From: Lacticaseibacillus parakribbianus
GTDB lineage: Bacteria > Bacillota > Bacilli > Lactobacillales > Lactobacillaceae
Length of the DNA stretch: 64,000 nt
Direction: 5' to 3'
Assembly: GCF_025490915.1 (NCBI RefSeq)
Contig: NZ_JANQBA010000002.1
Location: forward strand, 62,001-126,000
Every line of letters starts with the position of its first letter. The stretch's first letter is position 1. The position numbers and the translations under genes are program-made. The notes below the pieces were generated by a model, which made no database searches, was not told where the DNA came from, and worked only from the letters and a program-made list of their open reading frames with translations. This document shows, piece by piece, positions 1 to 64,000 of the stretch.

Positions 1-1131
1 GGCATGGCCGCCGGCTACTACGCCCAGGTCGCCAAGGAGAAAACGCTGGCCACCATGCGCGGCTACGACTCCGTAATCGACTACCTGCTGGCCGACCAGG
101 AAGTCACCCGCGAGATGTTCGACCGCCAGATCGACGTGATTATGACCGAGCTGGCCCCGGTCATGCGCCGCTACATCGGCCACATCCAAAAGCTCTGGGG
201 CCTAGATCACATCGGCTACACCGACCTGCAAATCGACCTGGATCCGACCTACACGCCCAAGGTCACGCTAGATCAGGCCCCGCAGTACATCAAAGACGCG
301 GTGGCGCCGATGGGTCAGGCCTACCAAGACCTGATCATGCGGGCCTTTCCGGAACGCTGGGTCGACTTTGCCCCCAACGTCGGTAAGGAATCCGGTGCCT
401 TCGCCTCGGCCCCGTACTCGGCGCATCCCTACATCCTGATGAGCTGGAGCGACACGCTGCCGGCGATTTACACATTGGTTCACGAGCTCGGCCACGCCGG
501 GCAGATGACGCTTGCGGCCCAGGCTCACGGGATTTTGGCCGCCAACCCGTCGACCTACATTGTGGAGGGGCCCTCGACCTTCCACGAATTACTGTTGACC
601 CACAGTCTGGTGCAGCAGGCCGAGTCGCCGCGGTTGCGTCGCTTCGCCCTGAGCCGCCTGCTGTCTGATACCTACTTCCACAACTGCGTCACCCACCTGC
701 TGGAGGCTGCCTTCCAGCGCAAAGTCTACAAGCTGATCGACGCCGGTGAGTCCTTCACCGCCACCGACCTCAACCGCATCAAAAAAGGCGTCTTGCACCA
801 GTTCTGGGGCGACGCCGTCGATCTGGACGACGGGGCCCCGGAGCTCACGTGGATGCGCCAGTCGCACTACTACATGGGGCTGTACTCTTACACCTACTCC
901 GCGTCCATGGTGGTCTCGACCGGCGCCTACCTGCGGGTGCAAAAAGAGGGCCAGCCGGCGATTGCCGATTGGCAGCGCTTCTTGGCCCTGGGCGACAGCC
1001 TGGATCCGATCCACTCGGCCCAGGTGGCCGGCGTCGACATCACAAGCGACGGGGCCTTGCGCGACATGATTCACTTCCTGGACGACACCGAGCGCCAGAT
1101 TGAGGCGCTTTCCGCCGAAATCGGCGACTAG
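1..1131 (+). CDS. pepF: Oligoendopeptidase F (M3 metallopeptidase), 3' part
   Basis: The frame is open at the left edge, so only the C-terminal ~376 residues of a roughly 600-residue enzyme are present. PepF is a cytosolic zinc peptidase that trims oligopeptides. The zinc motif HELGH is encoded at 481-495, and a downstream STFHE supplies the probable third ligand Glu. The reading frame ends in TAG at 1129-1131 and is followed by a strong bidirectional terminator. There is an in-frame ATG at 4, but homologous sequence clearly extends upstream, so it is not the start. Confident family call; the N-terminal half cannot be assessed. Confidence 0.93.
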   Translation, partial: GMAAGYYAQVAKEKTLATMRGYDSVIDYLLADQEVTREMFDRQIDVIMTELAPVMRRYIGHIQKLWGLDHIGYTDLQIDLDPTYTPKVTLDQAPQYIKDAVAPMGQAYQDLIMRAFPERWVDFAPNVGKESGAFASAPYSAHPYILMSWSDTLPAIYTLVHELGHAGQMTLAAQAHGILAANPSTYIVEGPSTFHELLLTHSLVQQAESPRLRRFALSRLLSDTYFHNCVTHLLEAAFQRKVYKLIDAGESFTATDLNRIKKGVLHQFWGDAVDLDDGAPELTWMRQSHYYMGLYSYTYSASMVVSTGAYLRVQKEGQPAIADWQRFLALGDSLDPIHSAQVAGVDITSDGALRDMIHFLDDTERQIEALSAEIGD

Positions 1132-1219
1132 GCGACCGGCCGCATCAAGCAAAATTTGGCCGTCACGCCACCTGGCCGCAACACGTTCGGCCGCCGTGTC
1201 AGCCGGCAGAAATCGATCA

Positions 1220-1250
1220 AACCCCCGCCAGCGGCCGCTGGCGGGGGTTT
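1220..1250. terminator. Bidirectional rho-independent terminator
   Basis: A perfect GC stem (CCCCCGCCAGC paired with GCTGGCGGGGG) is flanked by AAA on the left and TTT on the right. It lies between the convergent pepF and flavodoxin genes and can serve both. Confidence 0.85.
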
Positions 1251-1259
1251 GGCGTCGGG

Positions 1260-1766
1260 TCAGTCACCTTCCAATAGGCCGAGGTCGTCCAGCTGCGTGG
1301 CGGCGACCAGAAGCGGCGTGATCGAGGCGGCATTCGGCGGCTGCGGCGCCGTGGCCGAGGCGAAGTACTGCGTCCAGTGAAACACCAGCCGCAGCCGCAC
1401 CGGCAAGGCCTTGGGGTCGACTTGGCCGCGGAAGTAGAAGAACTGCGGTGCCACGGTGCAGCCGGCGAAGCTGTGGGCCCAGACCCGGTCGAGGTCCAGC
1501 TCGCTTTGCGCAAGCATCCCGGTGCCAAACACCAACAGGTGCTCGGGCAAGACCTCCGCATACCGGCGGTAAAAGCGCGAGAAGCCGCTGACCTTCCGCC
1601 CCCACAGCAGGTGGCCGCCGTAGACCACCAGCCGGGCGTTTTGCAGCTCGGTTCGCGTAATGAACTTGCTATCGACGACCTCGCAGTGCAGCTGCCGCGC
1701 AATCCACAGCGCGTACTGCTGGGTGAACCCGGTCTGTGAGGTGTACACGATCAAACACTTGGCCAT
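1260..1766 (-). CDS. Flavodoxin-domain protein (HemG-like)
   Basis: 168 residues beginning MAKCLIVYTSQTGFTQQ, a flavodoxin-type FMN phosphate-binding loop (T-S-Q-T-G-F-T). It resembles the flavodoxin-like domain proteins related to menaquinone-dependent protoporphyrinogen oxidase HemG that are common in lactobacilli, where the substrate is unknown. A longer open frame reaches 1880, but ATG 1766 has an AAGGGAG ribosome binding site a few bases upstream and matches the family N-terminus. Transcribed alone, convergent with pepF and divergent from tpx. Role as a small redox protein is inferred from the fold only. Confidence 0.8.
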   Translation of the reverse strand: MAKCLIVYTSQTGFTQQYALWIARQLHCEVVDSKFITRTELQNARLVVYGGHLLWGRKVSGFSRFYRRYAEVLPEHLLVFGTGMLAQSELDLDRVWAHSFAGCTVAPQFFYFRGQVDPKALPVRLRLVFHWTQYFASATAPQPPNAASITPLLVAATQLDDLGLLEGD

Positions 1767-1901
1767 CCGTCCCGCTCCCTTCGTCTCTCTTTCTGTATTG
1801 TAACAGCCTGCTTTGACACCTTGCCACCCTTGCACACAACTGTCATCAAAATGTTGCTTTTTTGAAATTAAATTGTTCACAATTCGTCACCGGCAGGATT
1901 G

Positions 1902-1910
1902 TGTTATACT
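1902..1910 (+). promoter_or_regulatory. Extended -10 promoter of tpx
   Basis: TGTTATACT is an extended -10 (TG, one base, TATACT) 30 bases before the tpx start. No good -35 is visible, as is usual with an extended -10. Confidence 0.6.
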
Positions 1911-1940
1911 GAAGGTAACGTCACCCATAGGAGGCTAATC

Positions 1941-2438
1941 ATGCAAATCACACGTCATGGCACCCCACTTCAGACCACCGGCGAACCGCTTGGCATCGGC
2001 CACGCGCTGCCGGCGTTCACCTTGCAAGACGCCGCGGGGCGCACCATCACCCCGGCGGATTGGGCCGGCCAATACACCTTGATCAGCGTCGTGCCGGACA
2101 TCAACACCCGCGTCTGCAGCCTATCGACCAAGCGCTTCAACGCCGCAATGGCCGATTTTGAAGGCACCCACTTCATCACCGTGTCGACCAACGCCGCGGC
2201 CGACCAGCAAAACTGGTGTGCCGCAGAAGGCGTCGCCAACATTCAGCTGCTGTCGGATGCCGAAGGCGCATTCGGCCGCGTGATGGGCCTGCTGGTCGAA
2301 GACGGCCACACCGACGCCCGCAGCGTCTGGATCACCGACGCAAGCGGCAAAATCGTCTACCGCGAGCTGGTGCTTGAGCAAACCGACGAGCCGGATTACG
2401 ACAGCGCCTTGGCTTACCTCGAGACCCACAACCGCTGA
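1941..2438 (+). CDS. tpx: Thiol peroxidase
   Basis: 165 residues, the standard length for atypical 2-Cys peroxiredoxin Tpx, which reduces hydrogen and alkyl peroxides using thioredoxin. The peroxidatic Cys lies in the motif D-x-N-T-R-V-C-S-L-S-T, and a second Cys (N-W-C-A) about 35 residues later can form the disulfide. Start ATG 1941 is preceded by AGGAGG at 1930-1934; an upstream in-frame ATG at 1899 overlaps the promoter and is rejected. Monocistronic, with its own terminator. Confidence 0.95.
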   Translation: MQITRHGTPLQTTGEPLGIGHALPAFTLQDAAGRTITPADWAGQYTLISVVPDINTRVCSLSTKRFNAAMADFEGTHFITVSTNAAADQQNWCAAEGVANIQLLSDAEGAFGRVMGLLVEDGHTDARSVWITDASGKIVYRELVLEQTDEPDYDSALAYLETHNR

Positions 2439-2446
2439 GCAGCCTG

Positions 2447-2474
2447 GGCCGCCAACCACTTGGCGGCCTTTTTG
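2447..2474 (+). terminator. Terminator of tpx
   Basis: Stem GGCCGCCAA / TTGGCGGCC with CCAC loop followed by TTTTT. Confidence 0.88.
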
Positions 2475-2585
2475 GTGTCACCGAGCGGCCGCTCACGCCA
2501 ATTTTTCGACCGCTCGCGCAAAAAGCGTGACGGTTGGGGACCCCCGCGGTAAGCTAGGCTCATCAACTTGAAAGCCGGGAAGCTC

Positions 2586-3095
2586 ATGAAAAAATCAAGC
2601 GTTATCGTTAATGGCAAGCCGATTCACGGCCTAGCTGCGCTGCCCATCGCCGGTTTGGCCATCGTGATTGCCGCCGTGGTCTTGGCCGTCGTCGTGCCGG
2701 TGGTGCTGGGGGTGTCCGCCTTGGCCCTCGGCGCGGTGTTGCTGGTGCTGGCGGTGGTCGCCATCGGGCTTTTGGTGCTGGCCTGCGTCCTGCCCTTCCT
2801 TCGCCTGCGTCACGCCACGTTGACCTTCAAGGACGGCGGCGAGTCCAAGCGCTACGTCGTGGCGATCGACGTGCGGCTACGCGACGGCTGGGCGCAGGCC
2901 AAGGGCTACTACCGCGCGGCAAGGCAATCCCTCGGTCGCGCCGACGCCTTCGCCGCGGCGCTGGAACGCTTCGTCACCACCGACTTGTACCCGGTGTTCG
3001 AGCAGGCGCTGGCTGCGCAGTACGGACCGGCCGTCGCCGCCGCGTTCGTTGCGGCCGGCCAGCACTACCAAGTCAACACCCTCACGGCCAACTGA
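2586..3095 (+). CDS. Small membrane protein of unknown function
   Basis: 169 residues. After a short N-terminus (M-K-K-S-S-V-I-V-N-G-K) there is a long Val/Ala/Leu-rich stretch (residues ~15-70) able to form two or three membrane helices, then a soluble C-terminal domain of about 95 residues. Not recognised as a named family. ATG 2586 is the likely start, though only a weak GGGA lies upstream; an in-frame TTG at 2568 is an alternative. It sits alone between tpx and the malate locus and ends just before a bidirectional terminator. Confidence 0.6.
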   Translation: MKKSSVIVNGKPIHGLAALPIAGLAIVIAAVVLAVVVPVVLGVSALALGAVLLVLAVVAIGLLVLACVLPFLRLRHATLTFKDGGESKRYVVAIDVRLRDGWAQAKGYYRAARQSLGRADAFAAALERFVTTDLYPVFEQALAAQYGPAVAAAFVAAGQHYQVNTLTAN

Positions 3096-3130
3096 CCCGC
3101 TCACCCAACACGGCGACCTCGCGCCGCCCA

Positions 3131-3170
3131 AAAAAGCGCCGCCTCCAATTGCCTGGAGACGGCGCTTTTG
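3131..3170. terminator. Bidirectional terminator
   Basis: AAGCGCCG plus CCTCCA pair with TGGAG plus CGGCGCTTTT, with an A-run on the left. It separates the convergent small membrane protein gene and mleP. Confidence 0.85.
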
Positions 3171-3176
3171 AGTTAC

Positions 3177-4151
3177 CTAGAACCCTTGAATCAGGAGCAT
3201 CACGATCGGCACCACGATGGCGAACAGCACCGTCGACAGCGTCACGACGTTGGTGGCGTATTCGACGTCGCCGTGGCCTTCGGTGGCCAAAATCGGCAGC
3301 ACCGCAAGGCCCGGGGCCGAAGCCTGAACGATCAGGGTCTTAATCTCAAGGCTCGGCACGTCGAAGCCGGCGTGAAGGCCGAGCACGATCAGGGCGGTGA
3401 TCAAGGCAGGGGCGATCACGAAGCGGCCGAGCAAGGCGACGATCGAGTCGCGATCGAAGCGAATCGTTTTGAATCCCGCCTTGGCCAGAATAATCCCGAT
3501 GTAGATCAGAGACAAAGGCGTCACCAGGCCGCCGACGTAATCCAGCGTGTTGACGGCAAAGCCCAGCCAGCCGACGTGAACGAAGGGAATGTTCAACAGC
3601 AGGAAGACCAGTGCCACCAGGAAGCCCAACAGGGGCGCCGGCAGCAGCTTTTTCCAGTTGAAGGCGACCTTAGCCTTGCCGGCGGTCGGGTCGTCCCAGC
3701 TCATCAAGAAGGCGCCGAGGGTCCAAGTGGAGACGGTGTTGACCACGTAGTACATCAGAAAGTACGGGGTCGCCTGGTCGCCGAACAGCGCGAGGTTGAG
3801 CGGCAGGCCGATAAAGATGGTGTTGGCGTTGACGAACATGTTGATGAAGGTGCCGCGCCGCCCCGGGCGAATCTTGAGGAGGCGGACCAGCAAAAAGGCG
3901 ATCAGGTAGCCTAAAATTACGGCGCCGAAGCCGTACAGCAAACCGGAGCTCAGGCTCACCAGCTTCTTGAGCGTCAGCCGCTCCAGCACTGAGATAAAGA
4001 TGGAGGCCGGCAGCGCGACTTTCATTAAGAGCTTGCTGATGGTGCCGCCGAACGCGTCGTCGAACCAATTGTTGCGTTGCAGCAGGTAGCCCAAGGCGAT
4101 GATCAAGACAATGGTCAAAATGCTTTGGACCGAAGTGTATAAAGCAGTCAA
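3177..4151 (-). CDS. mleP: AEC-family malate permease
   Basis: 324 residues, about ten hydrophobic segments, auxin-efflux-carrier (AEC) family. The conserved N-x-N-T-I-F-I-G-L-P segment in the middle is typical. In lactic acid bacteria the AEC carrier encoded directly after mleS exchanges malate for lactate and so conserves proton-motive force. Start is TTG 4151, placed by AAGGAG eight bases upstream. It follows mleS by 20 bp and is clearly its operon partner. Substrate is inferred from context. Confidence 0.88.
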   Translation of the reverse strand: MTALYTSVQSILTIVLIIALGYLLQRNNWFDDAFGGTISKLLMKVALPASIFISVLERLTLKKLVSLSSGLLYGFGAVILGYLIAFLLVRLLKIRPGRRGTFINMFVNANTIFIGLPLNLALFGDQATPYFLMYYVVNTVSTWTLGAFLMSWDDPTAGKAKVAFNWKKLLPAPLLGFLVALVFLLLNIPFVHVGWLGFAVNTLDYVGGLVTPLSLIYIGIILAKAGFKTIRFDRDSIVALLGRFVIAPALITALIVLGLHAGFDVPSLEIKTLIVQASAPGLAVLPILATEGHGDVEYATNVVTLSTVLFAIVVPIVMLLIQGF

Positions 4152-4171
4152 GGTATTCTCTCCTTTGCGGG

Positions 4172-5827
4172 TTACTTCACGATTTCAACGCCTGTCAGCG
4201 GCTGGTACTCCGGGTGCCACTGGCTAGCGGCAACCGTGGCCGCGACATCGGCCACCGGCGCGGCGAGGCCCTCGGCCACCGCCGCTTCGGCCACGGCCAC
4301 CGCGACGGTCTTGGAGAACACATCCAGCTTGTTGACCGGCGGCAGCACCGCGGCGCCTGGCACCGTGGCGTCCAACTGGCCACCCAGGCTGTGAGCGGCG
4401 GCGGAGATCATGCCGTCGGACAGGCGCGAGCTGGCCACGGCGATGGTACCCAGGCCCAGCCCCGGGTAGATCAGGGCGTTGTTGGCCTGACCGATTTCGT
4501 AGGTCACCCCGTCCAAGGTGACCGGGGCGGACGGCACCCCGGTGGCGACCAGGGCCCGGCCGTCGGTCCAGCGAATCAGGTCGGCGGCGCTGGCCTCCAT
4601 CAGCTTGGTCGGATTGGAAATCGGGAAAATCACCGGGCGTTCGGTGTGGGCGGCCATGTCGCGGATAATCGGCTCGGTGAAGGCGCCGGGCTGCGTCGAG
4701 GTACCGACCAGAACCGTCGGGTGAACGGCATGGACCGCGGCCTCCAAGGTCGTCAGTTCCGCAGCGTTAGCAAACTCGCTGCGGGACCGCGCGAACGGCC
4801 GCTGCGCCGGCGTCAGGGTTGGATCGTCGGCGAACAGCAGGCCCTGCTTGTCGACCAGGTAGAAGTGCTTTTTGGCCTCGGCCGGGCTCATGCCTTGCGC
4901 CACGAACTCGTCGTAAACGCGCGAGACGATGCCGGCCCCGGCCGTGCCGGCGCCAAAGCTCATGTAGACCTGGTCTTCCAGGCGCTGCTTGGAGATGTTC
5001 AAGGCGCCGAGCAGGCCGGCCAAGACGATGATGCCGGTGCCTTGAATGTCGTCGTTGAAGGTCGTGATCTGGTCTTTGTACTGATCCAGAATCTCGGCGG
5101 CGTTGTCGCGGCCGAAGTCCTCAAAGTGCAGGTACAGGTGCGGGAACTGGCTCGTGGCCGCCGCGACGAACTTGTCGACAAAGGCGCGGTACGGCTTGCC
5201 GGAGGCGCGGTGCTTGCGCAGGCCCAGGTACAGGTCGTCGTCGAGCAGCGCCTGGTTGTTGGTGCCGGCATCCAGCACCACCGGCAGCACCTGGGATGGG
5301 TCGATGCCGGCCGCGGCGGTGTAGACCATCAGCTTGCCGACGGCGATGTCGACGCCCTGGGTCCCCCAGTCGCCGATGCCCAAAATGCCCTCGGCGTCGG
5401 TGACCACCAGCAGCCGAATGTCGCGACCGTTGGCGGCGTTGGCCAAGGCGGATGCGATGTCGTCTTGCGCGTCGATGCTCAGATAGGTCGCATTTTGCGG
5501 CTCCACGAACAAGGCGCTGTAGTTTTCAATCGTGTCGGCGATGGTCGGGTCATAAACCACCGGCATGAACTCGCTGATGTGCTGGGAGAACAGCTTGTAA
5601 AACAGCACGTGGTTGACGTTGAACAGCTGCATCAAAAACAGCCTTTTTTCAAGCGCGTCGCCCTTGCCGAGGTACTGGGCGTAGGCCTGGGTCACCTGCT
5701 GGTCCAGCGTCTGAACGGCGGCCGGCAACAACCCGTTGAGCCCGTACTCGGCGCGTTCAACCGGCGAGAAGGCGGTGCCCTTGTTCAAAAACGGATCGTG
5801 CAGCAGTTGTTGTGGTGTGTATTTCAT
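4172..5827 (-). CDS. mleS: Malolactic enzyme
   Basis: 551 residues, in the length range of NAD- and Mn-dependent malolactic enzyme, which decarboxylates L-malate directly to L-lactate. Visible malic-enzyme-fold signatures: [15 protein letters not shown] near residue 150, F-N-D-D-I-Q-G-T at 257-264 (metal and substrate region) and the nucleotide loop G-A-G-T-A-G at 292-297. Distinguished from the short (~380 aa) malic enzyme MaeE by length and by linkage to a permease. Divergent from the LysR gene, whose product probably senses malate. An oppositely oriented open frame covering this gene is a composition artefact. Confidence 0.93.
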
Positions 5828-5938
5828 GTCGTGATCTCCTTTGTGGTTTCGATGAACTCAGCTTACCCCGCCGAAAAAATCATAGTCAAACCGCCGCGGT
5901 GTGATAAACTATTTTTATATGACCAGGAGGTGTCCGGC
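5828..5938. promoter_or_regulatory. Divergent mleS/mleR control region
   Basis: The 111 bp between the two starts holds the inverted repeat ATAAA-CTATT-TTTAT at 5904-5918, which contains a T-N11-A core as expected for a LysR-type operator. A -10-like TATGAT for mleS (minus strand) lies at 5879-5884, about 20 bp away. AGGAGG for the LysR gene is at 5925-5930. Operator assignment is by pattern only. Confidence 0.55.
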
Positions 5939-6824
5939 TTGAACACGCGTGACCTCGATTATTTTCAGAAATTATGCGAAATAAAAAATTTTTCGCAGGT
6001 GGCGCAAAGCTTCGGCGTCACCCAACCGACCATCACCATGGCCCTCAAGCGCTTGGAGGCCCACTTCAAGATCCAGCTGATTGACCGCGACCAAAGCCAC
6101 GGCCAGCTGCGCGTCACCCCGGCCGGGGCCCAGCTGGCGGCCCACGCCGCGGTAATCACCCACCAGCTGGCCGTGGCCGAAGTCGAGCTGGCCCGGGCTC
6201 GCAGCACCAAGATTCAGCTGGGCCTGCCACCGATCATCGGCAGCTTCTACTTCCCCCGCCTGGCGCCGGCGCTGCTTCAGGCCGGGCTGATGGATCGGCT
6301 GCAGACCCACGAGGCCGGCTCCACCCGGCTGCTCGAGGCCCTCAAGGCCGGCCACCTCGACGTGGCGCTGCTGGGCTCCATCGGCCCGTTGGCGGTGGCG
6401 GGGCTGACCGCGCGGCCGCTGGCCAGCGCCCCGTTTGGCCTGGTGGTGGCGCCGAACCACCCGCTGGCCAAGCGCCGGTCGGTGGCCTTTGCGGAGCTTT
6501 CCGAGACGCCTTTTGTCACGCTGTCGGAGGGGTTCGTTCACACCAAGGCGCTGAGCTGGTTCACCCGCACCACCGGCGTTCACCCCAGCATCGTCTACCG
6601 CACCCCGGATGTCGCCATTCTCAAGCAGATGGTCAAGGCCGGCGTCGGAGCGGCGCTGTTGGCTTCGGTCGCGGTCACCCCGGGCGACGGGCTGGTGACC
6701 CTGACCTTGACCGAACCCGGCCAGCCGACCTTCGATATGGCGCTGGTCACCGGCTCACACCTGGTGCCGACCCCCGCCGTCACGCAGTTACTCACGCTTT
6801 TGGCTAATTCACAAGGAGAGACAC

Positions 6825-6835
<11 letters not shown>
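5939..6835 (+). CDS. mleR: LysR-family regulator of malolactic genes
   Basis: 298 residues with an N-terminal winged helix-turn-helix (residues ~3-60, including F-G-V-T-Q-P-T-I-T-M-A-L-K-R-L-E) and a LysR substrate-binding domain. Start is TTG 5939, fixed by AGGAGG eight bases upstream and by the family start M-N-T-R-D-L-D-Y-F. The same frame stays open far upstream across the mleS complement, but that part is not coding. Its position back-to-back with mleS and overlapping fumC by 11 bp argues for control of malate metabolism. Effector identity is inferred. Confidence 0.85.
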
Positions 6836-8204
<1,369 letters not shown>

Positions 8205-8368
8205 GCCGACAGGTGCGGCCCGGCCTGGCGCGGCACGGCCAGGCCGGCCAATGGCTGCTGGTGCCGGGAACAATCGGTTTCTTTTTCGCTTCACGGCGGC
8301 AGCGCTGCCACCGGCGTTCGGCCGGTCGCTGAGGCCACGCCCCGGGCGGTGAGCGGTGCCGGCGGCCC

Positions 8369-8397
8369 TTGACGCGCCAGGCGCGGCCTGCTTTAAT
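8369..8397 (+). promoter_or_regulatory. Sigma-A promoter of the DUF488 / cyclo-ligase pair
   Basis: TTGACG, 17 bp spacer, TTTAAT, ending 21 bp before the DUF488 start. The preceding 160 bp after fumC carry only a GC-rich stem-loop (CCGGCCTGGC / GCCAGGCCGG near 8225-8252) without a T-run. Confidence 0.75.
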
Positions 8398-8418
8398 CGA
8401 GACAAAGGGGGAATGATC

Positions 8419-8772
8419 ATGGAATTCGTACCGGTTCGCATTTACGCCCACAACCAGCCAGAAGGCTACCGCCTGTTGGTGGATCGCGTCTGGCCACGCG
8501 GCATCAGCAAGGTCAACGCGGCCTTGGACGACTGGGCCAAGCAAATTGCGCCTAGCACCGAGCTGCGCAAGTGGTTCGGCCACGACCCAGCCAAGGCCGC
8601 GGAATTCGCCGCCAAGTACCGCCAGGAGCTCGATGCCAATCCCGAGACCCCGACCTTCATCGCCAAGTTGCGGCAGCTGAACGTGCCGCGGGTGCTGCTC
8701 TTGTTCGGCGCCAAGGACGAGACCGACAATAACGCCGTGGTCCTAGCCGGCTACCTGAGGGCACACGCATGA
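8419..8772 (+). CDS. DUF488 family protein
   Basis: 117 residues with the family hallmarks R-V-W-P-R-G near residue 25 and the L-R-K-W-F-x-H-D-P segment. Function unknown; members are small cytosolic proteins. Start chosen at ATG 8419 because the GGGGG ribosome binding site is 7-8 bases away; ATG 8413 would be almost on top of it. The stop overlaps the next start as ATGA, so translation is coupled to the folate enzyme. Confidence 0.85.
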   Translation: MEFVPVRIYAHNQPEGYRLLVDRVWPRGISKVNAALDDWAKQIAPSTELRKWFGHDPAKAAEFAAKYRQELDANPETPTFIAKLRQLNVPRVLLLFGAKDETDNNAVVLAGYLRAHA

Positions 8773-9311
8773 GCGACAAACTTGAATTTCGGCCCCAGCA
8801 GCTGGCCCGGCTCAAGGCCCAGGCCACCCAGACGCAAAAAGACGGCGCGGTGCTGGCCGCTAAGCTGATGGCCATCCCGGCCTGGCAGGCGGCCACGACG
8901 ATCGCGCTGACCGTGGCGAGCCCGATCGAGGTGCCAACCGCGGCCTTGATTGCGGCAGCCGAGGCGGCCGGCAAAACCGTCTACCTGCCCAAAACGATGC
9001 CGCACCGCCAGATGACCTTTCTCGAGGATCCCGGGCCGGCCGGACGCATCACCAGCGCCTATGGCATTCCCGAACCGCCTTACCTTGAGGCCAAGGTCAA
9101 CCAGCAGGTCGACTTGATGCTGGTGCCAGGCATCGGCTTTGCCACCGACACCCACGCCCGGCTGGGTTTTGGCGGCGGCTACTACGACCGCTTCTTAGCC
9201 GGCTACCGCGGCCACACGATCACGCTGGTGCCCAAGGTGATGCAGTTTGCCACCGCGGCCTGGCCGATCAACGATTACGACGTTCCCATTCAAGACCTGA
9301 TTCTCGTCTGA
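8769..9311 (+). CDS. 5-formyltetrahydrofolate cyclo-ligase
   Basis: 180 residues; ATP-dependent conversion of 5-formyl-THF to 5,10-methenyl-THF. The signature P-G-I-G-F...R-L-G-F-G-G-G-Y-Y-D-R-F-L lies at residues ~118-143. Overlaps DUF488 by four bases and ends before its own terminator, so the two genes form a small operon. Confidence 0.92.
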   Translation: MSDKLEFRPQQLARLKAQATQTQKDGAVLAAKLMAIPAWQAATTIALTVASPIEVPTAALIAAAEAAGKTVYLPKTMPHRQMTFLEDPGPAGRITSAYGIPEPPYLEAKVNQQVDLMLVPGIGFATDTHARLGFGGGYYDRFLAGYRGHTITLVPKVMQFATAAWPINDYDVPIQDLILV

Positions 9312-9325
9312 CCGATCCACGCCTC

Positions 9326-9351
9326 GCAGCGGCCACGCCGCTGCTTTTTTG
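9326..9351 (+). terminator. Terminator after the cyclo-ligase gene
   Basis: GCAGCGGC / GCCGCTGC with CAC loop and six T. Confidence 0.88.
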
Positions 9352-9395
9352 TTGGCCGGGTTGCCCCGTCCGACGCCATGAAAAGGAGTCTACTA

Positions 9396-10334
9396 TTGTC
9401 TGCATTCGCCTCAAGTATCGGCGGCGTGTTGGAAATCCTGGTGCTGATCGCGCTGGGCTACGGCATGACCGCCATCGGCTGGTTCGATGACCGCGCCAGC
9501 CGCGTGATTTCCAAGGTGGTCCTACAGGCCGCCTTGCCGGCCTACATGATCGTCACCATCACCGGCAAGTTCACCGCCCATCAGCTGCTGACGCTGCTGC
9601 CGGACCTGCGCTTTCCCGTTTTGTCGATGGCCCTGCTGTTCGGCCTGTCCTTCGGGGTCGCCCGGGCCCTGGCCGTGCCCAAAATGCGCCGCGGCCTGTT
9701 CAAATCCATGTTCTTCAACTCCAACACCGTTTTCATCGGGCTGCCGGTGAACATGGCGCTGTTCGGGCCCAAAAGCCTGCCGTACGTGCTGGTCTACTAC
9801 ATGGCCAACACCACGATTTTCTGGACCGTCGGCGTCTACCTGATCCAAGGCGACGGCCCACGCCCGGCCCATTTTGACCTCAAGCAGGCCTTGGGCAAGG
9901 TGCTGTCCCCGCCGCTTCTGGGCTTCATCGTCGGCGTCGTGATGGTGCTGCTACACATCCAGCTGCCGCAGTTTCTGATGGCCGATCTCACCTACGTCGG
10001 CAACCTGACCATCCCCGGCTCGATGTTCTTCATCGGCATCGCGATGCACCAGGCGGGAATCACCAACATTCGCTTCGACCGCGAGCTGTTGGGCATCTGC
10101 GCCGGCCGCTTCGTCATCGCCCCGCTTCTGATGGCGGCCCTGGTCGCCTTCGCCCCGGTGCCGACGCTGATGAAGCAAGTCTTCATCCTGCAATCGGCGA
10201 TGCCGGTGATGACCAACGCCCCGGTCGTCGCCAAGCTCTACGGTGCCGACGCGAACAACGCCGCCATCACCGTCACCGCCACCACCCTGCTGTCGATGGT
10301 CGCCATCCCAATCATCATGGTGTTGGTGCAGTAG
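9396..10334 (+). CDS. AEC-family transporter (second copy)
   Basis: 312 residues, about ten membrane segments, with N-x-N-T-V-F-I-G-L-P as in the mleP product. The start is decided by the ribosome binding site: AAAAGGAG is followed seven bases later by TTG 9396 (M-S-A-F-A). An in-frame ATG at 9378 overlaps that ribosome binding site and is rejected. Unlike mleP it has no enzyme neighbour, so the organic acid transported is unknown. Ends 97 bp before a terminator shared with lexA. Confidence 0.85.
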   Translation: MSAFASSIGGVLEILVLIALGYGMTAIGWFDDRASRVISKVVLQAALPAYMIVTITGKFTAHQLLTLLPDLRFPVLSMALLFGLSFGVARALAVPKMRRGLFKSMFFNSNTVFIGLPVNMALFGPKSLPYVLVYYMANTTIFWTVGVYLIQGDGPRPAHFDLKQALGKVLSPPLLGFIVGVVMVLLHIQLPQFLMADLTYVGNLTIPGSMFFIGIAMHQAGITNIRFDRELLGICAGRFVIAPLLMAALVAFAPVPTLMKQVFILQSAMPVMTNAPVVAKLYGADANNAAITVTATTLLSMVAIPIIMVLVQ

Positions 10335-10431
10335 ACCAGGGCGAAGCCAGGCGAACTGAGCGAACCGAGTAGCGTGGCGGAGCCCGACGATCCAGGGCGA
10401 ACTTAGCGACCCCCCGCCATCACGTCACGAA

Positions 10432-10474
10432 AAAACGTCTGCCTTCCTGCATCACGCAAGAAGACAGACGTTTT
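10432..10474. terminator. Bidirectional terminator between AEC gene and lexA
   Basis: AAAACGTCTG continuing through a 19-bp arm that pairs with the other arm at 17 positions, loop ATCAC, ending in GTTTTG. Confidence 0.85.
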
Positions 10475-10481
10475 GTTTGGC

Positions 10482-11108
10482 TCAGACCAAGGCCGGGCGG
10501 TAAAGGCTGACCACGACGCCCAAGATGATGACGTCATCGAAGTACATGTCGGCCATCGTGTCGTTCTCCGGGTGGAGGCGAACGCCGTTGGCCTCCTTGA
10601 AGAAGCGCTTGACCGTCGCCTCGTCGTCGGTGGTCATCGCCACGACAATCTGGCCGTTCTCGGCGGTGGCCTGCTGCTTGACGATAATCTGATCGCCATT
10701 CAGGATGCCGATCTTGATCATCGAGTTGCCTTGAACGCGCAGCATGAACAGGTCGTCTGGGTCGTAGCTGAGCTCGCCCGGCACCGGGAAGTAATCCTCG
10801 ATGTTCTCGATGGCCGTAATCGGGACACCGGCGGCCACGGTCCCGATGATGGGAATGCCGGCCTCTTGAATGCCGGCGAAGGCGCGGCCGGCCTTGGTCA
10901 CCTCGAGGGTGCGGGGCTTGGTCGGGTCCTTGGCGATCAGCCCCTCCTTGATCAGACGGTCGAGGTAGGCCGCCACGGTGCTGGAGGAGCTTAAGCCGAC
11001 CGCCTTGCCGATTTCCCGCACTGTCGGCGGGTAGCCGCGGTTTTCGATCGAATCATGGATGGTCAAAAGGATCTCTTTCCACCGCTTTGCACTTGCCTGG
11101 GATGGCAT
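10482..11108 (-). CDS. lexA: SOS repressor LexA
   Basis: 208 residues. N-terminal winged helix (residues ~1-65, with P-P-T-V-R-E-I-G) and C-terminal S24 protease domain. Self-cleavage site Ala93-Gly94, catalytic Ser129 (Q-G-N-S-M) and Lys167 (A-T-V-K-R). Represses DNA damage genes and its own promoter; RecA filaments trigger autocleavage. AGGCGG precedes ATG 11108. Monocistronic with an SOS box in the promoter. Confidence 0.96.
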   Translation of the reverse strand: MPSQASAKRWKEILLTIHDSIENRGYPPTVREIGKAVGLSSSSTVAAYLDRLIKEGLIAKDPTKPRTLEVTKAGRAFAGIQEAGIPIIGTVAAGVPITAIENIEDYFPVPGELSYDPDDLFMLRVQGNSMIKIGILNGDQIIVKQQATAENGQIVVAMTTDDEATVKRFFKEANGVRLHPENDTMADMYFDDVIILGVVVSLYRPALV

Positions 11109-11140
11109 ACAATCACCGCCTAATGAGATTTGCTGACCTT

Positions 11141-11169
11141 AATATACCAAACCAAACGCGTGTTTGCAA
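11141..11169 (-). promoter_or_regulatory. lexA promoter with SOS box
   Basis: On the minus strand: TTGCAA, exactly 17 bp, TATATT, with an extended TGG before the -10. The spacer contains the inverted repeat CAAAC-GCGT-GTTTG (11153-11166), which fits the Firmicute LexA box core AAC-RNRY-GTT. Predicts autoregulation. Confidence 0.8.
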
Positions 11170-11218
11170 CTTTTTTCGCGTCGTGCCGCGGTTTGTTGCC
11201 GCTTTCGGCCGGCCACGC

Positions 11219-11244
11219 AAAAAGCCGCCGCAAACGCGACGGCT
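11219..11244 (-). terminator. Terminator of ccpA
   Basis: On the minus strand AGCCGTCGC / GCGGCGGCT with GTTT loop (one mismatch) followed by TTTT. Confidence 0.75.
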
Positions 11245-11259
11245 TCGTGGTGCAATGGC

Positions 11260-12261
11260 TTACTTGGTGGATTGACGATCGGTGATGTCAAAGCCCAGGC
11301 GAATGGTCTTGGCATCGATGTCTTCCTTGTTCATCATCTTGGTGAGCAAGCGCATCGCAACGGCACCGATGTCGTACAGCGGCTGGTCGATGGAGGTCAG
11401 CTGCGGCCGCGCCATCTCGGTCAGCTTGGTGTTGTTGGACGTGATCAGCTCGAAGTCGTCCGGCACGGAAACGCCGGCGTCGATCGCGCCGTCGAGAACC
11501 CCGACGGCCACTTCGTCATCGCCGATGACCGCGGCGGTGGCCCCGGCCTTTTGCAGCTGCTCGAACAGCGCGAGCCCGGCGTGGTAGCTGGTGTCGGATT
11601 CAAAGACCAGGCTTTCGTCGTAGGCCAAACCGGCGTTGTCCAACGCCTGCTTGTAGCCCTTCAGGCGGTACTGCCCGTTGATGGCCTGGCTCAAAGGCCC
11701 GGTGATCAACGCGACCTGCTTGTTGCCGTTGTTGATCAGCTGCGTGGTTGCGGCCTCAACGGCGGCCACGTAGTCGATGTTGACGGAGCCGACCTGCTCG
11801 TCTGGGTCGACGGAGCCGGCCAGCACGATTGGGGTCTTGCTGCGGGAGAACTCCTGGCGAACGCCGTCGGAGATGTCGTTGCCCATGTAAATCAGGCCAT
11901 CGACCTGCTTGGCCAGCAAGGTGTTGAGCACCTGCACCTCTTTTTGGCTGTTCTCGTCGGAGTTGGCCAAAATGATGTTGTACTTGTACATCGTCGCCAC
12001 GTCGTCGATCCCCCGTGCGAGGCTGGAGAAGAACATGTTGGTGACATCCGGGATGATCACCCCGACCGTAGTGGTTTTCTTGGAGGCGAGGCCCCGGGCG
12101 ACGGCGTTCGGCCGGTAGTCGAGCTTGTCGATCACCTCGAGGACCTTCTTGCGGGTGGCCGGCTTAACGTTGGGGTTGCCGTTCACGACGCGGGAGACCG
12201 TCGCCATGGAGACGTTGGCCTCACGCGCAACATCGTAAATCGTAATCGTTTGTTTTTCCAT
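11260..12261 (-). CDS. ccpA: Catabolite control protein A
   Basis: 333 residues, LacI/GalR family. Helix-turn-helix at residues ~6-25 (I-Y-D-V-A-R-E-A-N-V-S-M-A-T-V-S-R-V-V-N), hinge L-A-S-K-K, then the periplasmic-binding-like core. With HPr-Ser-P it binds cre sites to repress or activate carbon genes. ATG 12261 is preceded by AAGGAG; an upstream in-frame start at 12312 lies in the promoter. Divergent from pepQ with a cre site between, the classical lactobacillus arrangement that supports CcpA rather than another LacI member. Confidence 0.95.
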   Translation of the reverse strand: MEKQTITIYDVAREANVSMATVSRVVNGNPNVKPATRKKVLEVIDKLDYRPNAVARGLASKKTTTVGVIIPDVTNMFFSSLARGIDDVATMYKYNIILANSDENSQKEVQVLNTLLAKQVDGLIYMGNDISDGVRQEFSRSKTPIVLAGSVDPDEQVGSVNIDYVAAVEAATTQLINNGNKQVALITGPLSQAINGQYRLKGYKQALDNAGLAYDESLVFESDTSYHAGLALFEQLQKAGATAAVIGDDEVAVGVLDGAIDAGVSVPDDFELITSNNTKLTEMARPQLTSIDQPLYDIGAVAMRLLTKMMNKEDIDAKTIRLGFDITDRQSTK

Positions 12262-12313
12262 TGTGTCATTGCTCCTTGGCATCTGCTGTTGATTTCCAAT
12301 CAACTGTAACAAA

Positions 12314-12408
12314 AGTATAATCGCAATGCAAGCGGTTTACTGAAGTTTTCATGCAAACTTTCACCAAGGCTTTTCAGAAAGCCGTTAAAACAGGCAATAT
12401 GGTATACT
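12314..12408. promoter_or_regulatory. ccpA/pepQ divergent promoters with cre
   Basis: cre-like TGCAAGCGGTTTAC at 12327-12340 (12 of 14 against TGNAARCGNWWWCA). ccpA -10 TATACT on the minus strand at 12314-12319. pepQ extended -10 TGGTATACT at 12400-12408. The cre lies just upstream of the ccpA -10, consistent with autoregulation. Confidence 0.7.
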
Positions 12409-12450
12409 TTTGGGTGAATCCGGCGCCAAACGCCGTCTAGGAGGCTAACC

Positions 12451-13554
12451 ATGAATCAACACCTGCAAGCACTGCAACAATGGGTCGAAACCCAAGGCCT
12501 CGACCTTGCCTACATCAGCAACTTCACCAACATCAACTACTTCACCGGCTTCTACTCCGATCCCGAGGAGCGAATCACCGGCCTGTTCGTCTTCCCCGAC
12601 CAGGACCCGTTCCTGTTCGTACCGGCCCTGTCCATCGAGGCCGTGAAGAAAACCGGCTGGCCGTATGGCGTCGCCGGCTACCTCGACCACGAGGACCCCT
12701 TCGCGCTGATCGCCGATCAGATCAAGCGCCGCAACCCGAACCCGCGGCTGTGGGGCATCGAAAAAGACGACCTGGCCGTCTTCAAGTTCGAGGCCGTGAT
12801 GCGCGAGTTCCCGCAGGCCACCTTCCCGGCCGACGCCAGCCGCTTCACCGAGGGCCTGCAGCTGATCAAGACCCCAGACGAAATCGCGACAATGATTGAG
12901 GCCGGCGCCCAAGCCGACCGCGCCTTTGCCGCCGGCTTTGCCGCCTTGAAGACCGGCATCACCGAGCAGCAGGTCGTCGCCGAAATCGAGTACAAGATGA
13001 TGCAAGAAGGCGTGATGCACATGTCCTTTGACACCATCGTGCAGGCCGGCGTCGACGCCGCGGATCCCCACGGCGGCCCGGAGCAGACCAAGGTGCAGCC
13101 GGGCGAGCTCGTGTTGTTCGACCTCGGCACCAACAACCACGGCTACATGTCCGACGCCACCCGGACCGTCGCGTTCGGCGGTCCCGTCTCCGCCAAGGCG
13201 CGTGAGATCCACAAGGTCTGCCTGGAGGCCCAGCTGACCGCCCAGGCCGCCGTGCGGCCGGGTCTGACCGCCGCCGCCTTGGACAAAATCGCCCGTGATG
13301 TGATCGAAAAGGCCGGCTACGGCGAGTACTTCAACCACCGCCTGGGCCACGGCATCGGCATGTCGACCCACGAGTTCCCTTCCATCATGGAAGGCAACGA
13401 CATGGAACTGCAGCCGGGCATGTGCTTTTCCATCGAGCCGGGCATCTACATCCCCGGCGTCGCCGGTGTTCGCATCGAAGACTGCGTTCACGTCACCGCA
13501 ACCGGCTGCGAACCGTTCACCCACACCCCCAAAGACTACACCCAAATCGGCTAA
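12451..13554 (+). CDS. pepQ: Xaa-Pro dipeptidase
   Basis: 367 residues, M24 family, cleaves dipeptides with C-terminal proline. All five metal ligands are visible: Asp224 (L-F-D-L-G), Asp235 (M-S-D-A-T-R-T), His300 (R-L-G-H-G-I-G), Glu329 (S-I-E-P-G) and Glu343 (R-I-E-D). Start ATG with GGAGG nine bases upstream. Position next to ccpA agrees with PepQ of lactobacilli. Confidence 0.95.
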   Translation: MNQHLQALQQWVETQGLDLAYISNFTNINYFTGFYSDPEERITGLFVFPDQDPFLFVPALSIEAVKKTGWPYGVAGYLDHEDPFALIADQIKRRNPNPRLWGIEKDDLAVFKFEAVMREFPQATFPADASRFTEGLQLIKTPDEIATMIEAGAQADRAFAAGFAALKTGITEQQVVAEIEYKMMQEGVMHMSFDTIVQAGVDAADPHGGPEQTKVQPGELVLFDLGTNNHGYMSDATRTVAFGGPVSAKAREIHKVCLEAQLTAQAAVRPGLTAAALDKIARDVIEKAGYGEYFNHRLGHGIGMSTHEFPSIMEGNDMELQPGMCFSIEPGIYIPGVAGVRIEDCVHVTATGCEPFTHTPKDYTQIG

Positions 13555-13568
13555 CCACCGCTTGGGCA

Positions 13569-13596
13569 ACCGCTCGGCTTACGCCGGGCGGTTTTT
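13569..13596 (+). terminator. Terminator of pepQ
   Basis: ACCGCTCGGC / GCCGGGCGGT, TTAC loop, then TTTTT. Confidence 0.85.
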
Positions 13597-13605
13597 GGTC
13601 TCGGA

Positions 13606-13648
13606 CACAAAAACTGGGTTACCCGCTTGGGGCAACCCAGTTTTTGTG
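13606..13648 (-). terminator. Terminator of the flavoprotein operon (bidirectional)
   Basis: 15-bp perfect stem CACAAAAACTGGGTT / AACCCAGTTTTTGTG with a 13-base loop; T-runs exist on both strands. Confidence 0.85.
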
Positions 13649-13659
13649 GGATACACCGC

Positions 13660-13890
13660 TTACGCCTCGGAGGCGCCGCTGGTGGCATCCGGTGTAGTCG
13701 GCGCCGGGGTCGCCTCGGAGGCGCCACTGGTGGCATCGGCCGCCGGGGCTGCGCTTTGCGACGCGCCGCTGGTGGCATCGGCCGCCGGGGCGGCCGGGGT
13801 GGCCGCGGAGGCGCCGGTGTCGGCGTCTGGCGTCGGCTTTTCGCTTTGCGACGCGCCGCTCACGGCGTCGGCCTTCGCGCTTGGGTTCGG
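13660..13890 (-). repeat. Coding repeat D-A-T-S-G-A-S in flavoprotein tail
   Basis: Five copies of a D-A-x-x-G-A-S unit at residues 378, 392, 408, 422 and 438, spaced alternately 14 and 16 residues. The DNA shows matching direct repeats containing GCGCCGCTGGTGGCATC or close variants. Confidence 0.85.
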
Positions 13891-15000
13891 CGCCAGGGTC
13901 TGGCCGGTGCGACGCAGGTAATCGGCGACAATCGGCCAGATGTCGAGCACCCACTCGTTGACGCCGCGATACTTGTCGTCGCCGTCGCGCATCGCCTTGT
14001 AGTAGTGCATGATGTACTTCTCGTTAATCTTGTTGCCCGGCACCGGCATCGCAAACAGGTCCTTTTGCTTGCTGCGCAGCATCCAAATCACCTGCTTGAC
14101 GTGGTCTCTGGCACGTTCCGGGTGACAAGCAATCGCGGCGTTGCCGACCTGCCACGGGTAGCGCGGCGCAAGCATCTCGTCGTGGTCCAAGAAGTGGTTA
14201 TAGTAGACGAACTGGTCGTTGTCGTCCATGTACGTCGCTTCCATCGGGAACGTGTTCAAAAACCAGTTGAGCTGATCGACGGTCAACAGGCCGCGGTCGA
14301 GCTTGACGTAATCGTGACCGGCGGCGGCGTTGGTCTTGGCCGCCCCTTGCTCGACCCAGTCCTTGGCGTCCATCGGCACGTCGATGGTGGTATCGGTCGG
14401 GTGGCCGGCGCTCAGGTCCTCTTGGCGCCAGGCCTCGTCCGGCTGCTTGTCCTTCATCGCCTTGAGCACCGTCACCCACTTGGCGAACTTGCCCATCACG
14501 CTGCCGAGGAACTTGACGGTGCGAGCGTCCTTGAGGTTGCCGTGGTCGTCAAAGGCGGTGCGAACATCCGCGAGCAAGAACTCGTCGCTTGGCATCACCA
14601 AGGCGCCGACGCCTGGGGACTCGAGAATCTGGCGCAAGGACAGCTGGGCGCGGGACGAGCCCTGGGTGTAATAAGAGGCGCCGACGATCAACACCGGCTT
14701 GTTTTCGAACGGGTGGACGTTGAACGAGAGCCACTCGATCACGTTCTTCATGGCCGGGGCCAGGGTGTGGTTGTGCTCCGGCGTGGCCAAAATCACCCCA
14801 TCGGCCGCGGCAATTTTCTTGGCCAGGTACTGGATTGGGGCGCTGTCGGTCTGGTCGTCGTCTTGGCTGAACATCGGCACGTCTTGAATGCTCAACAGCT
14901 CGATGTCGGCCAGCGGCGCGAACTCACTGGCGATGTAGGTTAACAGCTTGCGATTATAGGATTCATCCGCGATGGACCCCGCGATTCCAACGAATTTCAA
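13660..15000 (-). CDS. FMN-reductase/PAS-like flavoprotein with repetitive tail
   Basis: 446 residues in three parts. Residues 1-~185 are an NAD(P)H-dependent FMN reductase domain (M-K-F-V-G-I-A-G-S-I, A-T-P-E-H-N-H-T, V-G-A-S-Y). Residues ~235-365 resemble the PAS-like domain of DUF438-type proteins (L-D-R-G-L-L-T-V-D-Q-L-N). Residues 371-446 are a low-complexity tail with five D-A-x-x-G-A-S units. Start is TTG 15000; no ribosome binding site lies at normal distance, but AAGGAGG precedes a hairpin (see separate entry). Second gene of an operon with another FMN reductase. Likely cytosolic quinone or flavin reductase; substrate unknown. Confidence 0.8.
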   Translation of the reverse strand: MKFVGIAGSIADESYNRKLLTYIASEFAPLADIELLSIQDVPMFSQDDDQTDSAPIQYLAKKIAAADGVILATPEHNHTLAPAMKNVIEWLSFNVHPFENKPVLIVGASYYTQGSSRAQLSLRQILESPGVGALVMPSDEFLLADVRTAFDDHGNLKDARTVKFLGSVMGKFAKWVTVLKAMKDKQPDEAWRQEDLSAGHPTDTTIDVPMDAKDWVEQGAAKTNAAAGHDYVKLDRGLLTVDQLNWFLNTFPMEATYMDDNDQFVYYNHFLDHDEMLAPRYPWQVGNAAIACHPERARDHVKQVIWMLRSKQKDLFAMPVPGNKINEKYIMHYYKAMRDGDDKYRGVNEWVLDIWPIVADYLRRTGQTLAPNPSAKADAVSGASQSEKPTPDADTGASAATPAAPAADATSGASQSAAPAADATSGASEATPAPTTPDATSGASEA

Positions 15001-15058
15001 AGCGATTATTGGCAGGCGACTCTTGCGAGCGGATTTCAGTCCTGGCCTGCCCCTCCTT
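15001..15058 (-). promoter_or_regulatory. Hairpin between Shine-Dalgarno and TTG start
   Basis: On the minus strand AAGGAGG (15052-15058) directly abuts GGCAGGC (15045-15051), which pairs perfectly with GCCTGCC (15011-15017); ten unpaired bases then lead to TTG 15000. The 27-base loop can form small inner hairpins, one with a GCAA loop. If folded, the effective ribosome binding site spacing is 10 bases; unfolded it is 51. Confidence 0.6.
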
Positions 15059-15067
15059 TTTGAATGA

Positions 15068-15664
15068 TCAGTGATTGGTCTCCTGCCAGTCGGCGCTGCG
15101 CGTCATCTTGGCGGTCAGCTGGCGATTCACGTCCACGAAAGTCGCAAAATTCGTCATCAGCGCGTCAAGCTGGTGGGTCAGCGTCTGGCTGGTCAGGTTC
15201 CCGTCGTCGTCGAAGGCGGAAAGCGAGTGGCCGACCATGAACTCGCCGCTCGGCATGATCCGCGCATCAAGTTCCGGCGACTCGAGAATCTGGCGCAGCT
15301 GCGCCTGGGCGCGGGAGGTGCCAAGGGCCCCGTAAGACGCGCCCATGATCAGCACCGGCTTGCCCGCGAAGGGGTGAATGTGGTAGGACAGCCAGGCCAA
15401 GGCGCTGCTCAAAACGGCCGGGACGCTGTGGTCGTACTCGGGGGTCGCGATGATCACGCCGTCGGCCGCCGCAATGGCCGAGGCCAGCGCCGTGGCCGCC
15501 GCCGGAACACTGTGATCCGCCGTTTTGTAAAACAGCGGCAGGTCCGTCAGCTCGTGCAGCGTGACGTCGACCGTGTCTGCGTAGTGGTGCTGCACGAACT
15601 GAATCAGCTGGCGATTCGTGGAATGCGCCGAGTTGGTCCCGGCGATGCCAATGTAATGCAACAT
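15068..15664 (-). CDS. NAD(P)H-dependent FMN reductase family protein
   Basis: 198 residues, starting M-L-H-Y-I-G-I-A-G-T-N. Flavodoxin-like fold with A-T-P-E-Y-D-H-S-V-P and G-A-S-Y-G-A-L-G motifs, the same family as the N-terminal domain of the next gene, with which it forms an operon (67 bp gap); the two look like paralogues. ATG 15664 is used because AAGGA is 11 bases upstream; ATG 15676 would sit on the ribosome binding site. Probably reduces flavins, quinones or azo/nitro compounds; the substrate cannot be read from sequence. Confidence 0.85.
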   Translation of the reverse strand: MLHYIGIAGTNSAHSTNRQLIQFVQHHYADTVDVTLHELTDLPLFYKTADHSVPAAATALASAIAAADGVIIATPEYDHSVPAVLSSALAWLSYHIHPFAGKPVLIMGASYGALGTSRAQAQLRQILESPELDARIMPSGEFMVGHSLSAFDDDGNLTSQTLTHQLDALMTNFATFVDVNRQLTAKMTRSADWQETNH

Positions 15665-15702
15665 GTAACTCACCATCCTTAGTTTATCGACTTACCACCC
15701 AC

Positions 15703-15731
15703 ATTATGCCAGATTGTGAAAAAGTGTTCAA
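15703..15731 (-). promoter_or_regulatory. Promoter of the FMN reductase operon
   Basis: Minus strand TTGAAC, 17 bp, CATAAT, with TGG before the -10. The ~200 bp beyond it (to 15935) show no gene. Confidence 0.7.
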
Positions 15732-15935
15732 TATTTGAAACTGCCCTCATCGTTATCCGAAACTATGATGTCGCGACGGGGCGCAAAAACGGCCGGTGCC
15801 GCAGGGGCCCGACCGCTTCGCTTCTGCTGTACTCAGGCGTCGCAACCGCTTGGCCAGCCGCCTGACTTAAGACAACGGCCCGACCACAGTGCCGTGTCGT
15901 GACCGGACTGGGGCCGCCGCCACACTCGGCGCGAG

Positions 15936-16727
15936 TTACTTGAGCAGGTGTTGGTCGATGTAGCGCAACACGCCTTGGGCCTCGTTGCTGGCCGCCTGGT
16001 CCTTGGCCGCGGCCAGCACCGCCGGCTGCGCATTGGCCATCGCCACGCCCAGGCCGACTGCTTGAATCATCTCTAAGTCGTTGCCGCCGTCGCCAAACGC
16101 CGCCATCTCGGCCAGGTCGATGCCGAGCATCGCCCCAAGCTCCCGCAGTCCCGCAGCCTTGTGTACCCCGGGCTGAATCAGGTCGATGTCGCCGTGGCCC
16201 GAGCTGACCGCCACGGCCCAACCGACGAGCCGCTCACTCAAGGCCGCAACCAATGCCTCGGTGCGTTGTGGGGGGCAGCTCAGGGCGAACTTCAGCACGT
16301 CGTCTGCGACTTGCGCCACGTCCGGCACCACGGCGAGATGGTGGTAGTAGCGCCGCATCTCGGCGACGTGGGCGGCCGTGACGGTCGGGCCAGCGTAGGC
16401 GCTGCGGCGGCCGCAGACCAGCACCTGCAGCTCGGGGAAGTCCGCCAGCACCGCCAAGATGGCGGCTGTGGCGGCCGGGGCGAAGGCATGCACCGCGAGC
16501 TCTCGGTCAACCGTGCGAAGGTACGCGCCGTTTTCCGCCACGTACAATAGGTCCGGGTAAGCCGGGAAAAAGGACGCGAGCTGCGAAAACTGGTTGCCGC
16601 TGGCAACCACGAAGCGGACGCCTTGCGCCTGCATCCGCTCGTGCAGCCGGGCGAACGCGGCGTTGTCGTAGGTGCCGTCGCCGCTCAGGAAGGTGCCATC
16701 CATGTCCGTTGCAATCAGGCGAATCAT
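15936..16727 (-). CDS. Cof-type HAD phosphatase
   Basis: 263 residues. HAD motif I D-M-D-G-T near residue 8, motif II A-S-G-N, and the C-terminal G-D-G-G-N-D-L-E-M typical of Cof/YidA-like (type IIB cap) sugar phosphatases. Start ATG 16727 overlaps the stop of the upstream gene by four bases. Cytosolic; individual substrates of this family are broad and not predictable. Confidence 0.88.
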   Translation of the reverse strand: MIRLIATDMDGTFLSGDGTYDNAAFARLHERMQAQGVRFVVASGNQFSQLASFFPAYPDLLYVAENGAYLRTVDRELAVHAFAPAATAAILAVLADFPELQVLVCGRRSAYAGPTVTAAHVAEMRRYYHHLAVVPDVAQVADDVLKFALSCPPQRTEALVAALSERLVGWAVAVSSGHGDIDLIQPGVHKAAGLRELGAMLGIDLAEMAAFGDGGNDLEMIQAVGLGVAMANAQPAVLAAAKDQAASNEAQGVLRYIDQHLLK

Positions 16728-17554
16728 CGCGCCACCTCCGCATCATTCAGTACAAAGCGCGTGAGGGCCTTAGCGATGCCGTCGTCGTCGTTGCTGGCGG
16801 TGACGAAGTCCGCATGGGCCTTGGCCATGTCTGAGCCGTTTTGCATGCACACCGCCAGGCCGACCAGCTTGAACATCGCCAGGTCGTTGCCCTCGTCGCC
16901 GAAGGCCATCATGTCGGCCGGCGAAATCGCCAGGCGGGTGGCGAGCTGGCGCAGCCCGGCCGCCTTGTCGACGCCTTGGGCCATCACCTCCAGGAAGCTC
17001 GGCCCGGCTCGCAAGACGCTGTAATCGGCGGCCAACGCCGCTTCGATCTGCGGTGCGGCCGCGTCCAGGCGGGTCTTGGCGCCGACGAACAGCCCCTTGG
17101 TGACGGCAAAATCGGCCGGCAGCTCACCGGGCTCGCGGATCAACAGCCCGGCGGCGTTCTCCGCGGCCTGTTGGACGATGGTGGCGTCGACGTCGCAGTC
17201 GGCAGTGATGATCGTGCTGTCTTCGGCCACCACGTTGAACGGTACGGCAAGGGTCTTGGCCAGCGCGGTCATCCGCCGGTAGCCGGCGTTGTCAACCAGG
17301 CGGCGGCCGATCACGGCCCCAGCGGCGGTCACCACCACCGCCCCATTGTTGGTGACGGCGTATTGGTCGGGGCCCTGAATGCCCAGCGCCGCCATGAACG
17401 GCGCGATGCCGGCCAGCGGTCGCCCGGAGGTCAAGACGACCTTGATGCCCCGGGCCAGGCAGGCCGCCACCGCGGTCTGGGTCGAAGGCAGGATCCGGTG
17501 GTGCGAATCCAGCAGGGTGTCGTCGATGTCGAGTGCGATCAAGCGAATGGTCAT
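16724..17554 (-). CDS. Cof-type HAD phosphatase
   Basis: 276 residues. Motif I D-I-D-D-T-L-L-D, motif II T-S-G-R-P, motif IV G-D-E-G-N-D-L-A-M. ATG 17554 has AAAGGAG seven bases upstream; a longer frame to 17572 is rejected. Translationally coupled (ATGA overlap) with a second HAD gene, so two related phosphatases are made together; they share the fold but differ in sequence. Confidence 0.88.
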   Translation of the reverse strand: MTIRLIALDIDDTLLDSHHRILPSTQTAVAACLARGIKVVLTSGRPLAGIAPFMAALGIQGPDQYAVTNNGAVVVTAAGAVIGRRLVDNAGYRRMTALAKTLAVPFNVVAEDSTIITADCDVDATIVQQAAENAAGLLIREPGELPADFAVTKGLFVGAKTRLDAAAPQIEAALAADYSVLRAGPSFLEVMAQGVDKAAGLRQLATRLAISPADMMAFGDEGNDLAMFKLVGLAVCMQNGSDMAKAHADFVTASNDDDGIAKALTRFVLNDAEVAR

Positions 17555-17664
17555 AAGCAAGCTCCTTTGCAAGGTGTTGCCACAAGCTTAGCACATCCGA
17601 CGCGACATTATTGCAAGCACCTGCCGACACCCGCCGGATTCGGCCTGCTCTAGGCGACCGGGGG

Positions 17665-17673
17665 TGGTAAACT
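17665..17673 (+). promoter_or_regulatory. Extended -10 of the acetyltransferase gene
   Basis: TGGTAAACT 20 bp before the start codon; no convincing -35. Confidence 0.5.
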
Positions 17674-17693
17674 GTCCCCAATAGGAGGCAATC

Positions 17694-18278
17694 ATGACAG
17701 AACAAACAAAAATGCTGGCCGGACGGCTGTACGACGCGATGGACCCGGCCCTGGCCGCCAAGCGCCAGCTGGCTCGCCAAACCGCGGACGCCTACAACGC
17801 CACCACCGAAGGCGACGCCGCCAAGCGCCACGCCATTCTCGCCGGGCTATTGGGCCACCTGGGCACCGACTGCGAGCTCAACCCCAGCGTTCGCTTCGAT
17901 TACGGAGAGAACCTCTACCTGGGCAATCACTGCTACTTCAACTTCGACTGCATTTTTCTCGACTGCGCCGCGATCCGCTTCGGCGACAACGTGTTCGTCG
18001 GGCCGCGGTGCAGCTTCCTGACGCCGGTTCACCCGCTGCAGGCGGCCGCTCGCAACCGCCAGTTCGACGACGCCGGCCAAGTCCACTTGTTCGAATCCGC
18101 CCAGCCGATCACCGTCGAAAGCAACGTGTGGCTGGGCGGCGGCGTCACCGTCAACCCCGGCGTCACCATTCACCACGACGCGGTGGTCGGCTCGGGTGCC
18201 GTGGTCACTAAAGACGTCCAGGCCTTCGCCATCGTCGCCGGGGTGCCGGCCAAGGTGATTGGCGACGTGCGAGCGTGA
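17694..18278 (+). CDS. Maltose/galactoside O-acetyltransferase family protein
   Basis: 194 residues with an N-terminal mac domain (residues ~5-55) and left-handed beta-helix hexapeptide repeats (for example I-T-V-E-S-N-V-W-L-G-G-G-V-T-V-N-P-G). The catalytic His is likely in T-P-V-H-P-L. Transfers acetyl from acetyl-CoA to sugars. ATG 17694 with TAGGAGG upstream. A broken relative lies 0.7 kb downstream. Confidence 0.88.
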   Translation: MTEQTKMLAGRLYDAMDPALAAKRQLARQTADAYNATTEGDAAKRHAILAGLLGHLGTDCELNPSVRFDYGENLYLGNHCYFNFDCIFLDCAAIRFGDNVFVGPRCSFLTPVHPLQAAARNRQFDDAGQVHLFESAQPITVESNVWLGGGVTVNPGVTIHHDAVVGSGAVVTKDVQAFAIVAGVPAKVIGDVRA

Positions 18279-18597
18279 TTGACGCCGTTTGGGGGACCAC
18301 GAGTGGCCGAGCCAAAAAGGATGGGGGCCGCGGCGTGATGCCGTCCAGCCGCGGCGCATCCGGCATAATGAGGTCCACGGCATCTTGGCGTCGCCGACCG
18401 AAGCGGCCAGTGTATACCGTGACTTTCACGAGACGAATCGAACCCACTTCATCAGGCATCAGCTTCACACGATTTTGCCCCAAGCATTCTGACGCGGCAA
18501 AAACGGCGCAATGTCCCGCGGATTATACGCCTTTGGAACACCGATCCGGGCGGCCAACCAATCTGCTACAACGGTGACGAGTCCTAGGAGGCAGCAG
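18279..18597 (+). other. Intergenic stretch without a supported gene
   Basis: About 320 bp. A frame ending at 18492 reads like protein near its end (Y-R-D-F-H-E-T-N-R-T-H-F-I-R-H) but has no ribosome binding site and no recognised relatives; it may be debris from the same deletion that produced the pseudogene downstream. Confidence 0.35.
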
Positions 18598-18930
18598 ATG
18601 ATCAAATTCGAGCAAGTCGAGCAGTGGCCAACCCTGCCGTTCAAATTCTTTCAGCACCACCCCGGCACCCCGATCACGGTGGCGCCGCACTGGCACCCGG
18701 AAGTCGAGCTGAACTTCCTAGTCGCCGGTGGGCCCCTGCGCTTCGTCGCCGGCAACCGCGCGACCACCTACCGGCCCGGCGACTGCTGGGCCGTCGACCG
18801 CCGCGTCAGCCACGAGGCAGACGGCGACAACACCCTGACCTGGGACGAGTTTGGCTTCATCATTGACGAGCGCTTCTTGCAGGGCAAGCTGCCCCAAAGT
18901 GCCGACTGGCAGCTGCACCTGAACGGTCAG
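18598..18930 (+). pseudogene. AraC-type regulator, N-terminal cupin fragment
   Basis: ATG 18598 has AGGAGG upstream and encodes about 110 residues of an AraC-type sensing cupin (P-H-W-H-P-E-V-E-L-N-F, Y-R-P-G-D). Similarity stops near L-H-L-N-G; no AraC DNA-binding domain follows. Instead the DNA runs into the tail of an acetyltransferase in a different frame. The regulator is truncated and cannot bind DNA. Confidence 0.7.
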
Positions 18931-19238
18931 GCCTCGGCGACGGCCGCCCCGGCCGCCCGGTCCTGCCCGAACTCAGGGCCCGAGGGCTGCAGTACAACGC
19001 GCCGGTTCGCATCGGCGACAACTGCTGACTCGGCGCCGGTGTCATCGTGCTGCCCGGCATCACCATCGGCAACAACGTCGTGATCGGCGCCGGCAGCGTG
19101 GTCACCCACGACCTGCCCAGCGACGTGGTCGCGTTCGGCGACCCCTGCAAGATTGCCCGGCCGGTCAACGACCACGACCGCGACTTTTACTTCAAGGACC
19201 ACCGCATCGACCCGGGGCTGCTGAACGCAAAAGGCTGA
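18931..19238 (+). pseudogene. Sugar O-acetyltransferase, C-terminal fragment
   Basis: In the frame ending at 19238 the sequence reads G-L-Q-Y-N-A-P-V-R-I-G-D-N, then TGA at 19026-19028 where relatives have Trp, then L-G-A-G-V-I-V-L-P-G-I-T-I-G-N-N and onward to the normal C-terminus. The N-terminal two thirds are absent. Both a truncation and a nonsense codon show decay; a deletion probably joined it to the AraC fragment. Confidence 0.75.
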
Positions 19239-19258
19239 CCGCGTCAACGCGGCCAGCC
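19229..19258 (-). terminator. Terminator of the minus-strand gene at 19.5 kb
   Basis: Minus strand GGCTGGCCGCG / CGCGGTCAGCC, loop TTGA, then TTTT; one mismatch in the stem. Confidence 0.7.
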
Positions 19259-19266
19259 CCCGAGTG

Positions 19267-19695
19267 CTACTTGCCAACCAACCCGTACCAGTCGATGGTG
19301 GTCAGATACGCCAAGTTCTCGCCATTGTAGGCCATCCCCCCGCGGCGGTCGGCCGGAAAACGGAAGTGCCGGCCCTTGCCGGCGACGCGCATGTCCAGGC
19401 GCTTTTCGGTCAACGTGTTGCTCACCCGAAAGTCCGAGATGTCGGCCGTCGCCAGCGCCTCGGGCCGCCCCTCGTGGCGCCCGCTCAACGGGTACACCCA
19501 CAACGTCTCCGCCGTGAAAACCAACAGCACCGGCCGCTCGAACAGATCCCCGTACAAGGCGGGGTTAGACGTGATGTCAAACACCACGTGCGATGCGGAG
19601 GAGCCGGTGCGGCGGCCCCACAGGTAATTGCCGACCGGCGCCACGCCGAGCGACTTCACGATGGCCAAGGCGGCTTCTTGCGTCAATGCAACCAT
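19267..19695 (-). CDS. Conserved-looking hypothetical protein
   Basis: 142 residues, soluble, no signal or membrane segment. Not recognised. It has a regular alternation of short beta-like segments (V-L-L-V-F-T-A-E-T-L-W-V-Y-P-L) and ends Y-L-T-T-I-D-W-Y-G-L-V-G-K. ATG 19695 has AAAGGA eight bases upstream; ATG 19704 is a close alternative. It has its own terminator and is divergent from the Rgg-like gene. Confidence 0.65.
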   Translation of the reverse strand: MVALTQEAALAIVKSLGVAPVGNYLWGRRTGSSASHVVFDITSNPALYGDLFERPVLLVFTAETLWVYPLSGRHEGRPEALATADISDFRVSNTLTEKRLDMRVAGKGRHFRFPADRRGGMAYNGENLAYLTTIDWYGLVGK

Positions 19696-19831
19696 AATTG
19701 TCATCCTTTCGCCTTTCAATTCACGCGCGACCCATCTAAGATAGAGTCAGCGCCTTGCCTTCAGTGTAGCCGAGCGCGGCCGCACGGGGAGGTCAAGATG
19801 AATTGATTCACATTTTTGAGGAGGCGTGGCC

Positions 19832-20698
19832 ATGACTTTCGAACACTCCACCCTGGGGGCCGCCTACCGCGAGCTGCGCAAGCGCCGCGGCCTGGCCATC
19901 AAGCAGGTCCGTGGCGACCTGGATGCCTCGGCGGTTTCACACTTCGAACGCGACAGCGCGGACATCCGCATGACCAACTTGGTGGCGCTGCTTGCGCCAA
20001 CCGGGATGCCGGTTGATGAGTTCACGCAGCTACTCCCCGCCGCCACCAGCAGCGTGGCGGCCACGATGCGCCAGCTTTCCGCGGCCTATGACCGCGGTGA
20101 TGCGACCGCCATCGCGGCGATGCTTTCGAATTACGCCGACGCGCAACCCGCGACGCCACCGCGCTACCTGATTCGGCTGATTGTGGCTTCGTGTTACGCC
20201 GAGCTGGCCCAGCAGCCGACACAACTGGCCGCGGCGGACGCCGAATTCGTGTCGGACTACCTGATGCAAGACGGTCGCTGGTTTGGCCTCGAGTACATCG
20301 CCTTTGGCAACCTCGCCTACAGCCTGCCGCCGCAGACCAACACAAGGCTGTTGGCCAAAATGCTGCGGGAGTACCGCGCCTTCCACCTGTCCAGCTACAC
20401 CCCGCTCTTCACCGCGGCCGTCTACAACCTCGCCGTGAACCAGCTGGAAGCCGGCGACTACGCCGAGACACGCAGGCTGTTGGCTGCGGCCGAGCCCGAC
20501 ATCACCGACTCGAGTGATCTTTACCGCCGCATCCACTTCGCCTTTTTGCGTCTGCTAACGCCTTGGCTGGAGTCCCGCCAGGCCCAAGACGCGGCCGCCC
20601 TCAATCAGTTTCTAACGGTGACGGCGCTGATCGACCCGACGCTTGCGACCAAGTTTCGCACCTGGCAGACCCAGCTGGTGGCAAGACACAACGGCTGA
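19832..20698 (+). CDS. Rgg/GadR/MutR-family transcriptional regulator
   Basis: 288 residues: an XRE-type helix-turn-helix at residues ~7-60 (Y-R-E-L-R-K-R-R-G-L, S-H-F-E-R-D) and a C-terminal helical repeat domain as in Rgg-like peptide-responsive regulators. ATG 19832 with GAGGAGG seven bases upstream. I looked for a short hydrophobic signal peptide gene nearby and did not find a convincing one, so peptide sensing is unproven. Confidence 0.75.
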   Translation: MTFEHSTLGAAYRELRKRRGLAIKQVRGDLDASAVSHFERDSADIRMTNLVALLAPTGMPVDEFTQLLPAATSSVAATMRQLSAAYDRGDATAIAAMLSNYADAQPATPPRYLIRLIVASCYAELAQQPTQLAAADAEFVSDYLMQDGRWFGLEYIAFGNLAYSLPPQTNTRLLAKMLREYRAFHLSSYTPLFTAAVYNLAVNQLEAGDYAETRRLLAAAEPDITDSSDLYRRIHFAFLRLLTPWLESRQAQDAAALNQFLTVTALIDPTLATKFRTWQTQLVARHNG

Positions 20699-20778
20699 CC
20701 TTGCGCATTGTTGACTGCCACCGCATCGGCTCGGCGCTTGTGGTCGCGGATTGCCGCCACCCAACCGCCTGACTGCAT

Positions 20779-20834
20779 CGCAACGCCAACAGCCCGAATC
20801 GTCTTCAATGACGGTTCGGGCTGTTGGCGTTGCG
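20779..20834. repeat. 25-bp stem-loop downstream of the Rgg-like gene
   Basis: Arms 20779-20803 and 20810-20834 pair over 25 bases with a single U-G wobble and a six-base loop. No T-run follows. Could be a processed RNA end or a mobile-element remnant. Confidence 0.8.
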
Positions 20835-20851
20835 ACGCCGGCCGCGCCGAA

Positions 20852-20887
20852 GCCACCGGACTCGGTGAATCCGGTGGCCTTGGCCTT
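20852..20887 (+). terminator. Probable terminator of the Rgg-like gene
   Basis: GCCACCGGA / TCCGGTGGC with a nine-base loop, then CTTGGCCTTTTC; the T-run is short and a few bases late. Confidence 0.5.
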
Positions 20888-21664
20888 TTCAATTACGTTC
20901 CTGGCTTTTGCTGCCCGTAATGCTGCCATTGCGCCCAGCGGTTCCGGTCATCCGCGCGGCTAACTAGGTTAGGAGTGGCGGTGGCCGGCCTGCAGCCGGT
21001 GGGGTGATGCGAAAGTCCCTGGTATTCCCCTAAGTACGGTCCCGGGGTTGCACGAAAACTCTCGAGTTGAAAGCCGTGTGACGATACACTGCGGCCTGGC
21101 ATGGGTGGGGGCTGTCGCCTTGGTGCGAACCGCTGGCGCAGTCCCGCGCGGTGGATACTGCGGCAGCCAAGGCCTTGGCCGCCTCCCCGCACAAGAACAA
21201 TCATTCGCGGATAGCTTAACACTATACCAATTTACCGTCAACTCATTTGACTCGGCTTTGACTTGGTATCGCTTGCACCGCGCCGGTTGGGCTTGGCTCA
21301 CCCGCGTCAGCGCCTCGGTGCCGCGCGAGGCGGCGCCGTCGCGGCGGTTGGCACCGTTTTGCGCGTCCACCTAGAAGCGACCGTGCCAATCCGCCACGAC
21401 GCCGTGAGCGCACGCCAGATTCTTGGCCGTGGCCAGCGCCAGGCATGGCCCCACCGTCAGACGCCTGGCTGCAGGCGTCGTACCGCCTTCACCCAGCCGA
21501 TTGTAGCTTGTCGTCAGGTGTTCCGCTTCGGCCGCATGGCGACGCCTGCGAGCCCTCAGTCTCACGCTTTGGGCCCGAGAACACGTCCGGTTCTGACTTG
21601 CGCGGCCACGATCCTCTGAGGTGGCACGGGGCGGGTCGCGACGACCGGCCCTTTTTCGGGGCAC
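20888..21664. other. Gene-poor region, nothing recognised
   Basis: About 780 bp. Several short open frames on both strands lack ribosome binding sites and recognisable content. A hairpin GACGCCTG-GCTG-CAGGCGTC is at 21460-21479, and a minus-strand extended -10 (TTGGTATAGT) lies near 21219-21228. No tRNA, RNase P, SRP or tmRNA signatures were found. Confidence 0.5.
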
Positions 21665-21698
21665 AAAAAAGACGCGCGGCCAAAGGCGTCGCGCGTCT
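21665..21698 (-). terminator. Terminator of rpmE2
   Basis: Minus strand AGACGCGCG / CGCGCGTCT with an inner GCC/GGC pairing, then TTTTTT. Confidence 0.85.
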
Positions 21699-21712
21699 GT
21701 TTAATTGCAGGT

Positions 21713-21961
21713 TTACTTGCTGGTAAGACCGTACTTCTTGTTGAAGCGATCAACACGACCGTCAGCCTTGCTGAACTTCTGCTTACCGGTGTAGAACGGG
21801 TGGGAATCGGACGTGATTTCCACACGAATCAACGGGTAGGTTTCGCCTTCGAATTCGACGGTTTCGTTCGAGCTCTTGGTCGAGCCGGAAACGAACTTGA
21901 ACCCGGTTGCGGAGTCCATGAATACGACCTGGTGGTAATCTGGGTGGATGCCTTGCTTCAT
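21713..21961 (-). CDS. rpmE2: Ribosomal protein L31 type B
   Basis: 82 residues, begins M-K-Q-G-I-H-P-D-Y and contains [10 protein letters not shown], the L31 signature. There is no CxxC zinc knuckle, so it is the zinc-independent type B paralogue, part of the large subunit. AAAGGAG precedes the ATG. Single gene with promoter and terminator. Confidence 0.96.
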
Positions 21962-22025
21962 AGTAATCTTCTCCTTTGCCCTAAGCCATTGCCTGACCTA
22001 GAGATATTCGTGTCACAACCTTAGC

Positions 22026-22054
22026 AGTTTATCATAGCCGGCCGCCAAAAGCAA
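22026..22054 (-). promoter_or_regulatory. Promoter of rpmE2
   Basis: Minus strand TTGCTT, 17 bp, TAAACT with TGA before the -10. Confidence 0.7.
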
Positions 22055-22141
22055 CCGCTCGCCGGCAAATCCGGTGCGGTGGCCAACCCTGCAGTCCGGA
22101 CCCCGAATCAAGCTCGCCGCCCAGACCGCGTCGCGGGTACA

Positions 22142-22176
22142 ACAAACGCGGTGAGCCGCACTCGCGGCCCCCTCAC
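22142..22176 (-). terminator. Possible terminator of murA
   Basis: Minus strand GTGAG..CCGC / GCGG..CTCAC, then CGCGTTTGTT; asymmetric and with a weak T-run. Confidence 0.4.
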
Positions 22177-22200
22177 AGTCGGCGCATTCGGCGCAAGCCC

Positions 22201-23463
22201 TCACTCGTTGACCAACGCGACGTCGGCCCCGAGGCCCTGCAGCTTCATGATCACGCGGTCGTAGCCGCGCAGAATGTTTTCGGCCTTGGTGATGACGGTT
22301 TCGCCCTCCGCCATCAAAGCCGCGGTCATCAAACACGCCCCGGCGCGAATCTCCTCGGCCGCGACCTCGGTGCCTTGCAGCCGGTCGGCGTGGTGAAGCA
22401 AGATCACGTCGTTTTCCACCGTGATGTCGGCGCCCATGCGAATCAGCTCGGGAATGTGCCGCACCCGCTTGGGGTAGATAGTGTCGACGATGATGCCCTC
22501 GCCATGCGCCTTGAGCAACAGCGGCGTGATCGGCTGCTGCAGGTCGGTGGCAAAGCCCGGGTAAGGCATGGTTTTGATCTGCACCATGCGCAGGTCACCG
22601 GACGGGTAGACGAAAATGCTGTCCTCGCCGACGTCCATGGTCACACCCATTTCCTCGAGCTTGGCCAAAAAGGCGTCGAGGTGTTCGGAGATGATGTTTT
22701 GAACCTTCACCCCGTCCCCCACGGCCGCCGCCATGGCGAGGTAGGTACCGGCCTCGATGCGGTCGGGAATGATGGTGTGGGCGTTGTGGGCGGCCAGCTG
22801 GTCGACGCCTTCGATGCGGATGACATCGGTGCCGGCGCCGCGAATCTCAGCGCCCATGTTGTTCAGGTAGGTCGCCAGGTCGATGATTTCGGGTTCCTTG
22901 GCCGCGTTTTCAATCACCGTGCGGCCATGCGCCGTCACCGCGGCGAGAATCACGTTGATGGTCGCGCCGACGGACACCATGTCCAGGAAAATCCGGGCGC
23001 CGTGCAGCCCCTCCTTGGGGGCGCGAATCGCGATGGCGCCGTGCTCGTTGGCCACCTTGGCGCCGAGGGCTTCAAAGCCCTTGATGTGCTGGTCGATCGG
23101 CCGCGGCCCGATGTCGTCGCCGCCGGGCAGGCCGACGATCGCCTGGCCGAAGCGGCCGAGCATCGCGCCCATGAAGTAGTACGAGGCCCGAAGCGACTTG
23201 ATCTTGCCGTTGGGCAGCGGCACGTTTTGAATCTCGGTTGGGTCAATCTTCAGGACACAGTCGGCGAATTCGGATTTCACGTTCATCTCGTCGAGAATCG
23301 CCATCAGGTTGTCCACATCCTGAATGTGGGGGACGGAGTCAAGGGTCACCGGGGTGCGTGACAAAATCGCGGCGGGGATGAGCGCAACGGTGCTGTTCTT
23401 GGCCCCGCCGATCACGACCGTGCCGGAGAGCTTCTTGCCGCCGCGGATCAGCATTTTTTTCAT
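22201..23463 (-). CDS. murA: UDP-GlcNAc 1-carboxyvinyltransferase with Asp at the fosfomycin Cys
   Basis: 420 residues, full length. First committed step of peptidoglycan synthesis: enolpyruvyl transfer from PEP to UDP-GlcNAc in the cytosol. Family motifs: G-G-A-K-N-S near residue 19 and R-P-I-D-Q-H near 121. The loop reads [11 protein letters not shown], so residue 116 (codon at 23116-23118), normally the Cys that fosfomycin alkylates, is Asp. Such natural Cys-to-Asp enzymes are known in Mycobacterium and Chlamydia and are insensitive to the drug. ATG 23463 has GAGGAA upstream. Lactobacilli often carry two MurA copies; which one this is cannot be told here. Confidence 0.95.
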
Positions 23464-23581
23464 TTGAATTATTCCTCACTTACAGACGTTCACAGGTATG
23501 GCCGCGCCACTAAGACAGGCGCAACGGTTGATTCGTTCACTGATGGGAGAGTCGTGCAAAAAAACACACGTTCATCGTTTT

Positions 23582-23610
23582 ATTTTAATGAACTTCTGTA
23601 CAAAACACAA
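23582..23610 (-). promoter_or_regulatory. Promoter of murA
   Basis: Minus strand TTGTGT, 17 bp, TAAAAT, about 120 bp upstream of the start. Confidence 0.65.
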
Positions 23611-23643
23611 GGCCGATCCCGGATTACCGGTAATTCTGAGAAA

Positions 23644-23725
23644 ACCCTCACGAAGCGGCCGACCGCGGATTCGGCCGCTTCGTGAGGGTCAGCAAAGCCC
23701 CGGCGAATGGCTTCGCCGGGGCTTT
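23644..23725 (-). terminator. Tandem terminator hairpins of the aldo/keto reductase gene
   Basis: Two perfect stems: AAAGCCCCGGCGAA / TTCGCCGGGGCTTT (23694-23725) and a 19-bp stem (23644-23689), the latter followed on the minus strand by TTTTC. Confidence 0.85.
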
Positions 23726-23735
23726 GAACGCGCTG

Positions 23736-24728
23736 TTATTTTTGGGCCAAAACCCGATCGATGGCCGCCAGTTCGTCCGTCGTAAAGTGCGGCTGATCCA
23801 GCGCCTTAAGGTTGGCCTCAAGCTGGCTGACCCGTGAGGCCCCGATCAAGACACTGGCGACGGTCGGCTGCTGCAAGATCCAGGCCAGCGCCATCGCGGC
23901 CAGGCTCTGGCCGCGGTCGGCCGCAATCCGGTTGAGGGCCCGGACGGTACCCAGCGTTTTTTCGACGTTGTCCGGGTGCAGGAACGGGCTGGAGCTGCGA
24001 GCGGCGCGGGAGTCGGCCGGAATGCCGTTCAGGTAGCGGTCGGTCAACAGCCCCTGCGCCAGCGGGCTGAAGGTGATTGCCCCCAGCTGTTCCTTGGCGA
24101 GCTCTTGGAACAGCCCGTCTTCCGGACCACGGGTGAACATGTTGTAGCAGACCTGGTGGATGATGATCGGCGTGCCCAGCCGGCGAAAGATTGGTACGAT
24201 CGCCGCGGTTTGCTCGGCCGAGTAGTTGGAGATGCCGATGTACAGGGCCTTGCCCTGCCGCACCAGCTGATCCAGCGCCTGGGCGGTTTCCTCAAACGGG
24301 GTGTCCGGATCCGGCCGGTGGCTGTAGAAAATGTCCACGTAGTCCAGTCCCAACCGGCGCAGGCTCTGGTCGCAAGACGCGATGATGCTCTTCTTGGAGC
24401 CCCACTCCCCGTACGGGCCCGGCCACATGTAGTAACCGGCCTTGGTGGAGATCACCATTTCGTCGCGGTAGGCCGCAAACTCCTGGTGAAAAATCCGCCC
24501 GAAGTTTTCCTCGGCCGAGCCGGCGGTTGGGCCGTAGTTGTTGGCCAGGTCGAAGTGCGTGATGCCGTGGTCAAAGGCGGCCGCGAGCACCGCCTTTTGG
24601 TTGGCCAAGGGGTCGACGGAGCCGAAGTTGTGCCACAGCCCCAAAGACAGCGCAGACAGGCGCAGACCGGAGCGGCCGACGCGGTTGTAAGTCATGTTCT
24701 GGTACCGATTCTCATCTGCAAGATACAT
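23736..24728 (-). CDS. Aldo/keto reductase (YghZ-like)
   Basis: 330 residues, NADPH-dependent TIM-barrel oxidoreductase. Catalytic residues visible as Asp and Tyr in F-D-L-A-N-N-Y-G, Lys in I-S-T-K-A-G-Y and His in Y-S-H-R-P-D. The M-W-P-G-P-Y-G-E-W-G-S-K-K insertion resembles the L-glyceraldehyde 3-phosphate reductase YghZ subgroup. ATG 24728 has GAGGTGA upstream; ATG 24737 is rejected. Divergent from a MerR regulator with a shared operator, so probably induced by a reactive carbonyl or similar stress. Confidence 0.9.
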   Translation of the reverse strand: MYLADENRYQNMTYNRVGRSGLRLSALSLGLWHNFGSVDPLANQKAVLAAAFDHGITHFDLANNYGPTAGSAEENFGRIFHQEFAAYRDEMVISTKAGYYMWPGPYGEWGSKKSIIASCDQSLRRLGLDYVDIFYSHRPDPDTPFEETAQALDQLVRQGKALYIGISNYSAEQTAAIVPIFRRLGTPIIIHQVCYNMFTRGPEDGLFQELAKEQLGAITFSPLAQGLLTDRYLNGIPADSRAARSSSPFLHPDNVEKTLGTVRALNRIAADRGQSLAAMALAWILQQPTVASVLIGASRVSQLEANLKALDQPHFTTDELAAIDRVLAQK

Positions 24729-24747
24729 TTTGATCACCTCTGGGCTT

Positions 24748-24778
24748 AGTGTACAACTTGAAGTACACTTGAAGTAAA
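24748..24778 (-). promoter_or_regulatory. MerR-type promoter/operator
   Basis: Minus strand TTTACT (24773-24778), a 19-bp spacer, TACACT (24748-24753). The perfect inverted repeat AGTGTAC-N8-GTACACT (24748-24769) fills the spacer. Overlong spacers with a central dyad are the hallmark of MerR-activated promoters. Confidence 0.75.
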
Positions 24779-24798
24779 GCGATTTCTCGGAGGCAATT

Positions 24799-25239
24799 AT
24801 GACCTATACCATCACCCAGCTCAGCCGGCTGTTCAACCTGCCGGCGTCGACTTTGCGGTACTACGAGCAAGTCGGCCTGCTGACGCACGTCCAGCGCCGC
24901 GGCAGCCGCCGCCTCTACAACGACGGTCACTTCAACCGACTCAAGTCGATCTGCTGCTTCAAGCAGGCCGGCATGACCATCACTCAGCTGCAGACCTACT
25001 TTGACCTGGCCGACACGCCCGGCACCGAGCCGGCAATTGTCGCGCTTTTGACTCAGCAAGAGCGCGAACTTGCGGCCAAGCAGCAGGCCCTGGCGGAATC
25101 TTTGGCCCACCTGCACCGCAAGCTGGCCTTCCACCGCGCCTGCGCGGCCGCCGCGGCCGCCGGCACCCCGGCGCCTTGCTGGGACCACTTCCGCAATTGC
25201 CCGCAAGCGGAGATCGAGGCCGCCCTCAAGGAGGCGTAG
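24799..25239 (+). CDS. MerR-family regulator
   Basis: 146 residues: winged helix-turn-helix at residues 1-70 (L-P-A-S-T-L-R-Y-Y-E-Q-V-G-L-L) followed by a long coiled-coil helix. The C-terminal part has Cys at several positions (C in I-C-C-F, H-R-A-C, P-A-P-C, R-N-C-P), which could be sensing residues, though this is speculative. ATG 24799 with GGAGG upstream. Divergent from the aldo/keto reductase it probably controls. Confidence 0.88.
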   Translation: MTYTITQLSRLFNLPASTLRYYEQVGLLTHVQRRGSRRLYNDGHFNRLKSICCFKQAGMTITQLQTYFDLADTPGTEPAIVALLTQQERELAAKQQALAESLAHLHRKLAFHRACAAAAAAGTPAPCWDHFRNCPQAEIEAALKEA

Positions 25240-25329
25240 GCGAACCCACCCCCGATAAGCGCGTCGGCCGGCATCACCACTTGCGCCGAGTCGCTCACCG
25301 CCAAGTACCTGTGAGCCAGCCGCACGCAC

Positions 25330-25366
25330 GCAAAGGGGTACCCGCAAAACGCGGGTACCCCTTTGC
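25330..25366. terminator. Terminator of pyrG (bidirectional)
   Basis: 16-bp perfect stem GCAAAGGGGTACCCGC / GCGGGTACCCCTTTGC. Confidence 0.75.
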
Positions 25367-25376
25367 TGTGTCTAAG

Positions 25377-26978
25377 TTAGTTGAAGTCGCCGGCGGCCTT
25401 GATGAAGGCCTTGAACAGGCCTTCCGGACGGGTCGGCCGCGACTGGAATTCCGGGTGGTACTGAGAGGCAACGAAGAACTTGTTGGCCGGCAGCTCGATC
25501 ACTTCCATCAGGCGGTTATCAGGCGACACGCCGGAGAAGACCAGGCCCTTGTCCTCCAAGGCCTTGCGGTACTTGGTGTTGAACTCGTAGCGGTGACGGT
25601 GACGCTTTTGCACCTCCGGCACGTTGTCGTAGGCCGCAGCGGCCACGGTGCCCGGCTGCAAAACGCATGGGTACAGGCCCAGGCGCAGCGTGCCACCGAG
25701 GTTTTCGACGTTGACCTGGTCTGGCATCAGGTCGATGACCGGGTCTTCGATGTCCGGGGCCACCTCGGTGGAGCCGGCGTGCTTGATGCCGGCGACGTTG
25801 CGGGCGAACTCGATGGACGCCATCTGCATCCCCAGGCAGATGCCCAAGAACGGCACGTCGTTCTCACGCGCGTAGCGAATCGCGGCGATTTTGCCTTCCA
25901 AGCCGCGGTCGCCGAAGCCCCCGGGCACCAGGATGCCATCGGCGTCGCCCAGCAACTCCTTGACGTTGTCATCGGTCACGTCCTCGGCCTGGAAGGTGAC
26001 CAGGTCGATGTCAGAATCCCAGAAGTAGCCGGCCGACTTCAGCGCCTCGGCGACGGAGATATAGGCGTCCTTGAGGGCGACGTACTTGCCGACCAGGGCG
26101 ATTTTGACGGAGTGGTGCAGGTTTTGCACCTTGTGAACCAAGGCGGTCCACTCGGTCATGTCGGCCGCCGGCACATCTAGGCCGAAGTGCTCGATCACGC
26201 GCTGGTCCATGCCCTGGGCTTGCATCGCCAAGGGAATCTCGTACAGCGTCTTGGCGTCGCGGGATTCGATGATCGAGTCCTGACGCACGTCGGTGAACAG
26301 CGCGATCTTCTCCTTCATGCCTTCCGTGACCGGCTTTTCGGTCCGCAGAATCAGCATGTTCGGCTGGATGCCAATGTTGCGCAGCTCCTTGACCGAGTGC
26401 TGGGTCGGCTTGGTCTTCATCTCGCCGGCGGCCCGCAGGTAAGGCACCAGGGTGGCGTGGATGTAGTAGGTGTTTTCGGCCCCCACGTCGTTTTTCATCT
26501 GGCGAATCGCCTCGAGGAACGGCTGGGATTCGATGTCCCCGACCGTGCCGCCGATTTCGGTTATGATGATGTCGGAGTCGGTCGTCGTGGCCGCCCGCAT
26601 GATCTTCTCCTTGAGCATGTTGGTGATGTGTGGAATCACCTGAACGGTCGCGCCGAGGTACTCACCCTTGCGTTCCTTGTCCAGCACCTCGGAGTAGATC
26701 TTGCCCGTGGTGACGTTGCTGTACTTGTTCAGGTTAATATCGATGAAGCGTTCGTAATGGCCAAGGTCCAGGTCCGTTTCGGCACCATCGTCGGTTACGA
26801 AGACTTCCCCGTGCTGGTACGGGTTCATCGTGCCGGGATCCACGTTGATGTACGGATCAAATTTTTGAATCGTTACCTTCAAGCCCCGGTTTTTGAGCAA
26901 TCGACCCAGGCTTGCCGCCACGATCCCTTTGCCAAGTGAAGACACGACCCCACCGGTAACAAAAATATACTTGGTCAT
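25377..26978 (-). CDS. pyrG: CTP synthase
   Basis: 533 residues. N-terminal synthetase domain ([13 protein letters not shown]) and C-terminal class I glutamine amidotransferase domain with nucleophile Cys in L-G-I-C-L-G-M-Q and the H-P-E-F-Q-S-R-P pair. Converts UTP to CTP with glutamine. ATG 26978 has AAAGGAG upstream; the longer frame to 27023 runs into the attenuator. Preceded by the CTP-responsive leader described below and, further up, by rpoE, the usual Firmicute order. Confidence 0.97.
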
Positions 26979-27007
26979 GAGAAAACTCCTTTGTGTGATT
27001 TTGACGG

Positions 27008-27085
27008 GTAAAAACAAAAACAAGCTCCCTATTCAACCGAACAGGGAGCTTGCAACCGTTTTGGCTCTGCAAGAGCAGAGCGCCC
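27008..27085 (-). promoter_or_regulatory. pyrG leader with CTP-sensing attenuator
   Basis: Minus strand: the transcript is predicted to begin GGGCGC at 27085, then a GCTCTGC-TCTT-GCAGAGC hairpin, then an intrinsic terminator CAAGCTCCCT / AGGGAGCTTG (27021-27052) followed by TTTTTGTTTTT. In Bacillus subtilis pyrG, low CTP causes slippage at the initial GGG and the poly-G tract pairs with the pyrimidine-rich terminator arm; the arm here is GCTCCCT, as needed for this mechanism. Confidence 0.8.
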
Positions 27086-27089
27086 AAAA

Positions 27090-27121
27090 AGTATAGTAAC
27101 GAAAATAACACCAGGCGTCAA
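27090..27121 (-). promoter_or_regulatory. Promoter of pyrG
   Basis: Minus strand TTGACG (27116-27121), 17 bp, TACTAT (27093-27098), placing the GGG start seven bases downstream; overlapping TATACT is an alternative -10 with a 20-bp spacer. Confidence 0.7.
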
Positions 27122-27204
27122 GGGCTTTGTGAAAGTCGCGCGTGAAACCCGCGGCTGGCGCGGTTTCAGCGGCCTGGCCGGCGCCCATTTCGGCGTAAAA
27201 TGAC

Positions 27205-27348
27205 TCAGGCCAGGCGCTTAGCCATCATCGCCGCCTGCCTCAAGGTGGTGTTGCGATTGCGACGCGACGCCAGCGGGTAGAAGGGCTCCCGTAGCATTTT
27301 GGCGTAAAAGGCCCGGGCGTAGTGGACCTTGGCCGGCGCGGTGAGACC
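27205..27348 (-). other. Short open frame, possible gene fragment
   Basis: 48 codons ending in TGA read like protein (K-V-H-Y-A-R-A-F-Y-A-K-M-L-R-E-P-F-Y-P-L) but have no start codon with a ribosome binding site except an internal ATG at 27297, and overlap the rpoE terminator. May be chance or a decayed gene. Confidence 0.25.
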
Positions 27349-27371
27349 AAAAAACCGGCCGCAGCCGGTTT
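27347..27371 (-). terminator. Terminator of rpoE
   Basis: Minus strand AAACCGGC / GCCGGTTT with TGCG loop, then TTTTTT. Confidence 0.85.
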
Positions 27372-27380
27372 CGTCAACAC

Positions 27381-28019
27381 TTAGTCTTTGTCTGAATCGG
27401 CGTCATCGGACGTGAAGTCGTCGCCGTCTTCATCCGCGTCGTCGGCCTCGTCATCGTCATCGCCGAACTCGGCCAGCTGCCCTTCGATGCCATCCGGCAG
27501 ATCGTCGGCCGCATCGTCGGTTTCGTCGCTGTCGTCGGCATCCACGGCGGCGTCGAAGTCGTCCGGCTCATCGCCGTCGGCCTCGGTGTCGTCAGCCTCG
27601 TCATCGTCGTCGTCGAAGTCGTCGTCTTCCGGATCGTCGTCGTTGTAGTCGATGACATCGTCGTCGTCGGCCACATCGGCCAGGAACGCGTTGACCTTCT
27701 TGCGTTTCTTGCGGCGTGGGGCGTCGTCGTCTTCTTCGGGGTGGTTGACCTCTTCGTCGACGGATTCGTACGGGTACCACTCGCGCAGGCCCCAGACGTT
27801 ATCGCCCAAGGAGATGAAGCTGCCATCGACGTTCAAGTCGGTGTAAAATTGCGGCAAGCGATCGCGAACTTCCTCGTCGCTCTTGCCCAAGTAGGTCTGG
27901 ATCTCATTCACAATGTCCACGAAAGGCATGGTGTCGCCCTTCTCCTCGAGGATGGCGCGTGCCACCTCGATCATGGACAGTTCAGCTTTGTTCGCATCGG
28001 CAAATACGTCTAGTTTCAA
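27381..28019 (-). CDS. rpoE: RNA polymerase delta subunit
   Basis: 212 residues. Folded N-terminal HARE-HTH-type domain ([13 protein letters not shown]) to about residue 95, a short basic stretch (R-R-K-K-R-K-K), then a long disordered tail rich in Asp and Glu. Delta reduces non-specific RNA polymerase binding and speeds recycling in Firmicutes. The start is TTG 28019 with GGAAAGGG ten bases upstream; GTG 28028 would lie on that site. Next to pyrG as in other Bacilli. Confidence 0.95.
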
Positions 28020-28051
28020 CCGGTACACGCCCTTTCCACAGTCTATTTAAG

Positions 28052-28080
28052 ATATTACGCGCTCAGGCGGTAAATTGCAA
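28052..28080 (-). promoter_or_regulatory. Promoter of rpoE
   Basis: Minus strand TTGCAA, 17 bp, TAATAT; the -35 lies inside the end of the DUF1934 gene. Confidence 0.75.
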
Positions 28081-28509
28081 ATGCAGCCGGTAATTTCCAA
28101 GGTGTTCGCCGTTGCCGAACAGCTGGTACTCGATGTACACCTCGCCGGCCAATGGGTCCTCGGTCATCCGCACGTCCAGCCGCGGCGTGACCGTTTCGAC
28201 CGGAATGTCGCCGTACGGAGTGCGGTAACGGGTCAAGATGCGCCGGTCGTTGGCAAAATGAAGGCGCAGGTTGGTCTCCGCGTCGCTTGCGCCGCGCGAC
28301 AGCTGCACGGAGCCGTCGGTTCGCAGCTTGAGCGTCACCGGGTAGTCCGTGCCGGCCGTCGGGTCCACCTCGCGGTACCGGATGTACAGCGTCCCGCCCA
28401 TGGCCACCAAGGTGCCGGGCTCGTCAAAAACGTGTTTTTCAGTCTCGCCGTCCTGCTCCACGAAGGTTTCCAGGTGCAGCGTAATCGCGATGCCATGTGT
28501 CAAATCCAT
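28063..28509 (-). CDS. DUF1934 protein (YwiB-like)
   Basis: 148 residues of mainly beta structure, the small calycin-like family found near rpoE or argS in Firmicutes; function unknown. Recognisable from the middle segment G-T-L-Y-I-R-Y-R-E and the end Y-R-L-H-L-Q-F. ATG 28509 with AAAGGGA upstream. Reads into rpoE, which also has its own promoter. Confidence 0.8.
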   Translation of the reverse strand: MDLTHGIAITLHLETFVEQDGETEKHVFDEPGTLVAMGGTLYIRYREVDPTAGTDYPVTLKLRTDGSVQLSRGASDAETNLRLHFANDRRILTRYRTPYGDIPVETVTPRLDVRMTEDPLAGEVYIEYQLFGNGEHLGNYRLHLQFTA

Positions 28510-28535
28510 GCACTCACCGTCCCTTTCTGCCAGCC

Positions 28536-28587
28536 ATTATACCAAAATTCACAAGCGCGTGTCATGACCGGCCTTTTCCTTTATAAT
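28536..28587. promoter_or_regulatory. Back-to-back promoters with overlapping -35 boxes
   Basis: Minus: ATGACA (28560-28565), 18 bp, TATAAT with TGG (28536-28541), for DUF1934. Plus: GTGTCA (28559-28564), 17 bp, TATAAT (28582-28587), for the HD gene. The two -35 hexamers occupy the same bases. Confidence 0.7.
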
Positions 28588-28628
28588 GAAGGTGATACAC
28601 ACGGGCCTTGGCCCAGTCAGGAGAAATC

Positions 28629-29969
28629 ATGCCGATTCAGTACTTACCGCGCGAAAAAGTGTTTCGTGATCCAGTTCATAATTACATCCACGTCCGGCAC
28701 CAGGTGATCTTGGATCTGATCAACACCCCGGAGTTTCAGCGCCTGCGCCGCATCAAGCAGCTCGGCGTGGCGGCGGAGGTCTTCCAAGGCGCCGAGCACA
28801 CCCGCTTCACCCACAGCCTCGGGGTCTACGAGATCACCCGCCAGATCTGCGACAACTTCGCGGCCAACTACCCGACCCAAACCGCCGGCGACGGTCTGTG
28901 GGACGACGCCGAGCGGCTGGTGGCGCTTTGCGCGGCGCTGTTGCACGACATCGGCCACGGCGCTTACTCGCACACCTTCGAGCACATTTTCAACACCGAC
29001 CACGAGGCGATCACCCGCCAGATTGTGACCGACCCCAGCACCAACGTCTGCCGCATCCTGCGGCAGGTGGCGCCGGGCTTTCCGGAGAAAGTGGCCAGCG
29101 TGATCGCCCACACCTACCCGAACCCGCAGGTCGTGCAGATGATCTCAAGCCAAATCGACGCCGACCGCATGGATTACCTGCTGCGCGACGCTTACAACAC
29201 CGGCACCAAGTACGGCGAGTTCGACCTCACCCGCATCCTGCGGGTGATGCGGCCTTACGCCGGCGGCATCGGCTTTGACGCCAACGGGATGCACGCGGTG
29301 GAGGATTACATCGTCAGCCGTTTTCAGATGTACCAGCAGATCTACTTTCACCCGGTGTCCCGCGGGATGGAGATGATTCTGACCCACCTGCTGCAACGGG
29401 CCAAGGTGCTGTATGAGGCCGGCAAGTTCGACGCCAGCTTCGCCCCGCGGCTGTTGATCCCGTTTTTCAAGCGGGACTTCACGCTGCAAGACTACCTGCG
29501 CCTGGACGACGGGGTGCTCAACACCTACTTCAGCTACTGGCTGGACTACCCCGATCCGGTGCTGGCCGACCTGGCCGACCGCTTCTTGAGCCGGCGGCCG
29601 CTGAAGTCGGTGACCTTCACCGAAGCCACCGCCGGCCTGCTGCCAAAGCTGCGCGACCTGGTGCAGCAGGCCGGGTTTGACCCCACCTACTACACCGCCG
29701 AAAACGACAGCTTCGACCTGCCATACGATCAATACGACCCAAGCGCCGCCAATCCGAAGACCCAAATCGAGATCATCCAGGCCGACGGCACCCTCGAGGA
29801 GCTGTCGACGCTGTCGCGGCTGGTCGCCGCCTTGTCTGGTCAGGCCGTCGGCGACAAGCGCTTCTACTTCCCCAAGGTGATGCTAGACACCGATGCCGAG
29901 GCGGCCAACGCCAAGGTCTACCGCACCTTTCAGCAGTACCTGCTCAACGGGGCGCTGATCCGGCCGTGA
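28629..29969 (+). CDS. HD-domain phosphohydrolase (YwfO-like)
   Basis: 446 residues. HD-superfamily motifs include an upstream H-T-R-F-T-H-S and H-D-I-G-H-G-A-Y-S-H-T-F-E-H near residue 115. Resembles the YwfO/SAMHD1-like dNTP or (p)ppGpp-binding phosphohydrolases of Firmicutes. ATG 28629 has AGGAG five bases away; ATG 28608 is too early. The last 26 bp overlap the Nudix gene on the other strand. Confidence 0.88.
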   Translation: MPIQYLPREKVFRDPVHNYIHVRHQVILDLINTPEFQRLRRIKQLGVAAEVFQGAEHTRFTHSLGVYEITRQICDNFAANYPTQTAGDGLWDDAERLVALCAALLHDIGHGAYSHTFEHIFNTDHEAITRQIVTDPSTNVCRILRQVAPGFPEKVASVIAHTYPNPQVVQMISSQIDADRMDYLLRDAYNTGTKYGEFDLTRILRVMRPYAGGIGFDANGMHAVEDYIVSRFQMYQQIYFHPVSRGMEMILTHLLQRAKVLYEAGKFDASFAPRLLIPFFKRDFTLQDYLRLDDGVLNTYFSYWLDYPDPVLADLADRFLSRRPLKSVTFTEATAGLLPKLRDLVQQAGFDPTYYTAENDSFDLPYDQYDPSAANPKTQIEIIQADGTLEELSTLSRLVAALSGQAVGDKRFYFPKVMLDTDAEAANAKVYRTFQQYLLNGALIRP

Positions 29970-30405
29970 GGCGCAGCCACTGGGCCACGGCCCAGCGGTG
30001 CGTCGGCCGCTTCAGCTGGGCCGCCGCCAGCTCGACGGGCATCAGCATCAGCGTGTTGAAATCCTCAAGCGGCGCCTGCACCCGCCGAATGTCTTGGGCC
30101 GCGTAGAAGGTGGCCGGGTGGTAGTACGCGGTTTGGCGGTGGTGCGAGTAGAAGTACTCACTGGCCCGGCCCAAAAGCGCACCTTGCGTCACCGCCACGC
30201 CGAACTCCTCGAGCAGCTCCCGCGCCAACGTCTGCGCGTCGCTTTCTTGCCCCTCGACCTCGCCGCCGGGCAGAAACAGCGCGTGGTTAGGCGCCTCCAG
30301 AATCAACAGGCGCTTGCCGGTGTCATCGGGGATCACCCCGTACACGCCGATGCGCGTCTTGTAGGTCAAAGTCGGATCCTTGGTGCCGAATACTGGATCA
30401 TGCAT
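29944..30405 (-). CDS. Nudix hydrolase
   Basis: 153 residues with a complete Nudix box beginning G-G-E-V-E-G-Q-E-S and ending R-E-L-L-E-E-F-G-V (residues ~46-69). Hydrolyses a nucleoside diphosphate linked to another group; the substrate is not predictable. ATG 30405 has GGAAAGG upstream; the frame to 30444 is rejected. Convergent overlap of 26 bp with the HD gene. Confidence 0.9.
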   Translation of the reverse strand: MHDPVFGTKDPTLTYKTRIGVYGVIPDDTGKRLLILEAPNHALFLPGGEVEGQESDAQTLARELLEEFGVAVTQGALLGRASEYFYSHHRQTAYYHPATFYAAQDIRRVQAPLEDFNTLMLMPVELAAAQLKRPTHRWAVAQWLRLTAGSAPR

Positions 30406-30544
30406 GTGTACACCTTTCCGAGACAACGCCGGACCGCCGCGCAACGCGGCGAAGGCGCCCGGGCGATTGTCCCCTGTTTTTTAACCACTGGATTGGTCTC
30501 ATTATAACCCCACGGAAATTTAATCACCACAAGGAAGTGTCGCC

Positions 30545-31597
30545 ATGGCCGTCGTGCCTTACCTGTTAATCCCCGTCGCCTTGTTCGGGGCCCTGTTTTT
30601 CACCAGCTTCTTCAAGGAGCCGCGGCGCCTGCTCAACGGCCTGCTGTTCAACCTGTTTGGCATCACCGTTTTGACCGCGGCCGCCGGGGCGATTCTCGCC
30701 TCCAACAACCGGCTGCTGATCGCGGTGTTCGCCACCCTCTTCGTCATCGCCCTGTTGGTGATCGGCGTCTTGTTCGCCTTGCACTTGGTCTGGCTGCTGT
30801 GGAACGCCCGGGTGGTGTGGCGGCGCGAAGGCCACTCGCTGGGCAACATGCTGACGCTTCTGATCGCCATCGGCCTGCTGCTGCTCGAAATCGCCGCCAG
30901 CATCGGCCGTGGCTGGCTGCCCGACCCGGTCTACAACGGTCTGGCCGTGTTCTTCAGCCTGGGCATCGGCTACGAGCTGGTCGCCTTGTACAACTTCTTG
31001 ACCGCGCTTGTGTTGTACAACCTCTACCGCCCCCGCCGTGACAAGGACTACCTGATCGTGCTGGGCTCCGGCCTGATTGGCGGCGACCGCGTCTCGCCGC
31101 TGTTGGCCGCTCGCATCAACGCCGGGCTCAAGTTCTACCGCAAGCAGTTGCAAAAAACCGGCAAGCACGCGACGCTGGTCTTCTCGGGCGGCCAAGGCCC
31201 GGACGAAAAGCTGCCGGAAGGGCTAGCCATGCAGCGCTTCGCCCTGGCCGCCGGGATTCCCGAAGCCGACACGCTGGTCGAAGGTGCCTCCAAAACCACC
31301 TACCAAAACATGCTGTTCTCCAAACGCCTGATTGAGAGCCGCACCGCCGGCCAGCCTTACAAGGCCGCCTTTTTCACCAACAACTACCACCTGCTCCGGG
31401 CCGGCATCTTCGCCCGGGCCGCCGGGCTGGCCGCCAACGGGGTCGGCGCCGCCACGTCGTTTTACTTCCTGCCCAACGCCGTGATTCGCGAATACCTGGC
31501 CTTCGTGGTGATCCACAAGCGCCGCCACATCGTCATCCTCGGCCTGATCGCCGCCTTTGGCCTCGCCGTGGCGCTGCAACAGGCGTTTTTGCCCTAA
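30545..31597 (+). CDS. YdcF/DUF218-family membrane protein
   Basis: 350 residues: five or so N-terminal membrane helices (residues 5-165), then a DUF218 domain starting Y-L-I-V-L-G-S-G-L-I-G-G with F-S-G-G-Q-G-P-D-E and E-G-A-S-K-T-T-Y-Q-N, and a final hydrophobic helix. The family is linked to cell envelope maintenance (SanA/ElyC/YdcF), function uncertain. AAGGAAG precedes ATG 30545. Confidence 0.85.
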   Translation: MAVVPYLLIPVALFGALFFTSFFKEPRRLLNGLLFNLFGITVLTAAAGAILASNNRLLIAVFATLFVIALLVIGVLFALHLVWLLWNARVVWRREGHSLGNMLTLLIAIGLLLLEIAASIGRGWLPDPVYNGLAVFFSLGIGYELVALYNFLTALVLYNLYRPRRDKDYLIVLGSGLIGGDRVSPLLAARINAGLKFYRKQLQKTGKHATLVFSGGQGPDEKLPEGLAMQRFALAAGIPEADTLVEGASKTTYQNMLFSKRLIESRTAGQPYKAAFFTNNYHLLRAGIFARAAGLAANGVGAATSFYFLPNAVIREYLAFVVIHKRRHIVILGLIAAFGLAVALQQAFLP

Positions 31598-31610
31598 CAA
31601 TCCGCCAGTC

Positions 31611-31659
31611 AAAACACCGGTCACGCTCACCCGCTTCGGACGAACGTGACCGGTGTTTT
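31611..31659. terminator. Bidirectional terminator
   Basis: AAAACACCGGTCACG / CGTGACCGGTGTTTT, 15 bp perfect, between convergent genes. Confidence 0.88.
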
Positions 31660-31667
31660 TGGCTGGC

Positions 31668-33767
31668 CTAAAGGCGGCGGCTCAGCCAGGGCAGGCCGTG
31701 GCTAACGCGCCTGAACGCGGTGAGCGGCAGCGCCTGGTGGTGGCCGAAGACGCTGGCCTCGTAGGCGGCGGTCAGGGTCGCGAAGGCGCCGTCAAGCGAC
31801 AGCCGGGCCTCGATGGCCGCGGCGTAGGCCACCAGGTTTTGGCCGCTCGGCCGCCGCCGCACCCCGCCCAGCGCGTACAGCAGCAGCCGGTAGCGCCGCG
31901 GGAAGTTCTGCGGCGTCAGGTACACCGCGGCAAGCCGGGCCACCAGCTTGCGGCGCAGCAGCCAGGCCAGCAGCGCCAAGGCGGCCGCGATCACCGCCAG
32001 GGCCCACCGCCACAAGCTGTGCCCTTCGGCTTCTTGGGTCTGCTGCACGGTCGCGCTGCTTTGGCTGGCCGCCTGCAACGCGCTTTTGCCGCTGGCCGAG
32101 CTTTGGGTGCTGGCGCTTGCGCTGGCGCTGCTCGAGCTGGCGCTGGTCTGAAGCGTCAGCGGGGTTGCCGCGCTGCTGCCAAACCCCGGCGTCGGCTCGA
32201 AGTCGATCCAGCCGTACTTGGGACCGAAGTACACCTCCGGCCAGGAATGGGCGTTGGCGTTGGTGATCGCGTAGGTATCGTTGCCCATGGCGGTGCCTTG
32301 GTTGAAGCCCTTGGCCCACCGCGCCGGCACCCCTAGCGTTCGCAGCATCACCACCATGGCGCTTGAGAAGTTATCGCAGTAGCCGACCTTGCTGGTGAAG
32401 AGAAAATGATCAACGTAATCGCGACCCTTGGGCGTTTTGGGCGTGTCGACCTTCGAGTAGGTGAAGCGCGGATCCGTCTTCAGGAACTGCTCGATGGCCA
32501 CCGCCCGGTCGTAATCGTTGGTCGCATCGGCCGTGACGCGCGTCGCCAGCTGCTTGATGCGAGCCGGCAGCTTCTCTGGCAGCTGCACCGTGCGGCCCTC
32601 CGTCGCGCGGTCGCCGACCTGCCTGAGGGCAGCCGCGTCGCGCTTTTTGGGTTTCACCCGCAGGCTCAGCTTCTTGATGCCACCGCTTTGGCCGCGGAAC
32701 AGCCGGGCAAAATCCGCGGCGTAAAACAGGTCGTTGAACGACCCCGGCGACACCGCCGTGATGCTGACATCACCGTTGGGCAGCCCGAAGTAGTCGACCG
32801 GCGTCTTGGCGGTGATGGTGACCGCCTGGCTAGCGGCGTAGGCCGCGGCCTTGGCGTCTTTGATACCGGTCAGGGTGCCGTTGTCAAGGGTCAGCGTCTG
32901 CACCTGATCGCGGCTCAAGGGTCCCTCCTGCCAGCCGCGGCCGCTGTAGTCGGTTTTGACCGTGACCCGCAGGTACAGCGGGGTCTTGGTCGCCACCGTG
33001 AACACCGGCGTGGTGTCGTCGTACACCGGGCCGCCCAGCGTCGTGTCATTGTCGCTGTACCCGGTTCGCGGCGTGTCTTCGGTCATGGCCAGCAAGACAT
33101 CGTACAGGCCGGACGCGTTGACCCAGTTGCGAACCGGCACCGTGGCGGTGTCCAAAACACTTGACCCATGCGCCACACCCAGCACCGCGACCCCGGCGAT
33201 CAAGGCCGCGACCGCCCCGCGACCGAGGCCGCCTCGCCAAGACCCGGCGTTGATCAGGCAGGCAATCGCCATCACCTGCAGGCTCTCGGCCACCAGCGCG
33301 TTGCCGTTAATGGCATGCACCATCAGCAAGTACCACAGCACCAAAAGCAGGGCCAGGTAAGGATGCGCGTACCGCACCCCGAGCACTGCTAGGGCCAAGG
33401 CGAATAGCAGGCCGAGCAACGCGGCCAGAAGCGTCGCCACGTTCACTCCGCCACGGGTGACGAACCCCTGCCAGGCCTGGGCTAGCTCGCGCCCAAGCGT
33501 CCAGAGGTTGCGATTGTTTTTGGCCATGTCGGGCAGCAAGGCACACCAGCTGCCCAGGCTTGCCCCCACCAAGGCCAGCACCCACAGGACCCGCCAGCGC
33601 GGCCAGCGGCGCCAGCCGGCGGCCAGAACCACCGCGGCAACGCCGACGCCGCGCAGCACCCAAGGGTGGTCCAGGGCGTTGACGGCCAAAAACGGGGTGA
33701 GCATGACCTGAATCAGCCAGAGCATCAGGGCCGCTCGCCACCAATCACCCAGCTTGCGTTGTCTCAT
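31668..33767 (-). CDS. Membrane transglutaminase-like protein (TgpA type)
   Basis: 699 residues. Several N-terminal helices (to ~205), an extracytoplasmic region with a transglutaminase-like core whose triad is visible as Cys464 (V-G-Y-C-D-N-F), His507 (A-N-A-H-S-W-P) and Asp522 (W-I-D-F-E-P-T-P-G-F-G), a Ser/Ala-rich linker (~540-575), a helix at ~585-604 and a cytosolic C-terminal domain. Third gene of a MoxR-DUF58-transglutaminase operon; such sets are thought to act on cell envelope proteins, exact role unknown. Confidence 0.88.
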   Translation of the reverse strand: MRQRKLGDWWRAALMLWLIQVMLTPFLAVNALDHPWVLRGVGVAAVVLAAGWRRWPRWRVLWVLALVGASLGSWCALLPDMAKNNRNLWTLGRELAQAWQGFVTRGGVNVATLLAALLGLLFALALAVLGVRYAHPYLALLLVLWYLLMVHAINGNALVAESLQVMAIACLINAGSWRGGLGRGAVAALIAGVAVLGVAHGSSVLDTATVPVRNWVNASGLYDVLLAMTEDTPRTGYSDNDTTLGGPVYDDTTPVFTVATKTPLYLRVTVKTDYSGRGWQEGPLSRDQVQTLTLDNGTLTGIKDAKAAAYAASQAVTITAKTPVDYFGLPNGDVSITAVSPGSFNDLFYAADFARLFRGQSGGIKKLSLRVKPKKRDAAALRQVGDRATEGRTVQLPEKLPARIKQLATRVTADATNDYDRAVAIEQFLKTDPRFTYSKVDTPKTPKGRDYVDHFLFTSKVGYCDNFSSAMVVMLRTLGVPARWAKGFNQGTAMGNDTYAITNANAHSWPEVYFGPKYGWIDFEPTPGFGSSAATPLTLQTSASSSSASASASTQSSASGKSALQAASQSSATVQQTQEAEGHSLWRWALAVIAAALALLAWLLRRKLVARLAAVYLTPQNFPRRYRLLLYALGGVRRRPSGQNLVAYAAAIEARLSLDGAFATLTAAYEASVFGHHQALPLTAFRRVSHGLPWLSRRL

Positions 33768-33771
33768 CGCC

Positions 33772-34755
33772 TCACCCCCTGACCAACTGGCTGCGACCGC
33801 CGGCCATCACGACCGGCCCGGCCGCCGTCAGCGCCACCGCCAAGACGGGCTGCGGCGCAAGCGCCGTCTGCACCGCGGCCACCGCCGCCTCGGGGCAAAA
33901 CACAATAGTGGGAAGACCCGGCAAGGCGGCAAGCCCCGCCGCACCGACCGCGTCCGGTTGCACCGTGGCGAACCACTCCTCGCTGGGGGCGACCACCGGC
34001 CCGGCCGCCGTCAGCGCCGTGAGCTCGCGCCACAACCCTCGCGAAGCCAGCGTGTGAACCAGCGCCAGCTGCAGCTCAAACTGCGCCGAGTCGGCGATCA
34101 GCACCGCCTGCCACGGCACTTGGGTAGCACTTCTGGTCTGCCGCACGATGGCCGCACCGTGCTTGGCGGTCAACTTCCAGTCGATCGCCTGAATCGGGTC
34201 GCCGGCCACGTAAGGCCGCAATCCAATCAGGTCGAAGCTCGGTGCCCCCGCCGTGGTTTGCAGCCGTGCCGTCGCCGCGCGAAGCACCGGGTAGAGCCTG
34301 GCGCAGAGCGCCGCCTCCCGCCTGGGGCCGACCAAAAGCGGCTCCCGCAGCGTCAGCGGCCGCGCCTTTTGGAGCAGCCCCACCGCGTCCGTGGCCACCA
34401 AGGTCAGCGGCAGCCGGTGGTAGCGGCCGCGTTCCAGCCTGACGGCCACGCTGCCCTGGGCCCGACCCCAAACCGGTGCCCAGCTGACAGGCTGAACGCC
34501 GCCGCGAACGGCTAGTTGGGCGAACCAGGCGCGACCGTGCAGCGTCAGGGCCACCGGCGCCTCCGCCGTCGCCAGGCTGCGGCTGGTCGCCTGAACCAAC
34601 CGCAGCGGCCAGCCCAGGCTGACGACGCCGATGGCCAACAACCCGGCGGCACACAGCGCCAGGGTCCAGCCGGTGTCGGTGTTGAAGGCCGCGCCGAACA
34701 GCATCACCACGCCTGCCAGCGCCACCACGAAGACGTCTCGCATCACCATCCGCAT
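33772..34755 (-). CDS. DUF58 protein
   Basis: 327 residues: two N-terminal membrane helices, then a domain carrying the DUF58 core G-L-R-P-Y-V-A-G-D-P-I-Q-A-I-D-W-K-L-T-A-K, part of a von Willebrand A-like fold. Works with the adjacent MoxR ATPase in an uncharacterised chaperone-like system. The start is uncertain among closely spaced ATGs; 34755 is five bases after GGGGGTG and overlaps nothing. The gap to the next gene is only four bases. Confidence 0.82.
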   Translation of the reverse strand: MRMVMRDVFVVALAGVVMLFGAAFNTDTGWTLALCAAGLLAIGVVSLGWPLRLVQATSRSLATAEAPVALTLHGRAWFAQLAVRGGVQPVSWAPVWGRAQGSVAVRLERGRYHRLPLTLVATDAVGLLQKARPLTLREPLLVGPRREAALCARLYPVLRAATARLQTTAGAPSFDLIGLRPYVAGDPIQAIDWKLTAKHGAAIVRQTRSATQVPWQAVLIADSAQFELQLALVHTLASRGLWRELTALTAAGPVVAPSEEWFATVQPDAVGAAGLAALPGLPTIVFCPEAAVAAVQTALAPQPVLAVALTAAGPVVMAGGRSQLVRG

Positions 34756-34759
34756 CGCA

Positions 34760-35698
<939 letters not shown>

Positions 35699-35737
35699 GC
35701 TGTTTCCTCCTGTCGGTCTTTCCTTAATTATTATCGA

Positions 35738-35765
35738 TTTATATTTCGAATGCAAGCGGATACAA
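35738..35765 (-). promoter_or_regulatory. moxR operon promoter with perfect-match cre
   Basis: Minus strand TTGTAT (35760-35765), 16 bp, TATAAA (35738-35743). The plus-strand sequence ATGCAAGCGGATACAA (35750-35765) matches the cre consensus WTGNAANCGNWNNCAW at all 16 positions and covers the -35, predicting repression by CcpA. Confidence 0.78.
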
Positions 35766-35768
35766 CGC

Positions 35769-35798
35769 TTGTGGCCACCTAGTTGAGACCGGTATACT
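35769..35798 (+). promoter_or_regulatory. Promoter of mscL
   Basis: TTGTGG, 18 bp, TATACT, adjoining the cre of the divergent operon. Confidence 0.6.
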
Positions 35799-35841
35799 GA
35801 AGGCAAAACCAGCCGGTGGTCCCGGCGACAGGAGGTTCATT

Positions 35842-36216
35842 GTGTTCAAAGAATTTCGGCAGTTCATCATGCGCGGCAACGTCTTAGACTTGGCGGTCGG
35901 CGTCATCATCGGCAGTGCGTTCACGAAGCTGGTGACGTCTTTGACCGACAACCTGATCGGCCCGATTCTGGGCATGTTCACCAAGAGCACCAACCTGACC
36001 AAGCTCCATGTTTCGGTCCTCGGCGCCAACTTCACCTACGGGGCCTTCCTGAACGACATCATCAACTTTTTGATTGTGGCGTTCATCGTCTTTTTGATCG
36101 TTCGCACCGTGAACCGGCTGCTGCCCAAGAAGGCGGCGGCCCCGGCCGGCCCGACCAAAGAAGAGGTCCTGCTCACCGAGATTCGCGACCTGCTGGCCAA
36201 GCAGAATCAGGACTGA
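35842..36216 (+). CDS. mscL: Large-conductance mechanosensitive channel
   Basis: 124 residues, begins F-K-E-F-R-Q-F-I-M-R-G-N-V-L-D-L-A-V-G-V-I-I-G and has the second membrane helix at ~65-90, the normal MscL layout. Opens under membrane tension to release solutes during osmotic downshock. Start GTG 35842 with AGGAGG eight bases upstream. Confidence 0.96.
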   Translation: MFKEFRQFIMRGNVLDLAVGVIIGSAFTKLVTSLTDNLIGPILGMFTKSTNLTKLHVSVLGANFTYGAFLNDIINFLIVAFIVFLIVRTVNRLLPKKAAAPAGPTKEEVLLTEIRDLLAKQNQD

Positions 36217-36405
36217 GTCGCATCTGAACAATCCAGGCTCCGGCCCGGGCGGATCACCACCTTCGGCCCCGGGCCCGGCGGCGGTGCGTCTGATCCCCCG
36301 CCCTAACTAATGGCATTTGAGGCCAAACCCAGACTATTTTTATTCTCAGATACGACCTAGGCCGCATTTCCACGTCAATGAAGGAATACTAGCTAGGAGG
36401 TCCAC

Positions 36406-36919
36406 ATGCTCACAACGGTTCTGATTGATCGCGATGGCACTCTCGGCGGCGACGGCCATTTCCATCCACTCGCAGACTTTGTCCCCTATCCAGGCGGTGC
36501 CGGCCGCCTTGCAGCAACTCCGCGAGCACGGCCTGCGCTGTCTGGTTTTGACGAACCAGACCCGCATTGCAAGCGGTGAGCTCGATGAAAAGGCGCTGGT
36601 TGCCAGCCTCCTGGCCCTCGGCGTTGATGACGTCTTCGTTTGTCCGCACCCAGCAGTCGTTGGCTGCAACTGTCGCAAACCTCACCTGGGCTTGTTCCGG
36701 CAGGCTTCGATGCGCTACGCCTTCACCGCCCAAGAGGCGGTGGTGATTGGCGACTCGAACCAAGCGGATATGGGCCTGGCCCTGGCCGCCGGCTGCCTCG
36801 GCTTGCACGTGGCCACCGGGCGCAACGAACCCGCGTCGGGCCTACCCGGCATCATCGAGCAACCAGACTTCGCCGCCGCCACAAACTGGGTGCTGACCCA
36901 CTATGGCTCCCCAATCTAA
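36406..36919 (+). pseudogene. HAD-IIIA phosphatase, frameshifted
   Basis: ATG 36406 (TAGGAGG upstream) starts M-L-T-T-V-L-I-D-R-D-G-T-L-G-G-D-G-H, the HAD motif I. Around 36490-36500 the coding frame shifts by one base into the frame reading A-V-P-A-A-L-Q-Q-L-R-E-H-G, which carries motif II (V-L-T-N-Q-T), a C-N-C-R-K-P metal-site motif as in GmhB/HisB-type enzymes, and G-D-S-N-Q-A-D-M. Loss of two bases in a CG-rich run would explain it. Either a real null allele or a sequencing error. Confidence 0.8.
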
Positions 36920-37035
36920 CCAAGTTCAATCGAGCCGTTGGGGGCACTTGTGTCCATGAACTGGAATTAGTCGTATTCAAAGACGCGTGCAACGGCGAGA
37001 TTATCGCAGACCGCGTCGTGGATCACGACCCCGCC

Positions 37036-37086
37036 AGGCAAAGAAGCACCGCCACCCCGATTCGGGATGGCGGTGCTTCTTTGCCT
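37036..37086. terminator. Long terminator hairpin
   Basis: AGGCAAAGAAGCACCGCCA pairs with its full complement; the inner CCCG/CGGG extends it, with one C/A mismatch. Confidence 0.8.
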
Positions 37087-37165
37087 AGCCTACGCGGACT
37101 GGTCATCAGTCGCCCGGCCGAATACCACGCGCGGCGCTGCCGCGCTTTTATTTTCTTCAAAAATA

Positions 37166-37186
37166 ATGTTCATAACATGATATAAT
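37166..37186 (+). promoter_or_regulatory. yhgE promoter with overlapping inverted repeat
   Basis: Extended consensus -10 TGATATAAT (37178-37186). Inverted repeat ATGTT-CAT-AACAT (37166-37178) sits just upstream and could be a repressor site. Confidence 0.6.
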
Positions 37187-37216
37187 ATCGCGCAGAACAT
37201 ACCACAAGGAGAGAAT

Positions 37217-39949
37217 ATGCGAAACATTGGAAAGTTGTTCGTTCTGGACTGGAAGCGCATCTTCAAGAGTCCCTTCGCCTTCCTGCTGATCTGCGCGTTG
37301 GTCATCATCCCCAGCCTCTACTGCTGGTTCAACGTCTGGGCGCTGTGGGATCCTTACAGCAACACACAGGCGCTGAAGGTCGCCGTGTATTCGGCCGACG
37401 CCCCAACTCAATTCGCCGGCAAGAAAATTGCGATTGGTGATGAGCTGATCACCCAGCTTCACGCCAACAAGAAGCTCGGCTGGCAGTTCGTCACCTCCAA
37501 GCAGGCAGTGGTCGATGGGGTGCAAAGCGGCAAGTACTACGCCGGCATCGTGGTGCCGCGCCGCTTCTCCAAGGACCTGATGACCTTCGTCGATGGCAAG
37601 ATTCAGCGCCCGAAGCTGAAGTACTACGTCAACGAGAAGATCAATGCGATTGCGCCAAAAATCACGGCCAGCGGCACCACGACGCTGCAAAGCACGATTT
37701 CAAGCCAGTTCGTCGACACCGTGGCCAAGACGCTGGTCGGGGTGTTCAACCAGGCCGGCGTTAAGCTGGACGCCAACCTGCCGCTGATTCGCCGCTTTGC
37801 CAGCCTCGTCACCGCCACGAACGCCCAGCTGCCGACCATCCGGCAGTACCTGAACACCATCTCCACCGTCCAGGCCAAGCTGCCGGCGCTGAAAGCCAAG
37901 CTCAAGGCGGCCAACCAGCTGGTCGGCTACCTGCCGCAGGTCAACGCGGCCGGCCAAAAACTCGTGGCGGCCAACGGCTACCTGCCGCTGGTCCAAGACG
38001 CCGGCCGGCTGGCTGTGACTGTGAAGGGCAAGCTGCCCGAGGTCCAGGCCGCCGGCACCCAGCTGGCCGCGGTCAACGCCCAGTACGACACGCTGGCCCA
38101 AGCCGTCACCAAGGCCGCGACGGTCACCGGCCAGGGACTGACCGTGATTGATCAGGTCGACGGCACCCTGCCGTCTTTGACCCGCTTCGGCCAGGCGGCT
38201 CAGGCCACGGTGGCCACCACCAAAGACTCGGTGCTGCCCAAGGTGACCCAGGCGCTGGGCGTGGTTCACACCGCCGTTGACGCAGGTCTGAGCGTCATCG
38301 CGCAAGCCAACACCGCCTGGGCGGCCGACCTGACCGCCCTGAACGCCGACCTGGCCGAACTGGACGCGGCACCCGACACCGCCGCGGTGCGAGCGGCGAT
38401 CGCCACGCGGTTGACGCAGGCCGCCGCTCGCGCCGCCAACGCGGCGGCCACCGCCCGGGCCCTGGCCGCCACGCTGACGCACCTGAAGGCAACCGGACAA
38501 ACATTGCAGATCAAAGATACCGCGGCACTGACAACGGCAATCGACCGACTCAACCGGGTGGCGACCACGGCAGACGCCCTAGAGACTCAGGCCAAGGCGT
38601 TGGCGCAGGCGGTGCCAAACCTCTCCTTGACCGATCTGCGGTCGCGCCTAACCACACTGGCGACCACGGCAGGTGGCTTCGCCCAGGCGGCCACGGTTTT
38701 GGCTAATCTGAACCTCGCCGCCAGTGTTCAGACCGTGGTGACCCACTTCACCGCTGCCTTGAGCGCCGCCGACACCACGCTGACGCAGATCAATCAGCAG
38801 GTGCTGCCGGCCATGCCGGCGCTACTCGCCAACACTAAGGACCTGTTGCGCCAGGCCAACACCTTCCTCAAGGCGCTGCGCCACCAGCTGCCGGCACTGA
38901 AAACCGAGCTGGCCGACGCCGACCGGCTGCTCAACGGCCACATGGGCCAGATTCAATCCGGGGTCACCCTGGCCGCGGGGCTTTACCAAACCGAGTTCCC
39001 GGCGCTGAAGGCCAAGCTGCAACGGGCGACCGGCTTCATCCAAAGCGACCTGCCCGGCATTGAGCGCGACCTGACCACCTCGCTTGCGCTGGCCAACGCC
39101 AAGCTACCGCTTTTGGAAAGCGGGTTGCAAACCGCGGCCGCCTTCAAGCAAGATGACTGGCCGACGCTTGAAACCGCGATTCAAAAAGGGGCCGCCGCCA
39201 TCAAAAAGGGTGAGCGGTCCGTCGACCTCAGCGCCTTGATCGCGCTGTTGCGCCGCGACGCCACCAAGGAGGCCAGTTTTTTGGCCGCGCCGGTGACCGT
39301 CAGCCAGACCACGCTGTACCACATTCCGACCTACGGCTCCCAAAGCGCCCCGTTCTACTTGGCCCTGTGCATCTGGGTCGGCGCCTTGCTGCTCGGCGCG
39401 ATTCTGATGACCGAATACGAGCTGCCGGCCGCACTCGCTCACACCACCGTTCGGCAGCGCTACTTGGCCCGGTGGCTGACCTTCGCCGGCCTCGGGATGC
39501 TGCAGGCGCTGGTCGCGGCGGCCGGCAACATCGTGCTGATTCACACCTACGTGGTCAACAAGCCGCTTTACCTGCTGTTTGCGATGCTGTTAGCCGTGGT
39601 GTTCGTCTCCATTCTCTACGCGCTGATTGCGCTGTTCGGCAACGTCGGCAAGGGCCTCGGGATCATCATCTTGGTGCTGTCGATTTCCGGCGCCGGCGGG
39701 AACTTCCCGGTGGTGCTGTCCGGTCAGTTCTTCCAGGCCATCAACCCCTGGCTACCGTTCACCTACGCCGTCAACCTGCTGCGCGAAACGGTCGGGGGCA
39801 TCTACTGGCCGGGGCTGTGGCAAGACCTCGCGGCGCTTGCCGCGTTTGGCCTCGCCTTCACCGCCTTGGGCCTGCTGCTCAAGGGCCCGATCCGGCCGTG
39901 GATCGACCGCATGCACCGCATCACACGCCAAAGCAAAATCATCGAGTGA
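37217..39949 (+). CDS. yhgE: YhgE/Pip-domain membrane protein
   Basis: 910 residues. One N-terminal helix (~15-35) with the Y-C-W-F-N-V-W-A-L-W-D-P-Y segment typical of YhgE/Pip proteins, a large extracellular Ala/Leu/Thr-rich coiled region (~60-690), and five or six C-terminal helices of ABC-2 type (~705-890). Relatives serve as phage receptor (Pip) or in ESX-type export clusters; role here unknown. ATG 37217 with AAGGAGAG upstream. Single gene. Confidence 0.9.
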   Translation: MRNIGKLFVLDWKRIFKSPFAFLLICALVIIPSLYCWFNVWALWDPYSNTQALKVAVYSADAPTQFAGKKIAIGDELITQLHANKKLGWQFVTSKQAVVDGVQSGKYYAGIVVPRRFSKDLMTFVDGKIQRPKLKYYVNEKINAIAPKITASGTTTLQSTISSQFVDTVAKTLVGVFNQAGVKLDANLPLIRRFASLVTATNAQLPTIRQYLNTISTVQAKLPALKAKLKAANQLVGYLPQVNAAGQKLVAANGYLPLVQDAGRLAVTVKGKLPEVQAAGTQLAAVNAQYDTLAQAVTKAATVTGQGLTVIDQVDGTLPSLTRFGQAAQATVATTKDSVLPKVTQALGVVHTAVDAGLSVIAQANTAWAADLTALNADLAELDAAPDTAAVRAAIATRLTQAAARAANAAATARALAATLTHLKATGQTLQIKDTAALTTAIDRLNRVATTADALETQAKALAQAVPNLSLTDLRSRLTTLATTAGGFAQAATVLANLNLAASVQTVVTHFTAALSAADTTLTQINQQVLPAMPALLANTKDLLRQANTFLKALRHQLPALKTELADADRLLNGHMGQIQSGVTLAAGLYQTEFPALKAKLQRATGFIQSDLPGIERDLTTSLALANAKLPLLESGLQTAAAFKQDDWPTLETAIQKGAAAIKKGERSVDLSALIALLRRDATKEASFLAAPVTVSQTTLYHIPTYGSQSAPFYLALCIWVGALLLGAILMTEYELPAALAHTTVRQRYLARWLTFAGLGMLQALVAAAGNIVLIHTYVVNKPLYLLFAMLLAVVFVSILYALIALFGNVGKGLGIIILVLSISGAGGNFPVVLSGQFFQAINPWLPFTYAVNLLRETVGGIYWPGLWQDLAALAAFGLAFTALGLLLKGPIRPWIDRMHRITRQSKIIE

Positions 39950-39952
39950 CGT

Positions 39953-39986
39953 CAAAAACGCTAGGGTCCACGCCCTGGCGTTTTTG
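39953..39986 (+). terminator. Terminator of yhgE
   Basis: CAAAAACGCTAGGG / CCCTGGCGTTTTTG, one wobble pair. Confidence 0.85.
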
Positions 39987-39999
39987 CGTGGCGGCACGC

Positions 40000-40025
40000 A
40001 AAAAGCCGATGGTCCCCCATCGGCT
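40000..40025 (-). terminator. Terminator of xylB
   Basis: Minus strand AGCCGATGG / CCATCGGCT with GGGA loop, then TTTTTG. Confidence 0.85.
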
Positions 40026-40038
40026 CAATGTGCTTGGC

Positions 40039-41535
40039 TTACGCGCGGAAGTCGGCCAGTGCGGCCGACAGATCCTTGGTCTGCGGGTAAACCTGCCGGT
40101 ACAGCTTGTAGAGCTTGGCGTATTTGGCCACGTGCTCCGGGTTGGGCAGGTAGGTCTGCCGCTCGTGAACGAAGGTCTTGGCGCAGGCGTCAAAGTCCGC
40201 AAACCAGCCCAGGCCGACCGCCGCGATCATCGCGGCGCCAAGGCCTGGCCCCTGCTCGCTTTGCAGGCAAACCACCGGCTTGTCGAACACGTCGGCCTGG
40301 ATCTGCAACCACAACGGGCTGTGGGCCCCGCCACCGATCGAGGTCAGCTTGGTGAAGGTTTTGCCATGCGCCGCGTAGAGGTTCAGGATGTCCTTGAACG
40401 AGAAGGTCACGCCTTCCATCACCGCGCGAATGAAGTCGCCCTTGCCCTGCCGGCTGTCGACGCCGATGAAGCTGCCGCGAATCGTAGCGTCGGCGTAAGG
40501 AGTGCGTTCACCGACGATGTACGGCGTGAACAGCAGGCCGTTGGCGCCAATGCCGGTGTCAATCGTCGCCTGCATGAAATCGTCGAAGTCGTCATCCGGC
40601 GCGAACGTGTTTTTGAGCCAGCTCAGGCTGTAGCCGGCCGCCAGGGTTACCCCCATCGAGTAGTAGGCATTGGGAATCGCGTGGTTGAAAAAGTGCAAGT
40701 CGCCGTGGTAATCGTGGGTGACGTCCGGCTCGTAGCCCAGCACCACCCCGGAGGTCCCGATGCTGCACATGCCACGGTCGGGGTTGGTGATCCCGGCCCC
40801 GATGGCCCCGCAGGCGTTATCCGCACCGCCGCCGAACACCGGCAGACCCGGCTTCAAGCCGACAGCGGCCGCGAAGGTCGCAGTCAGGGTGCCGGCCTGA
40901 TCCGTCGCCTGGATCAACGGTGGGCACAGGCTTTCCGGCAGATCGAAGACTGCGCAGACGGCGCTGCTCCAGCGACCGGCGGCGACGTCGAGCATCACCG
41001 TGCCGGCGGCGTCCGACAGCTCCATTTGAATCTTGCCGGTCATCTTGTAGCGCAGGTAATCCTTGGGCAACAAGAACGTGGTGGCCTGGGCAAAAATCTC
41101 CGGCTCGTTCTCCTTAACCCACAGCAGCTTGGGCAGCGTAAAGCCCTCCAGCGGCCGGTTGCGCGTAATGTCGAGGTAGGTCTGGCCCATGGTGGCCATG
41201 ATCTCCGAAGACTGCTTGGTGGTACGGGTGTCGTTCCACAGGATCGCCGGACGCAGCGGCCGGCCGGCGGCGTTCAGCAGCACCAGGCCGTGCATCTGCC
41301 CGGAGTAACTCAGCCCCTTGATGTCTTCGGCTTGGACGCCGCTTTGCGCCAGCACGTCCTTGATCGCCCCGGCCGTCGCCTCGACCCAGTGATCGGGATT
41401 TTGCTCGTTGTAGCCGGGCTGCGGCTGGCTCAACGGATACGGCCGCGAGCCGGTGGCAACCACGGCGCCTTCCCGCGTGACCAAGAGGACCTTGACCGCG
41501 CTTGTTCCTAAATCGACCCCAATGACGTATTCCAT
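40039..41535 (-). CDS. xylB: Xylulokinase
   Basis: 498 residues, FGGY kinase; phosphorylates D-xylulose to xylulose 5-phosphate, the entry to the phosphoketolase/pentose pathway. N-terminal G-V-D-L-G-T-S-A-V-K phosphate loop, the S-G-Q-M-H-G substrate motif, and I-G-G-G-A-H-S-P-L-W near residue 420. ATG 41535 matches the family start. The Shine-Dalgarno is 29 bases away, separated by a hairpin (next entry). Own promoter with XylR and CcpA-type sites. Confidence 0.96.
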   Translation of the reverse strand: MEYVIGVDLGTSAVKVLLVTREGAVVATGSRPYPLSQPQPGYNEQNPDHWVEATAGAIKDVLAQSGVQAEDIKGLSYSGQMHGLVLLNAAGRPLRPAILWNDTRTTKQSSEIMATMGQTYLDITRNRPLEGFTLPKLLWVKENEPEIFAQATTFLLPKDYLRYKMTGKIQMELSDAAGTVMLDVAAGRWSSAVCAVFDLPESLCPPLIQATDQAGTLTATFAAAVGLKPGLPVFGGGADNACGAIGAGITNPDRGMCSIGTSGVVLGYEPDVTHDYHGDLHFFNHAIPNAYYSMGVTLAAGYSLSWLKNTFAPDDDFDDFMQATIDTGIGANGLLFTPYIVGERTPYADATIRGSFIGVDSRQGKGDFIRAVMEGVTFSFKDILNLYAAHGKTFTKLTSIGGGAHSPLWLQIQADVFDKPVVCLQSEQGPGLGAAMIAAVGLGWFADFDACAKTFVHERQTYLPNPEHVAKYAKLYKLYRQVYPQTKDLSAALADFRA

Positions 41536-41572
41536 AATTGTGTGACGCAGGGTTGCCCCTGCGACTCCTTTC
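41536..41572 (-). promoter_or_regulatory. Hairpin between Shine-Dalgarno and xylB start
   Basis: Minus strand GAAAGGAG (41565-41572), one T, then CGCAGGG-GCAA-CCCTGCG (41546-41563), then TCACACAATT and ATG. The 7-bp GC-rich stem has a GNRA tetraloop. Folded, the spacing is 11 bases; unfolded, 29. Confidence 0.75.
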
Positions 41573-41587
41573 GTGCGTTTTAAGTTT

Positions 41588-41641
41588 GTTAGTTATCTTT
41601 ACTTACCCTTAAATTGTAGCGGTTACACCCGGCGAACGCAA
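41588..41641 (-). promoter_or_regulatory. xylB promoter with cre-like and XylR-like sites
   Basis: Minus strand TTGCGT (41636-41641), 17 bp, TACAAT (41613-41618). A cre-like TGTAACCGCTACAA overlaps the -10 (41614-41627). A 19-bp element GTAAGTAAAGATAACTAAC (41588-41606) lies just downstream and matches the xylA site. Confidence 0.75.
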
Positions 41642-41665
41642 GCCCTTTCACGCGACCGGACACAG

Positions 41666-41694
41666 AAAAACGCACCGCCAATCGGCGGTGCGTT
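41666..41694 (-). terminator. Terminator of xylR (first copy)
   Basis: Minus strand AACGCACCGCC / GGCGGTGCGTT, loop GATT, then TTTTT. Confidence 0.88.
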
Positions 41695-41718
41695 CAGGTA
41701 ACATCTGTGTCGTTTCTG

Positions 41719-42918
41719 TCAATTCAACTCTCTGGCCGCGCCGCCTGCACCGTTCTCCTGGGTGCCGAAGGTCAGCTGGCCGGACTCGATGTTCAAGAGG
41801 TCATGGGTCAGCATCGCGCAGCCGCCCAGCAAGACGCAGTGCCGCACGTCGTCGACCAGGTCGATTTCGGTGGCCTCGGCAGTCAGGCTGGGCAGGTCCT
41901 TGCGAATCTGGGTCAAAAGCGGCGGCAGCTTGGCGATCAGCCCGGAGTTGATCATCACCCGCCGCGGATCCAGCGCCACGGTGATGTTGTAGATCACATT
42001 GGCGATGTAGCGGCAAAACCGCGCGAGCTCCTTTTCGACGACGGGGTCACCCGCTTGGTACAAGGCGATCACCCGGTCGCGGGTGATGGTCGAATCGCCG
42101 AGGCGGTCTCGCACGTGGTCGACGATGGCGGCCTCCGAGCAGATGCTTTCGATGGTCGTCGTCTGCCCGTTGGCGAAGAACGCCTGGTTGTACACCACCG
42201 TGTGGCCGATTTCGCCGGCCTCACCGTGGCGGCCGGTGTACAACTTGCCGTGGATGATGATACCGGCCCCGATCCCCTTGTGAATGCTGATGCAGACCAG
42301 GCTTTCGTCCTCGCGGCGCCGCTCGAAGTCGCGCTCGTACACCGCCGCCAGGTTCGCCTCGTTTTGCAGCCGGACCGGCACCGTGAAGGTCTCTTCAAGC
42401 ACCCGCGCGATGTCGACGCCGCCCAGGTCGATGAACGGCGAGAAGGTCACCTGGTTGTGGTGGACGATGCCGTGAACGGCAATCACGATGCCCAACAGCG
42501 GCAGGTGCGGCGGGGTCGCGCGGTCGTAATCGGCAATCCAGTCGGTAATCACCTTGAGCACGGCGTCAAAACTCAGGCCGCGAATTTCGATGCCTTCCTC
42601 GATCAACAGCTCGCCGGTCAGCCGGGCGGCGGCGATCACCAGGTAGTCGTACCCCCAGTCCATCGTGATGATGTAGCCGAGGTCGCGGTTGAAGGTCAAA
42701 ATCGTGGGCTTGCGCCCGCCGTTGTGGGTGCTGTCGCCTTGCCCCTGCTCGATCAAGTACCCCTTCTCGATCAAGTTGGCGACCACATCCGACACCGTGA
42801 CCTTGTTCAACCCGATGTTCTTGGAAATCTGACTGCGCGAAATCGTGCCGCGGTTGAACGCCTCGGTCAACACCCGCTTCTCGTTAAGCACCCGCAAAAG
42901 ATTCTTATCTGTCCGCAT
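41719..42918 (-). CDS. xylR: XylR-type ROK repressor, copy 1
   Basis: 399 residues: winged helix at ~15-75 containing [18 protein letters not shown], then a ROK (sugar kinase-like) effector domain with G-E-A-G-E-I-G-H. XylR proteins repress xyl operons and release DNA when xylose binds. ATG 42918 has GAGGAG upstream; the longer frame to 43023 crosses the promoter. Its helix-turn-helix is almost the same as in copy 2 at 47 kb. Lacks the ROK CxCG zinc cluster, as expected for a regulator without kinase activity. Confidence 0.92.
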   Translation of the reverse strand: MRTDKNLLRVLNEKRVLTEAFNRGTISRSQISKNIGLNKVTVSDVVANLIEKGYLIEQGQGDSTHNGGRKPTILTFNRDLGYIITMDWGYDYLVIAAARLTGELLIEEGIEIRGLSFDAVLKVITDWIADYDRATPPHLPLLGIVIAVHGIVHHNQVTFSPFIDLGGVDIARVLEETFTVPVRLQNEANLAAVYERDFERRREDESLVCISIHKGIGAGIIIHGKLYTGRHGEAGEIGHTVVYNQAFFANGQTTTIESICSEAAIVDHVRDRLGDSTITRDRVIALYQAGDPVVEKELARFCRYIANVIYNITVALDPRRVMINSGLIAKLPPLLTQIRKDLPSLTAEATEIDLVDDVRHCVLLGGCAMLTHDLLNIESGQLTFGTQENGAGGAARELN

Positions 42919-42976
42919 CCTGTACTCCTCACCGTGCGTCAGCCTGACCTGACACCCATACCGCACTGTTAATAGC

Positions 42977-42988
42977 CTTATTTTACCA
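42977..42988 (-). promoter_or_regulatory. Extended -10 of xylR copy 1
   Basis: Minus strand TGGTAAAAT (TAAAAT at 42980-42985). A poor cre-like sequence (10 of 14) lies about 20 bp upstream. Confidence 0.5.
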
Positions 42989-43021
42989 TACCTCCCCCGC
43001 CGCAACCGCTTTACCGACACC

Positions 43022-43055
43022 AAAACGGCGGCGAGATTAGACTCACTCGCCGCCG
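43022..43055 (-). terminator. Terminator of the GH42 gene
   Basis: Minus strand CGGCGGCGAG / CTCGCCGCCG then TTTT. Confidence 0.85.
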
Positions 43056-43062
43056 CTTGCGA

Positions 43063-45099
43063 TTACGCGCGAGGCGTCTTCAGAATCACCACGCCAAAGG
43101 CCGGCAGGTTCAGGGTGGCCGGCTGAGTCGCCCCGCTCAGCAGGTCAAGACCAGTTGGCGCCGGGTTAGCCACCGCGCAGGCCTTGGCCGTCGTGTTGAT
43201 GGCGAAGGTGTAGGTCGCCTGCCGGCTGTAGCGGTGCGTGACCTCGACGCCTGCGAACGGCTCAGCCGCGGTGAGGTCAAGCCCAGCCGCCGCGGCGATT
43301 TTGGTCAGCAAAAAGCGCAGTCCGGCTGCATCCAGCTGGGTTCCGACGTACAGCGCGTGGCCGCGGCCCAGGTCGTTTTGGCAAATCGCCGGGGCCCCGG
43401 TGTAAAACAGCTGGGCGTCGTCGTAGGTCGCCAGCACCTTGGCCGTGGTCGGGTGCGTGACATCGCACAGGAAGCTGGCCGAGCACGACTGGTCGGCCCC
43501 CAGCGCGACGTTAACCGTCGTCTCGGGCGGCAAGGCGTCGAACTCTTCGTTCCACAGCCCCAACACCTCCTGCAGGCTGCCCGGGTAGCCGCCGAGGTAG
43601 ACGTTGTCGTGATCGTCGACGATGCCCGACATGTAGGTGGTCACGAAGGTCCCGCCGCCTTGCACGTAGCTTGCGATCTTGGCCGACAGGGCCTCGGAGG
43701 TGGTGTACATCACCGGCGCGATCACGGCGGCAAAGCCGTCAAAAGGCGTCTCCTTGCCGATCATCGCGACGTCCAGCCCGGCATCGTAGCACATCTGATA
43801 GTACAGGTGGACCTGCTTGACGTAATCCATCTGCCGGCTCGGGCCGGTCGCGTACTCAACGCCCCAAAAGCTCGGCCAGTCGAACAAGACGGCAACTTTG
43901 GCGCGGTTGCGGCTGGCCAAGAGGTCGGCCGGCAACGACGCAAGCTCGGCGCCAAGCGCCTGGACCTCGCGAAAGACGCGGGTCTCGTGGGTACCGGTCG
44001 CCTCGGCGTGGGAGATCACCGCGCCGTGGAACTTCTCGATGCCGTTTTGAGATTGCTTCATCTGGAAGAACTGCACGGTGTTGGCGCCGTGAGCCACCGC
44101 CTGGTACGACAGCATCCGCATCTCACCGGGCTTCTTCAAGGCGCAGTACGGCTGCCAGTTCTGCTGGCTTGGCGTCTGCTCCATCAGCATGAACGGGGCC
44201 TGGCGCAGCCCGGCCATCAGGTCGTGCTTCATCGCCGTCTCGCTGGCCGGCGTGTCGAAGCTCGGGTAGTTGTCCCAGGAGACAATGTCCATCTCCTTGG
44301 CCCATTGGAAGTAGTCCAGGTCCTTTTGGGTGCTCATCAGGTTGGTGGTGATCGGGGTGGTCGCATCGACGGCGCGAATCGCCGCCTTTTCCAGCTTGAA
44401 GTTGGCCAACAAGGCATCGGATTGGAAGCGCCGGTAGTCAAGCGCCGCCCCGGCCAACACCGGCTTGTCAGAGCCGGCGTCGATCATGTCCGTCAGGTGC
44501 ATCGGCGGCAGGATCTCGGACCAGTCGTGGAAGGTGTGACCCCAAAAGTTGCTGTTCCAAGCGGCGTTGACCGCCGCCAGGTCCGGGTAGTGACCGCGCA
44601 GCCAGGTGCGAAAGGCCGAAGCACAGTTGTCGCAGTAGCACTGGCCGCCGTACTCGTTGCTGATGTGCCAGCAGACCAAGGCGGGATGGTCGTGGTAACG
44701 CGCGGCCAGCCGGGACACCAGGTCTTGGGCCAGGCTCTGGAAGTTCGGCGAGCTCGGGCAGGCGTTGTGGCGCATCCCCTGCCTGGCGTGGCGGCCGTCG
44801 ATGTCGGTTCGCGCCACATCCGGGTATTTTTCGATCACCCAGGCCGGGATCGCGCCGGTCGCGGTGGCCAGGACCACCTTCATCTGGTACTTGGCGGCCA
44901 GCGCCATGATTTTGTCCAGCAGGCTGAAGTCGTAGGTCGCCTCGTTGGGCTGAAGCAGCGCCCAGGAGAAGACGTTCAAGGTCAGCGAGTTGATGTGAGC
45001 TTGCCGCAGCTTGATCAGGTCCCCTTCCCAGGTCGCCTCGGGCCACTGCTCGGGATTGTAGTCGCCGCCAAACAGCAGCGGCAGGGTTTTAAGTGCCAT
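43063..45099 (-). CDS. GH42 beta-galactosidase
   Basis: 678 residues, family GH42, cytosolic (no signal peptide). Begins F-G-G-D-Y-N-P-E-Q-W-P, acid/base Glu in I-S-N-E-Y-G-G (~residue 147) and nucleophile Glu in F-M-L-M-E-Q-T-P (~residue 308); a Cys cluster C-Y-C-D-N-C just after the acid/base may bind zinc. GH42 enzymes release terminal beta-galactose (some act on alpha-L-arabinopyranosides). ATG 45099 has AAGGAGGA upstream. Located between xylA and xylR, suggesting galactose-bearing plant oligosaccharides as substrate. Confidence 0.93.
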   Translation of the reverse strand: MALKTLPLLFGGDYNPEQWPEATWEGDLIKLRQAHINSLTLNVFSWALLQPNEATYDFSLLDKIMALAAKYQMKVVLATATGAIPAWVIEKYPDVARTDIDGRHARQGMRHNACPSSPNFQSLAQDLVSRLAARYHDHPALVCWHISNEYGGQCYCDNCASAFRTWLRGHYPDLAAVNAAWNSNFWGHTFHDWSEILPPMHLTDMIDAGSDKPVLAGAALDYRRFQSDALLANFKLEKAAIRAVDATTPITTNLMSTQKDLDYFQWAKEMDIVSWDNYPSFDTPASETAMKHDLMAGLRQAPFMLMEQTPSQQNWQPYCALKKPGEMRMLSYQAVAHGANTVQFFQMKQSQNGIEKFHGAVISHAEATGTHETRVFREVQALGAELASLPADLLASRNRAKVAVLFDWPSFWGVEYATGPSRQMDYVKQVHLYYQMCYDAGLDVAMIGKETPFDGFAAVIAPVMYTTSEALSAKIASYVQGGGTFVTTYMSGIVDDHDNVYLGGYPGSLQEVLGLWNEEFDALPPETTVNVALGADQSCSASFLCDVTHPTTAKVLATYDDAQLFYTGAPAICQNDLGRGHALYVGTQLDAAGLRFLLTKIAAAAGLDLTAAEPFAGVEVTHRYSRQATYTFAINTTAKACAVANPAPTGLDLLSGATQPATLNLPAFGVVILKTPRA

Positions 45100-45113
45100 G
45101 AGAATCCTCCTTC

Positions 45114-45158
45114 TTTCAAAAAACGGTCGTGCAACATTCTGGGAATGTCGCACGACCG
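45114..45158 (-). terminator. Terminator of xylA
   Basis: Minus strand CGGTCGTGC.. / ..GCACGACCG with inner ACATTC pairing, then TTTTTT. Expression of the downstream GH42 gene would need readthrough. Confidence 0.85.
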
Positions 45159-45214
45159 CATGTGCTGCGATCACCGGGGGGATGGTCGCGGTGAGTTAAC
45201 GTTCAATCTTGGGA

Positions 45215-46555
45215 TTACTTCAGGGTCTCGATCATGTAGTGGTTCAGGGTGTCCTTGAGCTCCTCGAGGCGACCGGACTTGGTGGCAGCGAGCAGCGCGG
45301 ATTGTGGCTTGTCGATGATGTAATCGTTCAGGGACTTGAAGTCTTCCTTGCCGGCTTCGATGCTTGCGCCGATGCCTTCGTCGTAGCTTGCGTAGCGGTC
45401 CTTGATGAAGTCATCGAAGACGCGGTCTTCGTGCAGACGCTCCGCAACCTTCAAGCCGGCGGCAAAGGTATCCATGCCGACGATGTGGCCGTAGAACATG
45501 TCTTCTGGGGTGAAGCTGGAGCGACGTGGCTTGGCGTCGAAGTTCAGGCCACCCTTGCCCAGGCCGCCGTTTTCAACGACTTCGTACATCGCAAGCGTTG
45601 CTTCGTACAGGTCTGATGGGAACTCGTCAATGTCCCAGCCGATCAGCTTGTCGCCCTGGTTGGCGTCCAGGGAGCCGAGCAGCCCGGCCTCACGCGCCGT
45701 GCGGATCTCGTGCTGGTAGGTGTGGCCGGCGAGGTTGGCGTGGTTGCCTTCCAGGTTCAGCTTGTAGGTGCCATCCAGGCCGTAAGTCTTCATGAAGGCG
45801 ATGGTGGTGGCGGCGTCGAAGTCGTACTGGTGCATCATCGGTTCCTTAGGCTTTGGTTCAAGCAACAGCTGGCCGGTGTAGCCGATTTCCTTGGCGTAGT
45901 CGGCGGCCATGTGGAAGAACTTGGCCAGGTGTTCCTGCTCGCGAAGCATGTCGGTGTTCAAAAGCGTCTCGTAACCTTCACGGCCACCCCAGAACACGTA
46001 GTTCTCGGCGCCGACCTTCTTGGCGGTGTCGAGGCCTTCCTTGACCTGCGCAGCCGCAAAGGCGAAGATGTCGGCGAATGGGCTGGAAGCCGCACCGGAG
46101 ACAAAGCGTGGGTTGGTGAACATGTTGGCGGTGTTCCACAGCACCTTCATGCCGGTCTGCTTCTGGTAGTCGACGAACATGTCGGTGATGGTTTCGATGT
46201 TCTTGTTGGTTTCGCGCAGCGTGTCGCCTTCTGGGGCGATGTCACGGTCGTGGAAGCAGAAGAAGTCGACGCCCATCTTGTCGTAGAACTCAAAGGCCGC
46301 CTCGACCCGCGCCTTGGCCAGGTCCATGCCGGTCAGGCCGTTCCAAGGGCGAATGGCGGTGCCATCGCCGAAGATGTCGTTGAGCTGCTGGCCGAATGTG
46401 TGCCAGTAAGCGACGGAGAAGCGGAGCCAATCGCGCATCTTCTTGCCACCGACCACCTCATCGGCGTTGTAGTAGTGGTAGTTCAGCCCGGACTTCAGGC
46501 TGCTGGTGCCAACGAACGGGATCTTGTCAACGTTTGGAAAATATGTCTTAGCCAT
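45215..46555 (-). CDS. xylA: Xylose isomerase
   Basis: 446 residues, large (class II) type; isomerises D-xylose to D-xylulose with divalent metals. Signatures: F-C-F-H-D-R-D (catalytic His), [10 protein letters not shown] (metal Glu), N-L-E-G-N-H-A and D-A-N-Q-G-D (metal ligands). ATG 46555 has AAAGGA upstream; the frame to 46651 crosses the promoter. Own promoter with cre-like and XylR-like sites. Confidence 0.97.
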
Positions 46556-46592
46556 GCAAAAGTTTCCTTTCTTGTTAGCCGTTTTTAGGTTA

Positions 46593-46646
46593 GTTAGTAT
46601 ATTTAACTTACAGGTGAATTGTAGCGCTTTCAGCTTGCAAACACAA
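46593..46646 (-). promoter_or_regulatory. xylA promoter with cre-like and XylR-like sites
   Basis: Minus strand TTGTGT (46641-46646), 17 bp, TACAAT (46618-46623). cre-like TGAAAGCGCTACAA (46619-46632). Downstream GTAAGTTAAATATACTAAC (46593-46611) includes the inverted repeat AGTTA-N-TAACT. Same order and spacing as at xylB. Confidence 0.78.
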
Positions 46647-46689
46647 GCCATCCCCGCGACTTTTCTGAACTTTTTGACCGCGCCGGGGG

Positions 46690-47853
46690 TCAGGCCGGCC
46701 GGCGACGGAAGTTCAGCTCGCCCGGCCCCACCGCCAGCAGCTGCTGAATCAGGGTCGCACAGGCGCCGAGCAGGGTGCAGTTGCGAACGTCGTCAACCAG
46801 GTAGATCTTAGTCTCCTGGGTGGTCAGGTGCGGAATGTTGGCCGTGATCGCCGGCAGCAGCTCGGGCACCGACGCAATCAGCTGCGAGTTGATCGCCACG
46901 CGGCGCGGATCCAAGGTGATAATCGTGTTGTAGATGATGTTAGCGATGTCGTAGCAAAAATCATCCAGGATGGTGATCGCCAGCGGGTCGTTGGCCCGGT
47001 ACCGTGCGACCAGGTCCTCACGCGTCAGTCGCGGGTCGTTGGCCGCCTGCCGCAGCCGCTCGACGATCGCGGTTTCGGAGCAGAGGCTCTCGATGGTGGT
47101 CGGCGTTTGATGGGCCTTGAGTGCCCGGTCGTACAGGATGGTCTGACCGATCTCGCCGGCCTCGCCGAGCTTGCCGGTGTACAACCGGTTGTTCAAGATG
47201 ATCCCGGCCCCGATGCCGCTGTGAATACTGATGCAGACGATGTTATCGATCGCGTCGTGGCTTTCGAAGTCCCGCTCGTAGATGACGCTGAGGTTGGCCT
47301 CGTTTTGCAACACAATCGGCACCTTGAGCTTTTGCCATAGGAGTTTGGCGATGTCTTGGTCCTTGAAGTCGATGAACGGGGTGTAAAGCACCCGGTTTTG
47401 GTAGACGATGCCGTGAATCGCCACGGCCACGCCGAGCAGCGGGACCGTGGCCGGCAAGGCGTCGGTATGGGCGATGCTGACCATCAGGGCCAGGCGGTCC
47501 TCGATGGCCATGTCACGCGCCGGAAACCGCTCGACGGAAACCACGCTCCCGTCTAGGCGGTTGATCATGCGGTCGATGAAGTCCTGGCCCATGTCGTAGT
47601 TGACCACGTAGCCCAGGTTGGCGTTGAAGCGCAGGATGGTCGGCTTGCGGCCGCCGTTGCGGGTGCTGTCACCCTGCCCCGACTCCAGCAGGTACCCCGA
47701 ATCGATCAGCTCGGACACGATGTCTGACACCGTGACCTTGTTGAGGCCGAGGTTCTTGGAAATCTGGCTGCGGGAGATGGGGCCATCGTTGAACACCTGC
47801 TGCATCACGTGCTGGACGTTCAGGACCCGCACGAGGTTCCGGTTCGCTTGCAT
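46690..47853 (-). CDS. xylR: XylR-type ROK repressor, copy 2
   Basis: 387 residues with the same layout as copy 1: [18 protein letters not shown] in the DNA-binding helix, followed by [16 protein letters not shown] and a ROK domain. The effector domain differs clearly from copy 1, so it may sense a different sugar while binding similar operators. ATG 47853 with AAGGAG upstream, only 22 bp after GH1, so it is the last gene of the esterase-GH29-kinase-GH1 operon. Confidence 0.9.
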
Positions 47854-47875
47854 AATTACTCCTTACTCGACTTGC

Positions 47876-49348
47876 CTACTTGCCGGGCTGAATGGCCGCC
47901 CCGTTGGTTTGAATCAAGTCGTGGTACCAGGTGAAGCTCTTCTTGGGAATGCGCCGCAGGTCCTTGGCCGAGTCGTCGTCGCGGTCGACGAAGACGAAGC
48001 CGTAACGCTTGCGGTAGCCGTTGAGCCAGGACAAAATGTCCGAGAAGCTCCACGCGCAGTAGCCGATCAGGTCAACGCCGTCGGTGATCGCTTCCTTCAT
48101 CGTGCGAACGTGATCCTCGAGGTAGGCGATGCGGTAGTCGTCGTTGACCTGCCCGTCGACCAGCTCGTCCTTGGCCCCCAGGCCGTTTTCGGTGACGAAC
48201 AGCGGCAGGCGGTACTTCTCGTAGACCTGGCGCAGCGCGACGCGGAAGCCCACCGGGTCGATTTCCCAGCCCCAGTCGGTCTTTTGCAGGTACGGGTTGG
48301 AGACGGAGTTGAACATCGGCACCTCCGGGTTTTGCGCCTGCTCACCCTTGGGCTGCATCAGGTACGGATCGGTGGCGGAGAAATCCTTTTGCTCGGCGTC
48401 TTGCACCGGCTTTTCCAGCCGGTTTTGCTGCACCGTGCCGCCGTGGTAGTAGTTGATGCCCAAGAAGTCCGGCTTCGCGCTTTTCAGCAGCTGGTCGTCT
48501 GCATCAGTCACCTCGGGCATCAGCCCGGCCCGGGTCAGCTGCTGGCGCATGAAGTACGGGTACTCGCCGCGGCAGTAGACGTCCAGCCACCAGTTGTTGT
48601 TGAAGTCATCGGCGTTCAGTGCGGCCAGCACGTCGTTGGGATCGCCGGTCAACGGGTAAACCGGACCGTAGCCGAAGCTCGGCCCGATCAGGCCGCTTGG
48701 CACCAGCTCGTGAAACAAGTTGATCGCCGTCGCGTTGGCCAAGTTGACGATGTGATTGGCGGCATACATCCGCCGCACGTCCTGAACCTTAGGCGGGTGG
48801 TTGCCCCAGCGGTAGCCCATGCCGGTGAACACGTTTTGCTCGTTCATCGTGACCCAGTACTTGACCGAGTCGCCGAACGCTTCAAACAGGGTGCGGCAGT
48901 ACTTGGCGAAGGCCGGAATCACCGCTCGCGACTCCCAGCCGCCGTACTTGTCCTGAAGCGCCTGGGGCAGATCCCAGTGGTAGAGGGTCAAAACGGGTTC
49001 GATGCCATTCTTGCGTAGCTCGGCGATCAGCCGGCGGTAAAAATCAAGCCCCGCCGGGTTGACGGCCCCTTCGCCGTCCGGAATCACGCGGCTCCAGGCC
49101 ACGGAGAAGCGGTAGGCCTTGAGCCCAAGCTTGGCCATCAGCCCGACGTCTTCTGCCATGTGGTGGTAATGGTCAATCGCCACGTCGCCGGTCGTGCCCT
49201 TGAAGGTGTTGCCCGGCGTGTGGGCGTAGGTGTCCCAGATCGATGGCCCCTTGCCGTCTTCGGCGTAGGCGCCTTCCACTTGGTAGGCGGCGCTGGCCGC
49301 CCCCCACAAGAAGTTCGGTGGGAAGTCCTTGAGTTTGTCGTAGTACAT
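47876..49348 (-). CDS. GH1 (6-phospho-)beta-glucosidase
   Basis: 490 residues, GH1 barrel, cytosolic. Acid/base Glu in T-M-N-E-Q-N (~167) and nucleophile Glu in F-V-T-E-N-G-L-G (~380). Near the end, S-W-L-N-G-Y-R-K-R-Y places Ser, Lys (+7) and Tyr (+9) as in the phosphate pocket of 6-phospho-beta-glycosidases, so a phosphorylated substrate is likely. Follows the ROK kinase by 12 bp, which could supply the phosphorylated glucoside. ATG 49348 with AGGAGG upstream. Confidence 0.9.
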   Translation of the reverse strand: MYYDKLKDFPPNFLWGAASAAYQVEGAYAEDGKGPSIWDTYAHTPGNTFKGTTGDVAIDHYHHMAEDVGLMAKLGLKAYRFSVAWSRVIPDGEGAVNPAGLDFYRRLIAELRKNGIEPVLTLYHWDLPQALQDKYGGWESRAVIPAFAKYCRTLFEAFGDSVKYWVTMNEQNVFTGMGYRWGNHPPKVQDVRRMYAANHIVNLANATAINLFHELVPSGLIGPSFGYGPVYPLTGDPNDVLAALNADDFNNNWWLDVYCRGEYPYFMRQQLTRAGLMPEVTDADDQLLKSAKPDFLGINYYHGGTVQQNRLEKPVQDAEQKDFSATDPYLMQPKGEQAQNPEVPMFNSVSNPYLQKTDWGWEIDPVGFRVALRQVYEKYRLPLFVTENGLGAKDELVDGQVNDDYRIAYLEDHVRTMKEAITDGVDLIGYCAWSFSDILSWLNGYRKRYGFVFVDRDDDSAKDLRRIPKKSFTWYHDLIQTNGAAIQPGK

Positions 49349-49360
49349 GGTAGCCTCCTT

Positions 49361-50233
49361 TTAGTGTTGCTTGGCCACGGCCAAGGCACCGAGCAGCCCC
49401 GCGTCGTTGTCGTGCTTGCACAGCACAACCGGGGTGCGGTAGTCCTTGACCCAAAACGGGTTCTTCTCAAGCGCGGCCTCGATGAACGGCAGAATCTTCG
49501 GGTTCTTGGAGATGCCGCCGCCGATCAGGATTCGCTCCGGGTCGGTGGTCGCCACCAGGTTGTAAATCGCCACGGCGACGTGGTCGGCCCAGTCCGCCAC
49601 TACCTGACGGGTCGTCGGGTTGGCGAGGTCGGCCATCAGCGCCTCGCCGCTGGTTGCCTCGTAGGCCACGCCCTTGCTTTTGGCGTAGGCGCGAACCAGC
49701 GAGCTGGTCGAGGCCATGTCGTGCAGGGTGGCAAAGCCGCGGGTGGTGAAGTCCGTGACCGACATCCCGTACTCACCGGCGCGGAAGTGCTTGCCGTGAA
49801 CCAGGTTGCCGTTGATCACCAGGCCACACCCCACGCCGGTGCCCAGGGTCAACACCGCGTAGTCGGTCAGCCCCACCGCGTTGCCGTTGAGCCCCTCGGC
49901 CAAGGCGGCACACTTCGCGTCGTTCTCCACGTGGATTGGCACCTGGCGGCTCAGGTGAGCCGCGAAGTGTTCGATCAGGTTGTAGCCGTCCAGCTGGCCC
50001 AAGGCGCCGGCTCGCACGGCGACGCCGGTGGTCACGTCGATGAACCCCGGAAAGGAGATGCCGATGGCGGTGACCGCTGAATCCGCGTTGGCGATGGCCG
50101 CCATGTCCTCAAAAAACTGTTCCGGGTCCTCGCAGCGCGTCGGGTACTTGCCCTTGGTCAGAAAATTGGCGTCAGCGTCGAAGGTCGCGTACTTGACGAA
50201 GGTCCCGCCGATATCGAAACATAAATAGCTCAT
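49361..50233 (-). CDS. ROK-family sugar kinase (BglK-like)
   Basis: 290 residues. N-terminal phosphate loop F-D-I-G-G-T-F-V-K, catalytic Asp in H-V-E-N-D-A-K-C, and L-G-T-G-V-G-C-G-L-V. The usual ROK zinc cluster CxCGxxGCxE is missing. Adjacent to a GH1 enzyme with a phosphate pocket, so beta-glucoside kinase (making a 6-phospho-disaccharide) is a better guess than glucokinase. AGGAGG precedes ATG 50233. Confidence 0.85.
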   Translation of the reverse strand: MSYLCFDIGGTFVKYATFDADANFLTKGKYPTRCEDPEQFFEDMAAIANADSAVTAIGISFPGFIDVTTGVAVRAGALGQLDGYNLIEHFAAHLSRQVPIHVENDAKCAALAEGLNGNAVGLTDYAVLTLGTGVGCGLVINGNLVHGKHFRAGEYGMSVTDFTTRGFATLHDMASTSSLVRAYAKSKGVAYEATSGEALMADLANPTTRQVVADWADHVAVAIYNLVATTDPERILIGGGISKNPKILPFIEAALEKNPFWVKDYRTPVVLCKHDNDAGLLGALAVAKQH

Positions 50234-50242
50234 CGTATCCTC

Positions 50243-51061
50243 CTAGAAGTTGTTGGCCACCCAGGCCTCAAAGAGCTGCGGCCAGGCGTCGACTTGCGAT
50301 TGAATGCCGTAGCCGTTGCCGGCGATGGCGGTTTCCTTGGTGGCCAGGCTCAGCCCGTGACCACCCTTGGGGAAAATGTGTAGCTCGACGGACACGCCGG
50401 CCTTTTGCAAGGCGGAGGCGAACATCAGCGAGTTCTCCATCGGCACACAGTCGTCGGTCGCCGTGGTCCACAGGAAGGTCTTTGGCGTGTCTTGGGTCAC
50501 CTGCTTTTCAAGCGAGACCTTGGCCATCAGCGCCGGGTCGCCGTAATCGTCGCCGAGCAGCGCCTTGAAGGAGTCGTGATGGGCCAGCGGTCCCGAGGTG
50601 ATCACTGAGTAGCCGAGAAACAGGCCGTTGGGGCGAATCGCCGCCGGGTCGAAGCCGTACTGGCTGGCGAGGTCTTGATGCCACTGGGTGGCAAAGTCGG
50701 CCGCCAGGTGACCGCCGGCGGAAAAGCCGGCGATGATCAGCTTGGCGGGGTCGACGTGGTACTCGGCGGCATGGGCCCGAACGCTTTGGACCACCGTCGC
50801 CAGCTCGAGCAAGGCGACCGGGTAACGCGCCGGGGCCACGCTGTAACGCAGGACGAAGACGTTGTAGCCCATCGCCAAGAACCGCACGGCGACCGGCTCC
50901 GCCTCGCGGTCGGAGGTCATCACGTAGCCGCCGCCCGGGCACAAGACGATGGTCGGGCGAACCCGGTTCTCATCCATTTCGGCAAAATTGTCCAGCACGT
51001 AGCCGTAAACCTTGGCGCTGTTAGAAAGTGGCGTCGACACTGTGTGTACGAATGTTTGCAT
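50243..51061 (-). CDS. Alpha/beta-hydrolase, acetyl-esterase type
   Basis: 272 residues of the BD-FAE/acetylesterase group. Nucleophile Ser in G-F-S-A-G-G-H (~119), Asp in T-A-T-D-D-C-V-P, His in G-G-H-G-L-S. P-G-G-G-Y forms the oxyanion loop. No signal peptide. ATG 51061 has GGAG upstream, overlapping the end of the GH29 gene. Likely removes acetyl groups from imported oligosaccharides. Confidence 0.85.
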   Translation of the reverse strand: MQTFVHTVSTPLSNSAKVYGYVLDNFAEMDENRVRPTIVLCPGGGYVMTSDREAEPVAVRFLAMGYNVFVLRYSVAPARYPVALLELATVVQSVRAHAAEYHVDPAKLIIAGFSAGGHLAADFATQWHQDLASQYGFDPAAIRPNGLFLGYSVITSGPLAHHDSFKALLGDDYGDPALMAKVSLEKQVTQDTPKTFLWTTATDDCVPMENSLMFASALQKAGVSVELHIFPKGGHGLSLATKETAIAGNGYGIQSQVDAWPQLFEAWVANNF

Positions 51062-51066
51062 GATTG

Positions 51067-52530
51067 TCACTCCATCGTTATTTTGAGCCCGACCGGCCGG
51101 TTGTCAGCACTTGGGCGAATCGTCACGTGCATCCCGTCTGCTTCGACGTGCCAGTCGACCGGGCCGCCGCCCAGCTGACTCACGCCGCGAATCACGCCGT
51201 GAAACTGCGGCTGGTTCGACTCGTCAAAGGCGCGAAAGGCGGTGAGCACCAGCTCCGTCGCCGCCCCCGGCGCCAGCGCGTAGGCGTAGACGGCGCCGTG
51301 GTTGGCGGTGTAGCGGAAGTCCTGTTGGCCGTAGTGCAAGGCCGACAGATCCTCGAACATGCCGCCGCTCAGGTTGGTCGGCCCCTCGCCGAACCGCTTC
51401 CAAGGCAGGCTGCCGTAGATGCCCTCGCCGTTGACGGCCAGCCAGGCCCCGATCGCCTTGAGAATCTCTTGGTCCTTGGGGGCAATCGACCCGTCGGCCC
51501 GCGGGCCGACGTTGAGCAACAGGTTGCCGTTCTTGGCCACGGCGTCCAGCAGGCTGATCAGCACCTCGTTGACGCTCTTGTAGTCCAGTGAATCGGTGTA
51601 GCACCACGAGTTGTTGGCGATGGCGGTGTCGGTTTGCCAGTAAAACGGGGTCGGTTGCGCGAAGCCGCCGCGCTCGACGTCGGGAATGCCGGCCCCCCAG
51701 GCCATGCCGTCGTACTTGTAGCAGATGCTGACCGCGCTCCCCCACTCGACGGCGCGGTTGTAGTAGTAGGCGGCAAGCTCTTGCATGTAGGGCTTGAAGG
51801 CGGCGTGTTGCAGCCACCAGTCGAAGTACAAAAGCTCCGGGCGGTAGTTGTCGATCAGCTCGCAGACCCGCTCGACCCAGTCCTCGAGAAACTCGGCGGT
51901 CGGGTAAGGCTTGGAGAACAGGTCCTGGTTGTCCGGCTCAGGGGCGGCCGGCCAGTAGAAGTCGCCCTTGTGTAGCGGCTCGTGGACGTCCGAATCGAAC
52001 TCGCGGCCGTGGCCCATGAACCACCAATGCTCGGCGCGGTGGTTGGACAAGGCAAAATGCAGCCCGTGGTCCAGCGTCGCCTGGCGCAGCTCACCCAAAA
52101 CGTCTCGGTGCGGTCCCATTTCGTAGGCGTTCCAGTGCGACAGCGCGGAGCGGTACATCTGAAAGCCGTCGTGGTGCTCGGCCACTGGGAAGTAATACTT
52201 GGCGCCAGCCTGCTGGAACAGGTCCAGCCACTGGGTCGCGTCGAACTGCTTGGCGGAAAACAGCGGAATCAGGTCCTTGTAGCCGAAGACCTTTTGCGGC
52301 CCGTACGTCGCCACGTGGTGCTCAAAGGCCGGGTAGCCCTTGATGTACATGTTGCGCGAGTACCACTCGTTACTGTACTCGGGCACGGTGTAGACGCCCC
52401 AGTGGGTGAAAATTCCAAACTTCGCCTGCCGGAACCAATCCGGCGCCGGGTGCTGGCCGATGCTGGCCCAGTCGGCGTGGTAGCGACCGGCGGCGTTGAC
52501 CGCCTGAATCTCCTTGAACGTGTGTGCCAT
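51067..52530 (-). CDS. GH29 alpha-L-fucosidase
   Basis: 487 residues, retaining alpha-L-fucosidase family. Visible family features: W-F-R-Q-A-K-F-G-I-F-T-H-W-G, H-H-D-G-F, and the nucleophile Asp in L-L-Y-F-D-W-W (~residue 231); L-L-L-N-V-G-P-R-A-D-G. No signal peptide, so acts inside the cell. ATG 52530 has GGAGGGGG upstream; the frame to 52629 overlaps the esterase gene and is rejected. In this setting fucosylated xyloglucan side chains are a natural target. Confidence 0.93.
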   Translation of the reverse strand: MAHTFKEIQAVNAAGRYHADWASIGQHPAPDWFRQAKFGIFTHWGVYTVPEYSNEWYSRNMYIKGYPAFEHHVATYGPQKVFGYKDLIPLFSAKQFDATQWLDLFQQAGAKYYFPVAEHHDGFQMYRSALSHWNAYEMGPHRDVLGELRQATLDHGLHFALSNHRAEHWWFMGHGREFDSDVHEPLHKGDFYWPAAPEPDNQDLFSKPYPTAEFLEDWVERVCELIDNYRPELLYFDWWLQHAAFKPYMQELAAYYYNRAVEWGSAVSICYKYDGMAWGAGIPDVERGGFAQPTPFYWQTDTAIANNSWCYTDSLDYKSVNEVLISLLDAVAKNGNLLLNVGPRADGSIAPKDQEILKAIGAWLAVNGEGIYGSLPWKRFGEGPTNLSGGMFEDLSALHYGQQDFRYTANHGAVYAYALAPGAATELVLTAFRAFDESNQPQFHGVIRGVSQLGGGPVDWHVEADGMHVTIRPSADNRPVGLKITME

Positions 52531-52531
52531 G

Positions 52532-53188
52532 TTACCCCCTCCAATCAAAGCCAACCGCATCAAGCCACGCCTTGGCGAGCACCGCCGATCCTTGCAGGTT
52601 CGGGTGAATCCGGTCCATCGTGATGCCAAAGACGCTGGCCTGCTTCAAGAAGCGGTCGACCGCGGCCTGCGCGTCGATGTAAAGCAGCCCGTTGGTCGTG
52701 GCCAGCGCTCGGGCGGCGGCCTGGTAGGCCAAAAGCGCGTGGCGCATCGGGTCGTCTAGGTTCAGCTCCCACATCACCGGGCTGACGAGCAACGGCGTCG
52801 CCCCGGCCGCCTTGGTCTTATCGATCAGGTCCTGGTAGGTGCGGCGGTACAGGTCAACGTCCACCAGGTCCAAGCGCCGGCGAAACTGGCTGTCGAAAAA
52901 GCGCCAGACGTCGTTGATGCCGATCATGATTGACACGTAGTTGGGCTGGTGGGCCAGAACGTCTCGGTCCCACCGGGCAGCCAGCTTGACGATGGTGTCG
53001 CCGTTGACCCCGGCGTTGATCACGGCCAGCCGCGCGTCCGGGCGGCCGGCGGTCAGGGCCGCGTTGAGCAAGGCGACGTAGCCTTGGCCCCAGGAGTCCC
53101 AGCCGGCCGGCTCGGCCTGGTAGTTGCGGCCGGCGTCGGTGACGGAATCGCCGGCGCAGACAATCGTGGCATTTGGTTCAAACAGCAT
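52532..53188 (-). CDS. SGNH/GDSL esterase
   Basis: 218 residues. Block I G-D-S-V-T-D-A-G-R with nucleophile Ser, block III I-G-I-N-D-V-W, and D-R-I-H-P-N with the catalytic Asp/His. Cytosolic. Resembles carbohydrate acetylesterases of the Axe2 type. ATG 53188 with GGAGGGG upstream; one base separates it from GH29. First gene of this operon, directly after a terminator-like hairpin. Confidence 0.88.
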   Translation of the reverse strand: MLFEPNATIVCAGDSVTDAGRNYQAEPAGWDSWGQGYVALLNAALTAGRPDARLAVINAGVNGDTIVKLAARWDRDVLAHQPNYVSIMIGINDVWRFFDSQFRRRLDLVDVDLYRRTYQDLIDKTKAAGATPLLVSPVMWELNLDDPMRHALLAYQAAARALATTNGLLYIDAQAAVDRFLKQASVFGITMDRIHPNLQGSAVLAKAWLDAVGFDWRG

Positions 53189-53220
53189 GTTTTTCCCCTC
53201 CGTGGCGGCGCCGACCAACA

Positions 53221-53258
53221 TAAAAGGGTGCAAGACCGCACACACCGTCTTGCACCCT
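53221..53258 (-). terminator. Terminator-like hairpin between ABC operon and esterase operon
   Basis: Minus strand AGGGTGCAAGAC / GTCTTGCACCCT then TTTT, 33 bp before the esterase start. Confidence 0.8.
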
Positions 53259-53354
53259 ATTCATGTCCACACGATCCGTTGTGGCCGTCGGCTCAGCCTA
53301 TTTGTTCTTGTTGGTGGTCTTAGCGAATCGCGGTGATGCGCTTCACCCGGGTCG

Positions 53355-53420
53355 CCCGCCTTACGAATAAGGCGGGTCAACCGGATGAGGCGGGTTGCAC
53401 GACTTTGTGCAACGGCCTCA
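53355..53420. repeat. Two strong stem-loops downstream of the binding-protein gene
   Basis: CCCGCCTTA / TAAGGCGGG at 53355-53376 (minus-strand loop TTCG) and TGAGGC..GTTGCAC / GTGCAAC..GCCTCA at 53386-53420. Neither has a T-run. Probably 3'-end stabilisers of the binding-protein mRNA. Confidence 0.7.
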
Positions 53421-53454
53421 CACCGAAAGTGACTGCGATTCAGAATTCAGGTGG

Positions 53455-55203
53455 TTACTTTTCTTCCTTGTACTGCTTGATCAGCTTGGCGCGAAGGGCG
53501 TTTTTGGCCTTGGAGTTCTTCAGGTCAACCTTGTAGACCTGATCGTAACCCAAGCCCTTGACCGTCTTTTGCATCCCGGCCAGCAGGCTGTTGAACTCGG
53601 AATCGCTCTTGGCCATCGCCAGCTTCCAGCTGGTGTTCTTGACCTGGGTGCCGATGGTGCCGCGCATGGTGCTGATCTGAGAGGAATCCTCAGGCGCGGT
53701 GTAGGAGACGCCGGCACCGACCAGCAGCTTGTTGTTCTTGGTCAGGTAGTCCATGGAGCTGGTGGCGCCGCCCATGTGCTCGCTCCAGTCCTTGGAGAGC
53801 TTGGTGGCGTTGAGCTTCAAGACAGAAGGCCAGGTGACGTAGCCGTACTTGTAGCCGGTCGAAGGATCCTTGTCGTATTGGTTGACCGCGACGAAGTTCA
53901 GCGTGGAGATGCCGTCCTTCCAAGTGCCGCCACCGTATTCGGCAGGCATCTTGACGGTGCCGCCTTCAAGGAAGGCCTTCTTACCAAAGGCGGTCAAAAC
54001 CGGCTTGCCGTTTTGCATCTTCCAGGTCAGGCCCTTGATGCCGGCGGAGTAGCCGGTGGATTGCGCCTGTTGAACCTGGACGCCTTCTGGGCTGTACAGC
54101 CAGTTGATGAACTTGACCAACCGCGCCTTGTTCTTGGCCTTGGAACCGATGCCGATGAAGGTGCTGTTGCCGTCTGGCATGGAGCCGACACTGTAAATCT
54201 TGGCGTTTTCAAGCGGTGCGAGCTCGAAGCCCTTGCCCGCTGCCGTGTGAGCCGCGGTGTTGTAAGCGCCTTGGCCCTGGAAGGCCCAGTAGGAGAACAG
54301 AACCTTGCCGTTTTGGTACTTGGAGTACAGGGTGTCCCAGTTCTGGGTGGTCGATTCAGGGTCAACCAACCCGGCCTGCTTGGCCTTGTTCAGGAAGCGC
54401 AGGCCCTTGACGTACTGACTGTTGGAGTCGATGACGCTTTGGTACTTGTTGCCCTTGCTGAGGACGAAGCCCTGGTTGACTTCGTAGCCGTAAAACGCGA
54501 GGTTTTGGCCGGCGTTTTGCATGATCGTGGAATCCCAGTCCTTGAACAGGGAGATCGCGTAGATGTCGGTCTTGCCTTCATCCTTACGTGCCTGGGCCTG
54601 CATCTTCTTCAAGACGTTGATCAAGTCGTCGGTGTTCTTAATCTTCGGGTAGCCGATTTCCTTGTAAAGATCCCAGCGGATGTATGGCGCCGTGGTTGGT
54701 TCCAGGCCTTCGGAAGGCGTGGTCGGCGAGTTGGAGGAGACGCTGGAGTTGATGCCCCAGATGCCCTTCTTGTTGGCGAGCTTGGTGATCGAGTCCGTCG
54801 CACCCTTGTACTTCTTCAGGTAGGTCTTGCCGCTCATGTAAGGCGTCATGTCGGTCAACAGGCCGGCCTTGGCCAGCTTGGCGACGTGGTTGGTACCGGT
54901 GATGATGATGTCGCCCAAGTTGCCGGCCGCCGTGCGGGTGTCGTACAGCGTGTTGCCGCCGCCGGCCACGTTAGGTGCGACCATGTTGAGCTTGATCTTG
55001 AAGTTCTTTTCCACGTACTTTTCGAACCAACCCTTGGGCGTCCCCTGGTAGTTGGCCAGATCATCGTAGACGGTGACGGTCATCATTTTGCCGTCGTCTT
55101 TTTCCGCCTTGCTGGTGGTCTTGGAACCCGAGTTGCTGCTGCAGGCAGCCAGAAGCAATGCGCTTGCGGCAACCAACGTGTACAAAACGCGTTTCTTATT
55201 CAT
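53455..55203 (-). CDS. ABC transporter sugar-binding lipoprotein
   Basis: 582 residues. Lipoprotein signal peptide with lipobox L-L-A-A-C and lipid Cys21, a short Ser/Lys linker, then a large type 1 extracellular binding domain as in LipO/YtcQ-like proteins that pair with LplB/YtcP permeases. Size fits binding of oligosaccharides. ATG 55203, GAGGGGG about 12 bases upstream. Third gene after two permeases; a stem-loop lies in the gap before it. Confidence 0.9.
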   Translation of the reverse strand: MNKKRVLYTLVAASALLLAACSSNSGSKTTSKAEKDDGKMMTVTVYDDLANYQGTPKGWFEKYVEKNFKIKLNMVAPNVAGGGNTLYDTRTAAGNLGDIIITGTNHVAKLAKAGLLTDMTPYMSGKTYLKKYKGATDSITKLANKKGIWGINSSVSSNSPTTPSEGLEPTTAPYIRWDLYKEIGYPKIKNTDDLINVLKKMQAQARKDEGKTDIYAISLFKDWDSTIMQNAGQNLAFYGYEVNQGFVLSKGNKYQSVIDSNSQYVKGLRFLNKAKQAGLVDPESTTQNWDTLYSKYQNGKVLFSYWAFQGQGAYNTAAHTAAGKGFELAPLENAKIYSVGSMPDGNSTFIGIGSKAKNKARLVKFINWLYSPEGVQVQQAQSTGYSAGIKGLTWKMQNGKPVLTAFGKKAFLEGGTVKMPAEYGGGTWKDGISTLNFVAVNQYDKDPSTGYKYGYVTWPSVLKLNATKLSKDWSEHMGGATSSMDYLTKNNKLLVGAGVSYTAPEDSSQISTMRGTIGTQVKNTSWKLAMAKSDSEFNSLLAGMQKTVKGLGYDQVYKVDLKNSKAKNALRAKLIKQYKEEK

Positions 55204-55221
55204 AATTCTTTAGTCCCCCTC

Positions 55222-55240
55222 TTTGGCGTGTCGCGCCAAA
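55222..55240 (-). repeat. Stem-loop before the binding-protein gene
   Basis: TTTGGCG / CGCCAAA, 7 bp, five-base loop, just upstream of the GAGGGGG ribosome binding site. Could protect the downstream message and raise binding protein over permease. Confidence 0.55.
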
Positions 55241-55274
55241 TTTATGAATTAAAAGCGGTGAAACATCATTGCAA

Positions 55275-56189
55275 TCAGCCTTTAACGGCACCAAGCATGA
55301 TCCCTTTAGTGAAGTAACGCTGGAACATTGGGTAGATGAACATGATCGGCAAGACGACGACGATCGAAACGGTCATGCGAATCGAGGTCGGGGTCTGCGC
55401 CGTGGCAACCGCCGCGACGGAGCTCAGGCCACCGCCCGAGTTCTTGACCATGGCGGCCAGCGAGCTGGCCTGGTTGATGTACTGGTACAGCAGGTACTGC
55501 AGCGAGTAGAGCTTCTGGTCGGTGATGTAAATCAGCGTGTCTTGGAAGGAATTCCACTGACCAACGGCGGAGAAGATCGCGACGGTCGCCAGGATCGGGG
55601 TGCAGCTTGGCAGGATAATCTGCCAGAACACCTGCCAGGTTGAGGCCCCATCCAGCTCGGCCGCCTCTTCAAGCGAACGCGGCAGGCTTTCGATGTAGGT
55701 CTTCACCAGGATGATGTTGAACGGCGCCACGATGCCAGGCAGCACGTAAACCCAAAAGGTGTTGGTCAAGGCCAGGTTCTTCATGGTGATGAACATTGGA
55801 ATCAGGCCGGCGTTGAAGTACATGGTGATGATGACGAAGCGGTACCAGAACTTGCGCTTCCACATTTTCTCACGGGTGAACATGAAGCCCATGAAGGCGG
55901 AGGCGAAGACCGTCAGCGCCGTGCCCAGCACGGTTCTGGCGACGGAGACCAACGCCGCGGTGCCCAGGCCGTCGAGCTTGAAGACCTGCACGTAGTTTTC
56001 GAACTGGATGTGCTTAGGCCACCAGTTGATCAGGCCGTTGGCCGACAGGTTGTTGGCCGAGATGCTGTTGATGATCAGGTAGTAGAACGGGTAGATGCAC
56101 AACAGCGTGAAGATGATGAAGAAGATCACGTTGAACACGCGGAACACGCGCTCGCCGCTCGTGACTTCGTTTTTTTCGATATTACTCAT
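55275..56189 (-). CDS. ABC sugar permease (YtcP/LplC type)
   Basis: 304 residues with six membrane helices and the coupling EAA motif E-E-A-A-E-L-D-G-A-S (~residue 173). MalG-type subfamily paired with LipO-like binding proteins. ATG 56189 with AAAGGAG upstream. No ATPase gene is present, so a shared MsmK/MalK-type ATPase elsewhere is presumably used. Confidence 0.92.
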   Translation of the reverse strand: MSNIEKNEVTSGERVFRVFNVIFFIIFTLLCIYPFYYLIINSISANNLSANGLINWWPKHIQFENYVQVFKLDGLGTAALVSVARTVLGTALTVFASAFMGFMFTREKMWKRKFWYRFVIITMYFNAGLIPMFITMKNLALTNTFWVYVLPGIVAPFNIILVKTYIESLPRSLEEAAELDGASTWQVFWQIILPSCTPILATVAIFSAVGQWNSFQDTLIYITDQKLYSLQYLLYQYINQASSLAAMVKNSGGGLSSVAAVATAQTPTSIRMTVSIVVVLPIMFIYPMFQRYFTKGIMLGAVKG

Positions 56190-56206
56190 GATGTGCTCCT
56201 TTCCGA

Positions 56207-57172
56207 CTAGATGATCGACTCGCCACGCGTCTTTTGCGAGACCTTATTCACAATGAACAGCAAGGCCACGGAGACCAGACTCTTGAGCATTGAGATCGCC
56301 GTCGCATACGACAGACTGTTTTGGCCCATCCCGACGTTGTAAACGTAGAGGTCGAGGACCTGGATGTGGGTCTGGTTGAACGCGTTTTGGAAGACGAAGT
56401 ACTGATCCATCCCGTTGTTCAGGAAGTTGGACACGGCCAGCATCAGCATGACGAAGTAGGTCGGCATCAAGGCAGGCACCGTGATGTAGCGAATCAGCTG
56501 CAGGCGGTTGGCACCATCGACACGCCCGGCCTCGTAAAGCTCCGGGTCAATGCCGGTGATCGCCGCCAGGTAGATGATCGAACCCCACCCTAGGCCTTTC
56601 CAGGTGCTCCACAAAAGCATCTTGAGCCAGACGTGGGAGTCGGAATCCAGGAACTTCAGCGGTTCCGTGATCAGGTGCAGGTTTTGCAGCAGGTCGTTGA
56701 CCATCCCACCCGAGGAGAACATCGCAAAGGCGATGGAGTAAACCAGCACCCAGGAGATGAAGTTTGGCAGCGTGGTCAGCGTCTGGATGATGTTCTTGAA
56801 GTGCTTGTTGCGGATTTCGTTCAGGCCGATGGCGAACAGCACCGGGAAGAACGAGGTGACGATGTTCAACAGGCTCATCGCAAACGTGTTCAACAGCACC
56901 TGGAAGATCTGGTGCATCTGCGTCTGGTTTTGAACCATCATCTTGAACCACTGCAGCCCCACAAACTCGCTTTGGGACAGTGGAATAGGTGGCTCATAGT
57001 CGAAAAAGGCGTATACCCAGCCGAAAAGTGGTAGGTATGAGAATAATACAACGAGAATCAGGAACGGGGCGAGCAGCAACCACATCTGCTTCCCGCGCTT
57101 AGCGGCGGCCTTTTGGTGCCGCTTTTGACGCTCCTTATCTGTGATCGGTTGATCCGCGGTGACGTTTTGCAT
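56207..57172 (-). CDS. ABC sugar permease (LplB/YteP type)
   Basis: 321 residues; basic cytosolic N-terminus (residues 1-28), six helices, and EAA motif Y-E-A-G-R-V-D-G-A (~residue 216). MalF-type partner of the next gene. ATG 57172 with GAGGGGG upstream. No clear promoter of its own in the 95 bp before it; see the promoter at 57.9 kb. Confidence 0.92.
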   Translation of the reverse strand: MQNVTADQPITDKERQKRHQKAAAKRGKQMWLLLAPFLILVVLFSYLPLFGWVYAFFDYEPPIPLSQSEFVGLQWFKMMVQNQTQMHQIFQVLLNTFAMSLLNIVTSFFPVLFAIGLNEIRNKHFKNIIQTLTTLPNFISWVLVYSIAFAMFSSGGMVNDLLQNLHLITEPLKFLDSDSHVWLKMLLWSTWKGLGWGSIIYLAAITGIDPELYEAGRVDGANRLQLIRYITVPALMPTYFVMLMLAVSNFLNNGMDQYFVFQNAFNQTHIQVLDLYVYNVGMGQNSLSYATAISMLKSLVSVALLFIVNKVSQKTRGESII

Positions 57173-57198
57173 GATGATCCCCCTCGAAATAAATAGAC

Positions 57199-57228
57199 TT
57201 GCCAGGTACGAAATTAGTAGGCTATGAT
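57199..57228 (+). promoter_or_regulatory. Promoter of the YesL-like gene
   Basis: TTGCCA, 18 bp, TATGAT, 40 bp before the TTG start. Confidence 0.6.
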
Positions 57229-57267
57229 GGACAGCGTTATCACAAATCTAGAAAACAGGTGATTGTT

Positions 57268-57879
57268 TTGAAGTTTAACCCGAACAGTTCGTTCTTCCGC
57301 TTCATGGGTACGTTGGCCAGCTTCGCCTTGCTCAACTGGGTGTTTCTGCTCACGTGCCTGCCGATCTTCACGATCGGGGCCGCCCTCACTGCCATGCACG
57401 CGACGCAGCAGCGCTACCTGCGAATCGAGGCGACACCGCTTACAAAAACGTACCTTCAAAACTTTAAGCGAAACTTCTTGCAGGCCACCGGCGCTTGGCT
57501 CATCGTGCTGGTGCTAGCCGCCGTGTTCGGCTTCAACATCGCCTTTTGGCGGGGCAATGCCAACCTGCTGGCGACGCCGGTGCTGGTCTTGATGGTGCTG
57601 GCCGCCGTGGTGCTGGTGCTGGTGGTCGAACTCGTCATGCCTTTGATCGGCCTGTTCCAAAACACCGTGCGGCAAACCTTCAAGAACGCCGTGCTGATGA
57701 TCATTCCCAATTTCTTTTGGGTCCTGCTTCTGATTGCGATCGACGGATGCGCGTTCGCCATCTTTTACCTGACTAATATTGGTCGCGCCATGTTCCTGAT
57801 TTTCGGCTTCGCCTTCTGGCAATACATCAAGGCCTTCGCGTACCGGCGGATCCTGGCCAAATACACCGACGAAATCTGA
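57268..57879 (+). CDS. DUF624 (YesL-like) membrane protein
   Basis: 203 residues, five or six membrane helices, family DUF624, whose members nearly always accompany LplB/YtcP-type sugar ABC transporters; function unknown. Start TTG 57268 (M-K-F-N-P-N-S-S-F-F-R-F) with AGGTGA five bases upstream. Unlike its neighbours it lies on the plus strand, inverted between GH3 and the permeases. Confidence 0.82.
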   Translation: MKFNPNSSFFRFMGTLASFALLNWVFLLTCLPIFTIGAALTAMHATQQRYLRIEATPLTKTYLQNFKRNFLQATGAWLIVLVLAAVFGFNIAFWRGNANLLATPVLVLMVLAAVVLVLVVELVMPLIGLFQNTVRQTFKNAVLMIIPNFFWVLLLIAIDGCAFAIFYLTNIGRAMFLIFGFAFWQYIKAFAYRRILAKYTDEI

Positions 57880-57887
57880 AAAAAAGC

Positions 57888-57948
57888 TGTAAGCGCTTCA
57901 ACATCAAGTATTATAAATCGCTTTCGTTGATTTGTAAATATAATTTAC
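57888..57948 (-). promoter_or_regulatory. Strong minus-strand promoter with cre-like and operator dyad
   Basis: Minus strand TTTACA (57933-57938), 17 bp, TATAAT (57910-57915). cre-like TGTAAGCGCTTCAA (57888-57901) lies at the predicted start site. The inverted repeat GTAAAT-ATA-ATTTAC (57934-57948), continuing as ACTAAC, covers the -35 and resembles the xylA element at 15 of 19 positions. It points away from GH3 toward the ABC genes, across the YesL-like gene. Confidence 0.7.
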
Positions 57949-57962
57949 TAACCAATTTGAAT

Positions 57963-60623
57963 TTAGGCCGTAACGCCAGTGTTCATGCGGACTAGTGTTA
58001 CCGGCACATCGGTGCTCAGCCGCAGCGTTTGGTCTAGCCCACCGGTCAAAGCCAGGCTTATTGGTTGCAACCAACCTGCACCCTCAAACACCGTTTCGGC
58101 CGTCTCGTTCCCCGAGGCGGCTTTTAGTTTGCCGCCCTGCTCGGCATACGCCCAAACGGTCACGGCACCGTCAAAGCGCAGGTGATCGTAGGTGACCGAA
58201 CCGCCGGCTTCAAGCGCCACGGCCTCGTAGTGATCGGCCTTGGTGGTCAAGGTGGCGCCGGTGCTTGCGTCAAAGGCCTTAGCCGCCAGCGGCTGGGCCA
58301 GGTCGTAAGGCGCAACGGCCTGCCCGAGGTGCGGCAAGCCCAGCACGGCGGCGTGGTCGAAGGCGTCAAAGCCGACGCTAAGCGTGTAGTCCCCGACCGG
58401 GAAAAGCGGCCGGCGGCGCTTGGCGTCGTACCAGGCGAAGTCCCTGAGGTCGGCAGCCAAGGTCAGCTGGGCCGTGGCGCCTGGTTCAAGCGTCAGCTTC
58501 TGGAAGGCCACCAGTTGACGGCGGTCGGCGCGGCCGGCCAGGTTGCTTGCGTTCAGGTAGGCCTGCACGGTGTCGGTCACCGCAAAGTCCTCGTGGTTGA
58601 CGACATCCACGCTGATGGTCAAGGCGGTGCCGGCGCGGTGAACCGCGGCCTCAAGCAGCCGCAGCTTACCGTAAGTCAGGCCGTAGCCGAACGGGTAAGA
58701 CACCTGGGCGGGGTCGGCATACTGGTAGGTCAGCCGGCGCTTTTCGATGTCGTACTCGCGCATGGACCCACCCTGCCAGGCGGCGTTGTACCAAGTCTGG
58801 GCGAGCTTGCCCGTCGGCGGCGTCACGCCGGTCAACACGTTGGCCAGGGCCGTGCCCAGCGACTGGCCGGCGTAACCCACCGTCAGCAAGGCGTCGCAGC
58901 GCAGCTTGGAGACGTCGAAGGGGTAGCCGGCGATCAGTACCGCCGCCGTCTTCACCCCGGCGTCATGCACCGCGTCGATCAAGGTCTCCTGGGCCTGGGG
59001 CAGCGCGATGTCCGGTCGGTCCTCGGTTTCCCGCGCGATCAGCAGCGGGTGGTTCCCCGCGGCGACCACGGCCTTGGTGTGGCCCGGCAAGGCCGCAAGC
59101 ACCCGGGTGAGGCCCGGGTCCACCACGGTGATCTGGCCGATGCGCCGGCCGCGCCCACCGGCCTGAAGCGAGTTGCGGTCGCTGGCGGCAAAATCATGCG
59201 CCACGGCGAACAGCTGCCCGTCTCCGTCCAGCACAAAGGCCTCGCGGATCACCCAGTCGTAGACCTCGGTGCCGTTGAGTTCAAGCTGACCGTCCTCGGT
59301 GAAGCGCAGGTAGCGGTGGCTGGCGCGGTCGCGCAAGAAGACCTGGCCTTGCTGCAGCCGCTCGATTTCGTAGGTCAACCCGCCAAGCCCCGGCTGGGCC
59401 GGCACGGCCAGATCAAGCGCCAGCGTCGCAAAGTCGTTGCTGTTGACCACGTCGAGGCGTGAGCCCAAGGCCTTTTGCATGCCCTGGGCCAAGGTCTCGG
59501 TGTTTTGCGGCAGGGTCGCGTACCAGTCCCGCACGAAGCGGTCGGCGGCAGGCCCGGTCAAAAGCACCCGGTCTTGGGTCGTCAGCGGCAGCGTCTTGTC
59601 GTGGTTTTCAAGCAAGACCGCGCCGCCGGCCGTGACCGCCTGCACCACCGCGTCGCTGGCGGCGGTGCCGATGGTCGCCTGGTCGTACTCGGCGAAGGGC
59701 TCGACGTCTTCGAGCTGCCCCAGCCGGGCGCGAACCTTCAGCGTGTTGGTGACGGCCCGGGTGATGTCTTGAACGCTGATCTGGCCCTCGGCCAAGGCGG
59801 CGAAAGCGGCGGCCTCGACCTTATCGGGCTCGTCGACGAAGCAGTCGATGCCCTTTTTCAAGGCGTCTGCCAGCGCGTCTTCGAAGCGGTCGTAGTAGTG
59901 GTAATCCTCGACGTTCAGGGTCAAGGCGCCGCCGTCGGTCACGATGCAGCCGTCCATCCCCCAGGCCCCCTTGACCGTCGCCAAAAGCTCCGGCGACTGC
60001 ATCATCGGTACCCCATTGACGCCGTTGTAGCCGGTCATCATCGACTGGGCGTGGTGGTCGCGAAAGGCGAACTTGAAGGGCCGCAGGTAGTACTCGTGCT
60101 TCATGTGCGGGGTCAGCGAGTTGGACTCGCTGCCGCGATTGGCCTCGGTGTTGTTGGCCATGAAGTGCTTCGGCGCCGCGGCGACCAGCAGGTAATCGCC
60201 GGTGCCTTGCATGCCGTCGATGTAGCCGCCGGCCACGCTGCCGGCCAGCCTCGGATCCTCGCCGTAAGCCTCTTCGTTGCGGCCCCAGCGCGGATCGCGC
60301 TCCATGTCGATGGTCGGGGCCCATGGCATCAGCCGTCCCGTTCGGCCGGTGATGTTGTACAGGGCCCGGGCCTCGGTGCCGACCACGTGGCCGGCCTTTT
60401 GGGCGAGCTCCGGATCCCAGGTCTGGGCCAGCGTCAGGGGAATCGGCAGGCTGGTCAGGTGGTAGTGCTCGCGATCGACGATGCCGTGAGCCGCCTCGCC
60501 GCCGATGTTAAAGGCCCCCAGGTGCAGCCGAGGGATCGGCTTTTGCTGCCGCGACAACAGGCCGATTTTCTCGGCCAAAGTCAGCTTGGCGACCAGCGCC
60601 GTGGCCTTGTCTCGTGCGTTCAT
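57963..60623 (-). CDS. GH3 beta-glycosidase
   Basis: 886 residues, cytosolic. Barrel domain with P-K-H-F-M-A-N-N-T-E and nucleophile Asp230 (C-I-V-T-D-G-G-A-L), alpha/beta sandwich split by an insertion (~414-505) that looks like a beta-trefoil/fascin-type module (F-L-R-D-R-A-S-H-R-Y-L-R-F), and a C-terminal fibronectin-III-like domain. GH3 members remove beta-glucose or beta-xylose. Overlaps GH43 by four bases (ATGA), so translation is coupled. Confidence 0.93.
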   Translation of the reverse strand: MNARDKATALVAKLTLAEKIGLLSRQQKPIPRLHLGAFNIGGEAAHGIVDREHYHLTSLPIPLTLAQTWDPELAQKAGHVVGTEARALYNITGRTGRLMPWAPTIDMERDPRWGRNEEAYGEDPRLAGSVAGGYIDGMQGTGDYLLVAAAPKHFMANNTEANRGSESNSLTPHMKHEYYLRPFKFAFRDHHAQSMMTGYNGVNGVPMMQSPELLATVKGAWGMDGCIVTDGGALTLNVEDYHYYDRFEDALADALKKGIDCFVDEPDKVEAAAFAALAEGQISVQDITRAVTNTLKVRARLGQLEDVEPFAEYDQATIGTAASDAVVQAVTAGGAVLLENHDKTLPLTTQDRVLLTGPAADRFVRDWYATLPQNTETLAQGMQKALGSRLDVVNSNDFATLALDLAVPAQPGLGGLTYEIERLQQGQVFLRDRASHRYLRFTEDGQLELNGTEVYDWVIREAFVLDGDGQLFAVAHDFAASDRNSLQAGGRGRRIGQITVVDPGLTRVLAALPGHTKAVVAAGNHPLLIARETEDRPDIALPQAQETLIDAVHDAGVKTAAVLIAGYPFDVSKLRCDALLTVGYAGQSLGTALANVLTGVTPPTGKLAQTWYNAAWQGGSMREYDIEKRRLTYQYADPAQVSYPFGYGLTYGKLRLLEAAVHRAGTALTISVDVVNHEDFAVTDTVQAYLNASNLAGRADRRQLVAFQKLTLEPGATAQLTLAADLRDFAWYDAKRRRPLFPVGDYTLSVGFDAFDHAAVLGLPHLGQAVAPYDLAQPLAAKAFDASTGATLTTKADHYEAVALEAGGSVTYDHLRFDGAVTVWAYAEQGGKLKAASGNETAETVFEGAGWLQPISLALTGGLDQTLRLSTDVPVTLVRMNTGVTA

Positions 60624-62140
60624 TGCGCGTCATCCTCCTTAGGAAACGTCAGCGAAAAGTCCGTGAAGGTGATCCAATCGGCATCCGGGGCGTCGGTTTG
60701 CTCGGTGAACAAGCCGAGCATCACGCCGGTGAAGTTACCGGCCAGCTCGGACGACAGGTACTGGGCCTGGGCCTCGCCGAGGTCGTAGCGCTTGCCTTGG
60801 GCCTCCGCGAAGAAGTGGTAAGTGTAGTTGGTGGTTTCAAGGCTCAGGGTCACCGGACCGGCCGGTAACAGCTGCACGTGATCCAGCGTCGTGGCCGGGC
60901 CGACGCGCAGGCGCCGGGCGACTTTCACTTGGTCCCCCACCCGCTCGACGATCGCGTCGTAGTGCTGAGATTCGGTCATGTAGGCCGTCAGCCCCGCGGC
61001 GTTGGCCGGGACGTCCACGGTCACTTGCACCGTCGAGAAAAAGGCGCGTTGGCGCATGAACAAGGCGGTCGGGCTGACCTGCGTCTCCTCAAGCAAGGCC
61101 TGGTTGGGCCGCATCGCCAGTACGGTCTGGTCGAAGCAGTAACGGTCGTTGTCCGGCTCGCGCAGGGTCACCCATTCGCGGCCGATGGTCGTGTTGTGGA
61201 AACTCAGCGGCACCAGCGGTGAGTGCTGCTGCACGTTTTCCAAGCCAGGGGCCGTCATCGTCGCCCGGGTAGTGCCGTGGTCGCCGGCGGTGAACCAGCC
61301 GTCTTGGTCGAAGGTGACCGGCGTCAGGTAGGTCTCGCGGCCCATCGTGTGCTGCTGAATCCAGCGGTCCAGCTGCCGAAACGCCAGGTGGATCAGGAAC
61401 CAGTGGCCGTGGCCGTCGTCGACCAAGTCGGCGTGACCGGTACCTTGAATCTGGTAGCCGCCGAGGTTGCGGTTGGTCAACACCGGATTGTGGGCGTAGT
61501 TAACGAATGGGCCGAACGGCGCGTCGCCGCGAGCGTAGACCATCATGTGGCCGTACTCGGTGCCGCCTTCGCTGGCCAGCAGGTAGTAGCGCCCATCAGC
61601 CTTGTACAGGTGCGGCCCTTCCAGGTAGCGGCCGCCGGCGCCGGTCCAGATCACCTTGGACGGCGTGAGCTTCTTGCCGGTTGCGATGTCGATTTCGCAC
61701 TGGGTGATGCCGTGGTTGCCGGCGTCGTCGTCGCCGTTGCTCATGAAGTAGGTCTTGTCGCCTTCAAAGTACAGGGACGGGTCGATACCGCCTTGCTCGA
61801 CTGGAATCGGGTCGGACCACTCGCCGTGAATATCGTCGGTGTAGACGTAGAAGTTGCCGTTGTGATCGACGTTGGTGGTGACCATGTAAAAGCGCCCGTC
61901 GTGGTAGCGCAAAGTCGGGGCGTAGATGCCGCCGCTGGTGTTGGAGCCGCCAAGCGGCAGCTGGCTCGGCCGCGTCAGGACGTGGCCAATCTGCGTCCAG
62001 TTCACCAGGTCGTGGCTTTCAAACAGTGGCACCCCGGGAAAGTAGTTGAACGAGCTGTTCACCAGGTAGTAGGTGTCGCCGACGCGAATGGCACTCGGAT
62101 CCGGGTAAAAGCCCGGCACAACAGGATTTTGATATGTCAT
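60620..62140 (-). CDS. GH43 beta-xylosidase
   Basis: 506 residues: five-bladed propeller with the base Asp in G-F-Y-P-D-P-S, pKa-tuning Asp in G-I-D-P-S-L-Y and acid Glu in L-E-G-P-H-L-Y, followed by a concanavalin-like C-terminal domain of the beta-xylosidase type. Releases xylose (or arabinose) from short oligosaccharides; cytosolic. Of two adjacent ATGs the second (62140) is better spaced from AGGAGG. Confidence 0.94.
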   Translation of the reverse strand: MTYQNPVVPGFYPDPSAIRVGDTYYLVNSSFNYFPGVPLFESHDLVNWTQIGHVLTRPSQLPLGGSNTSGGIYAPTLRYHDGRFYMVTTNVDHNGNFYVYTDDIHGEWSDPIPVEQGGIDPSLYFEGDKTYFMSNGDDDAGNHGITQCEIDIATGKKLTPSKVIWTGAGGRYLEGPHLYKADGRYYLLASEGGTEYGHMMVYARGDAPFGPFVNYAHNPVLTNRNLGGYQIQGTGHADLVDDGHGHWFLIHLAFRQLDRWIQQHTMGRETYLTPVTFDQDGWFTAGDHGTTRATMTAPGLENVQQHSPLVPLSFHNTTIGREWVTLREPDNDRYCFDQTVLAMRPNQALLEETQVSPTALFMRQRAFFSTVQVTVDVPANAAGLTAYMTESQHYDAIVERVGDQVKVARRLRVGPATTLDHVQLLPAGPVTLSLETTNYTYHFFAEAQGKRYDLGEAQAQYLSSELAGNFTGVMLGLFTEQTDAPDADWITFTDFSLTFPKEDDAQ

Positions 62141-62159
62141 CATGGCCTCCTAAAGGTTC

Positions 62160-62178
62160 GTTCGTATAGCTTACGAAC
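62160..62178 (-). promoter_or_regulatory. Inverted repeat in the GH43 leader
   Basis: GTTCGTA-TAGCT-TACGAAC, perfect 7-bp arms, between the promoter and the ribosome binding site. Operator or leader hairpin. Confidence 0.6.
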
Positions 62179-62191
62179 AAGATTCAGGTTC

Positions 62192-62221
62192 ATCATAACG
62201 TATTTTGCGGCGAACGCAAGC
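62192..62221 (-). promoter_or_regulatory. Promoter of GH43-GH3
   Basis: Minus strand TTGCGT (62214-62219), 16 bp, TATGAT (62192-62197). The -35 region GCTTGCGTTCGCCG is identical over 14 bases to that of xylB. Confidence 0.65.
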
Positions 62222-62244
62222 GCATTCATTTTGGGGCGGCGACA

Positions 62245-62277
62245 CAAAAAACGCGCCCCTTATTGAAGGAACGCGCG
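62245..62277 (-). terminator. Terminator of the AraC-family gene
   Basis: Minus strand CGCGC..CCTT / AAGG..GCGCG with CAAT loop, then TTTTTT. Confidence 0.75.
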
Positions 62278-62355
62278 AAAAATATTGTGGCAACCGGCCG
62301 CCACCGTGCCCGACCCGCACCGGCCGCCACCGGCTTGCGCCAGACATCGCGCGGC

Positions 62356-63240
62356 TCACCCCTTGTGCTGCGTCGCGGCGCGGTAGGCGCGAGGCGTCTG
62401 GTGGCAGCGGCGCAAGAAGAGCTTGTTGAAGTAAGAGATGTTGTTGAAGCCGACCTGCCCGGCGATTTCCCCCACCGCAAGCGACGTGTCGCGCAGCCGG
62501 GCCTGGGCCTGCTCGATGCGCTGGTCGTTGAGGTAATCCGTCACCGTCGCCTTGGTCGCAGCCTTGAAAATTCGGCACAGGTGGCTCTTGCTCAGGCTGA
62601 ATTCGTCGGCCAGCCCCGCCAGCGTCAAGGGCTCCGCGTAATGGGTGCGAATGGTCGCCATCACGGCCTTGGCCAAGTCGACATGGGCGCTTGGCACCGA
62701 AGCGGCCGGGGTCACGCCCAGCCGCGCCGCCCACAGCGCCGCCCAGACCAAGTAGAGCTGGGCTTTCACCGCCAGCTCAAAGCCCGGCTGCTCCGCCGTG
62801 CCGCTGACGCGAATCGCATCGAGGGCCCGGCGCAGCGCCCGGTAAGCGGCATCGGCCGGGGCGAATCGCACCGGCAGCGTCACCCGCCGCTGCAGCACCG
62901 GATCCAAGTAGCGCTGCTGTACCGCGTCGGGGGCCGCCGAGCGGATGAACACCGGGTCAAAGACGATCGCGTAAAAACCAAAGGGGGTGCCGACCGGGGC
63001 GGTGATCGCATGGAGCTGATCGGGCAAGAGCAGCGCGATGTCACCCAGGCCAAGCGCCACCGTCTGGCCGTCGACGTGCAGCGCCGCTTCCCCTTCCATC
63101 ACCACCAGCAGCTCGCACTCCGGGTGCCAGTGGGCCGGCACCCGCTCGCTGCGCAGCGCATCGGTGGTGAATTCATGCACCCGCAGCGGGAACAGCGCGG
63201 TACCGTGGGGTTCTTGTTCGCGTAAGGTCAGATTGGGCAT
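62356..63240 (-). CDS. AraC-family regulator
   Basis: 294 residues: N-terminal cupin sensing domain (H-W-H-P-E-C-E-L-L-V-V, L-G-D-I-A-L-L-L-P) and a C-terminal double helix-turn-helix (~residues 190-288: S-K-S-H-L-C-R-I-F-K and V-G-F-N-N-I-S-Y-F-N-K-L-F). ATG 63240 with GAGGAGG upstream. Lies between GH43-GH3 and a divergent GH31 gene and probably activates one or both in response to an imported sugar. Confidence 0.92.
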   Translation of the reverse strand: MPNLTLREQEPHGTALFPLRVHEFTTDALRSERVPAHWHPECELLVVMEGEAALHVDGQTVALGLGDIALLLPDQLHAITAPVGTPFGFYAIVFDPVFIRSAAPDAVQQRYLDPVLQRRVTLPVRFAPADAAYRALRRALDAIRVSGTAEQPGFELAVKAQLYLVWAALWAARLGVTPAASVPSAHVDLAKAVMATIRTHYAEPLTLAGLADEFSLSKSHLCRIFKAATKATVTDYLNDQRIEQAQARLRDTSLAVGEIAGQVGFNNISYFNKLFLRRCHQTPRAYRAATQHKG

Positions 63241-63267
63241 GGCGGCCTCCTCGTCAATATCGTGTTA

Positions 63268-63342
63268 GAAGTGGTCAATTTCATTCAAGTCTCTCGCCAC
63301 TTCATGCCTTATATTAGCACTATAAGTGATTTCGCGAAATCA
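63268..63342. promoter_or_regulatory. araC/GH31 divergent control region
   Basis: Perfect palindrome TGATTTCGCGAAATCA at 63327-63342, directly after a -10-like TATAAG (63321-63326). A second inverted repeat GAAGTGG..CCACTTC spans 63268-63303. The proteins that bind are unknown. Confidence 0.55.
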
Positions 63343-63368
63343 TCAACGTGTTAATACGGAGGCAAATC

Positions 63369-64000
63369 ATGCAATACACCAACGATAACGGGGCCCTTGT
63401 GATCGGCCACCAGAACGAAACACTGCGGCTGGAGGCCTGGGGCCAAGATGCCCTGCGCGTTCGCGTCACCGAGTACCCGACCTTCACGCCCAACGACTGG
63501 GCGCTGAGCGAACCGGTGCCGGCTGCCCAGCGCCAAGCCGACATCACCATCGATGAGGCGGCCGGCACCGCCGTGATCGAAAACGGGCGGCTTAAAGCGA
63601 CGGTCAACGCGGCCGGGGTCCTGAGCTTTTTCAAGGACGGCAAGCTGATCTTGCGCGAGTACTACCGCTCGTACTTTGGCACCGAAAGCGACGAGTCGCG
63701 TTGCCTGAAGATCATCGCCCGCGACTGGAAACCGATTGTCGGCGGCGACTACGGGCTGACCTTGCGCTTTGATTCCAACGACGGCGAGAAGATTTTTGGC
63801 ATGGGCCAGTACCAGCAAAAGTACCTGGACCTCAAAGGCTGCACCCTGGAGCTTGCCCAGCGCAACTCCCAGGTCACCGTACCCTTCGCCGTGTCGAGCC
63901 TGGGCTACGGCTTCTTGTGGAACCACCCCGGCGTCGGTTCCGTCACCTTCGGCAAGAACATGACCGAGTGGCACGCGGATGCGACCAAGCAGCTGGACTA
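63369..64000 (+). CDS. GH31 family glycosidase, 5' part (probable alpha-xylosidase)
   Basis: 210 codons are visible and the frame runs off the right edge. ATG 63369 has GGAGG upstream. The N-terminal beta-sandwich is of GH31 type (F-G-M-G-Q-Y-Q, L-D-L-K-G, V-P-F-A-V-S-S-L-G-Y-G-F-L-W-N), closest in my memory to xyloglucan alpha-xylosidases; the catalytic barrel lies outside the window. No signal peptide. Divergent from the AraC-type regulator. Confidence 0.85.
   Translation, partial: MQYTNDNGALVIGHQNETLRLEAWGQDALRVRVTEYPTFTPNDWALSEPVPAAQRQADITIDEAAGTAVIENGRLKATVNAAGVLSFFKDGKLILREYYRSYFGTESDESRCLKIIARDWKPIVGGDYGLTLRFDSNDGEKIFGMGQYQQKYLDLKGCTLELAQRNSQVTVPFAVSSLGYGFLWNHPGVGSVTFGKNMTEWHADATKQLD

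Follow-up and report, generated by a model that had tools for sequence, protein, structure and literature searches.

The 64,000-nucleotide stretch of Lacticaseibacillus parakribbianus DNA analysed here (the window) ends in a cluster of genes for the uptake and breakdown of oligosaccharides, which lie on the reverse strand unless stated otherwise. Profile scans of the window found all of the locus genes, with open reading frames, at the positions given below, and confirmed the gene set of the original prediction, namely an importer, GH31, GH43, GH3, GH42, GH29 and GH1 enzymes, a ROK kinase, two esterases, xylA, xylB and regulators. All of the evidence on the locus is computational. Signal peptides and the lipobox were judged by eye on the translations, and every hydrolase lacks a signal peptide, as had been claimed. 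The called starts of the GH29, GH42, xylA and GDSL reading frames are probably overlong. Neither tRNA genes nor Rfam families were detected by scanning the window.

The importer comprises an oligosaccharide-binding lipoprotein (53455-55203; PF01547 and alignments; lipobox LLAACSSN) and two ABC permeases (55275-56189 and 56207-57172; both PF00528). A gene for a DUF624/MusI-like membrane protein (57199-57879; PF04854, with NF052431 below its cut-off) lies on the forward strand, opposite to the importer operon. Xylose isomerase is encoded by xylA (45215-46651; TIGR02630, 683 bits against a cut-off of 533, the match beginning at residue 37) and xylulokinase by xylB (40039-41535; TIGR01312, 588 bits against 380). 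The three predicted regulators were recovered: ROK-family regulator 1 (41719-43023; PF00480), ROK-family regulator 2, a XylR candidate (46690-47853; PF00480 and a weak HTH_24 match), and a stand-alone AraC-family regulator with a cupin-type domain (62356-63240; PF12833, PF02311), divergent from the GH31 gene.

The window holds the first 217 codons of the GH31 gene (63348-64000, forward strand). Extension past 64 kb revealed one continuous open frame of 672 aa (L009:7348-9366, corresponding to G000:C12:125348-127366). Among solved structures, its product is nearest to the alpha-xylosidase MeXyl31 (5zn6, E 8.3e-238), with similarity over the full length and alignment of the segments carrying the Asp residues that we take to be catalytic, which upholds its prediction as a probable alpha-xylosidase. 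The YicI model NF007940 scored 248.5 bits, below the cut-off of 606. Both the MeXyl31 and YicI types act on isoprimeverose-like alpha-1,6 xylosides.

The GH43 protein, which has a C2 domain (60620-62143; PF04616, PF17851), is nearest to the arabinofuranosidase BoGH43A (5jow, E 7.5e-129), followed by a GH43 beta-xylosidase. The large-form GH3 (57963-60623; PF00933/PF01915) has an insert within its second catalytic domain and a Glu in the motif GGEAAHG, at a position where Glu marks beta-xylosidases and Asp beta-glucosidases. This residue (E43) is invariant in all seven sequences compared. The best NCBIfam model is Xyl3A, at a score far below its cut-off, and the N-terminal part alone as query matched glucosidases and xylosidases alike. 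The GH3 thus looks beta-xylosidase-like at one residue; with this Glu and mixed best matches, the proposed reading as an obvious beta-glucosidase is not supported, and, as it carries Glu instead of Asp, a classical beta-glucosidase for the backbone is not apparent among the locus genes.

The GH1 (47876-49348; PF00232) is of the Gan1D-like 6-phospho-beta-galactosidase/glucosidase type, its best PDB match being 4ze4 (E 4.2e-195), which we take to be Gan1D. The segment S440-W441-...-K447-R-Y449 aligns with 4ze4/4ze5 and is invariant in 9/9 sequences, providing a Ser-Lys-Tyr triad, presumably phosphate-binding, together with a specificity Trp. The best solved relatives being 6-phospho-beta-glycosidases, the reading as a plain GH1 beta-glucosidase, as first suggested, was given up after this alignment. 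A specificity role for the Trp is described in PMC10360150. The ROK sugar kinase (49361-50233) is beta-glucoside-kinase-like: NF042998 (BglK) is the best NCBIfam model, at 175.9 bits and below the cut-off of 550, and the predicted structure (pLDDT 87.6) has Lmo2764 (4htl) as its top Foldseek match.

The GH42 beta-galactosidase (43063-45174; PF02449, PF08532) has 3tts, also a beta-galactosidase, as its best solved relative (E 2.5e-206). The GH29 (51067-52629), with a likely start near codon 34, scores above the PF01120 cut-off, which establishes family membership. Its best PDB matches, 7snk and then 7ljj, are fucosidase/alpha-L-galactosidase structures. In a survey of GH29, the exo-alpha-L-galactosidase BpGH29 clusters with fucosidases said to free fucose from xyloglucan (PMC11189522). 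The two predicted acetylesterases are a GDSL esterase (52532-53245; PF13472) and an alpha/beta-hydrolase (50243-51070) that matches BD-FAE in Pfam and, below cut-off, the lp_1002 arylesterase as best NCBIfam model. They stand as esterases, for which acetyl is one possible acyl group.

A 19-bp operator-like palindrome, matched with a pattern derived from the window's own sites, occurs upstream of xylB (41588-41606), xylA (46593-46611, inside the overlong 5' end of the called ORF) and the importer operon (57934-57952). A variant form, recovered with a relaxed pattern only, precedes GH43-GH3 (62160-62178), and no operator-like site was found before GH31 within the window. In front of the importer operon, in what is probably its promoter region (57880-57962, reverse strand), the operator overlaps TTTACA, followed after 17 bp by TATAAT (57910-57938) and then by a cre-like site. 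Judged by eye, this arrangement is repeated in all eight Lactobacillaceae loci that have the binding protein. Because the palindrome is common to the xylose genes, it ties the importer operon and GH43-GH3 to xylose. A XylR-like ROK repressor acting at it would render the importer operon, GH43-GH3, xylA and xylB xylose-responsive, and the AraC regulator may govern GH31. ROK regulator 2 is present in 8/8 of the binding-protein-bearing Lactobacillaceae genomes; regulator 1 has an orthologue only in G277 among the locus neighbourhoods compared.

We searched for homologous loci in 397 Lactobacillaceae genomes, together with Bifidobacteriaceae loci. The importer with GH29 was found in 8 of the 397, belonging to two genera. 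A 13-gene core is present in all eight genomes with the binding protein, which argues that the cluster is more than a chance association. The GH31 clade (at least 74% identity) occurs in nine of the 397, and the eight binding-protein genomes all fall within those nine. GH42 lies in the cluster in 5/8 and GH31 nearby in 4/8; in the other four, GH31 lies some 35 kb away or on a different contig. Genomes with GH31 outside the main cluster number five (G198, G134, G110, G052 and G200). It directly precedes xylA-xylB in G052 (Lapidilactobacillus mulanensis), while G200 has GH31, GH29, GH1 and the ROK kinase, with no binding protein detected. The locus of G083 looks broken.

The importer and GH29 also occur together in Bifidobacteriaceae, where 7 of 9 locus flanks contain a GH31 of another type and two of nine loci a GH5 (PF00150). 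All three GH31 proteins scored against the YicI model, two bifidobacterial and that of G083 (L090, L094, L114), exceeded its cut-off. Compared with the window, the bifidobacterial loci have a YicI-type GH31 and mostly a D-type GH3, and an adjacent ROK and GH1 pair appears in one of eight genomes, counting locus flanks only. At the sequence level, this shows an importer/GH29 module common to both families, with seemingly interchangeable alpha-xylosidase types (MeXyl31 versus YicI). A tree of GH29 groups the genes of the eight Lactobacillaceae loci in a single clade (100/100). As the bifidobacterial branching has no firm order and two rows are long-branched, the tree gives no direction of transfer.

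No secreted endo-enzyme was found in the genome itself among GH5, GH9 and GH10, the families searched. Two of its three GH5 matches exceeded the cut-off and turned out to be GH1 proteins, eliminating them as endo-xyloglucanase candidates, and the third (L080) fell below it. The sole GH9 has no visible signal peptide and adjoins a SIS-domain protein, so it is probably an amino-sugar enzyme. GH10, the xylanase family searched, had no match in the genome. Arabinose isomerase is present, and Fucose_iso_N1 gave no match. The description of the route as near-complete can therefore hold for oligosaccharides only, with no secreted endo-xyloglucanase found in GH5 or GH9 and Fucose_iso_N1 unmatched.

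The XyGUL of the Gram-negative Bacteroides ovatus handles xyloglucan with periplasmic GH31, GH43 and GH3 enzymes and a secreted endo-xyloglucanase. The window has the same GH31, GH43 and GH3 set, with BoGH43A closest to its GH43, although its enzymes are cytoplasmic. A route for xyloglucan oligosaccharides with an ABC importer, GH42, GH31 and GH3 has been shown experimentally in Ruminiclostridium cellulolyticum, where the oligosaccharides are taken up intact and cleaved within the cell and the GH3 beta-glucosidase acts on de-xylosylated oligosaccharides (PMC4780118). The same source describes a binding protein that binds XXXG, xyloglucan-induced genes, secreted xyloglucanases in the genome and a two-component system with an AraC-like regulator in every cluster of its Fig. 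12a; cellobiose is handled by a cellobiose phosphorylase (PMC8576529). The window resembles this described locus in its two permeases with a family-1 binding protein, its cytoplasmic GH42, GH31 and GH3 and its AraC-like regulator. It differs in having GH29, GH43, two esterases, xylA, xylB, ROK regulators and the ROK kinase/GH1 pair, in a GH3 that is not clearly a beta-glucosidase, in that no secreted xyloglucanase was found in the families searched (GH5, GH9), and in an AraC regulator that stands alone, with no two-component system in the cluster.

The XG-1 islands of marmoset Bifidobacterium are predicted to degrade xyloglucan with alpha-xylosidases, alpha-fucosidases and beta-glucosidases (PMC8406136); set beside that description, the bifidobacterial loci found here have the window's importer family and GH29. 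In Levilactobacillus brevis ATCC 367, a cluster with an alpha-xylosidase, a xyloside transporter, a sugar kinase and a PTS part was suggested to serve xyloglucan-oligosaccharide use, though its specificity was called undetermined, and the same figure legend names an AraC regulator (PMC7125115). This lactic acid bacterium likewise combines a BglK-like kinase and an alpha-xylosidase, but no binding-protein importer, GH29, GH42 or GH43 is named for its cluster there. Gram-positive xyloglucan-oligosaccharide loci are thus already known from R. cellulolyticum and predicted in marmoset Bifidobacterium, and are now extended to a defined Lacticaseibacillus and Lapidilactobacillus group. This predicts which lactic acid bacteria could scavenge xyloglucan fragments of fruit and vegetables. 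Ten Lactobacillus strains grew on a cranberry arabino-xyloglucan and pectic oligosaccharide fraction, no locus being named in that report (PMC9319371).

From the computed gene content, homologies, conservation and common palindrome, we infer the substrate, the order of steps, their regulation and the kinase step. The locus probably imports xyloglucan oligosaccharides derived from degradation by other organisms and dismantles them in the cytoplasm. The evidence supports imported oligosaccharides that are xylose-bearing, fucosylated or L-galactosylated, and probably arabinosylated and acylated. Xyloglucan fragments fit best, given the alpha-xylosidase identity, a distant alpha-xylosidase in a like context in another phylum, the palindrome of the xylose genes and the two bifidobacterial GH5. 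Fragments produced by other organisms would enter via the binding-protein ABC importer and lose their acyl groups first, to the esterases. GH29 would strip alpha-L-fucose or alpha-L-galactose, GH42 beta-galactose, GH43 arabinofuranose and perhaps beta-xylose, and GH31 alpha-xylose from the non-reducing glucose. Xylose would pass to XylA and XylB, and glucose or cellobiose units could be freed at least partly by the ROK kinase and the Gan1D-like GH1. Of the joint route proposed originally, cytoplasmic handling of imported decorated oligosaccharides survives, and a plain beta-glucosidase role for GH1 and an obvious one for GH3 are not supported.

Complex cereal (glucurono)arabinoxylan, whose side chains include such structures, is an unlikely though credible source of the oligosaccharides. 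GH3 and GH43 would then remove beta-xylose and arabinose, GH29 alpha-L-galactose, GH42 galactose, GH31 rare alpha-xylose and the BD-FAE-like esterase feruloyl or acetyl groups. The Glu of GH3 and its distant Xyl3A match, the second-ranking GH43 beta-xylosidase, the proximity of GH29 to an exo-alpha-L-galactosidase, the BD-FAE match, and xylA/xylB with their common palindrome all agree with such a diet. However, GH31 is nearest to MeXyl31 and its bifidobacterial counterpart is YicI-type, the genome has no GH10 match, cellulase-family GH5 lies in two related loci, and the GH1/ROK pair has no obvious role on xylan.

That xyloglucan, xylan and galactoside enzymes are merely co-located, with no common substrate, would explain the mobility of GH31/AraC and GH42, but seems improbable in view of the conserved 13-gene core, a GH31 clade that accompanies the importer in 8/8 genomes and two distant alpha-xylosidase types that recur beside it. 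Host or milk fucosylated glycans are a very improbable substrate: clusters for host glycans also contain GH29 and GH42, yet here these stand with xylose genes, an alpha-xylosidase, GH43 and the xylose-gene palindrome, no hexosaminidase was seen among the scanned locus genes, and several carriers belong to species isolated from plant ferments.

For the xyloglucan backbone, one tentative and rather doubtful route is that GH31 takes off the xylose that caps the terminal glucose at O6, after which this exposed position is phosphorylated by the ROK kinase and glucose 6-phosphate is released by the Gan1D-like GH1. If true, this would replace the beta-glucosidase on which known xyloglucan pathways rely and deliver its product directly into glycolysis. 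In a milder version, the pair would only take over the task of a cellobiose phosphorylase, on the cellobiose that is left. A ROK kinase with 45-100% identity occurs without a match of at least 60% to the bifidobacterial D-type GH3 in 10/10 Lactobacillaceae and in G403, three of these genomes showing a partial match of 41-42%. Neither is found in G397 and G398, and the D-type GH3 is present without the kinase in G400, G401 and G402. A strict rule of D-type GH3 or ROK kinase, never both, is nevertheless only a tendency with exceptions among the 18 genomes: G399 and G404 have the D-type GH3 and a kinase (41% and 36% identity), there with no adjoining GH1.

The gene classes of the original prediction were all borne out by Pfam and NCBIfam scans, and its GH31 gene, cut by the window end, is complete beyond it as a single open frame of 672 aa. 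The own genome assembly comprises 2.82 Mb in 32 contigs, the window being G000:C12:62001-126000. The neighbours beyond GH31, a GGDEF-domain ORF and an OpuAC-type betaine transporter, are unrelated to the cluster, which therefore spans xylB (40039) to GH31 (window 63348, end G000:C12:127366). The importer, consisting of a binding lipoprotein (53455-55203) and two permeases, has no ABC ATPase gene in the locus, and two TOBE_2 domains, which occur in MalK-type ATPases, are encoded elsewhere in the genome. The nearest named relative of the binding protein is that of Lacticaseibacillus kribbianus (95%), followed by those of L. jixianensis, L. mingshuiensis and L. yichunensis (77%).

We infer the substrate specificities of the locus from sequence, reading it as import and cytoplasmic digestion of xyloglucan oligosaccharides, with complex arabinoxylan as a less likely rival substrate. 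The best solved relative of the GH31 protein is the alpha-xylosidase MeXyl31 (E 8.3e-238, 794 bits, residues 16-671), whose FWLDEAEPE and SGDI segments align with FWLDNAEPD and SGDV in the window protein; the latter falls below the NCBIfam cut-off for YicI-type alpha-xylosidases (248 vs 606 bits). Among solved structures, the arabinofuranosidase BoGH43A ranks first for GH43 (E 7.5e-129) and a GH43 beta-xylosidase second (E 8.2e-111), so that its activity may be either. GH42 is closest to the beta-galactosidase 3tts, while one esterase matches BD-FAE and lp_1002 (the latter below cut-off) and the other belongs to the GDSL family. The best solved relatives of GH29 are 7snk, an alpha-L-fucosidase, and then 7ljj, an exo-alpha-L-galactosidase that we take to be BpGH29. 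A GH29 survey clusters BpGH29 with fucosidases for which release of xyloglucan fucose is reported (PMC11189522), and a Saccharolobus GH29 is described as taking fucose off apple xyloglucan oligosaccharides (PMC8037949). Fucose_iso_N1 had no match in the own genome, although fucose is the expected GH29 product.

Three surveys, each of 397 genomes sampled from Lactobacillaceae, retrieved GH29 (E <= 1e-40) in 14 genomes, the GH31 protein (E <= 1e-60) in 33 and the binding-protein profile (E <= 1e-150) in eight. Only nine genomes belong to the GH31 clade of at least 74% identity, the next homologues reaching at most 53%. All eight binding-protein genomes fall among these nine (hypergeometric 6e-16), and among the 26 counted genomes of the window's genus the two sets, of five each, coincide (1.5e-5); since the genomes are related, these figures exaggerate the significance. 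Both permeases, the binding protein, GH29, the alpha/beta-hydrolase esterase, the ROK kinase, GH1, GH3, GH43, DUF624, ROK regulator 2, xylA and xylB are present in all eight, with xylA-xylB of Lapidilactobacillus mulanensis adjoining GH31 on a contig separate from the main cluster. The GDSL esterase occurs in six (missing in L. yichunensis and L. mingshuiensis), GH42 within the cluster in five (Lapidilactobacillus achengensis has a 52% GH42 ~4 kb away), and GH31 with AraC close to the cluster in four; in the other four, GH31 is ~35 kb away (Lap. achengensis) or on a different contig of a draft assembly. The ninth GH31-clade genome, G200, keeps GH31, GH29, GH1, the ROK kinase, xylA and xylB, and the profile search (E <= 1e-150) detected no binding protein in it. 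Another genome, G083, has a damaged-looking locus (a short GH29, a GH3 remnant, a split GH43 and a YicI-type GH31), and three more (G089, G021 and G181) have GH29, with the cluster absent from the stretches examined.

The own genome also contains a second glycan locus (G000:C30:50001-70000) with a GH29 (52% identity), a MeXyl31-like GH31 (~50%), a GDSL esterase, GH30, DUF2961, a ROK regulator, permeases and DUF624. A paralogue of the binding protein (G000:C14:14708-16531), found likewise in L. kribbianus and L. jixianensis, lies on a 20-kb contig that bears a rolling-circle-type Rep protein and a P-type ATPase and is possibly a mobile element.

The binding-protein alignment was scanned over 84,980 species genomes, a pattern-based search that recovers close relatives only. 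It returned 22 loci, two of them weak (21-24% identity) and 20 clear relatives (47-95%), the latter divided between Lacticaseibacillus/Lapidilactobacillus (9) and Bifidobacteriaceae (11; Aeriscardovia, Alloscardovia and Bifidobacterium). GH29 was present in the flank examined in 16 of the 20 (seven and nine, respectively) and was not found in the examined flanks of L083, L095, L098 and L100. Seven of the nine bifidobacterial GH29 loci (two of the seven from one species) have a GH31 of 26-29% identity inside the cluster; the two that were scored and the GH31 of G083 exceed the YicI cut-off (1157-1200 vs 606 bits). The recurrence of two distant GH31 alpha-xylosidase types with the same importer is expected if the substrate bears alpha-xylose. 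Furthermore, a GH5 lies next to GH31 and GH43 in two of the nine, those of B. moukalabense and B. bohemicum (PF00150, E 1e-45 and 1e-41), with segments (GWNLGNTFD and GWNAGNTLDA, respectively) that we take to resemble those of beta-1,4-glucanases, which favours a glucan backbone over xylan. Beside another bifidobacterial locus, L094:4424-5713 encodes a possible further deacylase, whose matches are to esterase-like proteins of the beta-lactamase fold and in no case reach the cut-off.

A search of the own genome that covered GH5, GH9 and GH10 detected no secreted enzyme of the first two families and no member of the third. A GH9 protein without a visible signal peptide (L151, G000:C28, ~81.5-83.3 kb) adjoins a GlmS/SIS-like protein and is probably an amino-sugar enzyme. 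In the open-licence literature searched, we came across no description of this locus from Lactobacillaceae. XG-1 islands are in print for marmoset Bifidobacterium (PMC8406136), a role in xyloglucan-oligosaccharide use has been suggested for an L. brevis cluster (PMC7125115), and ten Lactobacillus strains are reported to grow on arabino-xyloglucan and pectic oligosaccharides fractionated from cranberry (PMC9319371).

Ruminiclostridium cellulolyticum is described as importing whole oligosaccharides, from which GH42 takes galactose before GH31 and GH3 alternate, yielding xylose, glucose and cellobiose (PMC4780118). The window locus fits the same order of steps, with extra side-chain enzymes of its own, but differs in the glucose step. 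All four top-ranking solved relatives of GH1 carry the name 6-phospho-beta-galactobiosidase or 6-phospho-beta-galactosidase (E 4e-195 to 1e-179), and the first three are presumably Gan1D. The C-terminal motif S-W-L-N-G-Y-R-K-R-Y aligns in register with that of these relatives, in which its Ser, Lys and Tyr bind the 6-phosphate, and S440, W441, K447 and Y449 are unchanged in nine of nine locus homologues. Gan1D is reported to have both 6-phospho-beta-galactosidase and -glucosidase activity, with the preference set by Trp-433 (PMC10360150). The ROK kinase, a protein of 290 aa that lacks a DNA-binding domain, has BglK as its top NCBIfam model, at 176 bits, under the cut-off of 550. The structure nearest to its AlphaFold2 model (pLDDT 87.6) is 4htl, Listeria Lmo2764 (32% identity), deposited as a putative N-acetylmannosamine kinase; its gene is, we believe, annotated elsewhere as a beta-glucoside kinase.

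The GH3 protein has its catalytic domains, and its matches are divided between beta-glucosidases and beta-xylosidases. The Glu in GGEAAHG, typical of beta-xylosidases at that position, is unchanged in 7/7, and Asp takes its place in three GH3 from bifidobacterial sister loci (DDGPMG twice, SDGPMG once). In this large GH3 (57963-60623), an insert also enlarges the second catalytic domain, so that 199 profile positions are spread over 316 residues; the GH3 of B. simiiventris (L099:3282-6785; 415 residues) has such an insert too, and the Glu motif is likewise present in it (GSEAAHG).

With a Gan1D-like GH1 and a BglK-like kinase side by side, and with none of the locus genes clearly a beta-glucosidase, we propose that the kinase would phosphorylate a glucose O6 once this is free, either in cellobiose or at a de-xylosylated end, and that GH1 would then release glucose 6-phosphate. 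Against this proposal, GH1 is not adjacent to the kinase in two bifidobacterial genomes with a distant kinase and an Asp-bearing GH3. Also against it, the ROK kinase may simply be a glucokinase, and the genome may encode further beta-glucosidases outside the locus.

A 19-bp palindrome, GTWARTWWANWTWAYTWAC, was built from the window's own sites before xylB, before xylA and at 57934. It has eight overlapping matches at three places in the window against 0.02 expected (100 dinucleotide shuffles), a score that is partly circular because it derives from those same sites. Independent support comes from the eight binding-protein-bearing Lactobacillaceae loci, all with the palindrome (<=2 mismatches) at the position equivalent to 57934. 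At the same tolerance, it is found near the xylA start in five other genomes (L. kribbianus, Lap. achengensis, Lap. wuchangensis, Lap. mulanensis and G200), and, with the pattern relaxed, a further site appears upstream of GH43-GH3, both in the window and in L028. The window has no site before GH31/AraC; in Lap. mulanensis, a 2-mismatch site lies ~30 bp before GH31. We infer that the regulator is a XylR-type ROK repressor; Firmicutes XylR sites are treated in PMC2873477.

The site at 57934 overlaps a promoter match, TTTACA-17-TATAAT (11/12), in a 1.2-kb surrounding with two promoter-like sites vs 0.6 in shuffles. The same boxes, followed by a cre-like sequence (weakest in L036), were seen by eye in 8/8 loci, directed at the permeases. 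Within window 57173-57962, DUF624, encoded on the opposite strand and with a promoter match of its own, separates the importer operon from the operon's best promoter match. On this layout, transcription of the importer genes would cross DUF624 in antisense, resembling a noncontiguous operon. By eye, the placement of the promoter beyond DUF624 is repeated in all eight binding-protein-bearing Lactobacillaceae loci.
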